Source: Bacillus sp. 103mf
GTDB lineage: Bacteria; Bacillota; Bacilli; Bacillales; Bacillaceae_G
Direction: 5' to 3'
Assembly: GCF_900116295.1 (NCBI RefSeq)
Contig: NZ_FPAF01000016.1
Span: 1-64,000, forward strand
DNA: 64,000 bases
Below the pieces are notes generated by a model. The model searched no databases. It was not told the origin of the DNA and was given only the letters and a program-made list of their open reading frames with translations. Position 1 is the first letter of the stretch. The number at the start of each line of letters is the position of its first letter. Shown here in pieces: positions 1 through 64,000 of this stretch. The translations under genes and the position numbers were made by a program.

Positions 1-1
1 A

Positions 2-283
2 AATCGAAAGGTGTCAAAGTCGATTTCTGATGCGGGCTGGGGTGCTTTTCGCCGCATGCTTTCGTATAAGTGTGAGAAATTTGGAGGCCTACTAGTAAAA
101 GTAGATCCAGCATATACATCACAAGATTGTTCAGGCTGTGGGAATCGTGTGAAAAAATCACTTTCTATTCGGACACATATTTGTGCAAAGTGTGGAACGG
201 TATTAGACAGGGATCATAATGCAAGTCTAAACATTTTGCGAAAGGGGTTAGAACAATTACGTGTGAGAGCGACTGAAGACTGA
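2..283 (+). CDS. tnpB: IS200/IS605-family TnpB (RNA-guided nuclease), C-terminal part, cut by the window edge
   Basis: The frame is open to the window start, so only the last 93 residues are seen. They hold a four-Cys zinc ribbon (CSGCG and CAKCG pairs) and directly after it the LDRDHNAS motif that carries the last RuvC catalytic Asp of TnpB/OrfB proteins. TnpB proteins are RNA-guided DNA nucleases (relatives of Cas12) encoded by IS200/IS605-type elements. No TnpA is visible; it could lie upstream or be absent. The reading frame is intact here, so the protein may be functional. Identification of the family is firm; activity is unknown. Confidence 0.9.
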   Translation, partial: NRKVSKSISDAGWGAFRRMLSYKCEKFGGLLVKVDPAYTSQDCSGCGNRVKKSLSIRTHICAKCGTVLDRDHNASLNILRKGLEQLRVRATED

Positions 284-433
284 AACTGTAGGGCAAGGTT
301 GTGTCCAAACAATATAAACGACGCCTGCGGAGAGTATGTAAGACTGCTTGGAAAACCCAAACAGCATTGCTCTATGAAACAGGAAGCCCCTTCTTCAAAC
401 AGCTCGTAAGAGTGTTAAGGAGGGGTCATTCAC
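284..433 (+). ncRNA. tnpB 3' flank / right end: probable omega (re) RNA scaffold region
   Basis: Between the tnpB stop and about base 433 there is no gene. Established work on TnpB shows that the guide RNA (omegaRNA) is made from the 3' end of tnpB through the element's right end, the guide being the adjacent flank. A hairpin is visible near 388-425 (CCCCT pairing with AGGGG), followed by TTCAC at 429-433, resembling IS605-type right ends. If that is the end, the guide would start with the bases from 434 onward. The exact boundary is inferred. Confidence 0.5.
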
Positions 434-454
434 AGTAGAATTCGTTATAGGAAT

Positions 455-488
455 AAAAAATCTTTGCGCACACACGCAAAGACTTTTT
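455..488. terminator. Bidirectional intrinsic terminator
   Basis: Stem TCTTTGCG/CGCAAAGA at 461-482, with an A-rich run before it and TTTTT after it. It lies between the tnpB remnant and the convergent minus-strand gene pair ending at 487. Confidence 0.75.
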
Positions 489-666
489 ATTTTCGTTCCT
501 CCAGTTTTCCAACACAAGAAGTGCAATACACTTCGCCGCCGAGTTCAATATATTTTTGAATATTTGTTATCCCACTTGGCGGATATTGCATGTACACCCA
601 AGAACGTTCATGTACTGCAATTTCCTTCCCACATGTTGTACACGTAGTTGATTTTTTACCAAACAT
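487..666 (-). CDS. Small protein with two CxxC pairs (putative zinc-binding), 59 aa
   Basis: Starts at ATG 664-666 behind an AAGGGG ribosome site. It begins MFGKKSTTCTTCGKE and ends near CTSCVGKLEERK, so CxxC pairs stand near both ends (CTTC and CTSC), as in small zinc ribbons. Family not recognised. It follows the membrane-protein gene at 669-851 by two bases, on the same strand, so the two are very likely co-transcribed. It ends against a bidirectional terminator. Confidence 0.7.
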   Translation of the reverse strand: MFGKKSTTCTTCGKEIAVHERSWVYMQYPPSGITNIQKYIELGGEVYCTSCVGKLEERK

Positions 667-668
667 AG

Positions 669-851
669 TTATTCCCCTTTACGATAATGAATTTTTCCTG
701 CATAAAAGGCTGAACATAGTAAAAAGAGTGTGCCAAGTCCCCAGCCTCCAATTGCAGCATATGGTACAGCGTCTTTTAATGCCATGCCAGCGCTAATAGA
801 AGCGACGAATAGCAAAATAAATAACGTCGTTAATTTTCTCATTGTATCCAT
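669..851 (-). CDS. Small two-helix membrane protein, 60 aa
   Basis: Two hydrophobic stretches (about residues 7-25 and 31-50) and a short charged tail (HYRKGE). The start at 851 has a strong AAAGGGGGG site 7-8 bases upstream. It may belong to the YlaF/DUF5325-like small membrane proteins, but that is from memory of general features only. First gene of a two-gene unit with the CxxC protein downstream. Function unknown. Confidence 0.7.
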   Translation of the reverse strand: MDTMRKLTTLFILLFVASISAGMALKDAVPYAAIGGWGLGTLFLLCSAFYAGKIHYRKGE

Positions 852-929
852 ATGAAGTCCCCCCTTTAAAAGCCTATATTTTTATTATAAGGTAAATTTC
901 GGAAAATAAATGTTTTTTCGATAAAGAAG

Positions 930-979
930 TGTGATAGGTCTCACATTTTTTTACTGTTATATTATGTATGATAAAATTT
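930..979 (+). promoter_or_regulatory. Fnr-dependent promoter of moaB-mobA
   Basis: Perfect palindrome TGTGATAGGTCTCACA at 930-945 (consensus TGTGA-N6-TCACA for Bacillus Fnr/CRP-type regulators). A TATGAT hexamer lies at 967-972, putting the palindrome centre 34.5 bp upstream of its last base, i.e. near -41.5, the class II activator position. No good -35 box is seen. An Fnr gene is encoded at 53645-54337. Confidence 0.85.
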
Positions 980-1010
980 AGAGAAGCTTATCAATGAGGA
1001 GGAAAAAAGA

Positions 1011-1520
1011 ATGAGCGTCACAGAACATAAAAAACAAGCACCTGTACAAGTTCGTTGTAAAATCATCACAATCTCGGATACGCGTACAGAAGAAACCGAT
1101 AAAAGTGGTAAGCTATTAAAAGAGTTATTAAGAGAAACAAATCACCAAGTAACAGCGTATGAGATTGTGAAAGATGATAAGGAAAGCATTCAGCAAGCTG
1201 TCTTGTCTGGATATCATCAAGAGGATGTTGACGTTGTATTAACCAATGGAGGAACAGGTATTACAAAGCGTGACGTGACAATTGAAGCTGTTTCTCCATT
1301 ATTAGATAAGGAAATCGTTGGTTTTGGTGAGTTATTTCGAACGATTAGTTATTTAGAAGATATCGGCAGCGCAGCGATGCTAAGCAGGGCGATTGGCGGA
1401 ACAATTGGTAGAAAGGTGGTCTTTTCTATGCCAGGGTCGACAGGTGCAGTTCGTCTAGCAATGAATAAATTAATTTTACCAGAGCTTGGCCATATTACAT
1501 TTGAGCTGCATCGTCAATGA
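1011..1520 (+). CDS. moaB: Molybdopterin adenylyltransferase family protein MoaB
   Basis: 169 aa, MoaB/MogA fold. The protein acts in molybdenum cofactor synthesis, adenylating molybdopterin before Mo insertion. Visible motifs: TISDTR near residue 24, the TNGGTG turn near residue 82 and the SMPGSTGAV segment near residue 147, all typical of MoaB/MogA/MoeA domains. Good AGGAGG-type site before the ATG. It overlaps mobA by four bases (ATGA), so the two are translationally coupled. The upstream perfect Fnr palindrome implies anaerobic induction with the nitrate reductase genes about 46 kb away. Confidence 0.93.
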
Positions 1521-2101
1521 AAATAGCAGGAATTGTATTAGCCGGCGGAAGATCGAGTCGTTTTGGAGAGCCGAAAGCATTAGCAACTTGGCAGGGAAAA
1601 ACATTTATTGAGCATAGTATAGAAGCGTTAAAAGAAGTTGTAACAGATATGGTTGTCATTAGCCATTCAGACATTACAGATGAGCTTTCACATATACTGA
1701 ATGTTCCTGTTATAGAAGACCTTGCGTTATATAAAGGAAACGGCCCCCTTGCTGGTTTAGTAACAGGCATGGAATATGTAAGCGCAGACTGGTACATCGT
1801 TGCACCGTGCGACACACCAAATGTTTCGAAAGAGTGGGCACTGGAATTAATAGAACGAGCGGATGAAGTATATGAAGCAATTGTTCCGTTAGCTGAAGGG
1901 CGGAAACAACCGCTTTTAGCACTATACCATTATAAAGTAAAAGAGAAAATAGAACGGTTATTAAAAGAAGAGAAAAGAAGTATGCAGGGGTTATTATCAC
2001 AGTGTAACGTTCAGTATGTAACGGTGACAGAAACAGATGTATTTGTTAATGTGAATACAAAAGAAGAGTATAACGAATTACAGAAGAAAAAGAGCAAATA
2101 A
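1517..2101 (+). CDS. mobA: Molybdenum cofactor guanylyltransferase MobA
   Basis: 194 aa nucleotidyltransferase that joins GMP to Mo-molybdopterin to form the MGD cofactor used by NarG. The N-terminus carries the signature [14 protein letters not shown] (residues about 8-21), with the GTP-binding glycine loop and Lys. APCDTPNVS near residue 96 is the metal-binding Asp region. The start codon overlaps the moaB stop. MobA plus the Fnr-controlled promoter ties this pair functionally to the nar/mo block at 46.8-61 kb. Confidence 0.93.
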
Positions 2102-2113
2102 GGGGAGTACATA

Positions 2114-2746
2114 ATGGAAAGCGAATTACTAAAAATATTTGATGAACATAGAAATCCAGTCGGAGTCGCAACACGTGAAGAAGTACATAAAATAGGGCAT
2201 TGGCATGAAACATTTCATTGCTGGTTTATAAGTAGGGAAAATGGAGTAGATTATATTCATCTGCAAATTCGTAGTCATATAAAAAAGGATTATCCAAATT
2301 TGTTAGACATTACAGCTGCGGGACATATACTAGCTCATGAAACTGTGTATGATGGAATACGCGAAGTGCAAGAAGAAGTGGGGATTGATGTCTCGTTTGA
2401 TGAACTTATATCATTAGACACTATCAATTATTGCGTTACAATGGAAGCTTTTATTGATAAAGAATTAGCTCACGTTTTTTTATATGAAATGAAAGGCACA
2501 ATGGACGATTATACACTGCAAGCAGAAGAAGTGTCAGGTATTGTCAAAATTGACTTCAATAGTTTTTCTGAACTTTGGTTAGGAGAAAGAAATGAAATTA
2601 CAGTAGAAGGATTCGAAATGAATGAAGCCGGAGAAAAAGTTTCTATTCATAAAACGATAGATAAAAGTCATTTTGTGCCGCATGAGCTTTCGTATTATGA
2701 GAGCATTATCACGTTGATGAGAGAGAATATGAAGTTATTGGTCTAA
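2114..2746 (+). CDS. NUDIX hydrolase (IPP-isomerase-like subgroup), 210 aa
   Basis: Contains an exact NUDIX box (G-x5-E-x7-REVQEEVGI, about residues 64-86), the Mg-binding site of nucleoside diphosphate-X hydrolases. N-terminal text (IFDEHRNPVGVATREEVH, GHWHETFHCWF) resembles the YfcD/isopentenyl-diphosphate-isomerase-like group. Substrate cannot be told from sequence. Starts 12 bases after mobA with its own AGGGGAG site, so it could be read through from the mobA transcript. A terminator follows at 2811-2850. Confidence 0.88.
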   Translation: MESELLKIFDEHRNPVGVATREEVHKIGHWHETFHCWFISRENGVDYIHLQIRSHIKKDYPNLLDITAAGHILAHETVYDGIREVQEEVGIDVSFDELISLDTINYCVTMEAFIDKELAHVFLYEMKGTMDDYTLQAEEVSGIVKIDFNSFSELWLGERNEITVEGFEMNEAGEKVSIHKTIDKSHFVPHELSYYESIITLMRENMKLLV

Positions 2747-2810
2747 AAAATAATTGCTCTGTATTTACAAATCAAAATCATCCCAAAAAACAACCACATA
2801 AGATTGAATT

Positions 2811-2850
2811 AGCAAAAGCACTCATATTATTCGAGCGCTTTTGCTTTTGT
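2811..2850 (+). terminator. Intrinsic terminator after the NUDIX gene
   Basis: AGCAAAAGC with CTC / GAG and GCTTTTGCTTTT form a stem of about 12 bp with a short T-rich tail. Confidence 0.7.
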
Positions 2851-2878
2851 AAAAACAATACATTTATATATCTAAAAT

Positions 2879-3071
2879 ATATAAATGTATTTTAATTTTT
2901 CGACACATAAGTCGTTGCTATGGAGAAAAAATTGACCTGCACTCGCTTTCTCACTTTGTTTTAACCCTTGCCCGTGGCAGGAAAAGGCCCTGACCACTCC
3001 TATGCATGGCCAGATGCTCTCGTCCCCCTAAAGAAAAGAGGTTTTATGTTGTTTTGTTAATTTTTATATAT
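2879..3071 (+). repeat. Dispersed repeat family R1, copy A (MITE-like)
   Basis: About 193 bp, sharing with the other copies the order: AT-rich end, CGACACATAAG, GCTATG, a pyrimidine block, TTTGTTTTAA, GTGGCAG-AAAAGG, CTGACC-N12-GGCCAG, ATGCTCTCGTCC, then a C-run/A-run/GAGGTTTT segment and an AT-rich end. The two ends form an imperfect inverted repeat. An extra palindrome (ATACATTTATAT / ATATAAATGTAT, 2858-2890) abuts it. Fills the gap between two convergent genes. Confidence 0.85.
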
Positions 3072-3078
3072 AGAATAT

Positions 3079-3612
3079 TTAAATCAGCAATCCCATAATA
3101 AGAGTACTATAATACATACCATCTATATACGTATCTTGTTGTAATAATCCTTCTTCTTTAAAGCCAACCTTCTTATAAAGTTCTATTGCTCTATCATTAT
3201 CTTCTCGAGTTACAAGATGTATTTTCTTAGTTGTTCCATTTCCTTTTGCCCATTCAATAAGTTCTTCCATCAATTTTCTTCCTAAACCAAACCCGCAGTG
3301 CTCTTCTGCAATTACGATTCCGAGCGTTCCTACATGCTTCGTTCGCGCTTTTTGACTAGAGGTAATAGATGCGATGCTGATGATCTCATCATCCATTGTT
3401 GCTAGCAATATAATTGAATGATTATCTGTTCTAGTAGACTCTATGAAGTTTTCATAATCATGTAGAGACATACTGAACCCATTTTTTCCGAACGAAAGAA
3501 AATCAGTTTCTCCGCCGACTATATTATAAAATTTGATCATAGACTGAGCGTCTTCTTGGACAGCTTCTCTTATCATCACTTCTTTACCATTTTTTAAACA
3601 TATTTTTTTCAT
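3079..3612 (-). CDS. GNAT-family N-acetyltransferase, 177 aa
   Basis: Full-length GNAT fold. The acetyl-CoA pyrophosphate loop is seen as HCGFGLGRKLM (about residues 105-115), preceded by the beta-4 segment GTLGIVI, and followed by REDNDRAIELYKKVGF, the usual C-terminal motif B region. The substrate (amine, antibiotic or protein) is not predictable. It lies alone between copies A and B of repeat R1, on the minus strand. Confidence 0.9.
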   Translation of the reverse strand: MKKICLKNGKEVMIREAVQEDAQSMIKFYNIVGGETDFLSFGKNGFSMSLHDYENFIESTRTDNHSIILLATMDDEIISIASITSSQKARTKHVGTLGIVIAEEHCGFGLGRKLMEELIEWAKGNGTTKKIHLVTREDNDRAIELYKKVGFKEEGLLQQDTYIDGMYYSTLIMGLLI

Positions 3613-3630
3613 ATTTCTCAGCTTCTTTCG

Positions 3631-3766
3631 ATTTTAATTTTTCGAGATATAATTCGTTATTATGCAGAAGAAAAAATGCACTTACTTTTTCCTTCTATTT
3701 TAACTTCTATAGATGCTCTCATCCCTTCTTAAAAAGTGGGGGATGTTGCTCCTTTAACGTATATAT
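3631..3766 (+). repeat. Dispersed repeat R1, degenerate copy B
   Basis: Retains the left end (TTTTAATTTTTCGA..ATA..TTCGTTATTATGCAGAA), a pyrimidine block, TATTTTAA and ATGCTCTCATCCC, but lacks the GTGGCAG and CTGACC parts: an internal deletion. Its right end runs into copy C. Confidence 0.65.
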
Positions 3767-3942
3767 CCATTTCAATTTTTTGACATATAAGTCGCTGCTA
3801 TGCAGAATACAGCATGACCGCTACTTGCTTTTTTCTTTTGTTTTAAACCTAGCATGTGGCAGAAAAAGGCCCTGACCGCTTCTATGCCTGGCCAGATGCT
3901 CTCGTCCCCCCTAAAAAAAAGAGGTTTTTAACTTGTATATAG
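3760..3942 (+). repeat. Dispersed repeat R1, copy C
   Basis: Near-consensus copy of about 183 bp: TATATATCCAT left end, GACATATAAGTCGCTGCTATGC, GTGGCAG, CTGACC-N12-GGCCAG, ATGCTCTCGTCCCCCC, GAGGTTTTTAACTTGTATATAG right end. Confidence 0.85.
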
Positions 3943-4000
3943 TTATGTCCATCATAATATTAATGTTTGAAATTTTATAGCTTTCATTTTTGAATTAAAA

Positions 4001-4183
4001 ATATATAAATCCATTTTAATTTTCCGACACCTAAATCGCTGCTATGCAGAATACAATATGCCCTGCACTCGTTTTCTCTCTTTGTTTTAACCCTCGCATG
4101 TGGCAGAAAAAGGTCCTGACCGCTTCTATGCCCGGCCAGATGCTCTCGTCCACTCAAAAAGAAAGGAGTTTTTAATTATATAA
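4001..4183 (+). repeat. Dispersed repeat R1, copy D
   Basis: Fourth R1 unit in a row in the 3.6-4.2 kb gap, same orientation as A-C. It keeps CTGACC-N12-GGCCAG and ATGCTCTCGTCC. Apart from repeats B, C and D and a terminator, the 3613-4396 gap holds no gene that I can support. Confidence 0.85.
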
Positions 4184-4207
4184 TAAAGCAAGGGGATTAG
4201 AACGATA

Positions 4208-4247
4208 CAAAAAAGCGAAGAACCATAAAGATTCTTCGCTTTTTTGT
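4208..4247. terminator. Bidirectional intrinsic terminator
   Basis: AAAAAAGCGAAGAA / TTCTTCGCTTTTTT, a 14-bp perfect stem with a 9-base loop. It serves the minus-strand gene ending at 4397 and would also stop plus-strand transcription. Confidence 0.8.
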
Positions 4248-4396
4248 AATTGAATACTAGGGTATCTTGCTATATATGAGGTAAATTCACTCTTTATATA
4301 TATTATACCACTGTAAATTATTTGAAATTTATGCAATATTGCATATCGTACTTTTAGAATGTTGTCAGTTTGAAATGTGTTGATTTGTTATTTACG

Positions 4397-4813
4397 TTAA
4401 GAAACACATATAAAGTTTCTAATTTGTGAATATCGATAGCTTACTTTGCGGCGTCGTCCTGCTTGCCATGTATATCCGGATACTCCGTGCGTTCTTACTT
4501 CAGTAGGATAAAACCAAAAATTTCTTCCAAATGGTCCTTGTCCTTTTAAGCCAATAAATCCCCATCTTCCTAAACAATTACACATCAATGATCGTATTTG
4601 ACCCATTTGTATAGGAGAAGAAAATGTTGATGGTACTGATGGCGCTTGTGCTGGTGGTGCTGATGTTGGAGCATCTTCAGCATCGTCGGGACGATATACG
4701 TCATCATCGTTTTCTCTTATGTCCTCGAAGGATTGATAACCAGGAGTTTGCATAGGGTAATACTGTGGTTGATTATAATTTGCATACGGAAAATACATTG
4801 GTTGATTATTCAT
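4397..4813 (-). CDS. Hypothetical Tyr/Pro/Gln-rich protein, 138 aa
   Basis: The N-terminal 45 residues are rich in Tyr, Pro, Asn and Gln (MNNQPMYFPYANYNQPQYYP), followed by an acidic then Pro/Ala/Ser-rich linker. The C-terminal 65 residues look folded (CNCLGRWGFIGL, FWFYPTEVRTHGVSGYTW) and end in a basic, Tyr-rich tail. Composition suggests a spore-surface protein, but I do not recognise the family. Good ribosome site (GAGGTGATG) before the start. Confidence 0.65.
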   Translation of the reverse strand: MNNQPMYFPYANYNQPQYYPMQTPGYQSFEDIRENDDDVYRPDDAEDAPTSAPPAQAPSVPSTFSSPIQMGQIRSLMCNCLGRWGFIGLKGQGPFGRNFWFYPTEVRTHGVSGYTWQAGRRRKVSYRYSQIRNFICVS

Positions 4814-4957
4814 GAAAACATCACCTCATCTTCTTTTATCCACATTTACAATATTAGTATGTTGTGTGCTCCTTATATGAAGCTTATTTATAGCCTAAAA
4901 ATGTCCTTAGCTTCTGTTGAATAATTCACAAAGTGTTTAAAACCTATTAAAAAATAG

Positions 4958-4973
4958 TATGAAATCTTGCATA
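4958..4973 (+). promoter_or_regulatory. PlcR box upstream of colA
   Basis: TATGAAATCTTGCATA matches the PlcR operator TATGNAN4TNCATA at every fixed position. It lies 67 bp upstream of the collagenase start codon. PlcR is the quorum-sensing activator of secreted virulence factors in the B. cereus group. Confidence 0.9.
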
Positions 4974-5039
4974 TTTAATTTTATTCATTTAAATAATATG
5001 TTATTTTGTTTCAGTTATATATTAGTATGGAGGGACATT

Positions 5040-8000
5040 ATGAAAAAGAAAATGAATAAAATTATGCTTGGAGTTAGTACAATGGCATTGTCGTTAGGGG
5101 CGTTGCAAGCTGAAGTATCAGCGGAAGAAAAAGTACCTTACAATGTACTGCAAATGAAACCAGCAGGGATAGAAAAGCCAAAAGATGCAGTTGCTCATTC
5201 CTCAAAAGCTGATGAAACATTATCATTTGAAGAACGTTTAAAAGTAGGAGATTTTTCACAGAAGCCAGCCCCCGCTAAGAAAAGTGTGAAAGCAAATCAG
5301 TCGCAGCAAAGCTATACTTTAGATGAGCTGAATAAAATGAGCGATGAGGAGTTAATTGATACATTAGCAACTATTCGCAGCGGACAAATTAAAGGTTTAT
5401 TTCAGTTTAATGAAGAAACAAAAGCTTTCTATGGAAATAAAGAGCGTATGCAAGTAATCATGAATGCATTAGAGAAACGAGGAAGTACGTTTACAAAAAA
5501 TGATGCAAAAGGAATTGATACATTTACTGAAGTGCTCCGTTCCGCTTTTTATGTTGGATATAATAATAATGAATTAAGTTATTTAAATGAGAGAAGCTTC
5601 AAAGATAAATGTTTACCGGCACTAAAAGCAATTGCAAAGAATCCGAACTTTAAACTTGGTACAGCTGAGCAAGATTTGGTTGTAAATGCATACGGGGATT
5701 TAATGAGGAATGCTTCTAGTGACGTTGAAACGGTGCAGTATGCAGCAAAAATTTTAAAACAGTATAATAATAACCTTTCTACATATGAAAATGACAGTAA
5801 GAAAGGAAATGCTGTATACGCTTTAATGCAAGCTGTTGATGCCGATATAGAGACTGATTGGCGTCTTTCGGGTAAAGAGCCAAATGCAACAATGTGGTAT
5901 GGGAAGATTGATGGTTTTATAAATGAAGTAAATAAAATGGCGCTTATAGGTAATGTAACGGATAAAAATGGTTGGCTCATTAATAACGGTATTTACTATG
6001 CAGGACGTCTAGGTAAATTTCACAGTAATCCGAAGAAAGGGTTAGACGTTGTTACCAAAGCGATGCAAATGTATCCATATTTAGGAGAGCAATATTTTGG
6101 TGCAGCAGAACAGATTGCTACAAATTACGGCGGAGTAGATGCAAACGGAAAAACAGTAAATTTAGATCAAATTAAAGAAGAGGGCAAGAAGAAATTTTTA
6201 CCTAAAACGTATACGTTTGATGACGGGGCAATTGTCTTTAAAGCGGGAGATAAAGTGACAGAGGAAAAAATCCAAAGATTGTACTGGGCTGCGAAAGAAG
6301 TAAAAGCACAATATCACCGTGTAATCGGAAATGATAAAGCATTAGAACAAGGGAATGCGGATGATGTATTAACAATCGTAATTTATAACACACCAGATGA
6401 ATATAAATTTAACCAGCAATTGTACGGATATGAAACGGAGAATGGTGGTATTTATATCGAAAATGTCGGAACGTTCTTTACATATGAACGTACGCCGCAG
6501 CAAAGTATTTTTAGTTTAGAAGAATTGTTCCGCCATGAATTTACACACTATTTACAAGGAAGATATGAAGTGCCTGGATTATGGGGGCAAGGAGAATTAC
6601 AGCAAAATGAACGTTTGACATGGTATGAAGAAGGAAATGCGGAATTTTTTGCAGGATCGACGCGTACGAATAATGTAGTGCCGCGTAAGAGTGTTATAAG
6701 AGGTTTATCAAACGAACCAGCAAAACGCTATACAGCAGAACAAACATTATCTGCAAAATACGGAACGTGGGATTTTTATAACTATTCCTTTGCATTGCAG
6801 TCTTATATGTATAATCATAAATTTGATACATTCGACAAAATACAAGATTTAATTCGTGCAAATGATGTGCAAGGTTATGATGCATATCGTGAGCAATTAA
6901 GTAAAGATGCACAATTGAATAAAGAATATCAAACATATATGCAGCAATTAATTGATAATCGAGAAAAGTTTACTGTGCCGCAAGTATCAGATGATTATTT
7001 AGTAAGTCATGTGCAGAAGGCACTAACTGAAGTGAAGCAGGAAATTGCGGATGTTGCGAATGTAAAAGATGCAAAGATTACAAAGCATAAGTCTCAATTC
7101 TTTAATACATTTACAGTTGAAGGTACGTATACAGGCAATGCAACGAAAGGTGAATCTGAAGACTGGAAAACGATGAGTAAACAAGTGAACGAAGCATTAG
7201 AGAAGCTGTCACAAAAAGAATGGAGCGGTTATAAAACAGTAACAGCGTACTTTGTAAATTATCGTGTAAATAATGAAAATCAGTTCCAATATGATATTGT
7301 TTTCCACGGAATTGCAACAGATGAAGGCGCAAGTCAAGGAACGATTGTAAGGAGAAAAGATTCATATTCCGGGGAAGAAAATAACGCAATTCAGTTTAAG
7401 AGCGATAGTTCAAAAGCTGAAGATCGAAACATCGTTTCTTATCTTTGGGACTTTGGAGATGGGGAAACAAGCACAGAAGCAAATCCTACTCATGCATATG
7501 AAAAAGAAGGAACGTATACGGCAACCTTAACAATGAAAGATGATAAAGGAAAAGAAAGTAAAGAACAAATGACAGTTAATGTAGATCGAGCAAGAGAAAC
7601 ATATTACGGGGAAGAAAATACCGCAATTCAGTTTAAGAGCGATAGTTCAAAAGCTGAAGATCGAAAAATCATTTCTTACCTTTGGGACTTTGGAGATGGG
7701 AAAACAAGCACAGAAGCAAATCCTACTCATGCATATGAAAAAGAAGGAACGTATACGGCAACCTTAACAATAAAAGATGATAAAGGAAAAGAAAGTAAAG
7801 AACAAATGACAGTTAATGTAGATCGAATAGGAGCAACTGAAACAGAACCAAATGATCGTGTTGAACAAGCAAATGTAATTCCGTTTAATACGCTTCTCAA
7901 AGGTTCATTTAAGGAAGAAAACTATACGGATATTTATACGTTTAATGTGTCATCACCAAAAGAAATGGAAATTTCCGTAATAAATGAAGGTAAAATTAAC

Positions 8001-8168
8001 ATGATATGGTCGCTTGTTCATGAATCAGCTCTGAGAACAACTATTGCAGGTGAAAAATCTAATGGAAATACATGCAGAGAAAAAATTGCTGTAAAACCAG
8101 GGAAGTATTATTTATATGTGTATGCAACTAATTCGGAAGATGGGACATATGCTGTTAAAGTAAAATAA
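5040..8168 (+). CDS. colA: Secreted microbial collagenase (M9B) with two PKD domains
   Basis: 1042 aa zinc metalloprotease that cleaves collagen outside the cell. Start chosen at 5040, after GGAGGG at 5029-5034; an upstream in-frame ATG lacks a ribosome site. Signal peptide residues 1 to about 30 (cleavage near AEVSA). M9N activator domain about 90-400; peptidase domain with zinc site H499EFTH503 and third ligand E531 (WYEEGNAEFF). Two PKD domains at about 771-850 and 850-930, nearly identical at DNA level (237-bp period), and a PPC/collagen-binding domain at about 930-1041. The PlcR box at 4958-4973 predicts quorum-controlled expression. A second collagenase lies at 22800-25436. Confidence 0.95.
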   Translation: MKKKMNKIMLGVSTMALSLGALQAEVSAEEKVPYNVLQMKPAGIEKPKDAVAHSSKADETLSFEERLKVGDFSQKPAPAKKSVKANQSQQSYTLDELNKMSDEELIDTLATIRSGQIKGLFQFNEETKAFYGNKERMQVIMNALEKRGSTFTKNDAKGIDTFTEVLRSAFYVGYNNNELSYLNERSFKDKCLPALKAIAKNPNFKLGTAEQDLVVNAYGDLMRNASSDVETVQYAAKILKQYNNNLSTYENDSKKGNAVYALMQAVDADIETDWRLSGKEPNATMWYGKIDGFINEVNKMALIGNVTDKNGWLINNGIYYAGRLGKFHSNPKKGLDVVTKAMQMYPYLGEQYFGAAEQIATNYGGVDANGKTVNLDQIKEEGKKKFLPKTYTFDDGAIVFKAGDKVTEEKIQRLYWAAKEVKAQYHRVIGNDKALEQGNADDVLTIVIYNTPDEYKFNQQLYGYETENGGIYIENVGTFFTYERTPQQSIFSLEELFRHEFTHYLQGRYEVPGLWGQGELQQNERLTWYEEGNAEFFAGSTRTNNVVPRKSVIRGLSNEPAKRYTAEQTLSAKYGTWDFYNYSFALQSYMYNHKFDTFDKIQDLIRANDVQGYDAYREQLSKDAQLNKEYQTYMQQLIDNREKFTVPQVSDDYLVSHVQKALTEVKQEIADVANVKDAKITKHKSQFFNTFTVEGTYTGNATKGESEDWKTMSKQVNEALEKLSQKEWSGYKTVTAYFVNYRVNNENQFQYDIVFHGIATDEGASQGTIVRRKDSYSGEENNAIQFKSDSSKAEDRNIVSYLWDFGDGETSTEANPTHAYEKEGTYTATLTMKDDKGKESKEQMTVNVDRARETYYGEENTAIQFKSDSSKAEDRKIISYLWDFGDGKTSTEANPTHAYEKEGTYTATLTIKDDKGKESKEQMTVNVDRIGATETEPNDRVEQANVIPFNTLLKGSFKEENYTDIYTFNVSSPKEMEISVINEGKINMIWSLVHESALRTTIAGEKSNGNTCREKIAVKPGKYYLYVYATNSEDGTYAVKVK
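7370..7830 (+). repeat. Tandem duplication of the PKD-coding segment in colA
   Basis: Two adjacent 237-bp units (starting near GGGGAAGAAAATA at about 7370 and 7607) differ at only a few bases, so the duplication is recent or is kept uniform by gene conversion. Each encodes one 79-residue PKD repeat with the WDFGDG motif. Confidence 0.9.
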
Positions 8169-8249
8169 AGATAGAAATAGGGATACTTCTTTATAGAAAG
8201 AAGTGTCTCTGCATACTGTTGAAAAACAATTTTTTCAACAAAGTGAGAA

Positions 8250-8281
8250 GAAAGCAGATTATATTTGCTTTCTTTTTTCTG
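8250..8281 (+). terminator. Probable colA terminator
   Basis: AAGAAAGCA / TTGCTTTCTTTTTT hairpin with T-run. A further hairpin (ATACTTCTTT / AAAGAAGTGT) at 8183-8208 has no T-run. Confidence 0.65.
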
Positions 8282-8385
8282 CTATTTGTAAATGAGAAAA
8301 GTAGGACTTTTACAAGTAAGAAGGAGTTACAGCACATGTCTCGAAATCTAATGAAGTAAAGTATCGGATATAGCGGGGGAAATAT

Positions 8386-9276
8386 ATGAAAAAATGGGGA
8401 ATTGAATTACTGCTTTTATGTGTCGTGATCATATGGGGCATCAATTATACAATCGGAAAATACGGCCTTGTAGAATTAACTGCAATCCAATTTACAGCGA
8501 TTCGTATGGTTACTGCGGCGCCGCTGTTATTGGTGCTGACGTTTTACATAGAAAAATCGCTGTATATTGCATGGAAAGATATGATAAGACTTATTTTTGT
8601 TAGCATGGTTGGGATTACGCTGTATCAAACGTTATTTATGGAGACGATTCAATATACGTCTGCAACAAATGCATCGTTATTAATCTCGATTTCTCCCATT
8701 TTTACGACGATGTTTGCTGTGTTTTTGAAAGAAGAGCAGTTTTCATCACGTAAACTTGTTGGATCAGTTATTGCGTGTATCGGAGCGGCACTTGTATTAC
8801 TTGCAGGACATTCTCTTGTGCAATCTTTTTATGGTAATGCAATTGGGCTCATTACTTCGATTTGCTGGGGATTGTATCCTGTTTTAGCAACGCCGCTTAT
8901 GAAAAGGTATTCTGCTTTGCGCGTAACGGCCTGGGCTTCAGCGATTGGTGCGGTGCCGCTTGTATTATTGAGCGGTTGGCAAATTGTTCAGTTACCTTTT
9001 GCGATCGAGCACGGAAGTACATGGTTTTCGTTACTCTATTCCATTTTTCTTGTTACTGTATTTGGGCTTGTGGTGTGGTACGTTGGGATTCAAAAAATTG
9101 GTGCATCTCATACGATGGTATATATGTACATTACACCGTTTGTAGCGGTTTTATTTGCAGCAATATGGGCAAGAGAGCAATTATCTTTACAACAATTGAT
9201 TGGCGGACTCGTTATTTTTATTGGTTTATGGTTTGTAAAGTCAGAGAAACAGTTACTTGTAATAGAAGAAAAGTGA
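8386..9276 (+). CDS. EamA/DMT-family transporter, 296 aa
   Basis: Ten predicted membrane helices in two EamA repeats (residues about 5-140 and 150-285). It starts KKWGIELLLLCVVIIWGINY, with the WGxNY/F motif common at the first helix of this family. The family exports small metabolites such as amino acids; the substrate here is unknown. ATG follows a GGGGG ribosome site. Single-gene unit; the gene beyond it is convergent. Confidence 0.9.
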   Translation: MKKWGIELLLLCVVIIWGINYTIGKYGLVELTAIQFTAIRMVTAAPLLLVLTFYIEKSLYIAWKDMIRLIFVSMVGITLYQTLFMETIQYTSATNASLLISISPIFTTMFAVFLKEEQFSSRKLVGSVIACIGAALVLLAGHSLVQSFYGNAIGLITSICWGLYPVLATPLMKRYSALRVTAWASAIGAVPLVLLSGWQIVQLPFAIEHGSTWFSLLYSIFLVTVFGLVVWYVGIQKIGASHTMVYMYITPFVAVLFAAIWAREQLSLQQLIGGLVIFIGLWFVKSEKQLLVIEEK

Positions 9277-9308
9277 CTATTTTGTAATAAATAAACCTAC
9301 TAAAACTA

Positions 9309-9725
9309 TTAATTAGCAGGTTTATTTATTATCTTCATATTAGGACATTTTTCTTTTATTAAACGAATAAATGTCTCCTCGTCTTGTGGTACACAAACTG
9401 TTAGTATATCAAATAAACCATACATAATTTCTAATCGCTGTCTTGTCCATTTGTTTGAATCCAATGGTTTTCCGTAGTATTTCATATGTTGGATATCATT
9501 AAAAGGAATTTCGGTGTTTGTGAAATAATATTTAATAATGAGTGATTCATCAGTGATTGTGTAAGTAGATCTATAAACAAATAAAAAGTTGATTATGTTT
9601 AACAAAATCATAAAACTTAAGTAAATATTATTCGTTTCTTGTATGAAAAATAGTGCAATAAAAAGGAAAATAGTTACTAAAAGTATAAGCATATGAAAAG
9701 GATTTTGCTTTACTTTGAATTTCAT
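9309..9725 (-). CDS. Membrane-anchored bacterial PH-domain protein, 138 aa
   Basis: Two N-terminal membrane helices (residues about 10-50) precede a domain with YTITDESLIIKYYF and IPFNDIQHMKYY, the pattern of bacterial PH-like (DUF1200/YvbH-type) domains. Function unknown; some relatives act in immunity to bacteriocins. It faces, divergently, another PH-like gene at 9889. Confidence 0.65.
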   Translation of the reverse strand: MKFKVKQNPFHMLILLVTIFLFIALFFIQETNNIYLSFMILLNIINFLFVYRSTYTITDESLIIKYYFTNTEIPFNDIQHMKYYGKPLDSNKWTRQRLEIMYGLFDILTVCVPQDEETFIRLIKEKCPNMKIINKPAN

Positions 9726-9888
9726 GTATATCCACCTCGGTATCTTTGGTACATAAAATAATTATAATACAATAATTACTATGGAAAATATGCATAATTG
9801 CATATTTTATTTTTTGTTAATAATGTAAAATTTTTAATATATTCTCATTTTTTGTTGTGGGATGAATAAAAAGAAAGGTCTTGATCAT

Positions 9889-10155
9889 ATGCCAGGAATT
9901 AAAGTTACGAAAGCAGATGAAGAATTAATGATTGAATGGCAATTAGCAAAAATTCGTATTCCATTGAAGGAAATTATTGAGGTTACTGAAGATGACACTT
10001 ATGGTGGAAAAGAAGCGAAAGCTATTCGAATCGGAACGCCGCATGGGACAACAGATCGAATTTTGATTAGGACTAAAAAACAAGCTTATTTGTTGTTTAC
10101 TACAAATAAAACTTCAATTTTAAATACGATACATTCAACTCGTATTAACGGGTAG
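9889..10155 (+). CDS. SunI/YnzG-like PH-fold protein, 88 aa
   Basis: Start set at ATG 9889 ([17 protein letters not shown]), with GAAAGG about 11 bases upstream; the longer frame from 9862 has no good site. The text IKV.K..EEL.I.W...KI.IPL.EI..V.ED matches my recollection of the family of SunI, the sublancin immunity protein, and the soluble paralogues YolF/YnzG. No membrane helix, so an immunity role is not implied. Divergent from the other PH-type gene. Confidence 0.7.
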
Positions 10156-10175
10156 TAAGATTCCTTCAAAAAATT

Positions 10176-10232
10176 TTAAGATTGAAACTTCCACTAATGG
10201 GATTCCTCCCACTGATAGAAGTTTCAATCTTA
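10176..10232. terminator. Long hairpin, bcr1-like sequence, between convergent genes
   Basis: TTAAGATTGAAACTTC / GAAGTTTCAATCTTAA pairs over 16 bp, with an inner GGG/CCC. The GAAACTTCCACTAATGGG text resembles the start of bcr1 elements, so this may be a remnant used as a bidirectional terminator. Confidence 0.65.
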
Positions 10233-10270
10233 AGTTAAACTTCCATATGTTTAGCTCAACAAGAGTGAGA

Positions 10271-11416
10271 TTACGCCAGCATTTCCGCTTTTCGGTTTTG
10301 AATTACATCTTCATAATGCATAACAAGGTCGTTGAAAATTTTATCCCAACTTTGTGTTAAAGCGTAATTTCTACCTTGTTGCCCCATATACTCACGCTTT
10401 ATTGGATGATCAAGCAATGTATAAATACAAGATAAAAAAGAGTCTGTTTGTTTCGGCTCACAAAGAAGACCAGTTGCTCCGTTTGTAATAATGTTTTTCA
10501 CACCGCCTGCGTTTGCACCGATAACCGGTGTGCCGCATGCCAGCGATTCTAAGACGACGTTTCCGAATGTTTCTGTTGGGGATGGGAATACCATAATATT
10601 TGAACAAGCGTATGCCTCAGCTAATTCGTCTCCTTGTAAATACCCAGTAAATGTTATATTTTCTGTCATTGTTTCTTTTATTTCACCAGCGAGAGGTCCA
10701 TCTCCGACGATTAGCCAATGAATATCATTTTTTCGTTTTTTTGTTGTTTGTTTCATTAATGTTAGCAAGGTTTCGATATCTTTTTCAGGAGCTAAACGTC
10801 CAACGTAAGAGAGGATGTACGGTGATGTGATACTATATTTTTTTCGAAATGCGTCTTGATCGTAATGAGGATGAAATAGATTGCAATCTACTCCTCGGCC
10901 CCAAAGATATAAGTCTTGGAAGCCTTTTTTCTGTAGTTGTTGCATCGTTTCAAGAGAAGGAACGAATGTTTTTTGCAGAGCGCTATGAAACCATTTTAAA
11001 TAATTCCATAACATCTTGGAGAAGAATTCAATTTTATAATATTGTAAATATGCATCAAAATCTGTGTGATATGAGCCGACGAGAGGGATGTTCAGTTTTT
11101 TTGCGTAATACATACCGCAAAGCCCCATGTTAAAGGGGGTTGCGACATGGATAAGATCCGGCTGAAATTGAAAGAGTTCTTTTTTGATGAAACGTGGATT
11201 TGGAAATGCTAATCGGCATTCTGGATAGAGCAGTTTAAGCGGGATGCTTTTCATTTTATTGACGTTGGTAACGAAGTGATCTTCCGTTGTATGATGCGGA
11301 GCAAATACAGAGTAAGCAATATTTTGTTTTTGCAAATACTGTGTAAAACGATCGAGTGTTTTGGCAACACCGTTCACTTGCGGTGTAAACGTATCTGTAA
11401 AGATGGCAATCTTCAT
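10271..11416 (-). CDS. GT4-family glycosyltransferase, 381 aa
   Basis: GT-B fold, retaining glycosyltransferase. Start at ATG 11416 (MKIAIFTDTFTPQVNGV) with a GGAGGG site; the longer reading frame into the next gene is not used. The N-terminal glycine-rich acceptor loop is seen as PQVNGVAK, and the donor-site E-x7-E motif as ETFGNVVLE near residue 300. Closest in style to mannosyl/glucosyltransferases acting on diacylglycerol. It lies 17 bases downstream of a PAP2 phosphatase gene on the same strand, which suggests a shared role in membrane lipid or glycolipid metabolism. Confidence 0.85.
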   Translation of the reverse strand: MKIAIFTDTFTPQVNGVAKTLDRFTQYLQKQNIAYSVFAPHHTTEDHFVTNVNKMKSIPLKLLYPECRLAFPNPRFIKKELFQFQPDLIHVATPFNMGLCGMYYAKKLNIPLVGSYHTDFDAYLQYYKIEFFSKMLWNYLKWFHSALQKTFVPSLETMQQLQKKGFQDLYLWGRGVDCNLFHPHYDQDAFRKKYSITSPYILSYVGRLAPEKDIETLLTLMKQTTKKRKNDIHWLIVGDGPLAGEIKETMTENITFTGYLQGDELAEAYACSNIMVFPSPTETFGNVVLESLACGTPVIGANAGGVKNIITNGATGLLCEPKQTDSFLSCIYTLLDHPIKREYMGQQGRNYALTQSWDKIFNDLVMHYEDVIQNRKAEMLA

Positions 11417-11433
11417 CAGATTCCCTCCTTCTT

Positions 11434-11976
11434 CTATATAAAAAGTGGAATGAATTGATAATAAGAAACAATGCCGGCTATTGTCCCGAGACACATGCCA
11501 ACGAGTACATCAGATGGATAATGCAGGCCGAGATAAATACGCGAAATGCCCACGCTAATTGCAACTGGAAGTAGCAAGAATGTTATGCTTGGTTCATATA
11601 ATAGAAAAGGGATAATCACAGAAAAGATAGCCGTCGTGTGTCCAGATGGAAAAGAATGGTCCGCTAATGGATTCGTCGGATACTTTGCATTATGAATGGT
11701 TAAATAAGGACGTTTTCGCGGATAAAACTTTTTTAAAATTTGCACAGGAATATGACTAATCGCAAGGGAAATAGCACTTGCAATTGCTATGCCTCGTAAA
11801 GATCCGTTTGTGAGAACAAGCAAGAATACAATAAGAGAGATTGTAAAGGTTGCACCGCCCATATGTGTAATGGTGCGAAAAAAGATGTTTAATGTTTTAC
11901 GCTCGAAATAGCGATTAATTCCTTTGAAGATGTAGCACTCTATTTTATATAAGGAGCTAATGGGTCTAGTTTTCAT
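11434..11976 (-). CDS. PAP2-family membrane phosphatase, 180 aa
   Basis: Three-part phosphatase signature is complete: KKFYPRKRP, PSGHT and SRIYLGLHYPSD. About five membrane helices. Such enzymes dephosphorylate phosphatidic acid, phosphatidylglycerol phosphate or undecaprenyl pyrophosphate. Start at ATG 11976 after a GGAGGAG site; a TTG just before it is ignored. First gene of a pair with the GT4 glycosyltransferase. Confidence 0.88.
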   Translation of the reverse strand: MKTRPISSLYKIECYIFKGINRYFERKTLNIFFRTITHMGGATFTISLIVFLLVLTNGSLRGIAIASAISLAISHIPVQILKKFYPRKRPYLTIHNAKYPTNPLADHSFPSGHTTAIFSVIIPFLLYEPSITFLLLPVAISVGISRIYLGLHYPSDVLVGMCLGTIAGIVSYYQFIPLFI

Positions 11977-12107
11977 CAAACTTCTCCTCCTAACTGAAGT
12001 CTCACTTTTATTTTAATAAAATTTTATTGAGGGAATACTAAGGTTTTGTAAAGAAAATGTAGAGTTTTACGAAGAAAAAGCTACCATTTTAGGTGGCAGC
12101 TAAAAAT

Positions 12108-12177
12108 TTTATTCCGCTATTCGTGGGCGAGCTTTCCATCAGTGAGAAAAGCGTCACTGATGGAAGTTTCACTTTAT
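12108..12177 (-). repeat. bcr1-type element, copy a (internally deleted, 70 bp)
   Basis: Flanked by TTTAT at both ends (12108-12112 and 12173-12177). Read on the minus strand it begins ATAAAGTGAAACTTCC, contains a TCAGTGA / TCACTGA hairpin, and ends CCACGAATAGCGG-AATAAA. The first ATAAA contains the TAA stop codon of ytoA. Confidence 0.85.
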
Positions 12178-12689
12178 TTCGTTTGTAAACTTTTATAATA
12201 TTGTCCTTTTTCGACGTATTGACGACGAATGCGAGCCATATCTTCACGGTCTTCATCTGTTAGTTCACGGATTACTTTGGCCGGACGACCGAATGCAAGT
12301 GTGTTTGGCGGGATTTTTTTTCCTTGCGGTACTAAACTCCCGGCACCGATAAATGCACCTTCACCAATTTCAGCTCCGTCTAAAATAATGGAACCCATAC
12401 CAATTAATGCATCTTTTTTCACTGTACAGCTATGTAAAATGACTTGATGTCCAATTGTGACATCATCTTCTAAAATAAGCGGGTACTTTGGACTTTGATG
12501 AAGTGTACATTGATCTTGTATATTGGTCCGGTCTCCGATAATCGTTGGAGAAACATCTCCGCGGATGACAGTGTTAAACCAAATGCTTGATTCTTCACCA
12601 ATTGTAACATCACCTGTAATTGTGACGTAGTCAGCGATAAATACGCTATTAGCAATTTTCGGATGTTTGTCTTTGTAAGGATAAATCAT
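12174..12689 (-). CDS. ytoA: Gamma-class carbonic anhydrase-like hexapeptide protein YtoA
   Basis: 171 aa left-handed beta-helix of hexapeptide repeats (IGEESSIW, IGDRTNIQ, IGHQVILHS, IGMGSIILDGAEI, IGAGSLV). Metal-ligand type histidines are present (TLHQS, GHQVILHS). Relatives include PaaY/YrdA and gamma carbonic anhydrases; the physiological reaction is unproven. It sits divergently next to ytpA-ytpB; ytoA also lies beside ytpAB in B. subtilis. Its stop codon is formed within the TTTAT end of a bcr1 element. Confidence 0.88.
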   Translation of the reverse strand: MIYPYKDKHPKIANSVFIADYVTITGDVTIGEESSIWFNTVIRGDVSPTIIGDRTNIQDQCTLHQSPKYPLILEDDVTIGHQVILHSCTVKKDALIGMGSIILDGAEIGEGAFIGAGSLVPQGKKIPPNTLAFGRPAKVIRELTDEDREDMARIRRQYVEKGQYYKSLQTK

Positions 12690-12763
12690 ATAAGTAACCT
12701 TCCTCTCCTAGAAACTAATATTAGTGTAGCAAATTATGAAATAGAGTGAAATGGAGGAATTTT

Positions 12764-13543
12764 ATGTGGAATTATGAAGCAGAAGAGGCAAAAGGTGTTA
12801 TAGTTATGGTACATGGTGCAATGGAGCATCATGGACGTTACGAGGCACTTGCAGACATGTGGCGCTATCTTGGCTTTCATGTTGTGATGGGGGATTTACC
12901 TGCTCACGGAACAACTTCAAGAAATAGAGGACATATTACGTCATTTGATGAATACATAGAAGAAGTAAAGACATGGATTAAAGAAGCGAAAAAATATTAC
13001 TTACCCCTTTTCCTATATGGACATAGTATGGGAGGATTAATAGTTATTCGCGTGCTGCAAGAAACGAAAATGGATGTGCAAGGAGTCATCTTGACTTCGC
13101 CGTGTTTAGGAGTGTTATCAATGCCGAAACTACCGCTTCGTACCATTGCGAAAGTGCTAAATGCTGTAGCCCCGAAACTGCAATTTAATTCGAATATTAC
13201 AGTCGAAATGGCGACGCGTAATCATGAAATTCGCGATGCAATGGAAAATGACTCATTGTTCTTGCGCAAAGTATCAGTTCGTTGGTATAGTGAGTTAATT
13301 AAAGCGGTAGAAATTGCACATGAAAAACGAAATGAATTTCCAGACGTACCGCTCTTGCTAATGCAGGCGTGTGAGGATAAACTTGTAGATAAAACACGTG
13401 TCTGTAGCTGGTTTGATAGTCTGAAAATTAGTGACAAAGCATATAAAGAATGGCCAAACTGTTATCATGAGCTATTTAATGAGTATGAGAAAGATGACAT
13501 TTTTGCATATGCAAAATCATTTGTGGAAACGCATTTAATTTAG
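12764..13543 (+). CDS. ytpA: Alpha/beta hydrolase, lysophospholipase-like YtpA
   Basis: 259 aa serine hydrolase of the monoacylglycerol-lipase group. Oxyanion motif VMVHGAMEHHGRY near residue 16 and nucleophile elbow GHSMGG near residue 86. The B. subtilis orthologue makes the antibiotic phospholipid bacilysocin. ATG 12764 chosen for its GGAGG site. First of the ytpAB pair, followed after about 77 bases by the terpene synthase gene. Confidence 0.88.
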   Translation: MWNYEAEEAKGVIVMVHGAMEHHGRYEALADMWRYLGFHVVMGDLPAHGTTSRNRGHITSFDEYIEEVKTWIKEAKKYYLPLFLYGHSMGGLIVIRVLQETKMDVQGVILTSPCLGVLSMPKLPLRTIAKVLNAVAPKLQFNSNITVEMATRNHEIRDAMENDSLFLRKVSVRWYSELIKAVEIAHEKRNEFPDVPLLLMQACEDKLVDKTRVCSWFDSLKISDKAYKEWPNCYHELFNEYEKDDIFAYAKSFVETHLI

Positions 13544-13620
13544 GAAACAAAAATAAATAATTACCAGTATATATTTTAAAAGTATTTGACCATATTCATT
13601 TAGAGGAGATGAAGAACGAA

Positions 13621-14682
13621 GTGAAAGTACCGAGTAACCCCATAACGCTCATGGCGAAAGTATACCGAGATGTGTTTCCGGTTGTACACCATGAGCTCGC
13701 AATGTGGAAAGAACGCGCCTACCATATTCCGAATGATGAACTTCATAATCAAGCGTTAGCGAGCATTGAGCATAAAACATTTCACTGTGAAGGCGGCAGC
13801 ATTTTAGCGCTGCTTGCCGATGAACATCGCGAGGAATGTATTCGATTCATTGTAGCGTACCAAACGATTAGTGATTATTTGGACAATTTATGCGACCGTA
13901 GTACATCACTTGATCCAAAGGATTTTGCAGCGCTCCATGAGTCAATGCTTGCGGCGCTAACACCAGGAAGCGAAGGAAGCAACTATTATCGTTACCGTGA
14001 TGATCAAGATGATGGTGGTTATTTAGATGAACTTGTAGCAACTTGTCAAGAAGTGCTTGCAAAGACGAAGCATTATAACAAGATTGCACCGATTCTTCAT
14101 GAACTTGCTTGTTATTACTGTGATTTGCAAATTCATAAACATGTAAAGCAAGAAGAGAGAGAAGATCGCTTGAAAACGTGGTTTGCAGCGCATCGTGAAA
14201 AAGTTCCGCCAATGAGCTGGTTTGAATTTTCAGCTTGTGCAGGTTCGACGCTAGGTATTTTCTGTCTTGTAGCATATGCATTCCATGATGAATTAACAGA
14301 CGATGATATTATGAAAATTAAACAAGGGTATTTTCCTTATGTACAAGGATTACATATTTTACTTGATTATTTCATTGACCAAGAAGAAGACCGTATTGGC
14401 GGAGATTTAAATTTTTGTAGTTACTATGAAAATAAAGAAGCAACTCTTGAGAGATTGAAACATTTTGTAATAGAAGCAGAAAGAAGCTTGGAACAACTGC
14501 CACATATGAAATTTCATCGCCTCATAAGCCGCGGGTTGCTTGGAATTTATTTATCAGACGAGAAAGTGTCACAGCAAAAAGAAATGCAACACATGGCACG
14601 GCGCATTGTGAAATACGGCGGCTTTACTTCGCGCTTTTTCTATTGGAATGGAAGGATGTATCGCAAGAAGATAGCACAGTGA
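13621..14682 (+). CDS. ytpB: Tetraprenyl-beta-curcumene synthase YtpB (DUF2600)
   Basis: About 353 aa large-terpene cyclase type protein that converts tetraprenyl (heptaprenyl) diphosphate to tetraprenyl-beta-curcumene, the first step of the C35 sesquarterpenes found in Bacillus spores. GTG 13621 is chosen (MKVPSNPITLMAKVYRDV) because AGAGGAGAT lies 12 bases upstream; ATG 13609 falls on the ribosome site itself. The acidic SDYLDNLCDR stretch is the likely diphosphate/Mg site. Confidence 0.88.
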   Translation: MKVPSNPITLMAKVYRDVFPVVHHELAMWKERAYHIPNDELHNQALASIEHKTFHCEGGSILALLADEHREECIRFIVAYQTISDYLDNLCDRSTSLDPKDFAALHESMLAALTPGSEGSNYYRYRDDQDDGGYLDELVATCQEVLAKTKHYNKIAPILHELACYYCDLQIHKHVKQEEREDRLKTWFAAHREKVPPMSWFEFSACAGSTLGIFCLVAYAFHDELTDDDIMKIKQGYFPYVQGLHILLDYFIDQEEDRIGGDLNFCSYYENKEATLERLKHFVIEAERSLEQLPHMKFHRLISRGLLGIYLSDEKVSQQKEMQHMARRIVKYGGFTSRFFYWNGRMYRKKIAQ

Positions 14683-14685
14683 TGA

Positions 14686-14717
14686 AAACGAGCTGTATTC
14701 TAAGCAGCTCGTTTTTT
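14686..14717 (+). terminator. Terminator of ytpAB
   Basis: AAAACGAGCTG / CAGCTCGTTTTTT stem with T-run, immediately after the ytpB stop. Confidence 0.8.
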
Positions 14718-14795
14718 ATATTTTCGTTGTAAGAAAAACCCTACACCAATAAGCAAAATGCAAATGGACTAAAATATGATACCGAAGATTGTCAT
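14700..14795 (-). pseudogene. Small membrane-protein gene broken by an in-frame TAG
   Basis: On the minus strand, ATG 14793-14795 opens MTIFGIIF, then TAG (14769-14771), then in the same frame SICILLIGVGFFLQRKYKKR and a final TAG at 14700-14702. The continuous text reads like a one-helix membrane peptide with a basic tail, which suggests a single-base nonsense change (possibly a TGG codon). Its end overlaps the ytpAB terminator. Homology not checked. Confidence 0.4.
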
Positions 14796-14850
14796 GAATT
14801 CACTTCTTTTTTTCTATTATATGGTAAAATGTAAATACGGAGGTGCTAAG

Positions 14851-15054
14851 ATGAAGAATTTCTTTAAAAAGTTATATGATAATATCGAAGTTTCGTTATT
14901 AGTGTGCCTTTCTATTTCATTTGTACTTGGCATTTATAATATGCTGATAAAAGCAGGTGGGCCAACAACTGTAGATTACATCATGCAGGCGGTATTAGCA
15001 GTTATTATTATTGTGGATATTTGGTTTTTAAAACATCAGGAAGAAACGAATTAA
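14851..15054 (+). CDS. Small two-helix membrane protein, 67 aa
   Basis: Start ATG 14851 with a CGGAGGTG site. Two hydrophobic segments (residues about 13-31 and 42-60) and a charged C-terminus (KHQEETN). Family not recognised. It ends in a terminator shared with the convergent racemase gene. Confidence 0.7.
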   Translation: MKNFFKKLYDNIEVSLLVCLSISFVLGIYNMLIKAGGPTTVDYIMQAVLAVIIIVDIWFLKHQEETN

Positions 15055-15089
15055 GGAGCGCTCATATTTTTGTATGAGGGCTCCTTTTG
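15052..15089. terminator. Bidirectional terminator
   Basis: AAGGAGC-CTCAT / ATGAG-GCTCCTTTT stem between convergent genes. Confidence 0.75.
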
Positions 15090-15090
15090 T

Positions 15091-15777
15091 TCAATTAGAT
15101 TTTTGATGAGATAAATACTTGTTTACAATAGCTTTGGCAAGACATGTAGAGGAATCTACAAAGTGAAGATTATTTTGCTCTGTCTCTAGTACGACATTCA
15201 AATCTGTACATGCTATGACAACAGCATCGACAGTTTCAGCTAATTCTGAGCATAGTGTATTCCACGATTGACTTGCTTCGTTTATTTGTCCTATTTTTAT
15301 TTTATATATAATTTGATTGATAGCAGTTTGCCAGCCATTTTTTTGAATATATTCTATACCACGTTTCAAAAATTCCTCTTGATATATACCAGATTGAACG
15401 GTAGCATCAGTTGCTAAAAGAGATACTTTTTGAATGTGAGCAGGAATTTCTTTTAGTGTTTCATCCACCATATTTAATACTGGGGTTGAGAGGGATTCCT
15501 GCATTTGATCAAAATAAAGATGTGCCGTATTACATGGCATAGCGATAAAATCGACACCCGTACTTTCGAGTTTTTGTGCGCCATTTATAATTGCTCTTTC
15601 CATATCTTCATGATTAATGGCCTTATTGATATAGAAAGGTGTTGGACATGAGTAAATCATCATATGAGGAAAGTCCATGTCATCTTTCGCGCCGTAAATT
15701 TCTTGGCATTGTTTTACTATGTTATCAACGAATGGTCCAGTAGATTTTGGCCCCATCCCTGCTAGTATTCCAATCAT
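15091..15777 (-). CDS. Aspartate/glutamate racemase-family protein, 228 aa
   Basis: Cofactor-independent amino-acid racemase fold: N-terminal IGILAGMGPKST, first catalytic Cys in AMPCNTAH (near residue 82) and second in VIACTDLN (near residue 190). Both catalytic cysteines are present, so an active racemase is likely; Asp, Glu or another amino acid could be the substrate. Spore or wall D-amino-acid supply is a possible role but is inference. Confidence 0.88.
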   Translation of the reverse strand: MIGILAGMGPKSTGPFVDNIVKQCQEIYGAKDDMDFPHMMIYSCPTPFYINKAINHEDMERAIINGAQKLESTGVDFIAMPCNTAHLYFDQMQESLSTPVLNMVDETLKEIPAHIQKVSLLATDATVQSGIYQEEFLKRGIEYIQKNGWQTAINQIIYKIKIGQINEASQSWNTLCSELAETVDAVVIACTDLNVVLETEQNNLHFVDSSTCLAKAIVNKYLSHQKSN

Positions 15778-15850
15778 AGCTGTTCATCCCCTTTGTTTTA
15801 ATTCGAATATAGAAATTCTTGTTTCGTATGAAAGAATCCTTCTTAGACAA

Positions 15851-15882
15851 TAAAAAATACGCGCAGTATGCACGTATTTTTG
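15851..15882. terminator. Hairpin with A/T flanks
   Basis: AAAAATACG / CGTATTTTT stem in the gap between mnmM and the racemase gene. No gene visible here to end; possibly part of the neighbouring repeat. Confidence 0.5.
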
Positions 15883-15904
15883 TAGGTGTATTCATGTTGT
15901 AATT

Positions 15905-16010
15905 TGTCGAAGGATCTTTATCCTGTGTCGAAGCGCCGATATATTTCAAAAGTCGCCGATATATGGTGAAAAACGGTCGATATATCGAGAAAAGCGCCGA
16001 TATATTGGCC
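15905..16010 (+). repeat. Dispersed repeat R2, copy 1: four phased CGATATAT sites
   Basis: About 105 bp. After a GTCGAA-GGATCTTTAT-GTGTCGAA lead it has four CGATATAT boxes, spaced 20, 21 and 20 bp (two helical turns). A second copy lies inverted at 37548-37657 with the same spacing. Confidence 0.8.
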
Positions 16011-16016
16011 AGGCGC

Positions 16017-16138
16017 TTTATCCCGCATTAACGGGCAGTAAAGTGGGTATGCACGGGGAAGAAAACTGCCCGTAAAAGCCCGCTTGGGCGGGCTTTCCAT
16101 CAGTGAGAAAAGCGTCACTTATGGAAGTTTCACTTTAT
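16017..16138 (-). repeat. bcr1-type element, copy b (122 bp)
   Basis: TTTAT at 16017-16021 and 16134-16138. Internal features of the family: GTGAAACTTCC, TCAGTGA hairpin, CTTTTACGGGCAGT. The TTTAT at its start (minus strand) contains the stop codon of mnmM. It abuts repeat R2. Confidence 0.88.
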
Positions 16139-16707
16139 CTTTTTTCAATCGCAATAATAAACGGCGGGTTATTTTGTTGGTTCATAAATTCGTACTTTAG
16201 TACGTGTGCTTCTTTTTGATCTAGCTGCCCGGCAAATTTGACAACGGCATCGCGTTCTATTTGTCCTTCAGGATGTCCGTGATAAATGACAAGAATGATA
16301 ATTCCTTCTGGTGCCATAACTTCTAATAACTGCTGCAAGGCAGAAAGAGTTGAGTTTGGTTTTGTGACGATGCTTTTATCACCGCCAGGAAGATAGCCTA
16401 AGTTAAAGATAGCTCCTGTTACTTTTCCTTTTGCGTCTTCTGGTAATACGGCTGTTAATGTATCGTGGCTATCATGAATAAGAACGGCACGCTCAGTCAG
16501 TCCTTTTTCTTGTAGCCGTGTGCTTGAATTGGTAATTGCTTCTTCTTGAATATCGAAGCCAAATACTTTTCCATTCTCGCCGACAAGCTCTGCTAAAAAG
16601 CACGTATCATGTCCGTTGCCTAGCGTTGCATCAACAGCGTAATCTCCTTCCTTTACCGCTCGCTCTAGCAGCGTGCGGGCAAAAGGTAAGATGCGTTCTA
16701 ACTTCAT
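16135..16707 (-). CDS. mnmM: tRNA U34 wobble methyltransferase MnmM (YtqB)
   Basis: 190 aa class I SAM methyltransferase. SAM-binding loop VDATLGNGHDT near residue 25; acidic FGFDIQEEA near residue 48. YtqB proteins have been shown to methylate nm5s2U34 to mnm5s2U34 in bacteria lacking MnmC. Its start overlaps the ytqA stop by four bases, so the two are coupled. Its stop lies inside the bcr1 TTTAT end. Confidence 0.88.
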   Translation of the reverse strand: MKLERILPFARTLLERAVKEGDYAVDATLGNGHDTCFLAELVGENGKVFGFDIQEEAITNSSTRLQEKGLTERAVLIHDSHDTLTAVLPEDAKGKVTGAIFNLGYLPGGDKSIVTKPNSTLSALQQLLEVMAPEGIIILVIYHGHPEGQIERDAVVKFAGQLDQKEAHVLKYEFMNQQNNPPFIIAIEKR

Positions 16708-17663
16708 ACTGTTTTCACCTCGTTTGCATATTTGCCTTGCCAGCTACCGCGGCGTACAAATTCAGCATCGATTGCATTTAATACTTCCCACTTGTTCAAG
16801 CTCCACATCGGACCGATCATTAGGTCTGGCGGACCGTCACCTGTGATGCGATGTACGATGACATCTGATGGGATGATTTCAAGCTGGTCGACAACGAGAT
16901 TTACGTAATCTTCAAGAGATAGAAATTGTAATTGTCCTTTTTCGTATTGTTTCACCATAGGCGTTCCTTTTAATAAGTGCAGCAAATGAATTTTAATCCC
17001 TTGAATATCAAGTTTTGCGACTGCGCGTGCTGTTTCCATCATCATGTCATAGTCTTCAAGCGGGAGACCGTTAATGATGTGTGAGCACACGTTAATGTTA
17101 TGCTTACGAAGTTTATTTATACCTTCTACATAAGAAGGATAATCGTGAGCGCGGTTAATCAAAAGCGCTGTACGTTCATGTACGGTTTGTAAGCCAAGCT
17201 CGATCCAAAGGTACGTACGCTTATTTAGATCAGCTAAATATTCGACAACATCATCAGGTAAGCAGTCTGGCCGGGTAGCGATAGAAAGACCGACAACGCC
17301 TTCTTCTTTTAAAAGTGGTTCAAATTTTTCTTTTAACACCTCAACAGGAGCGTGTGTATTCGTATAAGCTTGGAAATAGGCAATACACTTACCATCTTTC
17401 CATTTCGTATGCATTTTTTCTTTCATTTCATGATATTGCGTAACAACATCATCACGGCGGTCACCGGCAAAGTCTCCGGAACCAGACGCACTACAAAATG
17501 TACAGCCCCCATATGCAACTGTGCCATCACGGTTTGGGCAGTCAAATCCAGCATCTAAAGAAACTTTAAAGATTTTCTCGCCGAAATGCCTGCGTAGATG
17601 GTAGTTCCACGTATGGTAACGTTTATTGTCATTTGAATATGGGAAAGGATTTTGGACTTTCAT
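16704..17663 (-). CDS. ytqA: Radical SAM protein YtqA (TIGR01212 family)
   Basis: 319 aa. Cysteines of the Fe-S cluster region are seen in CPNRDG and GGCTFCS (about residues 41-57). The rest (HIINGLPLEDYDMM, GIKIHLLHLLKGT) is typical of this uncharacterised radical SAM family, long paired with ytqB in Bacillus. Function unproven; coupling to mnmM suggests an RNA-modification link, which is inference. ATG preceded by GGAGGAATA. Confidence 0.88.
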   Translation of the reverse strand: MKVQNPFPYSNDNKRYHTWNYHLRRHFGEKIFKVSLDAGFDCPNRDGTVAYGGCTFCSASGSGDFAGDRRDDVVTQYHEMKEKMHTKWKDGKCIAYFQAYTNTHAPVEVLKEKFEPLLKEEGVVGLSIATRPDCLPDDVVEYLADLNKRTYLWIELGLQTVHERTALLINRAHDYPSYVEGINKLRKHNINVCSHIINGLPLEDYDMMMETARAVAKLDIQGIKIHLLHLLKGTPMVKQYEKGQLQFLSLEDYVNLVVDQLEIIPSDVIVHRITGDGPPDLMIGPMWSLNKWEVLNAIDAEFVRRGSWQGKYANEVKTV

Positions 17664-17768
17664 AGTTATTCCTCCTCAAAGATATGAGCAAAAATCATTA
17701 TAACATACTCATAAGGTTCATATAGAACGGACAAGCTAAAGGAGAAATATTGGTAAGGAGGGACAATC

Positions 17769-18032
17769 ATGGCAGAGCGTGAATCACTGGAAGCGTGCAT
17801 CCAAAATGCACATCAAGCAATGGAATATGCAAAAGAACAATTGGACATTGGAATGAGACAAGAGCATTACAATAAAATGAACTATTCTGATGCGCAGCTT
17901 CAATTAGAACAAGCTTACAATGAAATGCAAACGATGCAGCACTATGCAAATGATGAACAACGTGAACAACTAAATCGTGCGCGTATGGCAATAAGGCAAT
18001 TACAACACCAAATGATTATTACACCGCATTAA
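17769..18032 (+). CDS. ytzC: YtzC-family protein (DUF2524), 87 aa
   Basis: Helical, Gln/Glu/Met-rich, no membrane segment; begins MAERESLEACIQNAHQAMEY. It matches the small Bacillus YtzC family from the same neighbourhood (ytqA-ytqB-ytzC). Function unknown. GGAGGG site. The next small gene follows after 15 bases. Confidence 0.8.
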   Translation: MAERESLEACIQNAHQAMEYAKEQLDIGMRQEHYNKMNYSDAQLQLEQAYNEMQTMQHYANDEQREQLNRARMAIRQLQHQMIITPH

Positions 18033-18047
18033 TAAGGAGCGATAAGG

Positions 18048-18197
18048 ATGGCAAAGCGTTCAGATCAAAATAACCCAGAGCAAAAAACACAAAACGGACA
18101 TAACGCTGAGTTTTCAAATGAATTAGATCCAGTAGTACAAGCAAAGCAAAGAAATCGTAAAAAAGGCCAACCACAAAAATCAAAGCAATCAGAATAA
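18048..18197 (+). CDS. Small hydrophilic protein, 49 aa, SASP-like composition
   Basis: Begins MAKRSDQNNPEQKTQNGH and ends basic and Gln-rich. No hydrophobic core; composition resembles minor small acid-soluble spore proteins, but I do not match it to a named one. AAGGAG/TAAGG site. Likely co-transcribed with ytzC; a terminator (ACCAGGTC / GACCTGGTTTT) follows at 18197-18222. Confidence 0.65.
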   Translation: MAKRSDQNNPEQKTQNGHNAEFSNELDPVVQAKQRNRKKGQPQKSKQSE

Positions 18198-18222
18198 ACC
18201 AGGTCGAAATATGACCTGGTTT
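18197..18222 (+). terminator. Terminator of the ytzC unit
   Basis: AACCAGGTC-GAAATAT-GACCTGGTTTT. Confidence 0.8.
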
Positions 18223-18311
18223 TATTTCTTATGGAAATTTGCTTTCTTTTTCATACGTACGAGAGATGTATTATAATAATGCTCGAATATCACAGAGCGG
18301 AGGAATGTAAC

Positions 18312-18674
18312 ATGATTGCACATATCGGCACAGTAGCCGTGTACGTAGATGACCAGCAAAAGGCACTACAATTTTGGACAGAGAAAGCGGGATTTGAAGT
18401 ATACCGTAATGATCCAATGGGGCCAAATGCAAGTTGGATTGAAGTAGGACCGAAAGATACACGTTCTCACCTAGTTATTTATCCAAAATCAATGATGAAA
18501 AATGCAAATGAACTAAAAGCATCGATTGTATTTGTAACGGAAAATATGGCAGATACATATGAAACAATGAAGAAAAATGATGTGGAATTTATACAAGAGC
18601 CAAATGAAATGGCATGGGGGACATTTGCCATTTTTAAAGATAACGAAGGTAATGAGTTTGTTTTAAAAGGATAA
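18312..18674 (+). CDS. VOC (glyoxalase/bleomycin-resistance fold) protein, 120 aa
   Basis: Start ATG 18312 (MIAHIGTVAVYVDDQQKAL) with CGGAGGA upstream. One vicinal-oxygen-chelate unit: betaalphabetabetabeta pattern, metal-ligand candidates H4 and E near the C-terminal DNEGNEFVL. Such proteins act as glyoxalases, dioxygenases or antibiotic-binding proteins; the substrate here is unknown. A terminator follows at about 18680-18713. Confidence 0.85.
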   Translation: MIAHIGTVAVYVDDQQKALQFWTEKAGFEVYRNDPMGPNASWIEVGPKDTRSHLVIYPKSMMKNANELKASIVFVTENMADTYETMKKNDVEFIQEPNEMAWGTFAIFKDNEGNEFVLKG

Positions 18675-18679
18675 AATGA

Positions 18680-18713
18680 AAGAAGCTGAGCTTATATGAG
18701 CCCAGCTTCTTTT
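18680..18713 (+). terminator. Terminator of the VOC gene
   Basis: GAAGCTGAGC / GCCCAGCTTCTTTT imperfect stem with T-run. Confidence 0.7.
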
Positions 18714-18833
18714 ATGTTCGTTATGGTAAAATAATGTAACTTTATTATGTGAAATGAAAATGTATATCTTAAAATAACAAGCGGCTCCATATGCTACGTG
18801 TTTACATGTAACATATGGAGCCGTTTATGCATC

Positions 18834-18847
18834 TTACAAAATTGTAA
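18834..18847 (+). promoter_or_regulatory. BceR-type palindrome before the BceAB-like transporter
   Basis: TTACAAAATTGTAA fits the BceR-type operator TNACA-N4-TGTAA exactly. It lies about 84 bp upstream of the ATPase start codon and just after a long hairpin (18782-18823, GGCTCCATATG / CATATGGAGCC). Response regulators of this type are activated by antimicrobial peptides. Confidence 0.65.
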
Positions 18848-18930
18848 GATAAATGTAAGTTTAATCAATGGCAGGAAATGCTTTAAAAGAGCAAAATAGG
18901 AAAAGGAAAACAAAGCACAGGAGGGTTTAT

Positions 18931-19692
18931 ATGAAAACACCAGTTGTAGACGTAAAGAATGTTCAAAAAGTATACGGTAAAAAAGGTGAAAGTCAATCAC
19001 ATGCATTAAAGGGCGTATCATTCTCCATTCAAGAAGGTGAATTTGTTGGGATTATGGGACCTTCTGGTTCTGGAAAAACAACATTATTGAATGTTATTTC
19101 AACATTAGATAAAGCGACGAACGGCGTTGTTGAAATTGCAGGTACAGATATTACGAAAATGAAGCAGGGGGAATTATCTGATTTCCGTTCACAAAAATTA
19201 GGCTTCATATTTCAAGACTTTAACTTACTAGAAAACCTATCAATTTATGAAAATATTGCATTGCCTCTTTCACTACAAGGCGTTCCTTCAAAAAAGATTG
19301 GACCGAAAGTAGAGAAGGTAGCGGAAATGCTAGGAATTTCAGAGATTCTTCAAAAATATCCATCTGAAGTATCTGGGGGACAAAAGCAACGTTCAGCGGC
19401 GGCACGTGCACTTGTACATGAACCAGCCATTATTTTAGGTGACGAGCCAACAGGAGCGCTGGATTCCAAAAACGCAACAAGTTTGTTAGATGCGATGACA
19501 AGCTTAAATGAAGAACAAGGTGTTTCTATTATGATGGTTACACATGATCCGTATAGTGCAAGTTATTGCCGACGTATTTTATTTATCCAAGATGGTGAGT
19601 TATATAAAGAAATTCACCGCAAGGGTACACGTGAAGAATTTTATAAAGAAATTTTAGATGTGCTGGCAGACTTAGGCACACAAAAAGCGTAA
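18931..19692 (+). CDS. BceA-type ABC transporter ATP-binding protein, 253 aa
   Basis: Start ATG 18931 after AGGAGGG. Walker A GPSGSGKTT (about residue 40), signature SGGQKQR, Walker B IILGDEPTGALD, all intact. With the large FtsX-type permease that follows it forms a BceAB/YxdLM-type transporter. These protect against peptide antibiotics such as bacitracin and also act as stress sensors for a partner histidine kinase. No kinase/regulator genes flank it here. Confidence 0.9.
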   Translation: MKTPVVDVKNVQKVYGKKGESQSHALKGVSFSIQEGEFVGIMGPSGSGKTTLLNVISTLDKATNGVVEIAGTDITKMKQGELSDFRSQKLGFIFQDFNLLENLSIYENIALPLSLQGVPSKKIGPKVEKVAEMLGISEILQKYPSEVSGGQKQRSAAARALVHEPAIILGDEPTGALDSKNATSLLDAMTSLNEEQGVSIMMVTHDPYSASYCRRILFIQDGELYKEIHRKGTREEFYKEILDVLADLGTQKA

Positions 19693-19708
19693 GAAAGGAG
19701 AGGCAGGC

Positions 19709-21562
19709 ATGTTATTTAAGCTTTCCATGTCAGGACTGAAAAGTAAGCTGAAAGACTACATCGTCTTACTCGTTGGTCTTGTTATGTCAATTTCTATTTT
19801 TTATATGTTCCAAACGTTAGCACTAAATAAAGCGTTTATTGAAGCGAATTCTGTAATTAGTAGTATTCAATTCGTCTTCCATGCTGGTGCGGTACTATTA
19901 GCTATCATTACATTCTTCTACATTTTATATGCAAATTCTTTCTTACTATCACTTCGTCAAAAAGAATTTGGTATGTACATGATGCTAGGAGCGAAAAAAC
20001 ATAAGGTTACAATGCTTATGTTTATTGAAACAATTGTATTAGGAGCAGCATCTCTTGTAGTTGGTATTGCAGTTGGTGTAGGGCTAGCGCAAGGAATTGG
20101 TAAACTACTTATGCAGCAGCTTGAGTTTACTGCAGGTGGCTATCATGCGTTTTATGTCCCATCTATACTTGTTACATGTATTTTCTTCTTAGTACTATTT
20201 GTTTTATCAGCAATTATGAATAGTATCAAATTATCGCGTATTACGGTTCTGCAACTGGTTCATGCAGATTCTAAAACGGATCGTGTTTCTAAAGCAGGAA
20301 TAAAGACTGTTATAGCTGCATTCGTTGGAATTATTCTGTTAGCAATCGGCTATGCTTCTATGGTTTACATGGACAAGTTGGCGCAAATGGGAATTATTAT
20401 AGCATTAATTACTGTAACGTCCGGAACTTACATGTTATTTGGAACATTCCTTCCGCTTATTATTAAAAAGCTTAAAAGTAATAAAAAGGTTACTGAAAAA
20501 GGACTTAATGCCTTTACATTTGCACAATTAAATTTCCGTATCAATAGCTTAACAAAGGTATTAGCGACAGTAGCAATGTTAGTTGCGCTTGGAGCAGGTG
20601 CGATTTCTGGCGGTATGGCATTTAAAAATAATGTTATGTTTACTGTAGATGGTTTGGCAATTTATGATGTTGCAATTCATAACCCAACAGCCGAAGAAAA
20701 GAAAATTTTAGATGGTATTGCATTTAAAGAGAAAAATGAATATCGTTATAAAATAGATGATAAATATGTGTATTATTTAAAAGAAGATTTAGAGAAAAAT
20801 CGTCCTTTAGTACAAGATTTAAAAGTTTTTAAAGGGATGAAAGATATCGGTAAAGTGAAACGAGCTTCTGAAGAACTGCCAGTAGGTGCGATTTCGAGTT
20901 CCAGTCAAGAAAAATCTGATAATGTGATTCCAAAAGAGTGGGATCAGGCATTAAGCACGATTCATCTATCTTATGTATCCTCCAATCAAACAATCAAAAT
21001 TGTAGACCAAAAAATGTATGATGGTTTGCAAGGCAAAGAGGGTGTTGCATTAATTGGAAAAGTAGATGATTTCTTAACATATAAAAAAGAATGGGAAAAA
21101 ATTGACGAGTTGCAGCTAGCTAAATATAAAAATGTAAAAGAAAATTCCTTGCAAAGTAAGAACCAATTTTATACTGGATTTTATGGCATTGCAAGCGGAA
21201 CAGTATTTATGGGATTCTTCTTAGGAATTGCGTTCCTAGCAATGATGGCAAGTTGTTTAATGTTTAAAATTCTTTCAGGAGCATCAAGCGATATTACACG
21301 TTACCAAATGCTTCGCAAAATTGGTGTTCGCCGTGAATTATTAACGAAGTCAATTTACAAAGAGTTATTCTTAGTATTCCTATTCCCAGGAATTGTAGGG
21401 ATTGTCCACGTATTAGTTGGTATGAACATCTTCTCGTTCATTTTAATTAATCCTTATTTCCGTGTATGGCTTCCAATCTTGATTTTCGTAGTCATTTATA
21501 TGATCTATTATTTTATTACCGTTCAATTGTATAAAGGAATTGTTCTTCCGAAAGAGGAATAG
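19709..21562 (+). CDS. BceB-type ABC transporter permease (FtsX family), 617 aa
   Basis: Typical BceB architecture: four N-terminal helices, further helices to about residue 300, then a large extracellular domain (about residues 315-500), and the last helices with a second FtsX core (YQMLRKIGVRRE). The motif MYMMLGAKKHKV near residue 88 is the FtsX coupling region. Starts 16 bases after the ATPase with GAAAGGAGAGG. A strong terminator follows. Confidence 0.9.
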   Translation: MLFKLSMSGLKSKLKDYIVLLVGLVMSISIFYMFQTLALNKAFIEANSVISSIQFVFHAGAVLLAIITFFYILYANSFLLSLRQKEFGMYMMLGAKKHKVTMLMFIETIVLGAASLVVGIAVGVGLAQGIGKLLMQQLEFTAGGYHAFYVPSILVTCIFFLVLFVLSAIMNSIKLSRITVLQLVHADSKTDRVSKAGIKTVIAAFVGIILLAIGYASMVYMDKLAQMGIIIALITVTSGTYMLFGTFLPLIIKKLKSNKKVTEKGLNAFTFAQLNFRINSLTKVLATVAMLVALGAGAISGGMAFKNNVMFTVDGLAIYDVAIHNPTAEEKKILDGIAFKEKNEYRYKIDDKYVYYLKEDLEKNRPLVQDLKVFKGMKDIGKVKRASEELPVGAISSSSQEKSDNVIPKEWDQALSTIHLSYVSSNQTIKIVDQKMYDGLQGKEGVALIGKVDDFLTYKKEWEKIDELQLAKYKNVKENSLQSKNQFYTGFYGIASGTVFMGFFLGIAFLAMMASCLMFKILSGASSDITRYQMLRKIGVRRELLTKSIYKELFLVFLFPGIVGIVHVLVGMNIFSFILINPYFRVWLPILIFVVIYMIYYFITVQLYKGIVLPKEE

Positions 21563-21572
21563 AATTTGGGAA

Positions 21573-21603
21573 ATACCGAGCGGTGGTGCTCGGTATTTTT
21601 TTT
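21573..21603 (+). terminator. Terminator of the BceAB-like operon
   Basis: ATACCGAGC / GCTCGGTATTTTTTTT. Confidence 0.85.
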
Positions 21604-21680
21604 ATATCCACAAGAATGATTTAACTTAGTAAATCTGTTATAAAGTTTTTTTGTGTTACGATTATACGAGGGGGGAGAAA

Positions 21681-22124
21681 ATGAATAAGAAAAAAATAGT
21701 ATTCGGATTATTATTTATATTCGTTCCTTTATTTATATATATCTTTTTAATAGAGCATGAAGATAAAGTAGCGCTAACACCTGATATGATATCAAAGGTG
21801 CAATATTTAGAAACAGATTCGGTTGCCGAGGGTATGATTACAGATGGTGGGAAAGATGCGAGAGATGTATTTCAAAAGTTAACGAGTTCAAAAAAGGTGG
21901 TAACACAAAAAGAATTTTTTAAGAAGAGATTTTTTGAACAATCTTCGCACCGTAAAATTGATTTTGTGTTAGATGATGGGAAAAGAATTACATTTAATGT
22001 AGTATTGTTTAGCGTTGAACCATACTATGCCGAAGCTTATGTTCAATGTGTTGGAAACAAAACGATCTATCACTTAAATAAAGAAGATGCAACAGATATA
22101 GGAATGCAATTTGTTAATCGATAA
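21681..22124 (+). CDS. Membrane-anchored hypothetical protein, 147 aa
   Basis: Start ATG 21681 after GGGGGGAG. One N-terminal helix (IVFGLLFIFVPLFIYIFLI) then an extracytoplasmic domain with no recognised motif. Only one Cys. Single gene ended by a terminator at 22138-22172. Function unknown. Confidence 0.7.
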   Translation: MNKKKIVFGLLFIFVPLFIYIFLIEHEDKVALTPDMISKVQYLETDSVAEGMITDGGKDARDVFQKLTSSKKVVTQKEFFKKRFFEQSSHRKIDFVLDDGKRITFNVVLFSVEPYYAEAYVQCVGNKTIYHLNKEDATDIGMQFVNR

Positions 22125-22137
22125 TTTGCTAATCTTA

Positions 22138-22172
22138 AAAAGCACTTGTGAAATTTTCAAAAGTGCTTTTTG
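22138..22172 (+). terminator. Intrinsic terminator
   Basis: AAAAAGCACTT / AAAGTGCTTTTT hairpin. Confidence 0.75.
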
Positions 22173-22209
22173 TCTTTCAGAAAAATGAATAAGGATTTGA
22201 TACACAAAT

Positions 22210-22245
22210 CCCCCCTTATTAAGCTGGATTGCTTGATAAGGGGGG
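22210..22245. other. Strong C6/G6 hairpin without T-run
   Basis: CCCCCCTTAT / ATAAGGGGGG with an inner AAG / CTT and an 8-base loop: about 14 paired bases. No T-run on either side, so not an ordinary terminator. It could be an RNA stabiliser, attenuator or part of a repeat. Confidence 0.6.
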
Positions 22246-22279
22246 ACGCTAACAAAGAAAGAGTAGGAGAAACACAAGC

Positions 22280-22396
22280 ATGGAAGTGAACAGTAAAACG
22301 GTTAAAAAACTTAATTTTCGGAAAATTATAAAGCTGAAGGGTTTTTTCGTTTTACTCTTTCTTTATGATATGAGTGTATCATTAAAAATAAAATGA
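22280..22396 (+). CDS. Possible small basic peptide, 38 aa
   Basis: ATG 22280 with GTAGGAG 11 bases upstream. Begins MEVNSKTVKKLNFRKI, highly basic, then a short hydrophobic stretch (GFFVLLFLY). No family recognised; may be a chance frame. Listed because it has a ribosome site and lies just after the C6/G6 hairpin. Confidence 0.25.
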   Translation: MEVNSKTVKKLNFRKIIKLKGFFVLLFLYDMSVSLKIK

Positions 22397-22511
22397 ATCA
22401 ACGAAAAAAAGACAATATTCTTATTAATTCGACATTTTTCGATAGTTGCTATAATTTTTATTCGTAACATAACAAGTAACTTCAGAATGTTTTTGATTTG
22501 AAGGGGATTTT

Positions 22512-22726
22512 ATGTCAAATAATTTATACATGACTAAATTATTGGTGTATAAATTATTAGATTGTTCTAATAAAAATGCATTTTTTCTGTGGGATTTAAT
22601 ATTGGCACGCTTCTTGCTTATCTGAAATATGGAGGGGGGAATTTAGCAGTAGCTGTAATAAGAGAATACTTATTAAAAATATTGGCCACTGATTTTACAG
22701 GTATCAATGAAGATGACGTTGTCTAG
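22512..22726 (+). pseudogene. Small gene with a frameshift at a T6 run (about 71 aa if repaired)
   Basis: ATG 22512 follows AAGGGGA. The frame begins MSNNLYMTKLLVYKLLDC and stops at 22625. Adding one T to the T6 run (22581-22586) joins it to the next frame, which continues SVGFNIGTLLAYLKYGGGN and ends at TAG 22724-22726. The total is 215 bp, one short of 72 codons. I do not recognise the protein. The frameshift could be real decay, phase variation at the T run, or a sequencing error. Confidence 0.45.
22602..22618 (+). promoter_or_regulatory. Sigma-54 (SigL) -24/-12-like sequence
   Basis: TTGGCACGCTTCTTGCT matches the sigma-54 consensus TTGGCAC-N5-TTGCW, with GG and GC exactly 10 bases apart. 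It lies about 180 bp before the second collagenase, but also inside the frameshifted small gene, so it may be a coincidence of coding sequence. No enhancer-binding site or activator gene is seen nearby. Confidence 0.4.
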
Positions 22727-22799
22727 TAAAGGTATATGAAAGGGAGTTTTGGTTAAAAAATTAAGAATTTTGACTATTTTAAAAAAAGGAGAAAATAGC

Positions 22800-25436
22800 A
22801 TGGTGAAATACTCAAAATTTTATAAACTGATGCTTGGTGTTGGGCTTGTTACTATATCATGTAATGGCATGCAAATTCAAGCAGAGGCAAAAGAGAAAAA
22901 TACGAAGAATGTATTACAAATGGAGCCGGTAGGATTAAAGAAATCCGTTGATGAGTTAGCGCACTCTTCGAACGTACAAGAAAGTCCATCTTTTACAAAA
23001 CGGTTAAAGTTAGCAGATTTATCGCAGCGTCCGCCGGCACCAAAAGAGGATGCTAAACAGCTGGCTGAAGAAAAAAAATATTCGATGGCTGAATTAAATC
23101 AATTAAGCAACAAACAATTAGCCGATCTTCTTGTTACGATTCAATGGTATCAAATTCCGGAATTATTTCAGTTTAATAGTGATAGCCTGAAGTTCTATCA
23201 AGATGATAGCCGGATGCAAGCGCTTATTGATAAACTAGCAGAACAAGGCCAAGCGTATACGCAGGACGATTCAAAAGGAATTGAGACATTAGTAGAAGTT
23301 ATACGTTCGGGATTTTATTTAGGTTTTTATCATCAAGAATTAAGTAAATTAAGTGAACGCAGCTATCATGATAAATGTTTACCAGCTTTAAAAACAATTG
23401 CGAAGAACCCGAATTTTAAACTTGGTACAACAGAACAAAATAAAGTAATTTCGTCTTATGGAATGTTGATTGGAGGTGCGTCAGCTGATGTTGAAGTTAT
23501 TCAATATGCAGGTGAAATCTTAAGACAATATAATGATAATCTTGCAACTTTTATTGAAGACTACACAAAAGGCAATGCTGTATATAATTTGATGAAAGAA
23601 ATTGATTATGATGTTCAGTCGTATATGTATACTACGGGCAAAGAACCAAAAGATACGATGTGGTATAGGAATATTGATAGCTTTATTAATGAAATAAGTC
23701 GTTTTGCACTAATTGGTACGGTAACAGACAAAAACGGATGGTTAATTAATAACGGAATTTACTATGCTAGCCGATTTGGTAAGCTTCATAGTACACAAGC
23801 AAAAGGACAGCAAGTTGCAACAGAAGCGATGTGGATTTATCCATATTTAGGACAGCAATATTTTGTTGCGGTAGAACAAATTGTTACAAATTACGGTGGA
23901 GTAGATGCGAACGGAAAAACAGTAAATTTAGATCAAATTCGAGAAGATGGTAAGAAGAAATATTTGCCTAAAACCTATACGTATGATGACGGGGCAATCG
24001 TCTTTAAAGCGGGAGATAAAGTGACTGAGGATAAAATTAAACGTTTATACTGGGCGGCAAAAGAAGTACGCGCTCAATTTTATCGTACAGTTGGTAGCGA
24101 TAAGGCGCTCGAGGGCGGACATGCTGATGATGTGTTAACAATGGTTATTTACAATAGTCCCGACGAATATCAATTTAACCGTCAATTGTATGGCTATGAA
24201 ACGAATAATGGTGGTATTTACATTGAAGGAATCGGAACGTTCTTCACATATGAACGTACACCGCAGCAAAGTGTTTTTAGTTTGGAGGAATTGTTCCGTC
24301 ATGAATTTACACACTATTTACAGGGAAGATATGAAGTTCCAGGGTTATGGGGACAAGGAGACATGTATCAAGATGAACGCTTGACTTGGTTTGAAGAAGG
24401 CAATGCGGAGTTCTTTGCAGGCTCAACGCGATTAGATAGCGTTGTACCACGAAAAAGTATGATTAACAGATTATCTAATGATCCAGCTAAACGATACACA
24501 GCGGAGCAAACATTATATGCAAAATACGGAACGTGGGATTTTTATAACTATTCGTTTGCATTGCAATCTTATATGTATAATAACCGCTCTGATATGTTCG
24601 ATAAAGTGCATGATTTAATTCGTGCAAATGATGTCCCAGGTTACGATGCGTACCGCTCTGCATTAAGTAAGGATAATAAATTAAATGAAGACTACCAATC
24701 TTATATGCAAATGCTGATTGATAATCGGGATAAGTATACAATTCCGCAAGTATCAGATGATTATTTAGCAGAGCATAAACCGAAAGCGTTTTCTGAAGTT
24801 ACAGCGGATATTACCAATGAAGCGAAGCTAACAAATGTGAAGGTAACAAAGAATAAATCACAATTCTTTAATACATTTACACTACAAGGAACGTATACAG
24901 GAAGTGCGTCAAAAGGAGAAACTGAGGACTGGAAGGCGATGAATCAAGCAACGAATGAGATGTTAAAACATCTTTCCGAAAAAGAGTGGAGCGGATATAA
25001 AACTTTAACTGCTTATTTTGTGAATTACCGTGTCAATGCGGCTGGACAATTTGAATATGATGTTGTGTTTAGCGGAGTGAATACTGAAGAAGATAATAGC
25101 GTAGAAAAAGAACCGAATGATTCATTTAATACAGCTAATCCACTATCTCTGAACACATTATTACGAGGTAGCCTAAATGATCAAGATCAAGTTGACCGGT
25201 TTGTTATTGATGTGAAGACAGCAAAAGATTTACAGATTACCGTTACGAATGAACAAAACCTTGGAATGAATTGGGTATTATATTCTGAATCAGACCTGAA
25301 TAACTACGCCGCTTATGCAACAAAACGCGACGGAAATAAATTACTTGGAAATTATTATGCGAACCCAGGAAAATATTACTTGAGTGTATATAAATATAGC
25401 GGTGGAACGGGGAATTATACAGTAGAGGTAAAATAG
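22800..25436 (+). CDS. Secreted collagenase (M9B), paralogue without PKD domains
   Basis: 878 aa; ATG 22800 after AAAGGAG. Signal peptide residues 1 to about 30 (ending near QIQAEA). M9N and peptidase domains closely parallel the collagenase at 5040-8168; zinc site H501EFTH505 and E533. No PKD domain: the catalytic region is followed directly by a PPC-type domain (about residues 770-877, starting EKEPNDSFNTANPLSLN). No PlcR box is visible within about 300 bp upstream, unlike colA. It is about 15 kb from its paralogue in the same orientation: an old duplication with divergent regulation. Confidence 0.93.
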   Translation: MVKYSKFYKLMLGVGLVTISCNGMQIQAEAKEKNTKNVLQMEPVGLKKSVDELAHSSNVQESPSFTKRLKLADLSQRPPAPKEDAKQLAEEKKYSMAELNQLSNKQLADLLVTIQWYQIPELFQFNSDSLKFYQDDSRMQALIDKLAEQGQAYTQDDSKGIETLVEVIRSGFYLGFYHQELSKLSERSYHDKCLPALKTIAKNPNFKLGTTEQNKVISSYGMLIGGASADVEVIQYAGEILRQYNDNLATFIEDYTKGNAVYNLMKEIDYDVQSYMYTTGKEPKDTMWYRNIDSFINEISRFALIGTVTDKNGWLINNGIYYASRFGKLHSTQAKGQQVATEAMWIYPYLGQQYFVAVEQIVTNYGGVDANGKTVNLDQIREDGKKKYLPKTYTYDDGAIVFKAGDKVTEDKIKRLYWAAKEVRAQFYRTVGSDKALEGGHADDVLTMVIYNSPDEYQFNRQLYGYETNNGGIYIEGIGTFFTYERTPQQSVFSLEELFRHEFTHYLQGRYEVPGLWGQGDMYQDERLTWFEEGNAEFFAGSTRLDSVVPRKSMINRLSNDPAKRYTAEQTLYAKYGTWDFYNYSFALQSYMYNNRSDMFDKVHDLIRANDVPGYDAYRSALSKDNKLNEDYQSYMQMLIDNRDKYTIPQVSDDYLAEHKPKAFSEVTADITNEAKLTNVKVTKNKSQFFNTFTLQGTYTGSASKGETEDWKAMNQATNEMLKHLSEKEWSGYKTLTAYFVNYRVNAAGQFEYDVVFSGVNTEEDNSVEKEPNDSFNTANPLSLNTLLRGSLNDQDQVDRFVIDVKTAKDLQITVTNEQNLGMNWVLYSESDLNNYAAYATKRDGNKLLGNYYANPGKYYLSVYKYSGGTGNYTVEVK

Positions 25437-25448
25437 TTGAAAGTAACA

Positions 25449-25494
25449 GTTAAAATCCCGCCAAGAGAAAAATAGTTTCTCTTGGCGGGATTTT
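25449..25494. terminator. Strong bidirectional terminator after collagenase 2
   Basis: AAAATCCCGCCAAGAGAAA / TTTCTCTTGGCGGGATTTT, about 19 bp stem. Confidence 0.85.
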
Positions 25495-25588
25495 ACATTG
25501 TATCCTCATCATTATTTTATCAAAAGAATTACACAATTTGGTAATAAATGCTATAATAAAAAAGAAACGAATAGGGTGAAGAATAGTA

Positions 25589-26116
25589 ATGAAACAAGCT
25601 TTAGTTGTCATTGACATGCAAGAAATTTTCTTTCTTGAACCGCAAAACTTTTTATATGATAAAGAACGTGTAGTTGAAAATATCAACGAATTAATTACGA
25701 AAGCTCACGAAAAAAATATTCCAGTTATCTTCATTCAACATACAGGTATAGAGGAAGCAGATGAAATGTTTGAAGGAAAAGATGGATGGCAATTACATAA
25801 GGGGCTAGCGAAAACTTCCTCAGATAAAGTGATTCAAAAAACAAAATGGGACGCATTTTATCAAACAGAACTATTCAACTACTTAAAAGAGAAAGAAATT
25901 GAGCAAATTATTTTTGCAGGAGCTCAAACTGAATTTTGTTTAGATACTACAATTCGAGCTGCTTATAGCTTAGGATACCAAAATAACCTTCTTGCTAGAA
26001 ATACACATAGTACAATAACAAGTGCAGTATTAGAAGCAGAACAAATGATTAAGCATCATGAAAACATTTGGAATAACCGATTTTTAAAAATTGTCGAATT
26101 AGATACGGTACTATAA
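25589..26116 (+). CDS. Isochorismatase-family cysteine hydrolase, 175 aa
   Basis: Catalytic triad visible: D9 in VVIDMQ, a Lys near residue 88 (IQKTKWDAF) and Cys in AQTEFCLDTT near residue 116. Family includes nicotinamidase, isochorismatase and various amidases; the substrate is not determined. Single gene, terminator AAAAGCTAGCAAAC / GTTTGCTAGCTTTTTT at 26119-26152. Confidence 0.9.
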   Translation: MKQALVVIDMQEIFFLEPQNFLYDKERVVENINELITKAHEKNIPVIFIQHTGIEEADEMFEGKDGWQLHKGLAKTSSDKVIQKTKWDAFYQTELFNYLKEKEIEQIIFAGAQTEFCLDTTIRAAYSLGYQNNLLARNTHSTITSAVLEAEQMIKHHENIWNNRFLKIVELDTVL

Positions 26117-26118
26117 AT

Positions 26119-26152
26119 AAAAGCTAGCAAACGATTTGTTTGCTAGCTTTTT
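26119..26152. terminator. Bidirectional terminator
   Basis: 14-bp stem AAAAGCTAGCAAAC / GTTTGCTAGCTTTT between convergent genes. Confidence 0.85.
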
Positions 26153-26154
26153 TG

Positions 26155-26343
26155 TTAACGAGTGATATACATAATTGCAACAACAAAAATTAGTATAGCA
26201 ACAAATCCTAGATTATCACCGATATCAAAGCTTTTCTTTTTCTGTTCTTTTTCTTCTTTTAAACTACGGACCTCATCTTTTAATTCATTGATAGATTCTT
26301 TCAACTCGTTAATTTCTTGTGTTAAATTAGGTGTATTATCCAT
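26155..26343 (-). CDS. Coiled-coil tail-anchored small protein, 62 aa
   Basis: Residues about 8-35 form heptads (INELKESINELKDEVRSL), then a Lys-rich hinge and one C-terminal membrane helix (FVAILIFVVAIMYIT). Function unknown. It is the last of four minus-strand genes (27889 to 26155). Confidence 0.65.
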   Translation of the reverse strand: MDNTPNLTQEINELKESINELKDEVRSLKEEKEQKKKSFDIGDNLGFVAILIFVVAIMYITR

Positions 26344-26367
26344 TCTACTCTCTCTTTTCTTTTTTAT

Positions 26368-26769
26368 TTATCCTAAACTTCCACCTGGTAAAGAAACATG
26401 AAAATTATCCCCTATATTTAACTGCCAGCCTTCAAAAAAGCTACTATCATGAAAGATATCTAAAAAGACATTTTCGTCAAATTCAATTGTTAAATCGGAA
26501 ATTGGTGAAAAATGATGTATCTTTTGTACTTTCCGATTTAGTAGTAATTTTCTTGCGATTTTGCGAAATCTAGATCCATCCGAATTTGTAAGTTCATAGT
26601 CTGGTTTTCCTACTTGCACCTCACGATGATTTCTTATACGCCACGCACATTCCACGGTTAAGCGCCCATCTTCAAATACGATGATAAGAGGAAGGTTTAC
26701 TTCGGGGTTTATTTCTTTTACTGATTGACCAAGTAACTCTGAGAAATTGTGCTCACTTATATTTTGCAT
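26368..26769 (-). CDS. Hypothetical protein, 133 aa (possibly DUF6188-like)
   Basis: Soluble, no membrane helix. Text such as LIIVFEDGRLTVECAWRIRN and LTIEFDENVFLDIF gives a beta-rich pattern resembling DUF6188-type proteins, often found near toxin-immunity genes; the assignment is from memory and weak. GGAGGC ribosome site. Lies between the DUF6584-like and coiled-coil genes. Confidence 0.6.
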   Translation of the reverse strand: MQNISEHNFSELLGQSVKEINPEVNLPLIIVFEDGRLTVECAWRIRNHREVQVGKPDYELTNSDGSRFRKIARKLLLNRKVQKIHHFSPISDLTIEFDENVFLDIFHDSSFFEGWQLNIGDNFHVSLPGGSLG

Positions 26770-26798
26770 GCGTAGCCTCCTGTTCTAAGAATAAGTTA

Positions 26799-27329
26799 TT
26801 AAAATATCCAATCAAAGACAGTATAAATACCAAGTAGAGCAAACAAAATGATTAATATAAGCGCCGAGATGCATCCAAAAGGAATGAGCTTATCTTGCCA
26901 CGTTTCTTCATATTCTTCGATCATGCTTTCTTTTACTTTTTCTTGCAGAGAAGATGCGATAGGTTCAGAACATAACTTTTGAATTATTTCATTATCCCCT
27001 TTAAATTTTAAGGCTCTAGCTATCTGATTAGCGTTGTTCCCCATAGATTTCTCGAATAGTGAGCACGCCTCAATCATTTCAGGTGTTTTCTGCTCTTCTA
27101 AGTACCAATATCGACCAGCCATTGCGGGGTGTTGTAATTTGTAATAAACATCTCCTAGTTTCTTACGAATATCTAATGCATTAGGATAAGTGGAAATTAA
27201 GCCATGTAGTCGATCTCTTGCTTTTCCTAAATCATTATTTGTAATATCGTTTTCAATCTTTTTTAACGTTTTTTTAGGTATGGTGTTTATGGTATAATCC
27301 TCCTTTTTTATCCCACTATTCGTGGGCAT
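26799..27329 (-). CDS. DUF6584-like TPR-type membrane protein; 5' end altered by bcr1
   Basis: A helical repeat region (ARDRLHGLISTYPNALDIRK, GDVYYKLQHPAMAGRYWYLEE) is followed by a C-terminal membrane helix (ILIILFALLGIYTVF). The likely ancestral start is odd: AAGGAGG is followed 8 bases later by ATA AAC ACC, where an ATG would be expected. The frame is open upstream into bcr1 copy c, where ATG 27327-27329 has GTGGGAG just before it. So bcr1 may now supply the start. Alternatively ATA is a rare start. DUF name from memory. Confidence 0.6.
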   Translation of the reverse strand: MPTNSGIKKEDYTINTIPKKTLKKIENDITNNDLGKARDRLHGLISTYPNALDIRKKLGDVYYKLQHPAMAGRYWYLEEQKTPEMIEACSLFEKSMGNNANQIARALKFKGDNEIIQKLCSEPIASSLQEKVKESMIEEYEETWQDKLIPFGCISALILIILFALLGIYTVFDWIF

Positions 27330-27464
27330 TAATACTCCCACCTCAAAATTTAGCGAAAGCAAAGAAGTTAGGTGGGAGATAAACTGCCCGTAAAAGCCCG
27401 ATTGGTGAGGGCTGATAATCAGTGGGGATGAAGAACCCCTCCACTGATTAAAGTTTCACTTTAT
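27307..27464 (-). repeat. bcr1-type element, copy c (158 bp, full length)
   Basis: TTTAT at 27307-27311 and 27460-27464. Minus strand: ATAAAGTGAAACTTTAATCAG, GGGG/CCCC hairpin, CTTTTACGGGCAGT, ACCTAACTTCTTTGCTTTCG, GAGGTGGGAGTATTAATGCC, CCACGAATAGTGGG-ATAAA. It separates two same-strand genes and touches the stop of one and the start region of the other. Confidence 0.9.
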
Positions 27465-27889
27465 TTCATAAATTGTTTAGGATATTCTCTCGTATAGTTT
27501 TTATCGTCACGCCAATCATATGTTTCTTGTTTCGGAATATGTAAAGTTTGATTTCCGATTTTAACTGTAGTTTCATCAATCCATTCAACGGTTGGATCGT
27601 TATCAGGATAATTCCAGTATATCGTTTTAGCAGAATTCGTTTTAAGATGGACCAATTCACCTCTAACGGCGTTTGCGCTTAATGATCCTCCATCATGAAC
27701 ATAAGTTTTCAGTTTATAATCTCCATTTGGAGATTCAATTGTTCGAATTAATTTTCCTGTTGGAACACCTTGCAAACTAAAAAACTTCCAATATACAAAG
27801 CCAGCTCCAATAATCAACATAGAAAGTAATACAATTCCTACTTTTCTCTTTGTTTTCTTGATTTCTCTTTGTGCTTTTTTAGTATCCAT
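27461..27889 (-). CDS. DUF5412-family membrane-anchored protein, 142 aa
   Basis: N-terminal basic segment and one helix (VGIVLLSMLIIGAGFVYWKF), then an extracytoplasmic domain beginning SPNGDYKLKTYVHDGG and with YWNYPDNDPTVEW, typical of DUF5412 proteins in Bacillus. Function unknown. Its TAA stop lies in the TTTAT end of bcr1 copy c. Confidence 0.7.
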   Translation of the reverse strand: MDTKKAQREIKKTKRKVGIVLLSMLIIGAGFVYWKFFSLQGVPTGKLIRTIESPNGDYKLKTYVHDGGSLSANAVRGELVHLKTNSAKTIYWNYPDNDPTVEWIDETTVKIGNQTLHIPKQETYDWRDDKNYTREYPKQFMK

Positions 27890-27949
27890 TTACTTCTCCT
27901 TTAAAAATAGTTATATGTATTTTATACCATTTTATGGAGAAATTCTATG

Positions 27950-28015
27950 TATAGCCAGGTGCTCTCGCCTCACTAAAACAGAAGATTTTTATGTCGTTAT
28001 TTAGGTTTATATATA
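27950..28015 (+). repeat. Repeat R1, right-end fragment
   Basis: Carries only the R1 3' part: GCCAGGTGCTCTCGCC, GAAGATTTTTATGTCG and the AT-rich right end. It leads directly into copy E, suggesting a truncated tandem copy. Confidence 0.7.
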
Positions 28016-28371
28016 TATTAATTTTTCGACATCTTTGTCTAGCTCTGCCTCCTAGTCCTGTCGGCTCCGCCTTTCTTTATGATCCAGCTCCAGCGGCTAG
28101 AACAGTCGGTGGCTTCGCGTCTTCCGCCGAGGCAAAAAGCGCCTCTATGTCAGAAGCTCCATCCCCCTCTTGTTCTGAGCGAGCCGCTTCCGCCTTTCTT
28201 TATAAGTTGCTGCTATGCAGAATAAAACATGACCTGTACTTGCTTCCTCCTTTTGTTTTAAACATTGCATGTGGTAGGAAAAGGCCCTGACCGTTTCTAT
28301 GCGCAGCCAGATGCTCTCGTCCCCCTAAAAAGAAAGGAGGTTTTCATGTTGGTTTTTCAACTTATATATAG
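28008..28371 (+). repeat. Repeat R1, copy E, split by another repeat
   Basis: Left end (TTAATTTTTCGACATC) at 28017-28032 and the rest (AAGTTGCTGCTATGCAGAAT to the AT-rich right end) from about 28203, separated by about 165 bp of unrelated GC-rich sequence. In uninterrupted copies these two parts join as CGACATATAAGTCGCTGCTATG. Confidence 0.8.
28037..28202 (+). repeat. GC-rich Bacillus dispersed repeat inserted in R1 copy E
   Basis: Contains TCCAGCTCCAGCGGCTAG, GGCTTCGCGTCTTCCGCC, GCAAAAAGCGCCTC and ends in GCCTTTCTTTATAA. The text resembles the widespread Bacillaceae repeat with GTCTAGCTCCAGCGCCTAG. GC content is far above the surroundings. The rest of the 27890-28542 gap holds only R1 sequences and the sigma-factor promoter region. 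Confidence 0.7.
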
Positions 28372-28481
28372 ATTTGTGATTCTTAACAAAATATCTTAGA
28401 GGGCAAAGGATTAAAACAGATTTCAATACACGGTTATAATAAGGCTGAACCATTACAAGAAAATATTTTTTATTTTTTTGT

Positions 28482-28500
28482 CACAAATAACGAATTTGTG
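28482..28500. promoter_or_regulatory. Inverted repeat upstream of the sigma-factor gene
   Basis: CACAAAT-N5-ATTTGTG, about 42 bp before the GTG start of the ECF sigma gene. A candidate regulator site; role unknown. Confidence 0.4.
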
Positions 28501-28542
28501 GTTTCTTTATAGTGACAGTAGCTAATAAGGAGGAAAAAACGA

Positions 28543-29088
28543 GTGGAGGTGAAAGCTTCATTGTTAAATATATATGAACAAGATTCAGTTTCAAATATAC
28601 AGTTTCAAGATGTATTTAAACAATATTATGCTCACGTTGTGAGACAAATTATGCGGATTGTGCGAGATCAAGCAATTGCTGAGGATTTAGCGCAAGAAGT
28701 ATTTTTGCAATTATATCATACAGAATGGAAACAGATTGAAAGTTTATCAGCATGGCTTGCAAAAGCATCCATTTATGCCGCATATAACTATTTGCGATCT
28801 GAAAAAAGGCATCAAGCAAGAATCGAAAAAGAAGCAAATTATAAGCAGTCAATTAGTAGTCCGTCATCGGAAGAACAATGTATTCAAAAAGAAGAAATTA
28901 CTCGTGTACAAAGTACATTAAAAGAGATGGATGAGCGTGAACGAACCCTCTTATTAATGAAGTTTTCAGGGTTTCAATACAAAGAAATCGCAGAGGCTAC
29001 TCAGATGGAAGTATCCTCGGTTGGAACACTGCTAGCACGAGCGAAAGCGAAATTCCGGAAAATGTATAGAGGGATAAAGGAGGAGTGA
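28543..29088 (+). CDS. ECF-type RNA polymerase sigma factor, 181 aa
   Basis: GTG start after AAGGAGG. Region 2 (about residues 22-90) shows IAEDLAQEVFLQLYH, the sigma2 core-binding helix; region 4 (about 125-175) shows YKEIAEATQMEVSSVGTLLARAK, the -35-binding helix-turn-helix. Followed by an anti-sigma factor gene after three bases, the standard autoregulated pair. Promoter specificity not deduced. An ABC exporter operon follows, probably its target. Confidence 0.92.
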   Translation: MEVKASLLNIYEQDSVSNIQFQDVFKQYYAHVVRQIMRIVRDQAIAEDLAQEVFLQLYHTEWKQIESLSAWLAKASIYAAYNYLRSEKRHQARIEKEANYKQSISSPSSEEQCIQKEEITRVQSTLKEMDERERTLLLMKFSGFQYKEIAEATQMEVSSVGTLLARAKAKFRKMYRGIKEE

Positions 29089-29091
29089 CAA

Positions 29092-30267
29092 ATGAAATGC
29101 CAAGATATTGGATTTATTCAGGCGTATTTAGATGGAGAGTTAAACCGCGATGAAAGAAAGCAATATATTCAGCATCTTGACCAATGTAAAGCATGTCAAA
29201 AGACGTTAGAAGAAGTGAGCAAGCTTAATCAATGGGTAGAAGTTGTAGTGGATGATGAATTCGCAAACGCTGGTCAAGAAGTTGATATCGATGTTGACCA
29301 AGCTTGGAAAACCTTTGAACAAAATATACAAAATCATAATACGAAAGAAACAAACAGTAAAGAAAGTAAAAAGAAGGGAAGATGGCATAATATGAAGAAA
29401 TCATCTAAACGTTGGATTACCGGAGCAGCAGCAGCGGCAATTGTGTGTGTGTCTTTAACAGTTCCAGAAGTACGGGCAGGAGCAAGTAATTTGTTATCGA
29501 TTTTTCGAGTAAAGGATGTGCAATTAGTTCAACTTACCGAGTCGGACTTACATGAAATTGAAGGATGGATCTCTCATATGGAAGAAGGAGAGAAGTCCAT
29601 TAAAGGAATTGGGAAAATAGGAATCAAAGATAACGGAAGTAAAAAAGATGCTCATTTTCAGTCGGAACAGCAAGCAAGAGAAGCTGGATATGCTGTTCCA
29701 AAAGTACCAAATGGATACCATGTAACGAGTGTAGATACGAACCCGTCATTTATTATGCAATTTGAACTCGATACAGAAAAAGCTAATAAGTTGTTGAAAC
29801 AACTACAGAGCAGTACGCAGTTTGAAAGTGCTTTGAATGGCAAGCAGTTTTCAATCACAGTTCCAGAATCAGTACGTACCCAAATAGATGTTGAGGGCAA
29901 TCGAACATCAAGTGGTTTTTCTTATAATGTGATTGATGCACCAAAAATTTCTGTTCCAGAAGGTGTAGATGTTGCGAAATTACAAAAAACAGTTTTAGAG
30001 CTTCCGATTATTCCTGGGAATGTAAAAACACAGCTTGCAGGTATTCAAGATTGGACACATACATTGCCGATTCCTTATGTAGCAAAAGATGCAAAAGCAT
30101 CAGAGACAAAGGTTCAAGGAGTGAAGGCGGTTTTATATAGTACGGATTATGAAAATGTGCTTGTTTGGGAAAAAGAAGGGAAATTGCATATGATCGAGCA
30201 ACATAAAGAGCAGGGGAAAGATACGAATGCAAACGATCTTATTAAACTTGCAAATGAACTAAAATAA
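29092..30267 (+). CDS. Transmembrane anti-sigma factor with zinc finger and DUF4367 domain, 391 aa
   Basis: N-terminal ZAS-type zinc motif H28-x3-C32-x2-C35 with C3 near the start, the domain that holds the sigma factor. One membrane helix at about residues 106-125 (ITGAAAAAIVCVSLTV), then an extracytoplasmic region with a DUF4367-like segment (about 190-390). Coupled to the sigma gene. It presumably senses an envelope signal through the outer domain. Confidence 0.9.
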   Translation: MKCQDIGFIQAYLDGELNRDERKQYIQHLDQCKACQKTLEEVSKLNQWVEVVVDDEFANAGQEVDIDVDQAWKTFEQNIQNHNTKETNSKESKKKGRWHNMKKSSKRWITGAAAAAIVCVSLTVPEVRAGASNLLSIFRVKDVQLVQLTESDLHEIEGWISHMEEGEKSIKGIGKIGIKDNGSKKDAHFQSEQQAREAGYAVPKVPNGYHVTSVDTNPSFIMQFELDTEKANKLLKQLQSSTQFESALNGKQFSITVPESVRTQIDVEGNRTSSGFSYNVIDAPKISVPEGVDVAKLQKTVLELPIIPGNVKTQLAGIQDWTHTLPIPYVAKDAKASETKVQGVKAVLYSTDYENVLVWEKEGKLHMIEQHKEQGKDTNANDLIKLANELK

Positions 30268-30276
30268 TGATTGAAC

Positions 30277-30310
30277 AAGAGCGGCTCCGCAAAAAGGGGC
30301 GGCTCTGTTC
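30277..30310 (+). other. GC-rich hairpin between anti-sigma and ABC genes
   Basis: AGAGCGGCTCC / GGGGCGGCTCT imperfect stem without a T-run. It could lower, rather than stop, transcription into the ABC genes. Confidence 0.45.
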
Positions 30311-30332
30311 CTGTATAGGGCGGAGGTAAAAC

Positions 30333-31298
30333 ATGAACGAAGAATGGATTATTCAAACAAAGAACTTAACAAAACAATATAACGGAAAAGGCGGTATCCG
30401 CAATATTTCATTAGAGGTGCCGCGCGGTACTGTATTCGGATTTATAGGTCCTAACGGTGCAGGAAAAAGTACGTTTGTGCGAACGATGCTTGGCTTACTT
30501 CATCCGGATTCTGGAACAGCGCAAATGCTAGGGCAACCGATTGGGACAATTGAATCAAAGCGGCGCATTGGTTATTTACCTGAACTGTTTCGCTATCCTG
30601 ATTGGCTGACCGGATGGCAGTTACTTGAAACGCATGCAAAATTGTGCAATATTCCTTTTCGGGAGCGGAGGGCAAAAATGAATGAGGTTATTGAAAAAGT
30701 TGGCCTAAAGGGAAGGGAAAAGGAAAAAATTCGCGGTTATTCAAAAGGAATGCAGCAGCGTATCGGACTTGCTTGTGCCCTGCTTTCTGATCCGGAATTG
30801 ATTTTTTTAGATGAGCCAACATCCGCGCTTGATCCGATCGGACGGAAAGAAGTGCGTCATTTAATGGAAGAGCTTCGGAATCAAGGGAAAACAGTATTTT
30901 TAAACAGTCATCTATTAAATGAAATTGAACATCTATGTGATCACGTGGCGATTATTAATAAGGGAGAGTTAATTGTCCAAGGAGATTGGCGCTCATTGAT
31001 GATGATTCAAACGGAAGTTGAAGTAACACTTGGTGAAAAGAGTGAATTGTTTTTTAAACAACTACCTCCATTTATTAAAAATGTAAGGAAGATAGAAGAG
31101 CAGCAAAATCGTAAGCGCTGGATTATAACGCTGCAACAAGAAGATGACATTCCTAGATTGTTAGAAGCATTTGTATCACTACATATTCCTGTGTATCAGT
31201 TAAATCCGGTTCATCCGCATTTGGAAGATGTGTTTATGTATTGGGTAAATAAGAAAGAGGGGACGCAGCATGTGGACAATCGCCAAGTTATCATTTAA
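30333..31298 (+). CDS. ABC-2 type exporter ATP-binding protein, 321 aa
   Basis: Walker A GPNGAGKST (near residue 38), signature YSKGMQQR, Walker B LIFLDEPTSALDP, all intact, with a C-terminal extension as in CcmA-type exporters. It overlaps the permease gene by 29 bases. Placed after a sigma/anti-sigma pair, so probably part of a cell-envelope stress response. Substrate unknown. Confidence 0.9.
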   Translation: MNEEWIIQTKNLTKQYNGKGGIRNISLEVPRGTVFGFIGPNGAGKSTFVRTMLGLLHPDSGTAQMLGQPIGTIESKRRIGYLPELFRYPDWLTGWQLLETHAKLCNIPFRERRAKMNEVIEKVGLKGREKEKIRGYSKGMQQRIGLACALLSDPELIFLDEPTSALDPIGRKEVRHLMEELRNQGKTVFLNSHLLNEIEHLCDHVAIINKGELIVQGDWRSLMMIQTEVEVTLGEKSELFFKQLPPFIKNVRKIEEQQNRKRWIITLQQEDDIPRLLEAFVSLHIPVYQLNPVHPHLEDVFMYWVNKKEGTQHVDNRQVII

Positions 31299-32142
31299 AG
31301 AAATTTTGTTAAAGCGTATTTTTACCATTACGTTATGTATGACCTTTGCCTTTTTAATATTTTATGGAGTGGCCATTCACTATGCTGTCAGTGAAATCCT
31401 TCCAGGAGAATCTAGTGGTATTTCGGCAGCACAAGATTTTATGAGCAAAAGTTTCTTTTCTACACAACTTCTAGGGGTTGGGTTATACTTTTCTTCGTTT
31501 ATTACTGCACTGTTAGCTATTTTAAGTAGTGTTGGAAGTATTGCTAATGAAATTGAAAGTCATCAAATTGATACATGGTTAACGAGACCGATTTCACGAT
31601 TTTCCTTTTTAATGGGGAAATGGATCGGCTTATGCTTGTTACTGATTGCGTACGCGGCCTTCCTGTTTATGAGTATCGTGATTATTCATCAAACAATGGG
31701 AGGTAGTACGTTCCATTTAGATTTCACAGCCGCGCAGATTATAAAAGCATTGGCTCTTTTCTTGCTACAGCCCGTTATTTTAATTAGCATCGCGATATTA
31801 CTAAGCACGCGTATGGCGACATTAAATGCTGGCATTGTGTTAATTATTTTATACGGAACTGGATTTATTGGCGGATTTGTTGAACAAATCGGTACATTGG
31901 CACATAAAGCAGCACTTGTAAACATGGGCATAATTGCCAGCCTTTTATTCCCAATCGATACAATGTATCGTAAAATGACAATCTATTTATTTGATTCAGC
32001 AGACAATCCTTTATCAATAGCTTCACAAGGAGTATTTGGGAGTGTTTCAACACCGAGTAACATGATGGTTGTTTATGCTGTTTTATATGTGTTAGCAGCT
32101 ATTTTTATAGCGATGCGTACATTTAAATCACGTGATTTATAG
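31270..32142 (+). CDS. ABC-2 type permease, 290 aa
   Basis: Six predicted membrane helices (about residues 15-35, 70-95, 115-140, 155-180, 185-210, 255-285). Begins MWTIAKLSFKEILLKRIFT, the amphipathic start usual for ABC-2 permeases. AGAGGGGAC site lies within the upstream ATPase gene, so translation is coupled. The next 150 bases (32143-32294) hold nothing I can support. Confidence 0.88.
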   Translation: MWTIAKLSFKEILLKRIFTITLCMTFAFLIFYGVAIHYAVSEILPGESSGISAAQDFMSKSFFSTQLLGVGLYFSSFITALLAILSSVGSIANEIESHQIDTWLTRPISRFSFLMGKWIGLCLLLIAYAAFLFMSIVIIHQTMGGSTFHLDFTAAQIIKALALFLLQPVILISIAILLSTRMATLNAGIVLIILYGTGFIGGFVEQIGTLAHKAALVNMGIIASLLFPIDTMYRKMTIYLFDSADNPLSIASQGVFGSVSTPSNMMVVYAVLYVLAAIFIAMRTFKSRDL

Positions 32143-32294
32143 GGGGAAGAAGAGAGTTTAAAGCAATTGGCTTAAAATGTGAGATACACTCTATCGGCAG
32201 TAACTACGCCTTAATTTGTGTATTCTCCCGCTCTTGTAAAGCGTGAGAAACAACCATTTCGCTTTTGAGAAAAGGGTGTATGTTTAGTATAAGC

Positions 32295-32394
32295 TTTATC
32301 CCGCTATTCGCGGGATAATTGCTGGCATAAGTCCGATTGGTTTAACTAACTACCAGTGGGAGATGAAAAAACACTGATGGGAGTTTCATTTTAT
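32295..32394 (-). repeat. bcr1-type element, copy d (100 bp)
   Basis: TTTAT at 32295-32299 and 32390-32394; CCCGCTATTCGCGGG at one end and GTTTCA at the other. Shortened internally. It lies 41 bp downstream of the broken membrane gene at 32435, in that gene's orientation. Confidence 0.85.
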
Positions 32395-32403
32395 ATATCA
32401 TAG

Positions 32404-32436
32404 TTAAAGCTCCTTCAATTGTAGAGAAGGAGCCTT
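32404..32436 (-). terminator. Terminator of the broken membrane gene
   Basis: GGCTCCTTC / GAAGGAGCTTT on the minus strand. Confidence 0.7.
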
Positions 32437-32679
32437 AACTATGAAACTTTTTCTTATTTATTCTTAATACAATTGCTATGATTAACAGTATAACTCCTAA
32501 TAAACATGTGAGTATTGGATAAAGTAGAGGAAAGAATATGCTTGGATATCCTTTCATTATGTCTGAATAATGTCCCATTAACATTAAGCCTGTATAAGAG
32601 AAGTTAATAAGTTCTACACCAAGGTTATGGTTACTTCTTTCGTCATAAGTGAAGCGTTCTTCGAGAGAAGTGCCATCTT
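32435..32679 (-). pseudogene. 3' remnant of a membrane-protein gene
   Basis: Open minus-strand frame of about 81 codons without a start. It begins after a stop at the edge of repeat R1 copy F, with GTSLEERFTYDERSNHN, and ends with two hydrophobic stretches and INKKKFHS. It still has its terminator. The 5' part has probably been replaced by R1 copy F. Family not recognised. Confidence 0.55.
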
Positions 32680-32680
32680 A

Positions 32681-32880
32681 ATTGATATGAATAATTTTCC
32701 ATTTCCTGGCATATAAGTCACTGCCGTGCAGAATACACCATGACCACTACTTGCATTCTCCTTTTGTTTTAAACCTTGCATGTGGTAGGAAAAGGACCTG
32801 ACCGTTTCTATGCGTGGCCAGATGCTCTCGCCAGCCTAAAAAAAGAGGGTTTTTATATCAACTTTTTAATGTGGATTTAT
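32681..32880 (+). repeat. Repeat R1, copy F
   Basis: Contains GGCATATAAGTCACTGCCGTGC, GTGGTAGGAAAAGG, CTGACC-N12-GGCCAG, ATGCTCTCG and GAGGGTTTTTAT. Between the membrane-gene remnant and the MFS gene. Confidence 0.85.
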
Positions 32881-32997
32881 ACAGTGAGTATCTTATTATC
32901 TGAATTTCATCAACTATTAATCAGTTGCCTTCTTATTTAAAAACGACTACAATTTTACTGTTATATAGGAACGAAAAAAAAGAATAGGAGGGGGACT

Positions 32998-34191
32998 ATG
33001 CCAAGGAAAGTATGGCTATTAGTAGCTGGGATGATTATTAATGTCACGGGTGCTTCTTTTTTATGGCCTTTTAATACAATTTATTTACATGATCATTTAG
33101 GAAAGTCGTTATCTGTGGCCGGAATGGTATTAATGATTAACTCGTTAACAGGAATAATCGGTAATTTACTCGGCGGTGTTTTATTTGATAAATGGGGCGG
33201 ATATAAGTCAATTTTAGTTGGAATTGTGATTACATTATTATCAATTTTAGGTCTTGTATTTTTCCATGGCTGGCCATTTTATATTATTTGGCTTGCGTTA
33301 ATTGGTTTTGGTTCTGGAATGGTCTTTCCGGCGATGTATGCGATGGTCGGAACGGTTTGGCCAGAAGGCGGCCGGAGAGCATTTAATGCGATGTATGTGG
33401 GCCAAAACGTTGGAATCGCCGTTGGAACGGCGTGCGGTGGTTTAGTTGCCTCTTATCGCTTCGATTATATTTTCTTAGCGAACTTTATTTTATACTTTAT
33501 TTTCTTCTTAATCGCTTTTATCGGATTTCGTGGTATGGAAGATAAGAAAGATAAGCGTGTAGCAGTCAAAGAAAAAACGAAAGATGGTTGGTCACTTACA
33601 CCGGGATTCAAGGCGCTTCTTATTGTATGTGTAGCATATGCTTTATGCTGGGTTACGTATGTACAGTGGCAAGGAGCGATTGCGACGCACATGCAGGAGC
33701 TAAACATTAGTCTTCGCCACTATAGTTTATTATGGACGATAAACGGGGCGATGATTGTTTGTGCCCAGCCATTAATCAGTATGATTATTCGCGCGATGAA
33801 ACGTTCTTTAAAACAACAAATTATGATCGGAATTGGTATTTTTGCAGTGTCGTTTATTGTATTAAGTCAAGCGCAGCAATTTACAATGTTCCTTGTCGCG
33901 ATGGTGACATTAACAATTGGTGAATTATTTGTTTGGCCAGCTGTGCCAACGATTGCGAATATCCTTGCACCAAAAGATAAGCTCGGTTTTTATCAAGGTG
34001 TTGTAAATAGTGCAGCGACTGTTGGAAAAATGTTTGGCCCAGTTGTTGGCGGAGCAATTGTTGATTTATATAATATGGAAGTATTGTTTATCGCAATCAT
34101 GGTAATGCTTGTAGTAGCAATTATCGCAACGAGTATGTATGATAAGAGAGTACGTGTTGAAGAAACTGTAGATGAAAAAGTTGCAGTTTAG
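32998..34191 (+). CDS. yttB: Major facilitator superfamily transporter YttB
   Basis: 397 aa, 12 predicted helices, with the MFS loop motif GGVLFDKWGGYKS between helices 2 and 3. Position directly before leuS matches B. subtilis yttB. Substrate unknown; drug-efflux type is likely. GGAGGGGG site before ATG. Confidence 0.85.
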   Translation: MPRKVWLLVAGMIINVTGASFLWPFNTIYLHDHLGKSLSVAGMVLMINSLTGIIGNLLGGVLFDKWGGYKSILVGIVITLLSILGLVFFHGWPFYIIWLALIGFGSGMVFPAMYAMVGTVWPEGGRRAFNAMYVGQNVGIAVGTACGGLVASYRFDYIFLANFILYFIFFLIAFIGFRGMEDKKDKRVAVKEKTKDGWSLTPGFKALLIVCVAYALCWVTYVQWQGAIATHMQELNISLRHYSLLWTINGAMIVCAQPLISMIIRAMKRSLKQQIMIGIGIFAVSFIVLSQAQQFTMFLVAMVTLTIGELFVWPAVPTIANILAPKDKLGFYQGVVNSAATVGKMFGPVVGGAIVDLYNMEVLFIAIMVMLVVAIIATSMYDKRVRVEETVDEKVAV

Positions 34192-34244
34192 TTTGACGGA
34201 ACATGTAACTTGTTTTAGAATATATTTTAAATAACTCATATGTA

Positions 34245-34478
34245 ATAACAGTGAGAAGGAGTAGTAGTAATAGAAGCTGGTTTAGAGAGTTGACGGTCGG
34301 TGCAAGTCAATCCACGTTTCGTTATGAACTCGCCTTTGAGTTGCAGTTGTGAAACAAAGTAGCAATTGCCGTTCATCCACGTTACGGATCTAAGCGAATG
34401 TAATTATTACATTAATTTAGGGTGGTACCGCGGGAATCTATAACCTCTCGTCCCTTTTCTGGGATGAGGGGTTTTTTG
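34245..34478 (+). promoter_or_regulatory. Leucine T-box riboswitch of leuS
   Basis: Contains the T-box AGGGTGGTACCGCG at 34419-34432, whose TGGT can pair with the ACCA end of uncharged tRNA-Leu. The stem I specifier is probably CTC (Leu) at 34329-34331, in GAACTCGCC. The leader ends in a terminator CCTCTCGTCCC / GGGATGAGGGGTTTTTT (34444-34477). Uncharged tRNA-Leu would favour the antiterminator and allow leuS transcription. Confidence 0.93.
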
Positions 34479-34524
34479 TATTTTTGGCGGTGAAAATATA
34501 TAGAATTTGAATGGAGGGTATTTT

Positions 34525-36933
34525 ATGAGCTTCAATCATCAAGAAATTGAAAAGAAGTGGCAAGCGTATTGGGAAGAAAATAAAACATTCCGTACGCCAG
34601 ATGAAACAGAAAAACCGAAATTTTACGCACTAGATATGTTCCCATATCCATCAGGTGCAGGGCTGCACGTAGGACATCCAGAAGGATATACAGCAACGGA
34701 CATTTTATCTCGTATGAAACGTATGCAAGGCCACAACGTTCTTCATCCAATGGGATGGGATGCATTCGGTCTTCCAGCTGAGCAATATGCGCTTGATACT
34801 GGAAACAGCCCAGCTGAATTTACAGAGAAAAACATTAACACGTTCCGAAACCAAATTAAAGCATTAGGCTTCTCTTATGATTGGGATCGTGAAGTAAATA
34901 CGACAGATCCAAACTACTATAAATGGACACAGTGGATCTTCTTAAAACTATATGAAAAAGGTTTAGCCTACGTTGATGAAGTACCAGTAAACTGGTGCCC
35001 AGCACTTGGTACTGTACTTGCGAACGAAGAAGTAATCGATGGCGTAAGTGAGCGCGGCGGACATCCTGTTGAACGTCGTCCAATGCGACAATGGATGCTG
35101 AAAATTACAGCTTATGCAGATCGCCTGCTAGAAGATTTAGATGAACTTGATTGGCCAGAGAGCTTAAAAGATATGCAGCGCAACTGGATTGGCCGTTCTG
35201 AAGGTGCTGAAGTTCACTTCGCTATCAACGGTACAGATGAGAAATTTACTGTATTTACAACGCGCCCAGATACATTATTCGGTGCAACATACTGTGTGCT
35301 TGCTCCAGAACACGCACTTGTTGCAGAAATTACAACAGCAGAGCAAAAAGAAGCAGTAGAAGCTTACGTTGATTCTGTAAAAGCGAAAAGTGATTTAGAG
35401 CGTACAGAGCTTGCAAAAGAAAAAACAGGTGTATTCACAGGTGCTTATGCGATTAGTCCAGTAAACGGTGAGAAATTACCAATCTGGATCGCTGACTATG
35501 TACTTGCAAGCTACGGAACAGGTGCAGTAATGGCGGTTCCGGCACATGATGAGCGCGATTATGAGTTTGCGAAAACATTTGAACTGCAGATGAAAGAAGT
35601 TGTAGAAGGCGGAGACATTACGAAAGAAGCACATACAGGTGATGGTGCACATATTAACTCTGCATTCTTAGATGGATTAAATAAAGAAGAAGCGATTGCG
35701 AAAATGATTGAATGGCTTGAAGTAACAAGCGCAGGAAATCAAAAAGTAACGTACCGTCTTCGTGATTGGTTATTTAGCCGTCAACGTTACTGGGGTGAGC
35801 CAATTCCGATTATTCACTGGGAAGACGGCACAATGTCAGCTGTGAAAGATGAAGAATTACCATTAGTTCTTCCAAAAACGGAGAACATTCGTCCATCTGG
35901 TACAGGCGAATCTCCACTTGCAAACATTGAAGAGTGGGTAAATGTTGTTGATCCAGTGACTGGTAAGAAAGGTCGCCGGGAGACAAATACAATGCCGCAA
36001 TGGGCAGGTAGCTGCTGGTACTACCTACGCTACATCGATCCAAACAACAGTGAAGCGCTTGTAGATCCTGAAAAAGTAAAACAATGGCTTCCAGTTGATA
36101 TTTATATCGGCGGTGCGGAGCATGCGGTACTTCACTTACTATATGCACGCTTCTGGCATAAAGTATTATATGATATCGGTGTTGTGCCAACGAAAGAGCC
36201 ATTCCAACAACTATTTAACCAAGGTATGATTTTAGGAGAAAACAACGAGAAAATGAGTAAATCAAAAGGTAACGTTGTAAATCCTGATGATATCGTAGCA
36301 AGCCATGGTGCAGATACACTTCGTCTATATGAAATGTTTATGGGACCATTAGATGCTTCCATTGCTTGGTCTGAAAATGGCCTTGATGGAGCTCGTCGTT
36401 TCTTAGACCGCGTATGGCGTCTATTTGTTCAAGATAATGGTGAACTAAGCGAGAAAATTACAGATGCACCAAACAAAAATCTTGAAAAAGTATATCACCA
36501 AACAGTGAAGAAAGTAACAGAAGACTATGAAGAGCTTCGCTTTAATACTGCCATTTCTCAAATGATGGTATTTATTAACGATGCATATAAAGCAGAAACA
36601 CTTCCGAAAGAATATGTAGAAGGTTTCGTGAAAATGTTAGCGCCAGTTGCACCGCACGTTGCGGAAGAACTTTGGAACAAGCTTGGATATAACGAAACAG
36701 TTTCATATGTAAGCTGGCCAACATTTGATGAGTCTAAACTTGTAGAAGATGAAGTAGAAATCGTTGTTCAAGTCATGGGTAAAGTACGTGCAAAGCTAAC
36801 AATGAAAAAAGACGCATCAAAAGAAGAAATGGAACAACTTGCAATTGAAGCAATTAAAGAACAAATTGAAGGGAAAACAGTTCGAAAAGTAATTGTTGTT
36901 CCTGGAAAACTTGTAAATATCGTAGCAAACTAA
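34525..36933 (+). CDS. leuS: Leucyl-tRNA synthetase
   Basis: 802 aa class I aminoacyl-tRNA synthetase charging tRNA-Leu. HIGH-type motif HVGH near residue 50, KMSKS near residue 576, and the CP1 editing domain in between ([23 protein letters not shown]). Start ATG 34525 with GGAGGG upstream. Controlled by the upstream T-box. Terminator AAAAAGGGCACCTA / AGGTGCCTTTTTT at 36936-36968. Confidence 0.97.
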
Positions 36934-36935
36934 TG

Positions 36936-36968
36936 AAAAAGGGCACCTATTTTTAGGTGCCTTTTTTC
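36936..36968 (+). terminator. leuS terminator
   Basis: AAAAAGGGCACCTA / AGGTGCCTTTTTT. Confidence 0.85.
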
Positions 36969-37066
36969 GCATATTAAAGCGGAATTATAGTATAGACAAA
37001 CACCTATTTCTCTTTTTGCAATATGATAACATCGACACATTAAATTGTGAGGAAGAGGTGAACCGA

Positions 37067-37303
37067 ATGAATTATTATGAACAACGCCAAATGCCTAGCC
37101 CGTATGGTATGGGAGTATTTCCTCCAACGCAAGTAGGGCATTATCCACCACATGGAGGCTATCCTTATGGTTATCATCATGTGGGATATCATCCATATCA
37201 TCATCATTATCCACATCATCACCATGGCTATCAACATGTTATTTATCATCCGCATCATCATCACCATGGCCATCATTATGGCATGCCATATCAAGGCCAA
37301 TAA
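37067..37303 (+). CDS. His/Tyr/Gly/Pro-rich protein, 78 aa, probable spore coat component
   Basis: Start ATG 37067 after GAGGAAGAGGTG. About one third of residues are His, in runs such as HHHYPHHHHGY, with Tyr, Pro and Gly between them. No Cys. Low-complexity His/Tyr-rich proteins are common in Bacillus spore coats, and the neighbours include spore genes; metal binding is plausible. Not a recognised named coat protein. Confidence 0.7.
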   Translation: MNYYEQRQMPSPYGMGVFPPTQVGHYPPHGGYPYGYHHVGYHPYHHHYPHHHHGYQHVIYHPHHHHHGHHYGMPYQGQ

Positions 37304-37326
37304 AATGTAAAATTTATCAACTATGT

Positions 37327-37357
37327 AAAATCTCCTTCTATGCAAGGAGATTTTTTA
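37327..37357 (+). terminator. Terminator after the His-rich gene
   Basis: AAAATCTCCTT / AAGGAGATTTTTT. Confidence 0.8.
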
Positions 37358-37391
37358 TTTGGGAATGATAAAGAAGAAGGGGGTGTTACAT

Positions 37392-37502
37392 ATGGGTAAA
37401 GGAAGAAGTAATAACGCTGGACAAAAACAGCCAAACTTTGATGATTCATCTAATTTCTCTAAAGGGAAACAAAGTCAAACGACAGCACCGAAGAAGAAAT
37501 AA
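37392..37502 (+). CDS. Small hydrophilic protein, 36 aa, SASP-like composition
   Basis: ATG 37392 with AAGGGGGTG upstream. MGKGRSNNAGQKQPNF start and PKKK end; rich in Gln, Asn, Ser and Lys, no hydrophobic residues to form a core. Comparable in style to the 49-residue protein at 18048. Terminator GGAGCCATC / GATGGCTCCTTT at 37508-37533. Confidence 0.6.
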   Translation: MGKGRSNNAGQKQPNFDDSSNFSKGKQSQTTAPKKK

Positions 37503-37507
37503 CATAG

Positions 37508-37533
37508 AAGGAGCCATCTGTAGATGGCTCCTT
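37508..37533 (+). terminator. Intrinsic terminator
   Basis: GGAGCCATC-TGTA-GATGGCTCCTTT. Confidence 0.8.
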
Positions 37534-37547
37534 TCCATAGTATGAAT

Positions 37548-37657
37548 ATATCAGCGATTTTTAGAATATATCGACCGTTTTCCATCATATATCGGCGATT
37601 TTTAAGATATATCGGCGGTTCGACACAATATAAAGATCTTTCGACAATATATGACGT
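37548..37657 (-). repeat. Dispersed repeat R2, copy 2
   Basis: Inverted copy of the element at 15905-16010: four ATATATCG-type boxes spaced 20, 21 and 20 bp, then TTCGACAC-ATAAAGATC-TTTCGAC. It lies between two convergent genes. Confidence 0.8.
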
Positions 37658-37667
37658 GATCTCATGG

Positions 37668-38096
37668 TTATTTTCCTACTTTTTCAAGTGCTTCTTGACG
37701 TTGACGTTCAATTTCTGCACGAAGTTGTGGTTCTGGCGCTTCCCATCCTTCTGGTTTTAAAATTTTTCCGTCACCTTCGCGGAAGCGTGGTTTACCGTCT
37801 GGGAATAATTTTGCCATGTTTGCATTGTTTACAATTTCAAACCCTTTATCAGGACGTACACCCATTTCGGCAAACGTTCCGAATGCAAAGTAAATTAAGT
37901 CAATTAGTGCATCATATTGATCCTCAACTGTGTTTGCTTCTAAGAACTCTTCTAGTTCTTCTTGCATGAAGCTTGCACGAATTTTTGCACGCTCTTCTGT
38001 TAATTTTGTTGGTGTATCTGCAACAGGGTGACCAAATACTTCATGCATTTTCGCAACAAGTTCGTACCCTTTATCTAAACCTTTTTCGATTGTCAT
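37668..38096 (-). CDS. MazG-like all-alpha NTP pyrophosphohydrolase, 142 aa
   Basis: The metal-binding EELEEF motif (near residue 46) and DALIDLIYFAFGT (near residue 62) form the E-x2-E / D-x2-D pattern of MazG-type NTP-PPases. The text fits HisE/MazG-like house-cleaning enzymes that remove non-canonical nucleotides. Substrate unknown. GAAAGGATG site. Confidence 0.85.
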   Translation of the reverse strand: MTIEKGLDKGYELVAKMHEVFGHPVADTPTKLTEERAKIRASFMQEELEEFLEANTVEDQYDALIDLIYFAFGTFAEMGVRPDKGFEIVNNANMAKLFPDGKPRFREGDGKILKPEGWEAPEPQLRAEIERQRQEALEKVGK

Positions 38097-38181
38097 GTTG
38101 TTTCATCCTTTCTCGTTCTTTTCCGATTGTTATTGTAACATGATTTAGGTTAGGGCAGTGTATATTCTACTTTTGCAAATG

Positions 38182-38364
38182 CTATTCTTTTTTTTCAGTT
38201 AAGGATAGCGTGATATCTATTCCAAACATTCCAATGATAAGTATGGGTACTGTTGCAAGGAGATAACGTGTAAAGGAAGCGTTTTTTAAATATGTATGAG
38301 CAAATAAAAAGACGGTGCAAAAGAGAATGATATGTAACATAGGCTTTATTAATTTTTTAGACAC
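38182..38364 (-). CDS. Small two-helix membrane protein, 60 aa
   Basis: Hydrophobic residues about 9-24 and 32-52, basic N-terminus (SKKLIKP), charged end (TEKKE). GAGGTGG-type ribosome site. Function unknown. Confidence 0.65.
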   Translation of the reverse strand: MSKKLIKPMLHIILFCTVFLFAHTYLKNASFTRYLLATVPILIIGMFGIDITLSLTEKKE

Positions 38365-38437
38365 GGTGCCACCTCGTTTATGATTCTTACCTTTGAGTAT
38401 ATGGAATAAACAGAAGTATGAAAAGTTATTTTGCGTT

Positions 38438-38474
38438 TGATCCTCTTTCTAGTTTCGATTTAGGAAAGAGGATC
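38438..38474. terminator. Hairpin after the gerI-type operon
   Basis: TTTGATCCTCTTTC / GAAAGAGGATCAAA, 14-bp stem just downstream of the gerIC stop; no T-run on the minus strand. Confidence 0.6.
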
Positions 38475-38481
38475 AAATATT

Positions 38482-39588
38482 TTACTCAATAACTCCTGAA
38501 TTTGTAATATCAACATCATATTGTACTTTTACAGGAACGTCTTTGTACATTTTTCTCCATTCCTTTAATTGAAACGGTCGGTAGTGCTGTTTAAATCTCG
38601 CACCTAAAGCGAGTGGATCTGCACCTAGAGATTGAAGCTTTTTTACTAGTTTTTCTCCATCTGTATTCAATTTCTTTACAATGTCTTTTCGTATTTTTTC
38701 TACATTTTTTTTGTTTTCTAAGTTTGTATGCTTCGAAATTTCCTGAATACGAGCTGCCATTTTTACGCGAATAACAAAGGAAGGCTTTCCGTTCTTTACA
38801 TATACATGATAAGAAGGAGAGGAACGAATGTTGTTAATCGTTGTGTAGCCTAACTTTGTTTTAAATTCATGTGAGTCGAGTTGACTTTTATCGAGCAGCG
38901 TTTTAAGAAGAAACATATCTTTTTCTTCTACTTTTCCCACATATTTATCTTGTTTGAAAAGAGCTATACTGGTAATTTTAATGCTGTTCTTTTTCTTTTT
39001 TAATATAGGCATATATGTATCTTGACCTTCACGATAATATCGGAAAGTTTGCATGTATAAATTATCGCTTGGTACGTCACCTGATTTCATATTCTGTTCT
39101 AACATTTTTTTGATATAGATTGCTACGTTAGAAGCAGTGTTGTATTTGCCTAATAAAAGTTTTTTGCCTTCTCCATTGCCGCCTCCTTCAAGGATACCAA
39201 TATATACTAAGTTTCCAATATTCACATCGCGAATCAGCGTATCAAATACACTAGAAAGGCCTTTTTTAGCTAATTTTTCTGTGAAAAGAGTAACGCGTAT
39301 TTGTCCGTTTGCAAGAGGTTGTCCCGATTCTAAAGAGGTTGTTGTTTTCACTTGTTTAATTGTATTTCCGTAGCCTTGAAGTACTTGTACTTTGTTCCCT
39401 TTTCTTTGAATTGGACAAACGTAAGTCACTTGTAATCTTTCACGGTTTGAATCTGTATTTGGAGCGACATCGAAAACAGCACCTTGAATGAGGCTAATGT
39501 CGTCAATGATACTTTTTGGGACACATGCTGTTGTCAAAAATAAGCATAAACAAAAAAGGAATATTACTTGCTTCTTAAAGTTTTCCAT
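38482..39588 (-). CDS. gerIC: Spore germinant receptor lipoprotein subunit C (Ger(x)C)
   Basis: 368 aa. Start ATG 39588 (MENFKKQVIFLFCLCLF), with lipobox LTTAC at about residues 18-22, so it is a lipoprotein of the spore inner membrane. Ger(x)C family C-terminal region (about 200-360). The start overlaps the gerIB end by 25 bases. GerI/GerH receptors respond to inosine and aromatic amino acids in the B. cereus group; the symbol is given from operon type and is less sure than the family. Confidence 0.85.
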   Translation of the reverse strand: MENFKKQVIFLFCLCLFLTTACVPKSIIDDISLIQGAVFDVAPNTDSNRERLQVTYVCPIQRKGNKVQVLQGYGNTIKQVKTTTSLESGQPLANGQIRVTLFTEKLAKKGLSSVFDTLIRDVNIGNLVYIGILEGGGNGEGKKLLLGKYNTASNVAIYIKKMLEQNMKSGDVPSDNLYMQTFRYYREGQDTYMPILKKKKNSIKITSIALFKQDKYVGKVEEKDMFLLKTLLDKSQLDSHEFKTKLGYTTINNIRSSPSYHVYVKNGKPSFVIRVKMAARIQEISKHTNLENKKNVEKIRKDIVKKLNTDGEKLVKKLQSLGADPLALGARFKQHYRPFQLKEWRKMYKDVPVKVQYDVDITNSGVIE

Positions 39589-40658
39589 TTCTTTTTCACC
39601 CACATTATGAGAAATAAGATTGGGATGTACACAAAAACAAGCCAAAAGCTTGCTTTGGAGATATAAGTAATAAAATTATTGATGTCATGGCGTTCGGTTA
39701 GGAGTTGTGAAATGACGACAGTTATAAATAATAAAGAAATTAATATGTACTTTTGTTTGACGTAAAAGACTTCGTATAATCCTCTTGTTGCAGCCCATAA
39801 TGGTAAGATAATACTTGTAATGACAATGAGTGCATAGCCAGAAATCGCAATATATTCTAGGCGCTCGATGAAAGGAAGGTGAATGACTTGTGTGATCGAT
39901 AGCTGCGACCAAATTGTTTTTGACAATTGTTTTTCGCTAAAAAATGCAAAAGCAAGGATTGTACTTAATAGATATAAAAAGTTAGAAAATAAAATACCAT
40001 ATTGTGCAAATTTATGAGATTTCTCAGGCGTTTTGATAAAGGGATACATCATCAAAATAACTTCAAAACTAATCATTGTATAAGTTGATGCTTGAGCCGC
40101 TTTTAAAATATCTCCAAAAGAATGAGAAAATATAGGAAGCAGGTTTCCGAAATTTGCATATTTAATAACTATAAATAGCTGCATGATATATCCACATGTA
40201 GCAATAACAGAAATGACACAAATGCCGGTCATAACCCGAAAGCCAGATGAAATAATGTAATAACTAAGTATGGATAAAAAGATTGTTACTTTCCATGTAG
40301 CTGCCGTTGGGAACATCCAAACTTGAATAATCTCTACGTATGTGCGCATAACGGAGACACTGACAAGAAAGAAATATGCCATAAAGATTAGATTGAATGC
40401 ATTTCCTATCCATTTTCCGAATAGATGATGATGCAATGTAATCAAATTTCCATTTATACTTTCTAATAAACGGTAAATCATCCACATAATAATATGAATG
40501 ATGATACCTGCAATAATAACGCCCATCCATGCATCGTATCCGGCCGCTTTTGCAATAACACGTGCAAATCCAAGAACACCAACACCGAATTGCGCGCTAT
40601 GGACTAAGAAAAAAACAAAAATGGGAGATACTTTATAGTTGATTTTAACTGTACTCAT
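39564..40658 (-). CDS. gerIB: Spore germinant receptor subunit B (GerAB/ArcD-type membrane protein)
   Basis: 364 aa with about ten membrane helices (amino-acid/APC-type fold), beginning MSTVKINYKVSPIFVFFLVH. ATG 40658 chosen for the GAGGAGCG site; a longer frame from 40682 overlaps gerIA. The B subunit is thought to bind the germinant. Middle gene of the three-gene receptor operon. Confidence 0.88.
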   Translation of the reverse strand: MSTVKINYKVSPIFVFFLVHSAQFGVGVLGFARVIAKAAGYDAWMGVIIAGIIIHIIMWMIYRLLESINGNLITLHHHLFGKWIGNAFNLIFMAYFFLVSVSVMRTYVEIIQVWMFPTAATWKVTIFLSILSYYIISSGFRVMTGICVISVIATCGYIMQLFIVIKYANFGNLLPIFSHSFGDILKAAQASTYTMISFEVILMMYPFIKTPEKSHKFAQYGILFSNFLYLLSTILAFAFFSEKQLSKTIWSQLSITQVIHLPFIERLEYIAISGYALIVITSIILPLWAATRGLYEVFYVKQKYILISLLFITVVISQLLTERHDINNFITYISKASFWLVFVYIPILFLIMWVKKKWKTLRSK

Positions 40659-40674
40659 ATGCGCTCCTCGCTTT

Positions 40675-42756
40675 TTACTCATCGAAATCTGTCATACGTT
40701 TTTGAAATACTTCCTTTATATAACGACCAGCATGTTGTGGCCTTGCTTGAACCCCGCGCTGATCTATTTTAGATAGTGGCATTCGTACGAAAGAGTCTTT
40801 TGCCAATTGTTTGCGAAATGGATAAACAAACCCATACGGCTTTCGAAGAGATGATAATCGAAAAAGCCGTGTTAATAGAAAGATAAATCCTAAAGAAATT
40901 CCTAATAATCCCCATAACTCAGCAAGTATGAGAAAGGGAAAGCGAAGTAAACGAACGGCATTGCCCATTTGATAAATCGGTGTAATAAACGATGCAAGCG
41001 CAGATAAAGCGACAATGATTAGCAAAATATTACTTGTTAATCCTGCTTGGACAGACGCTTGTCCAATTACGATACCGCCTACAATGCCGAGCGTTTGCCC
41101 GACTTTCACTGGTAATCGTGCTCCTGCTTCCCGCAGAAGATCAATAGCTAACTCTAGGAAAATGGCCTCTATTATAGGCGGAAATGGTACTTGTGCCCGC
41201 GATAAAATTAATGTCTCCAGCAAATCACTTGGAATTAATTCATAGTGATAACTAAGCACAGCTACATATAGGGGCGTTGCACAAATGGAAAACGTAACTG
41301 CGACAAAACGTAATAAACGGGAAAAAGTTGCATAAAACCATGACACGCTGTAATCCTCTGGAGAGATGAAGAAATCCAGTAGAGATACAGGTGATAACAA
41401 AACATTTGGTGAGCCATCAACAAATGTAGCAATTTTTCCATCAATGAGCCCGTTGCTGACACGATCAGCCCGTTCTGTATTAATAAATGTTGGAAAAATA
41501 GATGTATTACCCATGAGCTGGGGAATATAATAGCTATCATTAATTTGTTCATACTTAATTGTGTTTAAGATATCTTCTAAATATGTAACATTTTCTTTTT
41601 CTACTACATTGCTTAAATACATGATAACGACTTTCGTTTTGGATAATTCTCCAACTAATAGTTCTTTTGTTTTTAATTCAAGAACTGGCAACCGTTTTCG
41701 AACAAGATTAATGTTTGTGTCGATATCCTCTACGAATCCTTCTTGCGGTCCGATAACTGTGGATTCGTTTAATGGTATAGTTGGTAATCTATATTTTTCA
41801 ATTGCAATGTTTGCAAGTAGACATTCCGTATCATGTTCGTGTAGTTGAATGATAGCATGTCCCTTTAAAACCATTTCTTCAATTTTTTTTACGTCACTTG
41901 TAATAATGAGTCCGCTGATTGGAATCATTGCTTTTACTTCTTCTAATGTTGGTGCAGTATGATGCAATAAAGCAGGCATTAAATAATTCTGTAATCTCAT
42001 ACCATCCATTGACGTACGAAAATATGAAATCCAATACGGTTTAGTAGGGTCTTCAGAAGTATGATAGTGAACAAAGTCGCTTGATTCTCGTAATTTTTGG
42101 ATCAATTCTTGTAGTGAATGAGCGGTTTCGTGCTCTGGCTTACTAAAATTGAAAATGTTGTTTTCACTTTGCTTTGATTGTTGGTTTGCTTGCTGCTTGT
42201 TGTTTTGAGTTTGTTGCTGGTTTGCTTGCTGTTTGTTGTTTTGATCCTGCTGTTGGTTTGCTTGCTGTTTATTGTTTTGAGTCTGTTGTTGGTTTGCTTG
42301 CTGCTTGTTGTTTTGAGTTTGTTGCTGGTTTGCTTGCTGTTTGTTGTTTTGATCCTGCTGTTGGTTTGTCTGCTGTTTGCTCGATTGAGCTTGTTGTTGG
42401 TTTGTCTGCTGTTTGCTTGCTTGAGCTTGCTGCTGATTTGTCTGTTGTTTATTGGCTTGAGCTTGCTGTTGATTTGTCTGTTGTTTGTTCGCTTGAGCTT
42501 GCTGTTGATTTGTCTGCTGTTTGCTTGCTTGAGCTTGCTGCTGATTTGTCTGCTGTTTGCTCGCTTGAGCTTGCTGTTGATTGTTGGATTGAGCTTGCTG
42601 TTGATTTGCCTGTTGTTTGTCCGATTGTACTTGTTGTTTCGTTTGCGCTACTTGATTGCTTTTGGTTTGTTCATTTTGCTTCTTCTTCGTATCTGTATTG
42701 TTCTTTTCTACTTGCTTATGATCGTTCTTCTTTTTGCGAAACCATTTGAAAAACAT
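40675..42756 (-). CDS. gerIA: Spore germinant receptor subunit A with Gln-rich repeat N-terminus
   Basis: 693 aa. ATG 42756 (MFFKWFRKKKND) chosen; a longer frame exists but lacks a site. Residues about 20-200 are Gln/Asn/Ala-rich, with eleven 12-residue units of the type QQAQASKQQTNQ. Then the GerA N-terminal domain, and about five membrane helices from about residue 460. Long Gln-rich N-termini are reported for GerIA/GerHA receptors, hence the symbol. First gene of the operon. Confidence 0.9.
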   Translation of the reverse strand: MFFKWFRKKKNDHKQVEKNNTDTKKKQNEQTKSNQVAQTKQQVQSDKQQANQQQAQSNNQQQAQASKQQTNQQQAQASKQQTNQQQAQANKQQTNQQQAQANKQQTNQQQAQASKQQTNQQQAQSSKQQTNQQQDQNNKQQANQQQTQNNKQQANQQQTQNNKQQANQQQDQNNKQQANQQQTQNNKQQANQQSKQSENNIFNFSKPEHETAHSLQELIQKLRESSDFVHYHTSEDPTKPYWISYFRTSMDGMRLQNYLMPALLHHTAPTLEEVKAMIPISGLIITSDVKKIEEMVLKGHAIIQLHEHDTECLLANIAIEKYRLPTIPLNESTVIGPQEGFVEDIDTNINLVRKRLPVLELKTKELLVGELSKTKVVIMYLSNVVEKENVTYLEDILNTIKYEQINDSYYIPQLMGNTSIFPTFINTERADRVSNGLIDGKIATFVDGSPNVLLSPVSLLDFFISPEDYSVSWFYATFSRLLRFVAVTFSICATPLYVAVLSYHYELIPSDLLETLILSRAQVPFPPIIEAIFLELAIDLLREAGARLPVKVGQTLGIVGGIVIGQASVQAGLTSNILLIIVALSALASFITPIYQMGNAVRLLRFPFLILAELWGLLGISLGFIFLLTRLFRLSSLRKPYGFVYPFRKQLAKDSFVRMPLSKIDQRGVQARPQHAGRYIKEVFQKRMTDFDE
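42180..42610 (-). repeat. 36-bp tandem repeats in gerIA
   Basis: Eleven 36-bp units coding for QQ(A/D/T)Q(A/S/N)(S/N)KQQ(T/A)NQ. Two sub-types are grouped: AQ(A/S)(S/N)-TNQ units towards the N-terminus and (D/T)QNN-ANQ units towards the C-terminus. Such arrays change length easily between strains. Confidence 0.9.
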
Positions 42757-43009
42757 ATGTATTCCCTCTTTACCCAAATAAGATAACTTTAGTCTGTGGG
42801 AATTTTTATATATTATGCATATATTTGTGTGTGAAAAAGTGAAATGTGAATAGCGAGGGAAGTAATTTTGGATACATAGTGATATGAGTTTTAGAGGAAA
42901 TAATAATTGAACAAATAAAGGAAATGTGTTTTCTCTTTTTGAATAGTCTTCTGTAGCGCACTTCATTTGTTTTATGTAGAAACGAAGTGTGAATTAAGGA
43001 GGCGAAAAG

Positions 43010-44134
43010 ATGTTATATGTACAAAAACAAGTATTTCGGCTAAAGAAATATACATTTGAAAACGGTGCATCAATTCCAATCCAAATTGGTTATGAAACAT
43101 ACGGTACGTTAAACCGTGAGAAATCAAATGCTATTTTAGTGTGTCATTATTTTAGTGCAACAAGTCATGCAGCAGGAAAGTATACAGAGCAAGACTTAAT
43201 TCCAGGTTGGTGGGATGCGTTAATTGGACCTGGAAAAGCGATTGATACAAATAAATATTTTGTAATTTGTACAGATAATCTTTGTAATGTACAAGTGAAA
43301 AATCCTTATGTTGTGACAACAGGACCAAAAACGATAAATCCGGAAACAGGCGCAGAGTATGGAATGGAATTTCCAGTCTTCACGTTTCTTGATATGGCTC
43401 GCATTCAGTATGAATTAATAAAGGATATGGGAATTACGAGGCTGCATACGGTTATTGGTCCATCTGCTGGAGGTATGATTGCTCAGCAATGGGCCGTTCA
43501 TTATCCGCATATGATGGAACGAATGGTTGGCGTGATTACAAATCCGCAAAATCCAGTTGTAACGTCTATTAATGTTTTGCAACATGCAATCGATGCAATT
43601 CAATTAGACCCAGCTTGGAAAGAGGGAAATTATGGGGAGCAGCAGCCTGTAAAAGGACTGCACTTAGCAGCGAAAATGATGTTTATAAATGCATATGATG
43701 CTCACTATTATGAAACGACATTTCCGCGGGACAGTACAGAATCTGCGCCGTATCAAGATTTTTGTACATTAACTTCATTTGAAGAAGCAATTAACGAGGC
43801 TACATTACAGAATATCTCCTTTGTTGATGCAAATTCATGGATGTACACCGCAAAAGCAACTTTATTACACGATATTGTTCACAGGTTTTCTGCATTAGAA
43901 GAAGCGCTTCAGCAAGTAGAAGCGAGCGTCCTTATGATTCCTTGTAAGCAAGATTTACTGCAGCCTCCCCGTTATAATTATGAGATGGTTGAATTGTTGA
44001 GAAAGAATGGGAAATTTGCAGAAGTATATGAAATTGAAAGTATATACGGACATATGGCAGGTGTGTTTGAGACGCATTTATTTGCAGGGAAAGTGCATCA
44101 ATTTCTTAATCAGCGGATCTCAAGTATTATGTAG
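43010..44134 (+). CDS. MetX-family alpha/beta hydrolase (homoserine O-acetyltransferase-like), 374 aa
   Basis: Whole-length match in style to MetX: YETYGTLNREKSNAILVCH, FVICTDNL, a nucleophile elbow GPSAGGM (near residue 152), and C-terminal His in GHMAGVF. True MetX enzymes usually have GGSMGG at the elbow, so this may be a paralogue with another acyl transfer or hydrolase role. Next gene is a rhodanese, which would fit sulfur metabolism. AAGGAGG site. The gap 42757-43009 shows no further feature. Confidence 0.75.
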   Translation: MLYVQKQVFRLKKYTFENGASIPIQIGYETYGTLNREKSNAILVCHYFSATSHAAGKYTEQDLIPGWWDALIGPGKAIDTNKYFVICTDNLCNVQVKNPYVVTTGPKTINPETGAEYGMEFPVFTFLDMARIQYELIKDMGITRLHTVIGPSAGGMIAQQWAVHYPHMMERMVGVITNPQNPVVTSINVLQHAIDAIQLDPAWKEGNYGEQQPVKGLHLAAKMMFINAYDAHYYETTFPRDSTESAPYQDFCTLTSFEEAINEATLQNISFVDANSWMYTAKATLLHDIVHRFSALEEALQQVEASVLMIPCKQDLLQPPRYNYEMVELLRKNGKFAEVYEIESIYGHMAGVFETHLFAGKVHQFLNQRISSIM

Positions 44135-44201
44135 CTTTTACACATAACTTGTTTTCTCAGTGGTGCATGCTAAAATTGAGGAGAAAGAAGGAGGAGAGTT
44201 T

Positions 44202-44507
44202 ATGACTGAAGTGAAAACAATTATGCCAGAAGAAGTACAAGAGCGTTTAGAAAAAGGAGAAACGCTCTTTTTAGTAGATGTGCGTGAAGATGAAGAAGTA
44301 GAATATGGGAAAATTCCAGAAGCAGTGCATATTAAAATGGGTGATATTCCTCATAAATTAGACTTCTTTGATAAAGAAAATGAATATATTTTTATTTGCC
44401 GATCTGGTATGCGCAGCGAAAATGTTTGTCATTATTTAAATGAACTAGGTTATAAGACATTGAACATGCTTGGCGGTATGATGCAGTATGAAGGAGAAAT
44501 AAAATAA
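44202..44507 (+). CDS. Rhodanese-like sulfurtransferase domain protein, 101 aa
   Basis: Start ATG 44202 after GGAGGAG. Single rhodanese domain with active-site Cys in IFICRSGMRS (near residue 66), and FLVDVREDEEVEYG near residue 23. Single-domain rhodaneses carry persulfide sulfur. It lies 67 bases after the MetX-family gene and ends with a terminator (AAAACTTGAAAC / GTTTCAAGTTTTTTT, 44547-44582). Confidence 0.9.
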   Translation: MTEVKTIMPEEVQERLEKGETLFLVDVREDEEVEYGKIPEAVHIKMGDIPHKLDFFDKENEYIFICRSGMRSENVCHYLNELGYKTLNMLGGMMQYEGEIK

Positions 44508-44546
44508 AATCTTTCATCTAATACTTGTTAAAATGTAATAATTCTT

Positions 44547-44582
44547 TTGAAAACTTGAAACGCGTCCGTTTCAAGTTTTTTT
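44547..44582 (+). terminator. Terminator after the rhodanese gene
   Basis: AAAACTTGAAAC / GTTTCAAGTTTTTTT. Confidence 0.85.
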
Positions 44583-44636
44583 CTTTTGCATACAGTGTAG
44601 AAAGCACGAGATATTGTTAAGGAAGGTGGTTCAAGA

Positions 44637-44858
44637 GTGAATTCACTTATTCGAAAAATCAAAGTCATAAACAATAGAGGAGCAATCAATATGGGGAATT
44701 GCTACAATCTTTCTCCATTTTTTGCGACGAAGGCATTTAGCGGCGCTGGTGGATCAAGCTTTGCGACATTCTTAAATGGGAAGTTAATGCCGCCGAGCGT
44801 ACCAACAGGTACTGAATTTACTCCACCGCTAGAGACAAGTTTAACGGCAGGAGCATAA
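44637..44858 (+). CDS. GerPA/GerPF-family spore protein, 73 aa
   Basis: GTG start with AGGAAGGTGG upstream. Pattern KIKVINNRGAINMGNCYNLSP..TKAFSGAGGSSF matches GerPF/GerPA proteins, which in the spore coat help germinants reach their receptors. Not part of a gerPABCDEF operon here. Its stop codon lies at the edge of repeat R1 copy G. Confidence 0.75.
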   Translation: MNSLIRKIKVINNRGAINMGNCYNLSPFFATKAFSGAGGSSFATFLNGKLMPPSVPTGTEFTPPLETSLTAGA

Positions 44859-45053
44859 TATATATACAAGTTAAAAAAACGACATAAAAACCCCTTTCCT
44901 TTTAGGGGGGACGAGGGCATCTGGCCGTGCATAGAGACGGTCAGGGCCTTTTCCTGCCACATGCGAGGTTTAAAACAAAGGAAGAAAGCAAGTAGTGGTC
45001 ATGTTTTGTTCTGTATAGCAGCGACTTATATGTTGAAAAAATAAAATGGATTT
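44859..45053 (-). repeat. Repeat R1, copy G (inverted)
   Basis: The only copy of the family on the opposite strand. CTGGCC-N12-GGTCAG, GGGGGACGAGGGCAT and TATAGCAGCGACTTATATG are clear. It sits between two gerPA/PF-like genes. Confidence 0.85.
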
Positions 45054-45074
45054 ATGCGGAAAGGTTGTATAAAA

Positions 45075-45416
45075 ATGGGGGCTTTTATTAAGGAATTTGT
45101 TATTGTCAATAATTCTGGGAATATTTTCACGGGAGATAATTTGCGAGATACTTCGTTTGTTGCTTCGAAAACATTTACAGGATCAACAGGACCAACATGT
45201 ATGGATGTTGTCGTCGTTATCGGGAATACAAATCAAGTTTGTTTACGTCCTGGAGATACAGTGACAACTACGATTACACGAGGCGCTGCACTAGGAAGTA
45301 GCCCAAGCAGTGGCCAAAGTAATAGTTCAAGTAGTAGCAGCGGGAGCGGTTTACAAGCAGTTCCTCAAGCAACTCCTAGTACAGAGAATACAGATTTTGG
45401 AGTAGGTTTTTCATAG
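45075..45416 (+). CDS. GerPA/GerPF-family spore protein with Ser-rich tail, 113 aa
   Basis: ATG 45075 (MGAFIKEFVIVNNSGNIF) after GGAAAGG. The first 75 residues resemble GerPA/PF (FTGDNLRDTSFVASKTFTGSTG), followed by a Ser/Gly-rich low-complexity tail (GQSNSSSSSSGSG). Paralogue of the gene at 44637, from which it is separated by R1 copy G. Confidence 0.7.
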   Translation: MGAFIKEFVIVNNSGNIFTGDNLRDTSFVASKTFTGSTGPTCMDVVVVIGNTNQVCLRPGDTVTTTITRGAALGSSPSSGQSNSSSSSSGSGLQAVPQATPSTENTDFGVGFS

Positions 45417-45437
45417 AAGTGCGGGCTGATTACTTCT

Positions 45438-45487
45438 ATGAAAAAGCATCCATCAATGGGAGAGGGAAAACTCCCCACTGATGGATG
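45438..45487. terminator. Bidirectional terminator
   Basis: AAAGCATCCATCA / TGATGGATGCTTT with inner GGG / CCC, between convergent genes. Confidence 0.75.
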
Positions 45488-45489
45488 CT

Positions 45490-46161
45490 TTATTTAATCC
45501 ATTCAACAACCATATCCATTGTTTGACGGGTTTTTTCATGTTGTGGTTCTTCTAATCGATAACCGAAAGCCACTAAACAAGAGACACCGAATGTATCTCC
45601 GGACATAATTCCTTCTTCGCGTAAAAGCGATTCTACCTTTTCTTGATGAAAGCCTTCAATAGGACAAGAATCGATACCGATTTGAGCAGCTGCAGTCATC
45701 ATATTACCTAGAGCAATGTACGTTTGTTTAGAAGCCCAATCAAACATAGCGCGATCACTTTCTAATAAATTGAAATCGGATTCTTGGAACGTTTTATAAA
45801 AATCACCTTTCACATTCACCACGTCTTGTGGAAGTCTTTGGATATTTGTCATGAAGTTAGAAATATAAGAAGAGTTATACATCATATCTTCTTTCTTTCG
45901 AGCTAATATCACAACAAAATGGCTGGCTGTTGGTAATTGTTTTTGTGCTCCCCATGCTATCGGCAGGAGTTTTTTGCGAAGATCTTGATTTTGAATCACG
46001 ACAAATTTCCAAGGTTCAAAGCCAAATGAACTTGGAGAAAGACGACCTGTTTCTAGAATAAAATGAAAATCTTCATCAGAGATTTTTTTATTTACATCAA
46101 ATACTTTGCATGCATGTCTAAACTGATATGCTTTTAAAATTTCTTCTTTTGTATTTTTCAT
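45490..46161 (-). CDS. NAD(P)H-dependent nitroreductase-family flavoprotein, 223 aa
   Basis: Start ATG 46161 after GGTGG. Nitroreductase fold: FRHACKVFD near the FMN site, LSPSSFGFEPWKFVV near residue 40, and CPIEGFHQEKV near residue 166. Resembles YfkO/HypO and YdgI-type enzymes. Divergent from an HxlR-type regulator, the arrangement expected for a redox- or quinone-responsive pair. Confidence 0.88.
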   Translation of the reverse strand: MKNTKEEILKAYQFRHACKVFDVNKKISDEDFHFILETGRLSPSSFGFEPWKFVVIQNQDLRKKLLPIAWGAQKQLPTASHFVVILARKKEDMMYNSSYISNFMTNIQRLPQDVVNVKGDFYKTFQESDFNLLESDRAMFDWASKQTYIALGNMMTAAAQIGIDSCPIEGFHQEKVESLLREEGIMSGDTFGVSCLVAFGYRLEEPQHEKTRQTMDMVVEWIK

Positions 46162-46221
46162 TTCAATAACCACCTTTTGATAATTTACTTTCTCTTGGTA
46201 AGTTGATTACAAAATAGATTT

Positions 46222-46286
46222 TACTATAGTATAATTATAGATGTAAGTACGCACATTTTTGACATATAGTATCAAAATGTATACTA
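46222..46286. promoter_or_regulatory. Candidate HxlR-regulator operators
   Basis: Two palindromes in the divergent gap: TACTATAGTA at 46222-46231 and TAGTAT-N8-ATACTA at 46267-46286. They share the TACTA/TAGTA half-site reported for YodB/HypR-type boxes. The second lies just before the regulator start. Confidence 0.55.
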
Positions 46287-46301
46287 ATGGAGAGTGATGA
46301 G

Positions 46302-46631
46302 ATGGAGAAAGAGAATATATATCGTTGCTCAGTAGAAGTAACATTAGATGTAATCGGCGGAAAATGGAAAGGCGTTATTCTATTTCATTTAATAAATGGA
46401 GAAATTCGCTTTAATCAATTTTTACGATTGATGCCTGGTATCACACAGCGAATGTTAACGAGACAATTACGAGAGCTAGAGGCTGATGGTGTGATTCACC
46501 GTGAAGTATATAAGGAAGTACCTCCGAAGGTTGAATACTCGTTAACGGAATTCGGAAAGTCGTTAATTCCGATTATCATAATGATGCGTGATTGGGGAAA
46601 TCAGTATCGAACACAAATAGAGCAGGGATAA
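46302..46631 (+). CDS. HxlR-family winged-helix regulator (HypR/YodB-like), 109 aa
   Basis: ATG 46302 after GGAGAGTGATG. HxlR domain throughout: DVIGGKWKGVILFHL, ITQRMLTRQLRELEADG and YSLTEFGKSL. A Cys near the N-terminus (YRCSVE) matches the redox Cys of HypR/YodB regulators that sense disulfide or quinone stress. Its TAA stop is inside the ATAAA end of bcr1 copy e. Confidence 0.88.
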   Translation: MEKENIYRCSVEVTLDVIGGKWKGVILFHLINGEIRFNQFLRLMPGITQRMLTRQLRELEADGVIHREVYKEVPPKVEYSLTEFGKSLIPIIIMMRDWGNQYRTQIEQG

Positions 46632-46785
46632 AGTGAAACTTTAATCAGTGGGGGTTTTCTTCATCCCCCACTGATTATTAGCCCTCCCAATCGGGCTTTT
46701 ACGGGCAGTTTATCTTCCATCTAACTTCTTTGCTTTTGCTGAACTTTGAGGTGGGAGTATTAATGCCCACGAATAGCGGGATAAA
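46628..46785 (+). repeat. bcr1-type element, copy e (158 bp, full length)
   Basis: ATAAA at 46628-46632 and 46781-46785. GTGAAACTTTAATCAGTGGG, GGGCTTTTACGGGCAGTTT, GAGGTGGGAGTATTAATGCC, CCACGAATAGCGGG. Closely similar to copy c and the same length. A terminator (AAAAAAGTGTGCA / TGCACACTTTTTT) follows at 46784-46821. Confidence 0.92.
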
Positions 46786-46821
46786 AAAGTGTGCAATCAA
46801 GGTGCTGCACACTTTTTTATT
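46784..46821. terminator. Bidirectional terminator (end of nar operon)
   Basis: AAAAAAGTGTGCA / TGCACACTTTTTT. Confidence 0.85.
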
Positions 46822-46825
46822 TTTA

Positions 46826-47509
46826 TTAAAATTTTACCGGTTTTCTTTTCCGATAAATGATATAACTGCGTCGTAAGTATTTCACTGGTACGCTAAAGAC
46901 ATGAACAAGTCTTGTAAATGGCCATGTTGCAAACAGTCCCATAGCTGCAATGATGTGAATTTTAAACCAAATTGGCACCTCCGCCATATACTCCGCTTTA
47001 GGCTGGAAAATAAAGAGGCTGCGGAACCATGGGCCAATCGTTGTTCGATAATCAAAACCGTTTGAATCGATATTTAAAAATGTAGAAGAAAGTCCTGCGA
47101 GCATTACAATAAGCAACAAGATGAGAGCGATATAGTCTCCGGTTGTACTCGTTGCAATAATCCGTTTTACGGTAAAGCGGCGATACGTTAAAATGAATAA
47201 TCCGATTACAGAAGCAATACCTGCCGGAAGACCGAAACCGATTGCCATTATATGATACGTATGTTCAGAAATGCCGAGGGAACTGTAGATGGATTCAGGG
47301 ATTAAAATTCCCATGACATGTCCGCCAATTACGAACATAATACCAAAATGAAATAGTAAACTGCCGATTCGGAGCATTTTCTTCTCTAATAGTTCACTAG
47401 ATTTTGATGTCCAACCAAATTGATCGTAGTTGTATCTAAAAATATGTCCACCAATGAAAATGACTAAAATGATATATGGGAAGAGTACCCATAAAAATTG
47501 ATCCATCAT
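46826..47509 (-). CDS. narI: Respiratory nitrate reductase gamma subunit (cytochrome b)
   Basis: 227 aa, five membrane helices. NarI takes electrons from menaquinol and binds two b haems; candidate axial His residues are seen in HIFRYNYDQ, LLFHFGIMFVIGGHV and IHIIAAMG. Last gene of narGHJI; 17 bases after narJ. Two adjacent start ATGs (47509 and 47506). Confidence 0.93.
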   Translation of the reverse strand: MMDQFLWVLFPYIILVIFIGGHIFRYNYDQFGWTSKSSELLEKKMLRIGSLLFHFGIMFVIGGHVMGILIPESIYSSLGISEHTYHIMAIGFGLPAGIASVIGLFILTYRRFTVKRIIATSTTGDYIALILLLIVMLAGLSSTFLNIDSNGFDYRTTIGPWFRSLFIFQPKAEYMAEVPIWFKIHIIAAMGLFATWPFTRLVHVFSVPVKYLRRSYIIYRKRKPVKF

Positions 47510-47526
47510 CTTTGTCGTACTCCTTT

Positions 47527-48057
47527 CTAGTTTATTTCATACTGCCATGCACGAATAGCAGTAAGGATGCAGCGGACAATTGGTTCGTGCATACTGTTTA
47601 TGTCTTTTAATTGTTGATGCAATGCTTCGATATTGCTTTCATATTTTTTCATGATCAGCTCACTATCTTCTTCACCAGCATTTGCGAGAAATTCTAACAT
47701 AAGCGGTAAATAATCAGGCAGTTCTTTATCTGTAACAGCGAAGCCTGCTTTTTGATAGTGTTGTTTTAGTTCTAACAGTTCAATTCCTCGTTCTCTTTGT
47801 TCACCAGTATTCATATAAGTGAGATACATATTTGTTTTTTTGCCAAAATCAAATGTATATACAAATGATTGAATTAATTCATCACTTGTTTTTTGCTTTG
47901 CTTGTTCGATAAACGTTGTAAGGATAGTGCGAATTTCCTCATGTTCGATAGTTTGAATATCATTTTGTAAATGAGTAAGTGCTTCTCTCCATCCTTGTTC
48001 AGGATAGGAGAGAAGAAAGGAAGAACAAGAAAATGCTGTTTGTAAACTTTGATTCAT
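47527..48057 (-). CDS. narJ: Nitrate reductase assembly chaperone NarJ
   Basis: 176 aa helical protein of the NarJ/TorD type, with FSCSSFLLSYPEQGW near the start and LPDYLPLMLEFLAN near residue 115. It guides insertion of the Mo cofactor into NarG. Gap of 19 bases after narH. Confidence 0.9.
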   Translation of the reverse strand: MNQSLQTAFSCSSFLLSYPEQGWREALTHLQNDIQTIEHEEIRTILTTFIEQAKQKTSDELIQSFVYTFDFGKKTNMYLTYMNTGEQRERGIELLELKQHYQKAGFAVTDKELPDYLPLMLEFLANAGEEDSELIMKKYESNIEALHQQLKDINSMHEPIVRCILTAIRAWQYEIN

Positions 48058-48076
48058 AATTGTTACCTCCTTTATT

Positions 48077-49552
48077 TTAAGAGATTGTCATGCAAGAACC
48101 AGGACCGCCGGCAAAGGAAAGACCACAGCTTCCTTGCTCGTTATAAAGATCTGCCACTTGTTCGCGGTGGGAAGTTGGAATGACGAAACGATCTTTATAT
48201 TTCGCAATCGCAAGAAGACGGTACATATCTTCAATGTCTTCTTTTGTTAAGTTTAGTTCTTTTAATATATCTTCATTAGGCTCTTTATTTATTTGCAATG
48301 CTCTCATATGAGTACGCATGACAGCCATTTTTTTCAATGTAAGACGAATATGAGATTCATCGCCTGCAGTTAATAAATTTGCTAAATATTGAATTGGAAT
48401 ACGCATATTATCAATAGCAGGGAAAATTTCTTCTGCTTGCCAGTTGCTTCCTTTTCCTTCGACCATGTTCATAATTGGACTTAATGGCGGGATGTACCAA
48501 ACCATTGGCAATGTACGATATTCTGGATGAAGAGGAAGAGCAATTTTCCAATCGATAATCATTTTATAAATTGGTGATTGCTGAGCAGCTTTGATCCATT
48601 CTTCTGGAATCCCTTGTTTCTTTGCTTCAGCAGCTACTTCTGGATCGTTTGGATCTAGGAATACGTTAAGTTGAGACTCGTATAAGTCTTGTTCATCTGA
48701 TACAGATGCAGCTTCTTTTACTTTGTCAGCGTCATATAACATAACTCCGATATAACGAATACGTCCAACGCATGTTTCTGAACAAATTGTTGGCATACCT
48801 GCTTCAATACGCGGGAAGCACATCGTACATTTTTCAGCTTTATTCGTTTGCCAGTTGAAATACACTTTTTTATACGGGCAAGAAGAAACGCAGAATCTCC
48901 AAGCACGGCATGCATTTTGGTCAACAAGGACAATGCCGTCTTCATCGCGCTTATACATAGAACCGGATGGACAAGAAGATACGCACGGCGGATTGATGCA
49001 ATGTTCGCAAATACGCGGTAAGTACATCATGAACACATTTTCAAAATCCGTTTTAATTTCTTCTTCCATTTTTTTGACGTTTGGATCTTGTAAGCCTGTT
49101 ATATGCCCGCCTGCTAAATCATCTTCCCAGTTTGGGCCCCATTCAATTTTATCGATAAATTCACCTGTAATAGCTGATTTTGGGCGAGCGACCGGCTGAT
49201 GTTTACGCTGCGGACTGTTTGTTAATGTTTCATAATCATAGTTCCAAGGTTCAAAATAGTCATCAATTGTTGGCTGATCCGGGTTATGGAAAATGTTCAT
49301 AAGACGCTTCATTTTTGAACCGGATTTCAACTGAAGATCTCCGTTTTTCAGCTCCCAGCCGCCCTTATATTTTTCTTGATCTTCCCATTGTTTTGGATAG
49401 CCAATGCCCGGTTTTGTTTCCACGTTGTTAAAGTACATGTATTCAGCACCTGGACGATTCGTCCAGGTGTTTTTGCATGTTACGCTACAAGTGTGACAGC
49501 CGATGCATTTATCAAGGTTCATTACCATTCCGACTTGCGCTTTAATCTTCAA
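48077..49552 (-). CDS. narH: Nitrate reductase beta subunit (Fe-S electron transfer)
   Basis: 491 aa. First ferredoxin-like cluster CIGCHTCSVTCKN at about residues 16-28; further motifs CEHCINPPCVSSCP and CTMCFPRIEAG. In CRAWRFCVSSCP the second Cys is replaced by Trp, the known feature of the NarH [3Fe-4S] cluster. Carries electrons from NarI to NarG on the inner membrane face. Start overlaps the narG end by 11 bases. Confidence 0.96.
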   Translation of the reverse strand: MKIKAQVGMVMNLDKCIGCHTCSVTCKNTWTNRPGAEYMYFNNVETKPGIGYPKQWEDQEKYKGGWELKNGDLQLKSGSKMKRLMNIFHNPDQPTIDDYFEPWNYDYETLTNSPQRKHQPVARPKSAITGEFIDKIEWGPNWEDDLAGGHITGLQDPNVKKMEEEIKTDFENVFMMYLPRICEHCINPPCVSSCPSGSMYKRDEDGIVLVDQNACRAWRFCVSSCPYKKVYFNWQTNKAEKCTMCFPRIEAGMPTICSETCVGRIRYIGVMLYDADKVKEAASVSDEQDLYESQLNVFLDPNDPEVAAEAKKQGIPEEWIKAAQQSPIYKMIIDWKIALPLHPEYRTLPMVWYIPPLSPIMNMVEGKGSNWQAEEIFPAIDNMRIPIQYLANLLTAGDESHIRLTLKKMAVMRTHMRALQINKEPNEDILKELNLTKEDIEDMYRLLAIAKYKDRFVIPTSHREQVADLYNEQGSCGLSFAGGPGSCMTIS

Positions 49553-52500
49553 GCCAATCTACCTCCTTCAGTTTGCGGATGACGACATTTAAGTCGCGTT
49601 GGTTTCCAGTTGGGCCATAGTAGTTAAAGCCGTAACTTAATTGACCGTATCCGCCAATCATATGAGTTGGTTTTACGTGAATGCGCGTCGGGCTATTATG
49701 TGTTCCTCCGCGGTTACTTGTTAAATTCGTACCAGGCACGTTAATATGGCGATCTTGTGCATGATGCATAAAGGCCATTCCACGCGGCATACGGTGTGTG
49801 ACGACAGCGCGTGCAACAACAACGCCGTTTCGGTTAAAGCATTCAATCCAGTCATTATCAGCAACACCGGCTTCAGCGGCGTCATCTTTATTCATCCATA
49901 CTGTTGGTCCGCCGCGGAATAGCGTTAACATCGGCAGTGCATCAAAATACATACTATGAATAGACCATTTATTATGCGGTGTTAAATAGTTTAGCGTAAT
50001 TTCTTTTCCTTCTACTTCAGGGCGAGATTTTCGGAACGGTTTATGCTGTAAAATTGGTTTGAACGTTGCCATTGTTTCGCCAAATTCTTTCATCATGTCG
50101 TGATCTAAGTAGAAAGATTGACGCCCTGTTATTGTTCGCCACGGAATAAGGCGCTCCACATTTGTTGTAAATGGTGAATAGCGGCGTCCGCCTTTTTCAG
50201 AACCACTAAAAGCAGGTGATGTAATAACCGTTTTTGGCTGCGCTGTAATTTGTTCAAATGTGAAGCATTCTTCTTCACGCTCTTCTGCCAAATCACGCAG
50301 TTGTAAATCCGTTTGTTTTTCAAGTGATTCCCATGCCTTTACTGCCATGTGACCGTTTGTTGTCGAAGAAAGGGTTAACACAGCTTCAGCGGCATTGATT
50401 GCTTCTGTTATGTCAGGGCATCCTTTCGCGATAGAATCAGTGCGGATTACACCTAATTTGCTCTTTAATTGTTCGTATTCTTTTTCAGCAGACCAAGAGA
50501 TTCCTTTTGTACCAATTGGTTGTTTTCCAACGTTTGGTCCGAGTGCGGTCATTTTGTCATGCAGCGTTTTATAGTCTCGTTCTACAACATGAATTTGCGG
50601 CATTGTTTTGCCTGGGATTGGCTCACATTCCCCTTTGCTCCAATCTTTAATTTGTCCAAGCGGCTGTGCTAATTCTTGCGGTGTATCGTGAAGAAGTGGC
50701 GTTGCAACAACTTCTTTCATTGGCTCAAGGTCTAATTTTTGCGCCAAATCAGACACTGCTTTTGAAAGGGAGCAGAAAATATCCCAGTCAGAACGAGCTT
50801 CCCATGGTGAACCAATTGCCGGGTTAAATGGATGCACGAATGGATGCATATCTGTACTGCTTAAATCATGCTTTTCATACCACGTTGAAGCAGGAAGAAC
50901 GATATCAGAGTATAGTGCTGTTCCAGCCATACGGAAATCTAAGTTGATAAGTAAATCTAGTTTTCCTTCAGGTGCTTCTTCATGCCACTTTATTTCCTCT
51001 GGTCGTAATGAATCACTATCGTCGTTCATTAATCCGTTTGTTGTACCTAATAAATGTTTTAAGAAATACTCGTGTCCTTTACCAGAACTTGAGATTAAGT
51101 TTGCGCGCCATACGAATAAATTGCGCGGGAAGTTGTTTTTGTTATCTGGGTCTTCAATCGCAAATTTTAGCTCTTTGTCTTTTAGTTTTTGCGCAACATA
51201 TTTTCCAATTTCCTCTTGGGTTGTTGCACCACTAGCGACCGCTTCTTTATATAATTCAATTCCGTTTTTCTCGAATGTTGGATAAGAAGGTAACCAGCCG
51301 AGTCTTGCCGCTAATACGTTATAATCACCGTGATGCTGATAACGTGAGTTGCCGACAACTGGTGATGCTAAATGTCCAACTGGTGTATCTTCATAGCGCC
51401 ACTGATCTGTAACGAAATAGAAGAAGGATGTACCGTTTTGTAGTTTCGGCGGGCCTTGCCAATCCTTTGCGGTTGCGATGGTTTGCCAACCTTCTGCCGG
51501 ACGTAATTTTTCTTGGCCAACATAATGAGCCCAGCCGCCGCCGTTTACACCTTGTGCCCCAACAAGCAGAACTAGGTTTAAGACAGCGCGGTAAATCGTA
51601 TCCGAGTTAAACCAATGGTTAATACCAGCGCCGACAATAATCATCGAGCGTCCATTTGTATCAACGGCATTTTGCGCAAATTCACGAGCGATTTGAATAA
51701 TAAGTTCTCGTTTTACACCTGTCATTTTTTCTTGCCATGCTGGCGTAAACGGAACATCTTCATCAAAGCTCTTCGGTTCTTGCCCCCCAAGACCGCGGTC
51801 CACGCCGTAGTTTGCTAATGTTAAATCATAGACAGTTGTTACGAAAAGATCGCCATTTGGTGTTGGAATCTTTTTCACTGGAATGGTACGTTCTAATACC
51901 TCATTTCCGTCATCAGAAAAGTATGGAATTTGTACAGTTCTAATTGCATCCTCCATACCAAGTAAAGAAAGACGCGGATCAATTTTTTCGCCTGTTTGTT
52001 CATCTTCTAAACGTAAATTCCATTTTTTCTCGTTATCCCAGCGTGATCCCATTGTGCCGTGCGGCGTAGCGAAATCATGACCGTTATCGTTCCAAAGAAC
52101 AGGTTTCCATTCGCCAAGCTTTGTTTCCCGGCCGATATCAGCAGCATTTAAGAAACGATCTGCAACAAATTGACCTTCTTGTTGTTTTAACGTGACAAGG
52201 AATGGGAAATCGGTGTATTGTTTTGCATAATTGATGAAGTAGTCTACTTGTTTGTCCACGTAGAATTCTTGTAAAATGACGTGCCCCATTGCCATTGCAA
52301 GTGCACCGTCTGTTCCTTGTTTTACACTGATCCAGTCATCAGCGAATTTTGTTGATTCGGCAAAATCAGGGCTAACAGAAACAACTTTCGTTCCTTTATA
52401 GCGCACTTCCGCTAAGAAGTGGGCATCTGGCGTCCGTGTTAGCGGTACATTGGATCCCCATGTCATAATGTAGCCAGCGTTGTACCAATCACTACTTTCT

Positions 52501-53225
52501 GGCACATCGGTTTGATCACCCCAAATTTGCGGCGAAGCTGGCGGTAAGTCAGCGTACCAATCGTAGAAGCTCAGCATCGGTCCGCCCATAAGCTGCATAA
52601 AGCGACTGCCAGCTGCGTGACTTAACATTGACATCGCAGGGATTGGTGAGAAACCAACATTTCGATCAGGGCCATACTTGATTACTGTATATAGTAAGGA
52701 AGCAGCAACGAGCTGTAATACTTCATCCCAATTTGCACGAATGAAGCCGCCTTTTCCGCGAGCACTTTTATATGCGCGTGCTTTTTCTGGATTTTCAACA
52801 ATGCTTTTCCAAGCATCTAACGGCGATTCATGTTTTTGTAGTTCTTCTTGCCACATATTCCAAAGGACGCCGCGTACATATGGATATTTCACGCGAAGCG
52901 GACTATAAATGTACCAAGAAAAGCTTGCTCCGCGCGGACATCCGCGTGGCTCAAAGTCTGGCATATCAGGACCAGTAGACGGATAATTTAGCTCTTGTCC
53001 TTCCCAAGTGACAATTCCATCCTTTACGTAAATGTTCCAGCTGCAAGAACCGGTGCAGTTTACGCCGTGTGTGGAGCGAATTACTTTATCATGTTGCCAC
53101 CGTTTTCTATAGGCATTTTCCCATTCCCGGTCTTCATACGTTTCTTGCGTATGATTATCGTTATAACGATCTATTGGAGAAAAATATTTTAAACGTTGCA
53201 TGAGTGGTGATAGTTTCTTTTTCAT
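49542..53225 (-). CDS. narG: Respiratory nitrate reductase alpha subunit (Mo-bisMGD)
   Basis: 1227 aa catalytic subunit that reduces nitrate to nitrite in anaerobic respiration. Start ATG 53225 preferred over GTG 53234, by spacing from AAAGGAGTG. FS0 cluster ligands H53, C57 and C61 (HGVNCTGSC) plus a later Cys in RGCPRG. The Mo-ligand Asp lies in SFYDWYADLPP near residue 217. No Tat signal, as in cytoplasm-facing NarG. First gene of narGHJI; promoter with a perfect Fnr box upstream. Confidence 0.97.
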   Translation of the reverse strand: MKKKLSPLMQRLKYFSPIDRYNDNHTQETYEDREWENAYRKRWQHDKVIRSTHGVNCTGSCSWNIYVKDGIVTWEGQELNYPSTGPDMPDFEPRGCPRGASFSWYIYSPLRVKYPYVRGVLWNMWQEELQKHESPLDAWKSIVENPEKARAYKSARGKGGFIRANWDEVLQLVAASLLYTVIKYGPDRNVGFSPIPAMSMLSHAAGSRFMQLMGGPMLSFYDWYADLPPASPQIWGDQTDVPESSDWYNAGYIMTWGSNVPLTRTPDAHFLAEVRYKGTKVVSVSPDFAESTKFADDWISVKQGTDGALAMAMGHVILQEFYVDKQVDYFINYAKQYTDFPFLVTLKQQEGQFVADRFLNAADIGRETKLGEWKPVLWNDNGHDFATPHGTMGSRWDNEKKWNLRLEDEQTGEKIDPRLSLLGMEDAIRTVQIPYFSDDGNEVLERTIPVKKIPTPNGDLFVTTVYDLTLANYGVDRGLGGQEPKSFDEDVPFTPAWQEKMTGVKRELIIQIAREFAQNAVDTNGRSMIIVGAGINHWFNSDTIYRAVLNLVLLVGAQGVNGGGWAHYVGQEKLRPAEGWQTIATAKDWQGPPKLQNGTSFFYFVTDQWRYEDTPVGHLASPVVGNSRYQHHGDYNVLAARLGWLPSYPTFEKNGIELYKEAVASGATTQEEIGKYVAQKLKDKELKFAIEDPDNKNNFPRNLFVWRANLISSSGKGHEYFLKHLLGTTNGLMNDDSDSLRPEEIKWHEEAPEGKLDLLINLDFRMAGTALYSDIVLPASTWYEKHDLSSTDMHPFVHPFNPAIGSPWEARSDWDIFCSLSKAVSDLAQKLDLEPMKEVVATPLLHDTPQELAQPLGQIKDWSKGECEPIPGKTMPQIHVVERDYKTLHDKMTALGPNVGKQPIGTKGISWSAEKEYEQLKSKLGVIRTDSIAKGCPDITEAINAAEAVLTLSSTTNGHMAVKAWESLEKQTDLQLRDLAEEREEECFTFEQITAQPKTVITSPAFSGSEKGGRRYSPFTTNVERLIPWRTITGRQSFYLDHDMMKEFGETMATFKPILQHKPFRKSRPEVEGKEITLNYLTPHNKWSIHSMYFDALPMLTLFRGGPTVWMNKDDAAEAGVADNDWIECFNRNGVVVARAVVTHRMPRGMAFMHHAQDRHINVPGTNLTSNRGGTHNSPTRIHVKPTHMIGGYGQLSYGFNYYGPTGNQRDLNVVIRKLKEVDWLED

Positions 53226-53256
53226 ATTGTTCACTCCTTTTTGCGTCTCTCTTGCT

Positions 53257-53306
53257 TACTTTCACTATAAGAGGGCACGCAAAATAGAGATGTGATATCC
53301 ATCACA
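53257..53306 (-). promoter_or_regulatory. Fnr-dependent promoter of narGHJI
   Basis: Perfect palindrome TGTGATATCCATCACA at 53291-53306. On the minus strand TATAGT lies at 53269-53264, giving a centre-to--10-end distance of 34.5 bp and a predicted activator position of -41.5. The geometry is identical to the moaB promoter. Confidence 0.88.
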
Positions 53307-53357
53307 GTTCAACAGATTGTCAAAAAATTATTGATATATAAGGGAAAATGAAAAAAA

Positions 53358-53373
53358 TGTGATATTTTGCACA
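53358..53373 (-). promoter_or_regulatory. Second, weaker Fnr-type site upstream of narG
   Basis: TGTGATATTTTGCACA differs from the full palindrome by one base (GCACA for TCACA). It lies 67 bp upstream of the first box, near -108 from the inferred narG start site. Could be an auxiliary site. Confidence 0.5.
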
Positions 53374-53401
53374 TCGCAAAATATGTTTTGTATGTAAAGT
53401 A

Positions 53402-53411
53402 GGGGGGGGGG
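53402..53411 (+). repeat. Ten-G homopolymer
   Basis: Run of ten G in the non-coding gap between nar and fnr, 29 bp from R1 copy H. Runs of this length are prone to slippage or to sequencing error. The 53307-53644 gap otherwise holds the second Fnr site and R1 copy H. Confidence 0.7.
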
Positions 53412-53439
53412 AGAAAGAAAAAAGAGCAGCATCCTCAAT

Positions 53440-53639
53440 CATATATCCATTTTAAATTTCTGACACATAAGCTGCTGCTATGCAGAATAAAACATGATTG
53501 CTACATGCGTGCTCCCTTTGTTTGAAACCTCGCAATGTGGCAGGAGAAGGCTCTGACCGCTTCTATGCACGGCCAGATGCTCTCGTCCCTCCCAAAAAAG
53601 AAAAGGGTTTTTATGTCGGTTTTTTAACTTGTATATATA
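53440..53639 (+). repeat. Repeat R1, copy H
   Basis: Full-length (about 200 bp): ATATATCCATTTTAAATTTC left end, GCTGCTATGCAG, GTGGCAG, CTGACC-N12-GGCCAG, ATGCTCTCGTCC, GGGTTTTTATGTCGG and TTTTTTAACTTGTATATATA right end. The ends of this copy show the inverted-repeat relation most clearly. Ends 6 bp from the fnr stop codon. Confidence 0.88.
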
Positions 53640-53644
53640 GAATG

Positions 53645-54337
53645 CTACTCAATACTACAAATAGAAGTAGGGCAATCTTCACAAGCGATTGCACATTTTA
53701 AAAAGTGTAAATTATGAATGGTGATTTTGCCTTTATGAATAGAAATAACGTCTTGTTTTTTTAAATCATTTAACATGCGATTGACACTTTCACGGGAGGT
53801 TGCACAGAAGTTTGCAAGCTCTTGATTCGTTAATGGAAGATCGATAAGAATACCATCTTCTTTTAAAATGCCATAACTATTCGTCATGCGAATAAGAGTC
53901 GAGTAGAGTGCTCCCTTTTTGCCGTGCAATACTAAATCACGAAACTTCGTTTGCATTCTTCGTAAATGTTCACTAACCCACTTCATAAATTCGAAGGCAA
54001 GAGCTGGTTTTTCCAGCAATGCTTTTTCTAATGCATCCCGCTTAATGACGCCGATTTCTGCATGTTCAAGCACTTTTGCATTTAATAGATACTTGGCATT
54101 TTCTGTAAATAATGTAAGTTCCCCAATAATATCATTCTCCGAACAAATGCGCAGTGTCAATTCTTGACCGTCGGCGCTAATTTTACTAATTTGCACTTTT
54201 CCAGAGTGAATAATATATAGTTCTTTTGCCTTCATACCTTCTTGGAAAATATAATTAGATTTGTTCACTTGCATTTTATATTCGACAGATGCGAGTAATT
54301 CTTTTAAATCATTTGATAATGCAGTACTGTTTGCCAC
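53645..54337 (-). CDS. fnr: Anaerobic regulator Fnr (Crp/Fnr family)
   Basis: About 230 aa. GTG 54337 is preferred, 8 bases after AGAGAGG; a GTG at 54346 is too close. N-terminal cyclic-nucleotide-type domain (LYIIHSGKVQIS), C-terminal helix-turn-helix (LTNQELANFCATSRESVNRML). The C-terminus has the cysteine group CAIACEDCPTSIC, the [4Fe-4S] site placed at the C-terminus in Bacillus Fnr, unlike E. coli. It activates narG, and its boxes are seen before moaB, narG, moaA and moaC. Confidence 0.95.
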   Translation of the reverse strand: MANSTALSNDLKELLASVEYKMQVNKSNYIFQEGMKAKELYIIHSGKVQISKISADGQELTLRICSENDIIGELTLFTENAKYLLNAKVLEHAEIGVIKRDALEKALLEKPALAFEFMKWVSEHLRRMQTKFRDLVLHGKKGALYSTLIRMTNSYGILKEDGILIDLPLTNQELANFCATSRESVNRMLNDLKKQDVISIHKGKITIHNLHFLKCAIACEDCPTSICSIE

Positions 54338-54477
54338 AGCAATCACCTCTCTTCTCAGAATAGTCTATTTCTTATTTTGAATATAAATATAGTGAAAATG
54401 CAAGAGATTTTTTTCCTTGACTAATTGTGAACAGTTTTTGAACAGATTTGTGAAGAATTTTTGAATGAAGAAATTGA

Positions 54478-54521
54478 TGTGAGAAATATCACAACATAGA
54501 GTGTTGTTCTTTTTTTATGAT
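54478..54521 (+). promoter_or_regulatory. Fnr box and -10 of moaA (shared gap with fnr)
   Basis: Perfect palindrome TGTGAGAAATATCACA at 54478-54493, with TATGAT at 54516-54521 (35.5 bp from centre to -10 end). For the divergent fnr gene no -10 is found at the matching distance, so activation points mainly to moaA. Autoregulation of fnr remains possible. Confidence 0.8.
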
Positions 54522-54635
54522 GAAGACAAATGAAAGACAGCCAAAAAAAGATAAAGTGCAAGGGCAAAAACACCCTATTTAAAAATATATTATAATAGAA
54601 TAAAAGTATATATGCAGCAAGAAGGAGGGGTGAAG

Positions 54636-55649
54636 ATGACTGAGAAGATTGTAGATGTATGGCAGCGGCCACTTCAAGATTTACGCATTTCTGTTATTGA
54701 TCGTTGTAATTTTCGGTGCACGTATTGTATGCCGGCTGAAGTGTTTGGGCCAGATTATGCATTTTTAAAAGAAGAGTTTTTACTGACGTTTGATGAGATT
54801 GAGCGATTGGCTAAACTTTTTGTTCGCATGGGCGTAAGGAAAATTCGTTTAACTGGCGGCGAACCGTTACTTCGTAAAGATTTACCACAGCTTATTAAAC
54901 GTCTTGTTAAAATAGAAGGTTTAACAGATATTGGACTAACGACAAATGGCATTCATTTAACGAAGCAAGCAAAGGCATTGAAAGAGGCAGGTTTACAGCG
55001 AATAAACGTCAGTTTAGATGCGTTAGATGATGATGTATTTCGAAGTATTAATGGTCGCAATGTAGGTACAAAACCTGTATTACGAGGAATTGAAGAAGCA
55101 AGATTCGCCGGCTTAGACGTAAAAATTAATATGGTCGTGAAAAAAGGAATGAACGATAAACAAATTTTGAAGATGGCCGCTTATTGTAAAGAGCAGTGCA
55201 TCCTTCTTCGCTTTATCGAATTTATGGATGTTGGAAGTACGAACGGTTGGAACTTTGAACAAGTTATTACAAAGAAAGAGTTAATCGATATAATTGGCCG
55301 TGTGTATCCAATTGAGCCAGTAGATCCACGTTATTTCGGTGAAGTGGCAAAGCGATATCGATATGTTGGAACTGAGGCCGAAGTTGGTTTTATTACTTCT
55401 GTTTCTGAATCGTTTTGTTCTTCTTGTACGAGAGCGCGCATTTCAGCAGAAGGTCAGTTGTATACATGTTTATTTGCAACGACAGGAACAGATTTACGAA
55501 CGCTGATTCGTAATGGGATAGATGATGATGAACTGTTTCAAGTTGTGCAAGATGCGTGGAAGAAGCGGGGAGATCGTTATTCAGATGAACGAACGGAAGA
55601 AAGTGCAAATAACCGCCCAAAAATTGAAATGTCATATATTGGCGGATAG
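54636..55649 (+). CDS. moaA: GTP 3',8-cyclase MoaA (radical SAM)
   Basis: 337 aa; ATG 54636 after GGAGGGG. First step of molybdopterin synthesis: GTP to 3',8-cH2GTP. Radical SAM cluster CNFRCTYC near residue 24; second cluster Cys residues in [11 protein letters not shown] and later TCLF; C-terminal GG (SYIGG) present. Start of the moaA-moeB pair. Confidence 0.95.
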
Positions 55650-55664
55650 GGAGAAGGGGTTAAG

Positions 55665-56678
55665 ATGCAAGAGCGGTACTCACGACAAATATTATTTTCT
55701 GAGATTGGGGAAGCTGGTCAGCGAAATTTACGTGAAAAACACGTATTAATCATTGGCGCTGGTGCACTTGGTGCAGCAAATGCTGAGGCGCTTGTTCGGG
55801 CAGGAATTGGCAAGTTGACGATTGCAGATCGTGATTATGTCGAATGGAGCAATTTGCAAAGGCAGCAATTATATACAGAAGAAGATGCGAAGCGTTATGT
55901 GCCAAAAGCAGTTGCAGCCGCGCAGCACTTAAGGCGGATTAATTCTGACGTAGCTATTCAGCCAGTTGTAACGGATGTAACGGTGCAAGAAATAGAGCGG
56001 CTTGTTCAAAACGTGGATGTTATGATTGATGCAACGGATAATTTCGATACGCGCCTTCTTATTAATGATATTTCACAAAAGTATAACGTTCCGTGGATAT
56101 ACGGTGGCTGCGTTGGGAGTTACGGTGTAACGTATACGATTATTCCAGGGAAAACACCATGTTTTCGCTGTTTAATGGAGCATCCAACGAGCGGAGCAAC
56201 GTGTGATACAGCGGGAATTATTCAACCAGCCGTACAAATGGTTGTTGCTTATCAAGTTGCCGAAGCTTTAAAAATATTAGTTGGAGATTTTGCAGCACTA
56301 AGGGAAACGATGGTATCATTTGATCTTTGGAATAATCAGTATATGGCATTTAAAGTAAATAGGCAGAAAAAAGAAAACTGTCTATCATGCGGCAAGCTGC
56401 GTACATATCCAAGCTTAACATTTGAAGCACAAATGAAAACAGAAGTACTATGCGGCCGTAATACGGTTCAGATACGTCCAGGCATAAATCAGCCGCTTAA
56501 CTTAGAAGAATTGGAAAAGCGCTTACAAAGAAGCGTGCTAGTAGAGAGGACACCGTACTTATTATCATTTCATGCTGATGAATATCGCTTCGTTTTATTC
56601 CAAGACGGGCGGGCATTCGTTCATGGTACAAATGATATACAAGTGGCAAAGCGATTATATGCGCGTTATATAGGGTGA
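55665..56678 (+). CDS. moeB: ThiF/MoeB-family adenylyltransferase MoeB
   Basis: 337 aa. Nucleotide loop IIGAGALGAANAEAL near residue 27; zinc Cys pairs in CFRCLME and CLSCGKL. Adenylates the C-terminal glycine of MoaD so that sulfur can be loaded. The extra C-terminal part (about residues 245-337) has no rhodanese Cys and is typical of Bacillus MoeB/ThiF. Fifteen bases after moaA. Confidence 0.88.
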   Translation: MQERYSRQILFSEIGEAGQRNLREKHVLIIGAGALGAANAEALVRAGIGKLTIADRDYVEWSNLQRQQLYTEEDAKRYVPKAVAAAQHLRRINSDVAIQPVVTDVTVQEIERLVQNVDVMIDATDNFDTRLLINDISQKYNVPWIYGGCVGSYGVTYTIIPGKTPCFRCLMEHPTSGATCDTAGIIQPAVQMVVAYQVAEALKILVGDFAALRETMVSFDLWNNQYMAFKVNRQKKENCLSCGKLRTYPSLTFEAQMKTEVLCGRNTVQIRPGINQPLNLEELEKRLQRSVLVERTPYLLSFHADEYRFVLFQDGRAFVHGTNDIQVAKRLYARYIG

Positions 56679-56704
56679 ATCCAAAGGGGGGGCCCCCTTG
56701 GATT
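56678..56704. terminator. GC-rich hairpin between convergent moeB and moaC
   Basis: AATCCAA-GGGGG / CCCCC-TTGGATT; no T-run. It overlaps both stop codons. Confidence 0.55.
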
Positions 56705-57191
56705 AAGACTGATTTCTTATATAATCACCGTTTTTGCCGCCTGTTTTTTCAAACAAGTATGTTTCACCAATAATCATACCTTTATCGACAGCTTTGCACA
56801 TGTCATATACGGTAAGAGCAGTAGCAGAAGCGGCAGTTAAGGCTTCCATTTCAACGCCGGTACTGCCTTCTGTTTTCACTTTTACTTCAATAAGCAAACG
56901 ATATTGTTCATCTGCAATATGCCAGTCAAAGGAAATATCAACACCTTTAAGAAGCAGCGGATGACACATCGGAATAATATCAGAAGTACGTTTTGCTGCC
57001 ATAATACCAGCGATTTGTGCAACGGCTAAAACATCGCCTTTTCCGATTTCATTACGGGTGATTTTATCATAAATTTCTTTCGTCACAATGATGCTAGAAC
57101 GAGCGATAGCTGTTCGTACAGTAATTTTTTTATCGCTAATATCGACCATTTTGGCACGGCCTTGATTATTAAAATGAGTAAATGAAGACAT
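56703..57191 (-). CDS. moaC: Cyclic pyranopterin monophosphate synthase MoaC
   Basis: 162 aa; ATG 57191 ([19 protein letters not shown]) after GGAGGAA. Second step of molybdopterin synthesis. Active-site text [12 protein letters not shown] near residue 75, [16 protein letters not shown] near residue 105 and [10 protein letters not shown] are all typical. It is the only mo gene read in the opposite direction in this block, and it has its own Fnr-type promoter. Confidence 0.95.
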
Positions 57192-57228
57192 GAAATTCCT
57201 CCTTGAAGTAATTGCTATTATGATTAGC

Positions 57229-57271
57229 ATTGTACAACAAAAATTGTAATGAAGATGTGATATTTTGCAAA
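57229..57271 (-). promoter_or_regulatory. Probable Fnr-dependent promoter of moaC
   Basis: TGTGATATTTTGCAAA at 57256-57271 (two mismatches in the second half-site), with TACAAT on the minus strand at 57234-57229. The centre to -10-end distance is 34.5 bp, exactly as at moaB and narG. The conserved spacing raises confidence in a weak match. Confidence 0.6.
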
Positions 57272-57286
57272 TACGAGGTGAAAATG

Positions 57287-58579
57287 ATGCTAGAAAAACG
57301 AATACCAATTGCAGTTAGTGATGCAGTCGCACGTGTAATGAAGTATGCACAGCGCGGAGAAATTGAGCGCGTACCACTTACGGAAAGTTATGGACGAATT
57401 CTTGGGGAAGATGTAATTGCTGATCATGATGTGCCTCATTTCGACCGATCTCCATACGATGGGTTTGCGATTCGTGCAGAAGATACGAAGAAAGCAAGTT
57501 ATGAACATCCGGTCGAATTTGAAGTTGTTGGAGAAATTGGAGCTGGTTCTGTTTTTACAGAGGAAGTGAAGGCATTTCAAGCGGTGCGGATTATGACCGG
57601 TGCAGCGATTCCAACTGGTTGTGATGCAGTTGTCATGCTTGAGCTGACAGAAGGATTTCAAAAAGACGAGAAGACATATATGAAATTGAAGCGTCCGTTT
57701 CAGTCAGGCGATAATATTTCACGCAAGGGTGAAGATGTCAGGAAACACCATGTGCTTGTCGAAAAAGGAACGACGATTAACCCAGGAGTGGCAGCGCTTC
57801 TTGCAACGTTTGGCTATAGTGAAGTGGCCGTTATAAAACGTCCGGTTATTGGAATTGTGACGACAGGAAGTGAATTGTTAGAAGTTCATCAGCCGCTTGA
57901 ACCAGGAAAAATTCGCAACAGTAACTCATATATGATTGCTGCACAAATTATGCGAGCAGGCGGAACGGTTCGGTATTACGGACAATTCGCAGATGACTTT
58001 GACACTTGCTATGAGATGGTAAAAAAGACAATGGAAGAAGTCGATATTCTCATTACGACAGGCGGTGTGTCAGTTGGTGATTATGACTACTTACCAGCTA
58101 TTTATGAAAAGCTTGGAGCGAACGTACTGTTCAATAAAGTAGCGATGCGCCCGGGAAGTGTAACGACAGTAGCGGAAGTAAATGGAAAATTACTATTTGG
58201 ATTATCAGGAAATCCATCTGCTTGCTATGTTGGATTTGAATTGTTTGTACGTCCGGTTGTTCGAACATTTCTACATATGAAAGAGCCGCATATGTACCGC
58301 AGTGATGCCATTTTAATGAAGGGGTTCCCGAAAGCAAATCCATTTACACGCTTTGTTAGAGGGAAAGTAGACATTGTAAATGGAAGGCTGCAAGCAGTGC
58401 CAGTTGGACTTGATAAATCAAGTGCTGTTTCTTCACTAGCCGATGCAAATGCTTTTATCGTCCTGCCAGGTGGCACGCGCGGTTTTGAAGAAGGTATGAC
58501 TGTTACTGTCTTTTTATTAGACAGAGAGCAAGGAAGTGAGTGGCCGTGGAAAGAGCCGTTCCAGTCTTACAAATCGTAG
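57287..58579 (+). CDS. moeA: Molybdopterin molybdenumtransferase MoeA
   Basis: 430 aa (ATG 57287; an adjacent ATG at 57284 is nearer the CGAGGTG site). Inserts molybdate into adenylated molybdopterin. Motifs: [16 protein letters not shown] near residue 46, [11 protein letters not shown] near residue 100, [11 protein letters not shown] near residue 258 and [13 protein letters not shown] near residue 306. It overlaps mobB by 34 bases. Confidence 0.95.
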
Positions 58580-59061
58580 GGTATCAAAATAGTGGGAAGA
58601 CAACTTTGACAGAGAAGCTGATTAAAGCGCTAACGAATGAAGGTGTGAAAGTAGGCGCGATTAAGCATCATGGGCACGGAGGGTATCCAGAATTGCCGCT
58701 GCAAAAAGATAGCGAACGTCATCGCCAAGCTGGAGCGATTGTCAGCGCAGTGGAAGGGGACGGATTATTGTCTTTATCCGCTCAGCGCGACTGGTCTTTA
58801 GAAAAAATTATTCATTTGTATACATGTTTTGAAGCGGAAGTCATAATCGTTGAAGGATATAAAAAAGAACGATACCCGAAAGTTGTTTTACTTCGGTCAG
58901 AGGAAGATGCTTCTTTATTAGAAAGTGTAGAAAATGTGATCGCCGTTATTACATGGAATGAGGCTCTAAAAACAGGGCAAGAGAACTATCAAGTTTTTTA
59001 TATAACAGAAGATGAGAAGTATATAAATTGGTTCGTACAAAGAATGAGGGATGCAAAATGA
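58546..59061 (+). CDS. mobB: Molybdopterin-guanine dinucleotide biosynthesis protein MobB
   Basis: 171 aa P-loop GTPase. GTG 58546 is chosen, 9 bases after GGAAG; GTG 58540 overlaps the site. P-loop GYQNSGKTT near residue 10, with IKHHGHGGYP near residue 42. Helps MobA to make or hand over MGD. Stop overlaps the moaE start (ATGA). Confidence 0.92.
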   Translation: MERAVPVLQIVGYQNSGKTTLTEKLIKALTNEGVKVGAIKHHGHGGYPELPLQKDSERHRQAGAIVSAVEGDGLLSLSAQRDWSLEKIIHLYTCFEAEVIIVEGYKKERYPKVVLLRSEEDASLLESVENVIAVITWNEALKTGQENYQVFYITEDEKYINWFVQRMRDAK

Positions 59062-59528
59062 CAAAAACGTATTTTGAAGTAGTGGATACGCCGATTTCCA
59101 TTGAAGAAGTAGCGCAGAAAGTCATTCGCCGTGAATGCGGCGCTGTGACGACATTCATTGGTACAGTGCGCGAATTTACGAAAGGGCGCCGTACGCTTTA
59201 CCTAGAGTATGCTGCATACCGTTCGATGGCTGAAAAAATGCTTGCCAAAATTGGTGAAGAAACGAAAGAAAAATGGCCAGGAACATATGTGGCCATTTCA
59301 CATCGCATCGGCACATTGCAAATTTCTGATATTGCGGTTGTTGTTGCCGTATCGACGCCGCACCGAAAAGCGGCGTATGAAGCGAATGAATATATTATGG
59401 AACGCATTAAACAAATTGTTCCCATTTGGAAGAAAGAGTTTTGGGAAGACGGTGAGAAATGGATTGGTGATCAATTAGAGCAAACACCGTATCCAAACGG
59501 AGAACCAGGAAAGGAGAAAGTGGAATGA
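59058..59528 (+). CDS. moaE: Molybdopterin synthase catalytic subunit MoaE
   Basis: 156 aa; start coupled to the mobB stop. Typical MoaE text: CGAVTTFIGTVREFTKGR near residue 30, SHRIGTLQISDIAVVVAV near residue 80, and PIWKKEFWEDGEKWIG with the catalytic Lys near residue 118. Works with MoaD to put two sulfurs into precursor Z. Confidence 0.95.
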   Translation: MTKTYFEVVDTPISIEEVAQKVIRRECGAVTTFIGTVREFTKGRRTLYLEYAAYRSMAEKMLAKIGEETKEKWPGTYVAISHRIGTLQISDIAVVVAVSTPHRKAAYEANEYIMERIKQIVPIWKKEFWEDGEKWIGDQLEQTPYPNGEPGKEKVE

Positions 59529-59758
59529 TTACAGTATTATTATTTTCCCATCTACAAGAAGAAGCTGGAACACACCAATTACAAATTGATGTACAAAACC
59601 TTACGGTAGCAGAGCTGAAGGAGCTTGTAATGAAGGACTACAATGTCTCCCTTTCTCAGCACATAATGGTAGCAATTAATGAAGAATATGCGAATGAAGA
59701 TGATATGATCCAAGATGGTGATGTTGTCGCATTGATTCCACCCGTAAGCGGCGGGTGA
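59525..59758 (+). CDS. moaD: Molybdopterin synthase sulfur carrier subunit MoaD
   Basis: 77 aa ubiquitin-like protein, ending in the required double glycine (PPVSGG). Start overlaps the moaE stop. Thiocarboxylated by MoeB action and then joined to MoaE. A 14-bp hairpin follows before narK. Confidence 0.95.
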   Translation: MITVLLFSHLQEEAGTHQLQIDVQNLTVAELKELVMKDYNVSLSQHIMVAINEEYANEDDMIQDGDVVALIPPVSGG

Positions 59759-59762
59759 TTCT

Positions 59763-59800
59763 CTCCTGCCTAATCATGAAAGAACGTGATTAGGCAGGAG
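59763..59800 (+). other. Strong hairpin between moaD and narK, no T-run
   Basis: CTCCTGCCTAATCA / TGATTAGGCAGGAG, a perfect 14-bp stem with a 10-base loop, and no poly-T tail. It could be an mRNA-processing or stability element setting the moaD:narK ratio. Confidence 0.65.
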
Positions 59801-59849
59801 GGAAGCAATAGAAAATGTGAAATATTGAACAAAATAGGGGGAGAGACTA

Positions 59850-61019
59850 ATGAAAAATCCGAATTTTCAGTTAGGATTACAAACTTCAAATCTTATACTT
59901 GGCTTTATGGTATGGGTGATTTTATCTGCTTTAATGCCATTTATTAAAGCAGACATTGCGTTAACAGCAGGACAGATTTCTCTTGTCACAGCAGTACCAG
60001 TCATTTTAGGCTCTATTCTTCGCATTCCAATTGGTTACTGGACCAATCGTTACGGAGCAAGAAAATTATTCTTTATTAGTTTTATTATTCTATTATTCCC
60101 TGTCTTTTATATTAGTATGGCAACATCGATGCTAGATTTAATTATTGGCGGTTTATTTGCTGGGGTTGGCGGAGCTGTATTCTCTGTAGGGGTAACATCT
60201 CTTCTGAAATACTATCCGAAAGAAAAGCATGGCTTTGTAAACGGAATATACGGAATAGGAAATATAGGGACAGCAGTTACATCCTTTCTCGCACCAGTAC
60301 TTGCAACTTCATTTGGCTGGAGAACAACGGTACAAATGTACTTAATCTTACTCGCTGCATTTGCATTAGCAAACTTCCTGTTAGGAGATCGTAACGAGAA
60401 AAAGGTAAATACATCATTAACGGAACAAATTAAAGGTGTTTATAAAAATGAAAAGCTTTGGTTCTTATGTATTTTCTATTTCTTAACTTTCGGTTCGTTC
60501 GTCGCATTTACAGTTTATTTACCGAACTTCCTCGTATCTCACTTCGGCTTAGCGAAAGTAGATGCGGGATTACGTACAGCTGGTTTTATTGCATTAGCAA
60601 CAATTATGCGTCCAATTGGCGGCTGGCTCGGCGACAAATTTAATCCATTTAAAATTTTAATCTTTGTCTTTACCGGTTTAACATTAGCAGGAATTATTTT
60701 ATCATTCATGCCAAAGATGAATGTATACACATTCGGTTGTTTATTAGTTGCTTTTTGCGCTGGTACTGGAAATGGAACAATCTTTAAACTTGTACCAATG
60801 TATTTCTCAAAGCAAGCTGGTATTGTAAATGGTCTTGTATCGGCACTTGGTGGACTTGGTGGCTTCTTCCCACCATTAATTTTAACGCTATTATTCCAAC
60901 TGACAGGCCATTATGCAATTGGGTTTATGGCGTTATCAGAAGTAGCGCTTGCTTGTTTAGTTATTACTGTTTGGATGTATAGTCAAGAGAAGTTACTGGC
61001 GATGTTACAGCATAGATAG
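59850..61019 (+). CDS. narK: Nitrate/nitrite MFS transporter NarK
   Basis: 389 aa, 12 predicted helices. The two nitrate-signature glycine-rich segments are present: GVGGAVFSVGVTSLLK-YYP near residue 110 and FCAGTGNGTIFKLVPMYF near residue 305. Brings in nitrate and/or releases nitrite for NarGHI. AGGGGGAG site. Last gene of the moeA-to-narK run. Terminator at 61019-61066. Confidence 0.93.
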   Translation: MKNPNFQLGLQTSNLILGFMVWVILSALMPFIKADIALTAGQISLVTAVPVILGSILRIPIGYWTNRYGARKLFFISFIILLFPVFYISMATSMLDLIIGGLFAGVGGAVFSVGVTSLLKYYPKEKHGFVNGIYGIGNIGTAVTSFLAPVLATSFGWRTTVQMYLILLAAFALANFLLGDRNEKKVNTSLTEQIKGVYKNEKLWFLCIFYFLTFGSFVAFTVYLPNFLVSHFGLAKVDAGLRTAGFIALATIMRPIGGWLGDKFNPFKILIFVFTGLTLAGIILSFMPKMNVYTFGCLLVAFCAGTGNGTIFKLVPMYFSKQAGIVNGLVSALGGLGGFFPPLILTLLFQLTGHYAIGFMALSEVALACLVITVWMYSQEKLLAMLQHR

Positions 61020-61066
61020 GAAAAGAAGGTGTCTCCGAAGTGATGATTTTGGGGATATCTTCTTTT
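61019..61066 (+). terminator. narK terminator
   Basis: AAAAGAAG-TGTCTCC / GGGGATATCTTCTTTTTT imperfect stem with T-run. Confidence 0.7.
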
Positions 61067-61162
61067 TTCGTATTTTAGGGAATTTGAAAACAAAAATGCA
61101 ATTTGCTTACTTTTGGCTATCTGATCCTGTTAAAAATCTTTCAAATCTCGGTGTTAATTTAA

Positions 61163-61365
61163 CTATATGTCCATTTAAATTTTCCCGCATATAAGTCTCT
61201 GCTATGCAAAATACAACATACAACATGACCGCTACTTGCTTTCTCCCTTTGTTTTAAACCTCGGATGTGGCAGGAAAAGGCCCTGACCGTTTCTATGCAT
61301 GGCCAGATGCTCTCGACCTCCAAAAAAAGAAAGAGGTTTTATGTCGATTTTTAACTTGTATATAT
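61163..61365 (+). repeat. Repeat R1, copy I
   Basis: Full-length copy: ATATGTCCATTTAAATTTTC left end, GCATATAAGTCTCTGCTATGC (plus an 8-bp duplication ACAACATA), GTGGCAGG, CTGACC-N12-GGCCAG, ATGCTCTCGACC, GAGGTTTTATGTCGA and TTTTTAACTTGTATATATG right end. No gene between narK and ymaF. Confidence 0.88.
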
Positions 61366-61443
61366 GAAGAGGGGGAATTATTTCAATAGTATAAGCATAC
61401 TAGTTTATAGAGTTTATCTTTATGCATAAGGGGAATGAAGAGA

Positions 61444-61791
61444 ATGGATAGAGTGAACAGGGTAGGAAAAAATGATTTCGTTTCTGGTTTTGTGCCACAT
61501 CATAACCATGGGTCAGTGGATTATACATCTGTTGAGGGAGGACATGTACATCAGTGCCTAGATGTAACATCTCCGCCCATTAAGACACAAGAGGGAGGGC
61601 ATATACATTATACAGAAGGATATGTATTGTTCGAAGATGGACATACACACTATTACAAGGCGTATTCAGGACCAGCAATTCCAGTTGGAAACGGAATGCA
61701 TGTTCATTATTATGACTTTTATACGACGGAAAATAATGGGCATAAACACCATGTTAAGGGAGTAGATCAGCCTGCCCCGGGTGATAAATAA
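61444..61791 (+). CDS. ymaF: YmaF-family His-rich repeat protein, 115 aa
   Basis: ATG 61444 chosen, 9 bases after AAGGGGA; ATG 61435 touches the site. About five repeats of the type GGHxH/DGHTHYY (GHVHQCLDVTS, GHIHYTEGY, GHTHYYKAYSG, MHVHYYDFYT, GHKHHVKG), the hallmark of the YmaF family. Metal binding is likely; function unknown. Its TAA stop is in the ATAAA end of bcr1 copy f. Confidence 0.85.
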   Translation: MDRVNRVGKNDFVSGFVPHHNHGSVDYTSVEGGHVHQCLDVTSPPIKTQEGGHIHYTEGYVLFEDGHTHYYKAYSGPAIPVGNGMHVHYYDFYTTENNGHKHHVKGVDQPAPGDK

Positions 61792-61914
61792 AGTGAAACT
61801 TCCATTCGGAGATGCCTTTTCTCCGAATGGTTAGTTGAACCAATCGGGTTCTTACAAGCAGTTCCTCTTCTCGCAATTCCCATCTTTGCTTACTGCTTGT
61901 TAGAGCGGGATAAA
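61788..61914 (+). repeat. bcr1-type element, copy f (127 bp)
   Basis: ATAAA at 61788-61792 and 61910-61914. Starts in the ymaF stop codon: ATAAAGTGAAACTTCC with hairpin ATTCGGAGA / TCTCCGAAT. The far end is altered (no CCACGAATAG). Its last ATAAA is the first of copy g. Confidence 0.88.
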
Positions 61915-62061
61915 GTGAAACTTCCATCAGTGGCGGGGTATTCCTTACTGATGATTAGTTGAACCAATCGGGCGCATGCCAGCAGTTATCCCCCACTTAT
62001 CTTCTTTGCTTTTCTCTGAATCTTGAGGTGGGGTTTTACTGCCCACGAGTAGAGGGATAAA
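61910..62061 (+). repeat. bcr1-type element, copy g, tandem to copy f (152 bp)
   Basis: ATAAA at 61910-61914 and 62057-62061. GTGAAACTTCCATCAGTGGC, TCTTTGCTTTTCTCTG, GAGGTGGGGTTTTACTGCCC, CCACGAGTAGAGGG. The two copies share one ATAAA, as expected if the second inserted at the end of the first. Confidence 0.9.
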
Positions 62062-62062
62062 G

Positions 62063-62188
62063 TTAATACGCCCCCCTCTTGCTGTTAAATGGCAGCTTGT
62101 TTTTGTTCTTAATAATTAAAACGCCAGCGCCTAATAGCAGCTTCAGGACAGAAGAAATCACTTTGGAGTCGTCTGTTTGGTAAATAAA
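62063..62188 (-). pseudogene. C-terminal remnant of a small membrane protein
   Basis: Minus-strand frame of 41 codons, opening after a stop, with QTDDSKVISSVLKLLLGAG followed by VLIIKNKNK and a basic tail ending at TAA 62063-62065. It reads like the last membrane helix of a protein, but no start or ribosome site is seen. Its end abuts bcr1 copy g. The rest of the gap (62189-62328) shows nothing clear. Confidence 0.4.
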
Positions 62189-62328
62189 TTAGAATTATTA
62201 TTTATGTTGTGATGAATAGAAAAAATAAGATTATTTTTATAGCCAGACTGAACTTTTATTGATGGTATTTTTACATATATCTATTCATAAGAATAGAACT
62301 AGCATAGTATTTACTGGAGGGATTGAAA

Positions 62329-63168
62329 ATGGATAGATTACATCCTGATACGGGTGTTACATCTGGAGCGTTTGTTGAACGATCATTAAATGAAATTCGC
62401 TTTTGGTCTAGAATCATGAAAGAGCATTCTTTATTTCTTCGATTGGGGTTTAGATGTGAGGATACTCAACTAATCCAAGAGGCTAATCAATTTTACCGAT
62501 TGTTTGAACATATCGAACAAATTGCACATTCCTATACAAATCAAACAGATCCTGAGCAAATAAAAAGATTTAATTCAGAAGTACAACAAGCTGCAACTAA
62601 TATTTTCGGATTTAAACGAAAAATTCTAGGATTAATTCTCACATGTAAATTGCCAGGGCAAAATAATTTTCCACTGTTAGTTGATCATACAAGTAGGGAA
62701 GCTGATTATTTTAGAAATCGTTTAATTGAATTAAATGCGGGTAAATTGAATGCTCTTCCTGATGCCATTATTAAAGAAAATGTTTTCTTTTTAAGGATTA
62801 TGGCAGACCATGCTAAATTTATTGGTCATCTTCTTGATCCATCGGAAAGAAAGCTTGTAGATATGGCCCGGAATTTTAGTAATGATTTTGATGAATTGAT
62901 GTATCAAGCAATTGACTTAGAATCTATGAAACCACAATCTCAAACAGTTCCTCTTTTAGATCAATTTCTGGATCAAAATCGTGTGTCAGTCACATCTCTT
63001 CGGGACTTTAAGAAAACGGCACGTGATTTAATCGAGCAATGTAAAATAAAGAGTATCATTCACCCACTATTAGCAGACCATGTTTTCCGTGAAGCTGATA
63101 GATTCCTTGAAATAATTGATATGTTTGATGCGCATCTTACAAGCGTTAAATCACAATCTAGAATGTAA
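62329..63168 (+). CDS. DUF2935-family helical protein, 279 aa
   Basis: ATG 62329 after GGAGGG. Two repeats of a helical bundle, each with histidine/glutamate motifs (IRFWSRIMKEHSLFLRLGF; LLVDHTSREADYF; FFLRIMADHAKFIGHLL; LLADHVFREADRFLEII). Conserved H..E..D residues suggest a ferritin-like metal site. Function unknown; common in cereus-group and other spore formers. Followed by a broken copy of its own C-terminus. Confidence 0.85.
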   Translation: MDRLHPDTGVTSGAFVERSLNEIRFWSRIMKEHSLFLRLGFRCEDTQLIQEANQFYRLFEHIEQIAHSYTNQTDPEQIKRFNSEVQQAATNIFGFKRKILGLILTCKLPGQNNFPLLVDHTSREADYFRNRLIELNAGKLNALPDAIIKENVFFLRIMADHAKFIGHLLDPSERKLVDMARNFSNDFDELMYQAIDLESMKPQSQTVPLLDQFLDQNRVSVTSLRDFKKTARDLIEQCKIKSIIHPLLADHVFREADRFLEIIDMFDAHLTSVKSQSRM

Positions 63169-63170
63169 TT

Positions 63171-63281
63171 AATCCTTTACTAGCGGATCACGTTGTAAGA
63201 GAAGCGAAGCATTTCCTCTTTATGATTCACGTTTTAGAACAGCGATTAAAACTAAAACAAATGGAGCAATTCGGACAGTAA
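63171..63281 (+). pseudogene. Broken duplicate of the DUF2935 C-terminus
   Basis: Three bases after the DUF2935 stop, in another frame, the text PLLADHVVREAKHFLFMIH and then VLEQRLKLKQMEQFGQ-stop appears. It matches the last 35 residues of the gene before it (PLLADHVFREADRFLEII). This is the 3' end of a lost tandem paralogue. Confidence 0.7.
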
Positions 63282-63459
63282 TCATATAGCTAGGATTCTC
63301 TAGTTTTAATATGGATATTGAATCATACTCTCCAAACCTTTATTATGAATATATTGGATGTTATGTATTATTTTGGAGTTCTTGTTTTTTGACATATCAA
63401 TTGCAAGATTTACGCTAGCTTTTATGTCAATTGTATATACATAGTAAAGGTGGATTTAC

Positions 63460-63663
63460 ATGTTCTTTCAGAAATATAAAGGTTTAATTCTTGCAGTAGC
63501 TGGTGCTGTTATTTACATGGTCACAACACTTTATTTTAAAGATTTAGAGTATGGATATAGAGTGTGTATCAAAATATTTGCGGCAATCATGATAATTGTT
63601 GGAGGGATTATGATTGAGGATTCAAATCGCTTCTATAAAAAGCAGAGAGATAACAATGTATGA
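63460..63663 (+). CDS. Small two-helix membrane protein, 67 aa
   Basis: Start at 63460 with AAAGGTGG upstream. Hydrophobic residues 9-26 and 37-52; C-terminal basic tail (RFYKKQRDNNV). Function unknown. A weak hairpin follows near 63700. Confidence 0.7.
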   Translation: MFFQKYKGLILAVAGAVIYMVTTLYFKDLEYGYRVCIKIFAAIMIIVGGIMIEDSNRFYKKQRDNNV

Positions 63664-63763
63664 CATATGATCGTTTAAAACGATACATGTACAGGAGAGT
63701 GCCTACCGAGTATAAACTTGGAGGCGCTTTGTTTTGTTTATAAAATAAAAAGGAGAATAGTGT

Positions 63764-64000
63764 ATGAAAACAAGGTACATCGTTCAATTCGGGATAGCAA
63801 TTATCTTCTTCAGCGTTTCCGCTCTTATTAGTTGGTACGAAGGAAGTAATCTAATCGAGGATTCATTTGAATGGAAATATTCCGCTAAGTTTACGAATTA
63901 TTTTAAAGGGCCAGTTTCAAATTATGACGACATTTTGCAAATCGATTTTTTTGTATATGCAGCTAAGTTTTATCCTATACCAGTGTTGATTATGGTTGCG
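63764..64000 (+). CDS. DUF4306-like membrane protein, 5' part, cut by window end
   Basis: ATG 63764 after AAGGAG. The first 79 residues start MKTRYIVQFGIAIIFFSVSA, then SWYEGSNLIEDSFEWKYS and DDILQIDFFVYAAKFYP, which fits DUF4306-type membrane proteins of the cereus group as I remember them. Runs off the right edge. Confidence 0.7.
   Translation, partial: MKTRYIVQFGIAIIFFSVSALISWYEGSNLIEDSFEWKYSAKFTNYFKGPVSNYDDILQIDFFVYAAKFYPIPVLIMVA

Follow-up and report, generated by a model that had tools for sequence, protein, structure and literature searches.

The repeat bcr1 is, going by the title of Okstad 2004, reportedly specific to the Bacillus cereus group; that paper, Klevan 2007 and Kristoffersen 2011 enter the present comparison through their titles and through passages of papers that cite them. 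Passages of PMC8725734 describe bcr1 as restricted to the B. cereus group, those of PMC6542083 name a TTTAT motif, and those of PMC2267715 give Bcr1 sizes of 147 and 167 bp. Three further systems bear comparison. PATEs, non-autonomous IS200/IS605 derivatives, are too short for a transposase, lack terminal inverted repeats and carry hairpins near their ends; they have short forms made of the ends only, a 4–5-nt target and no transposase of their own (passages of PMC3119063). The orientation of IS200/IS605 elements such as IS608 is linked to replication, the transposed strand lying on the lagging-strand template (passages of PMC5371812 and PMC6006769). REP/REPIN sequences, associated with RAYT transposases, are high-copy intergenic hairpins with no coding capacity (passages of PMC6006769).

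The window, meaning the whole 64-kb stretch of DNA analysed here, holds seven bcr1-type copies, all found where the initial annotation had placed them:

Element 1, 12108..12177 (-), 70 bp; its first ATAAA includes the TAA (12176-12174) of a gamma carbonic anhydrase relative, 12174-12689(-).
Element 2, 16017..16138 (-), 122 bp; ATAAA includes the TAA (16137-16135) of mnmM, 16135-16707(-).
Element 3, 27307..27464 (-), 158 bp; ATAAA includes the TAA (27463-27461) of a DUF5412 gene, 27461-27889(-).
Element 4, 32295..32394 (-), 100 bp; starts ATAAAATGAAAC; no stop-codon overlap; 41 bp past the stop of a 49-aa ORF, 32435-32584(-).
Element 5, 46628..46785 (+), 158 bp; ATAAA includes the TAA (46629-46631) of an HxlR-type regulator, 46287-46631(+).
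Element 6, 61788..61914 (+), 127 bp; ATAAA includes the TAA (61789-61791) of a YmaF-family gene, 61435-61791(+).
Element 7, 61910..62061 (+), 152 bp; follows element 6 in tandem, with the ATAAA at 61910-61914 common to both.

ATAAA stands at both ends of all seven copies. Six begin with an exact ATAAAGTGAAAC, whose first base lies at 12177(-), 16138(-), 27464(-), 46628(+), 61788(+) and 61910(+), and the copy at 32394(-) has ATAAAATGAAAC in its place. Five copies had been said to overlap the TAA that ends the gene before them, and the TAA of five ORFs, with family matches to gamma carbonic anhydrase, MnmM, DUF5412, HxlR and YmaF, indeed lies inside a terminal ATAAA; the non-stop copy 41 bp after an ORF, which the initial annotation took for a broken gene, and the tandem copy were likewise recovered. 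The name ytoA for the gene at 12174-12689(-) comes from the initial annotation, as does the label bcr1, a provisional assignment.

The present elements resemble bcr1 in being intergenic, hairpin-forming, around 150 bp long and bounded by TTTAT, and differ from it in that copies also occur outside the cereus group and lie in their majority against the leading strand in five other genomes. The traits listed above for PATEs, IS200/IS605 elements and REP/REPIN sequences are shared by them. They differ from PATEs in the TTTAT that stands at either end, and a search for a parent IS200/IS605 element whose ends match came up empty; unlike IS200/IS605 elements themselves, they have no tnpA gene. Compared with REP/REPIN sequences, they are longer, and each of their ends carries a fixed 5-nt target. 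Around the single RAYT stretch examined next to a bcr1-type copy (L176 in G033) lies a different repeat, containing GACAGGAAC.

In the order of another genus, 102 of 397 genomes gave matches to the element, as did 5 of 13 named non-cereus genomes, so that restriction to the cereus group was not observed. A related-locus search of genome contigs gave 16 loci, none labelled cereus group; the genus of G396 was taken as non-cereus from its 70–71% match to the window DNA. Judged from these matches, the element family spans several Bacillales genera beyond the cereus group. A literature search, for which the main bcr1 papers were out of scope, found no report of copies outside the cereus group or of a bias against the leading strand. 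The phage records searched held no matches; a single viral-contig match was read as chance, further viral-contig searches giving none, and Rfam had no matches within the elements.

A strong hairpin is predicted 12 nt from the ATAAAGTGAAAC end, and the hairpin at the opposite end is weaker. Changes on both sides were seen for 19 of 36 predicted pairs; on whether the folding strand is DNA or RNA, the G-T versus A-C counts of the first and second hairpins disagree. Terminal inverted repeats are absent, the ends ATAAAGTGAAAC and TTTATCCCGC (the other end, read on the reverse strand) being unrelated as inverted repeats, and the elements were therefore rejected as classical MITEs. Tandem copies have the 5-nt end in common, further matches overlap by exactly 5 bases, and the element takes one orientation relative to this fixed target. 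Short forms retain the ends alone.

To place the copies relative to replication, matches less than 1 kb apart were merged into loci (133 in G172, 73 in G339, 104 in G081), unmerged matches including tandems and fragments. Copies lie against the leading strand at 121/133 loci in G172, 66/73 in G339 (from the best 86 of 137 matches) and 73/104 in G081. The corresponding counts are 35/45 in G308 (contigs C2 and C4 excluded) and 40/64 in G366, the latter not significant (p = 0.06); in both genomes, matches overlapped by a stronger opposite-strand match were dropped. Orientation is thus significantly linked to the fork in four of five chromosomes. The replication arcs are concordant with both GC skew and gene strand, and the empty non-coding ATAAA sites of these loci are split evenly over the two strands (396:416 in G081, 224:275 in G172, 194:196 in G339). 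Within G081, the bias of the ~221-nt class is not significant (14:9). We conclude that copies are oriented in step with the replication fork: the lagging-strand template carries the strand TTTAT-CCCGC...GTTTCAC-TTTAT, since a copy against the leading strand has its TTTAT there. If GC skew is taken to mark the leading strand of the window, three copies lie with that strand and four against it; because of this split, cereus-group copies may differ from other carriers in fork orientation.

The same bias would arise if copies were selected as a polar chromosomal signal, independently of the mode of insertion. Strand segregation above 90% in G172 and G339 is of the kind such a signal would produce, but the biased share varies from 63% to 92% among genomes, and copy numbers, which are lower bounds for every genome (up to 150 initial candidates scored per search), vary widely between relatives: a stretch of about 0.35 Mb has at least ten in G081 and at least two in G412. 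We regard selection of this kind as improbable.

The initial annotation held that the elements always point away from the gene they follow. As a rule, this polarity does not survive comparison with relatives that carry the same element outside the cereus group: the upstream gene is codirectional with the element for 53 of 102 copies in G081, 26 of 73 in G172 and 17 of 61 in G339, which is the kind of outcome, an orientation near 50:50, that the initial annotation had itself said would refute its claim. These gene-context counts cover 74 of 141 matches in G172 and 62 of the 86 listed in G339, within stretches retrieved as a random draw of merged regions (40/100 and 40/61, respectively) plus the search loci. 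Away from stops, and restricted to copies against the leading strand, codirectional and opposite upstream genes stand at 46:131 for elements versus 201:558 for empty ATAAA sites (p = 0.92). Gene polarity is therefore absent once strand and stop-codon effects are removed. At stop codons, because the element takes one orientation in an asymmetric ATAAA/TTTAT target, any TAA within that target reads in the direction of the ATAAAGTGAAAC end; for this TAA to be in frame, the ATAAA strand must be the one on which the gene is read. The facing of gene ends thus seems to be a by-product of an ATAAA landing site able to contain a stop codon.

The excess at stop codons itself is clear in the window and in G081, and not in G172 or G339. 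In the window, with genes from our own gene caller, 5 of 6 independent insertions are at a stop, and among 144 empty non-coding ATAAA sites the number is 7 (Fisher p = 7.7e-6; 5/7 and p = 2.5e-5 when all copies are counted). The corresponding figures for G081 are 22/103 versus 42/812 (p = 2.6e-7), after exclusion of 7 of 110 matches without a recognisable start; its stop copies at 517370 and 518581 lie behind neighbouring similar genes and are hence not independent. A stricter random draw, confined to each copy's own locus and strand and based on 106 matches, gave 11.0 expected for the 22 observed (P = 5e-5). The same draw was not significant for G172 (6/74 at stops, 4.65 expected, P = 0.28) or G339 (2/62, 0.49 expected, P = 0.07). 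At an empty site in G412, the same in-frame TAA is already present without the element; the far junction of this site aligns imperfectly, with 16 unaligned bases in G412 and 10 in G081.

Two readings would give gene ends a direct role. Insertion might be targeted to gene 3' ends beyond the ATAAA target, for example via termination of transcription or translation, and an excess at stops is indeed present in both strand classes of the pooled data (21/200 versus 16/814, and 9/39 versus 50/887). The absence of gene polarity elsewhere, the weak excess in G172 and G339 and the lack of enrichment at sites 0–15 nt past a stop (4/30 occupied) all speak against targeting, which we consider quite doubtful. 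Alternatively, copies at stop codons may be retained as the 3' UTR of the preceding gene, as an mRNA stabiliser or a terminator. Stop-coincident ATAAA sites in G081 are occupied in 22 of 64 cases, versus at most about 18% in the other left-gene distance classes with at least 20 sites, the first hairpin is strong, and RNA-seq places bcr1-bcr3 frequently in UTRs; the same passages report a correlation with decay rate for bcr3 alone, not for bcr1 (PMC3446304). Occupancy is also high at sites near a stop on its far side (9 of 22), a point in favour of the survival reading given below. The proposal that the element acts as a terminator read with the gene found no support in the five window copies scanned (elements 1, 2, 5, 6 and 7): none contains a G+C stem plus T run in the gene direction, and the sole terminator-like site inside a copy, 12133-12166(+), runs against the gene. 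Sites in the gene direction lie just past the far element end behind the gene at 12174-12689, at 12101-12079(-), and just past the far end of the tandem pair, at 62081-62096(+). Together with the absence of enrichment shortly past stops and the non-significant excess in G172 and G339, this makes retention as a 3' UTR unlikely.

The search for a mobilising enzyme covered 35 genomes and identified none, which weighs against the explanation favoured below. A Y1 transposase (PF01797) was not matched in 5 of 16 carriers, nor in 6 of 19 non-carriers, the Y1 loci retrieved showed no linkage to bcr1-type elements, and in 42 retrieved stretches no bcr1-type end pair flanked a Y1 gene. Y1 transposase was rejected as the mobiliser on these grounds. 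A search for orphan ends in the retrieved stretches gave no long autonomous copies, with a 3' motif too narrow for several genomes.

We conclude that the window copies are members of a short, non-coding, hairpin-rich mobile element family of several Bacillales genera, found at ATAAA/TTTAT in one orientation. The explanation that we favour, and hold as a whole to be probable, is fork-oriented insertion of single-stranded DNA at this target, with stop-codon polarity as a secondary effect and the stop excess as survival. Insertion would occur, in the manner of IS200/IS605, into the single-stranded lagging-strand template directly 3' of TTTAT, the enzyme being either provided in trans or lost in the meantime. 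Insertions at stops would survive because one that keeps the native stop breaks no coding region and, usually, no promoter. More tentatively, bcr1 may represent one lineage within an old, non-coding Bacillales family whose members enter the lagging-strand template as single-stranded DNA, 3' of TTTAT. In this reading their mobiliser is not a recognised Y1 transposase but a trans-acting enzyme still to be connected with them, or else a replication or recombination factor of the host.

The claim about gene ends thus gives way to a testable mechanism: it is apparently the replication fork that determines how this classic cereus-group repeat is oriented. The case also cautions that an asymmetric target containing TAA can yield strict stop-codon polarity. 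If fork-set orientation is true, bcr1 would enter the single-strand class of mobile DNA, its restriction to the cereus group would fall, and the missing mobiliser would become a definite target.

We found seven bcr1-type elements in the window, five of which start inside the TAA stop codon of the preceding gene; in both respects the initial annotation was accurate. They are given here with the other features of the stretch:

12108-12177, element 1
16017-16138, element 2
22749-25436, 895-aa ORF with Pfam Peptidase_M9 (collagenase) domains
27307-27464, element 3
32295-32394, element 4
34242-34458, T-box leader (Rfam RF00230, 150.5 bits), directly before the next ORF
34507-36933, plus strand, 808-aa ORF
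46628-46785, element 5
61788-61914, element 6
61910-62061, element 7, joined to element 6 by a single ATAAA common to both

The copies measure 70 to 158 bp, with a variable central part between common ends, ATAAAGTGAAAC (ATAAAATGAAAC in one copy) and a terminal ATAAA; Rfam at gathering scores gave no match within them. Using our own gene caller, stop coincidence (a terminal ATAAA containing a gene's TAA) was found for 5 of 6 independent insertions versus 7 of 144 empty non-coding ATAAA sites (p = 7.7e-6), and the excess at stop codons in the window stands beyond chance. MnmM and carbonic anhydrase cover nearly all of their family profiles (positions 2-183 of 183 and 1-170 of 172, respectively), which suggests that proteins preceding stop-coincident elements are not truncated.

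The elements had also been described as strictly pointing away from the preceding gene. ATAAA is asymmetric, the element takes a single orientation relative to it, and only a gene whose coding sense follows the ATAAA strand can have its stop codon there. Stop-coincident copies must therefore face the gene with their ATAAAGTGAAAC end, and the polarity of the five window copies adds no further information. In three relatives, with genes called by a simple script rather than taken from annotation, the upstream gene ran in the element's direction for 53 of 102 (genome G081), 26 of 73 (G172) and 17 of 61 (G339) copies with a called upstream gene. Among copies lying against the leading strand and away from stops, upstream genes with and against the element numbered 46:131, compared with 201:558 at empty sites (p = 0.92). 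Given these shares and the match to empty sites, we conclude that the element is not generally oriented towards the gene before it.

Orientation was then counted genome-wide relative to replication in these three relatives and two more (G308 and G366), none of them recognised as cereus group. G081 is one 3.65-Mb contig with 110 element matches; its GC skew changes sign and its gene strand switches close to 1.82 Mb and again where the contig ends. Of 103 copies with a recognisable start, 73 run opposite to the leading strand and 30 along it. A free two-arc split fits 130/141 matches in G172 and, among the matches listed, 79/86 in G339, the two arcs differing in the sign of GC skew and in the strand that holds most genes. 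Once the arcs were set by skew and matches less than 1 kb apart joined, 121/133 loci in G172, 66/73 in G339 (among the matches listed) and 73/104 in G081 lie against the leading strand. G308 and G366 gave 35/45 (p = 2.5e-4) and 40/64 (p = 0.06) against it. In each of the five genomes, the lagging-strand template carries TTTAT-CCCGC...GTTTCAC-TTTAT for the majority of copies. Empty non-coding ATAAA sites of the same loci are near balance between strands, so site supply does not account for the bias. In the window, where GC skew is positive throughout, four copies run against the leading strand and three along it, numbers too small to judge. A class of about 221 nt in G081, with extra hairpin modules inside the same two ends, splits 14:9, a bias that is not significant; composite variants of about 345 nt with such modules also occur there (e.g., contig C1, 2592003-2592348 and 3373586-3373930).

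The proposed excess at stops over the frequency of ATAAA holds in the window and in G081 (22/103 copies versus 42/812 empty non-coding sites), and pooling three genomes gave about five-fold over-representation in each strand class. When the draw was tightened to sites of the same locus and strand, only G081 kept a significant excess (P = 5e-5); the values for G172 and G339 were P = 0.28 and P = 0.07. Occupancy in G081 was 22/64 for stop-coincident sites, 4/30 for sites 0-15 nt downstream of a stop and 9/22 where the stop of an oncoming gene overlaps the site's far end or is at most 15 nt away from it, a mix that suggests tolerance of gene 3' ends more than a directional role.

A 400-kb stretch of a related genome, G412, runs collinear to G081 from about 2.97 to 3.31 Mb. 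Two distinct copies were found there by the covariance model (a third match overlaps one of these two on the opposite strand) versus ten in G081, and both flanks could be placed for seven of the G081 sites. At stop copy 2970740, G412 has the same gene and the same in-frame TAA within ATAAA without the element; the stop is thus older than the insertion. The alignment across the far junction is not clean, with 16 bases unaligned in G412 and 10 in G081. At 3074343, after a gene that we take to be clpP from its protein, the element is absent from G412, and a run of ATAAATAAATAAA and a slightly different gene end make the exact target ambiguous. At 3078324, five bases, ATAAG, remain between the flank matches in G412. 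Directly after the clpP-like gene of two other genomes (G190 and G041), another kind of insert, about 160-190 bp long, occupies the same ATAAA run as the G081 copy.

A role as 3' UTR or terminator read with the preceding gene, as first proposed, finds little support in the sequence. A terminator scan covering five window copies detected none in gene direction inside them. Element 1 and the tandem pair are each followed closely, past their far end, by a terminator-like site in gene direction (12101-12079, minus strand, and 62081-62096, plus strand). The arrangement looks like insertion behind the stop but ahead of the terminator that belongs to the gene. Published RNA-seq (PMC3446304) reports bcr1 in UTRs with no effect on decay. 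A secondary benefit at some genes is conceivable.

Copy 46628-46785 was matched in 102 of 397 genomes of Priestia endophytica's order (two candidates scored per genome), in many cases along its full 158 bases with 75-83% identity. A covariance model built from 29 copies (rough E-values; at most 150 first-look candidates scored per genome) matched Cytobacillus citreus 132, Paenibacillus sp. FJAT-29882 (as labelled) 138, Lysinibacillus xylanilyticus 48, Cytobacillus massiliigabonensis 9 and Bacillus pakistanensis 3 times; the remaining 8 of the 13 named genomes searched (five Paenibacillus, Rossellomorea, Priestia endophytica and Clostridium) had no match at E 1e-6. Copies also occur on plasmid records of Pseudalkalibacillus hwajinpoensis, Cytobacillus oceanisediminis and Peribacillus asahii. 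The bcr1-type element is widespread. Cereus-group specificity of bcr1 or of the bcr repeats is stated in a 2021 paper (PMC8725734) and in the title of the 2004 bcr1 paper (Okstad 2004); our literature search, beyond whose reach lay three main bcr1 papers, found no report outside that group. A 92-nt match (60.9 bits; L352:3001-3092) lies between CPBP protease and restriction endonuclease genes on Klebsiella grimontii plasmid pNY3A (CP079755.1), an unexpected gammaproteobacterial host that could reflect transfer or a mislabelled record. Tandem arrays of five (G339:C1 1671665-1672431) and eight copies (genome G410:C1 1819962-1821070) were seen, neighbours overlapping by exactly 5 terminal bases.

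The element forms a strong hairpin that lies 12 nt from one of its ends, it lacks terminal inverted repeats, and its short forms retain the ends alone. Taken with a single orientation to a 5-nt target and an orientation tied to the replication fork, these features resemble those of non-autonomous IS200/IS605 derivatives such as PATEs (PMC3119063, PMC5371812 and PMC6006769). The missing piece is the mobilising enzyme: a Y1 transposase match was lacking in 5/16 carriers versus 6/19 genomes without an element match, so Y1 transposases are not more frequent among carriers, and no Y1 gene had bcr1-type ends on both sides in the 42 stretches examined, almost all of which surround a Y1 match. One genome (G033; L176:700-2430) encodes a 287-aa RAYT-type Y1 transposase surrounded by repeats with GACAGGAAC or its complement, which look like its own REP family. 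As no enzyme is linked to the element, we do not file it within IS200/IS605 but liken it to single-strand elements: by analogy, it would work like an element of the lagging strand.
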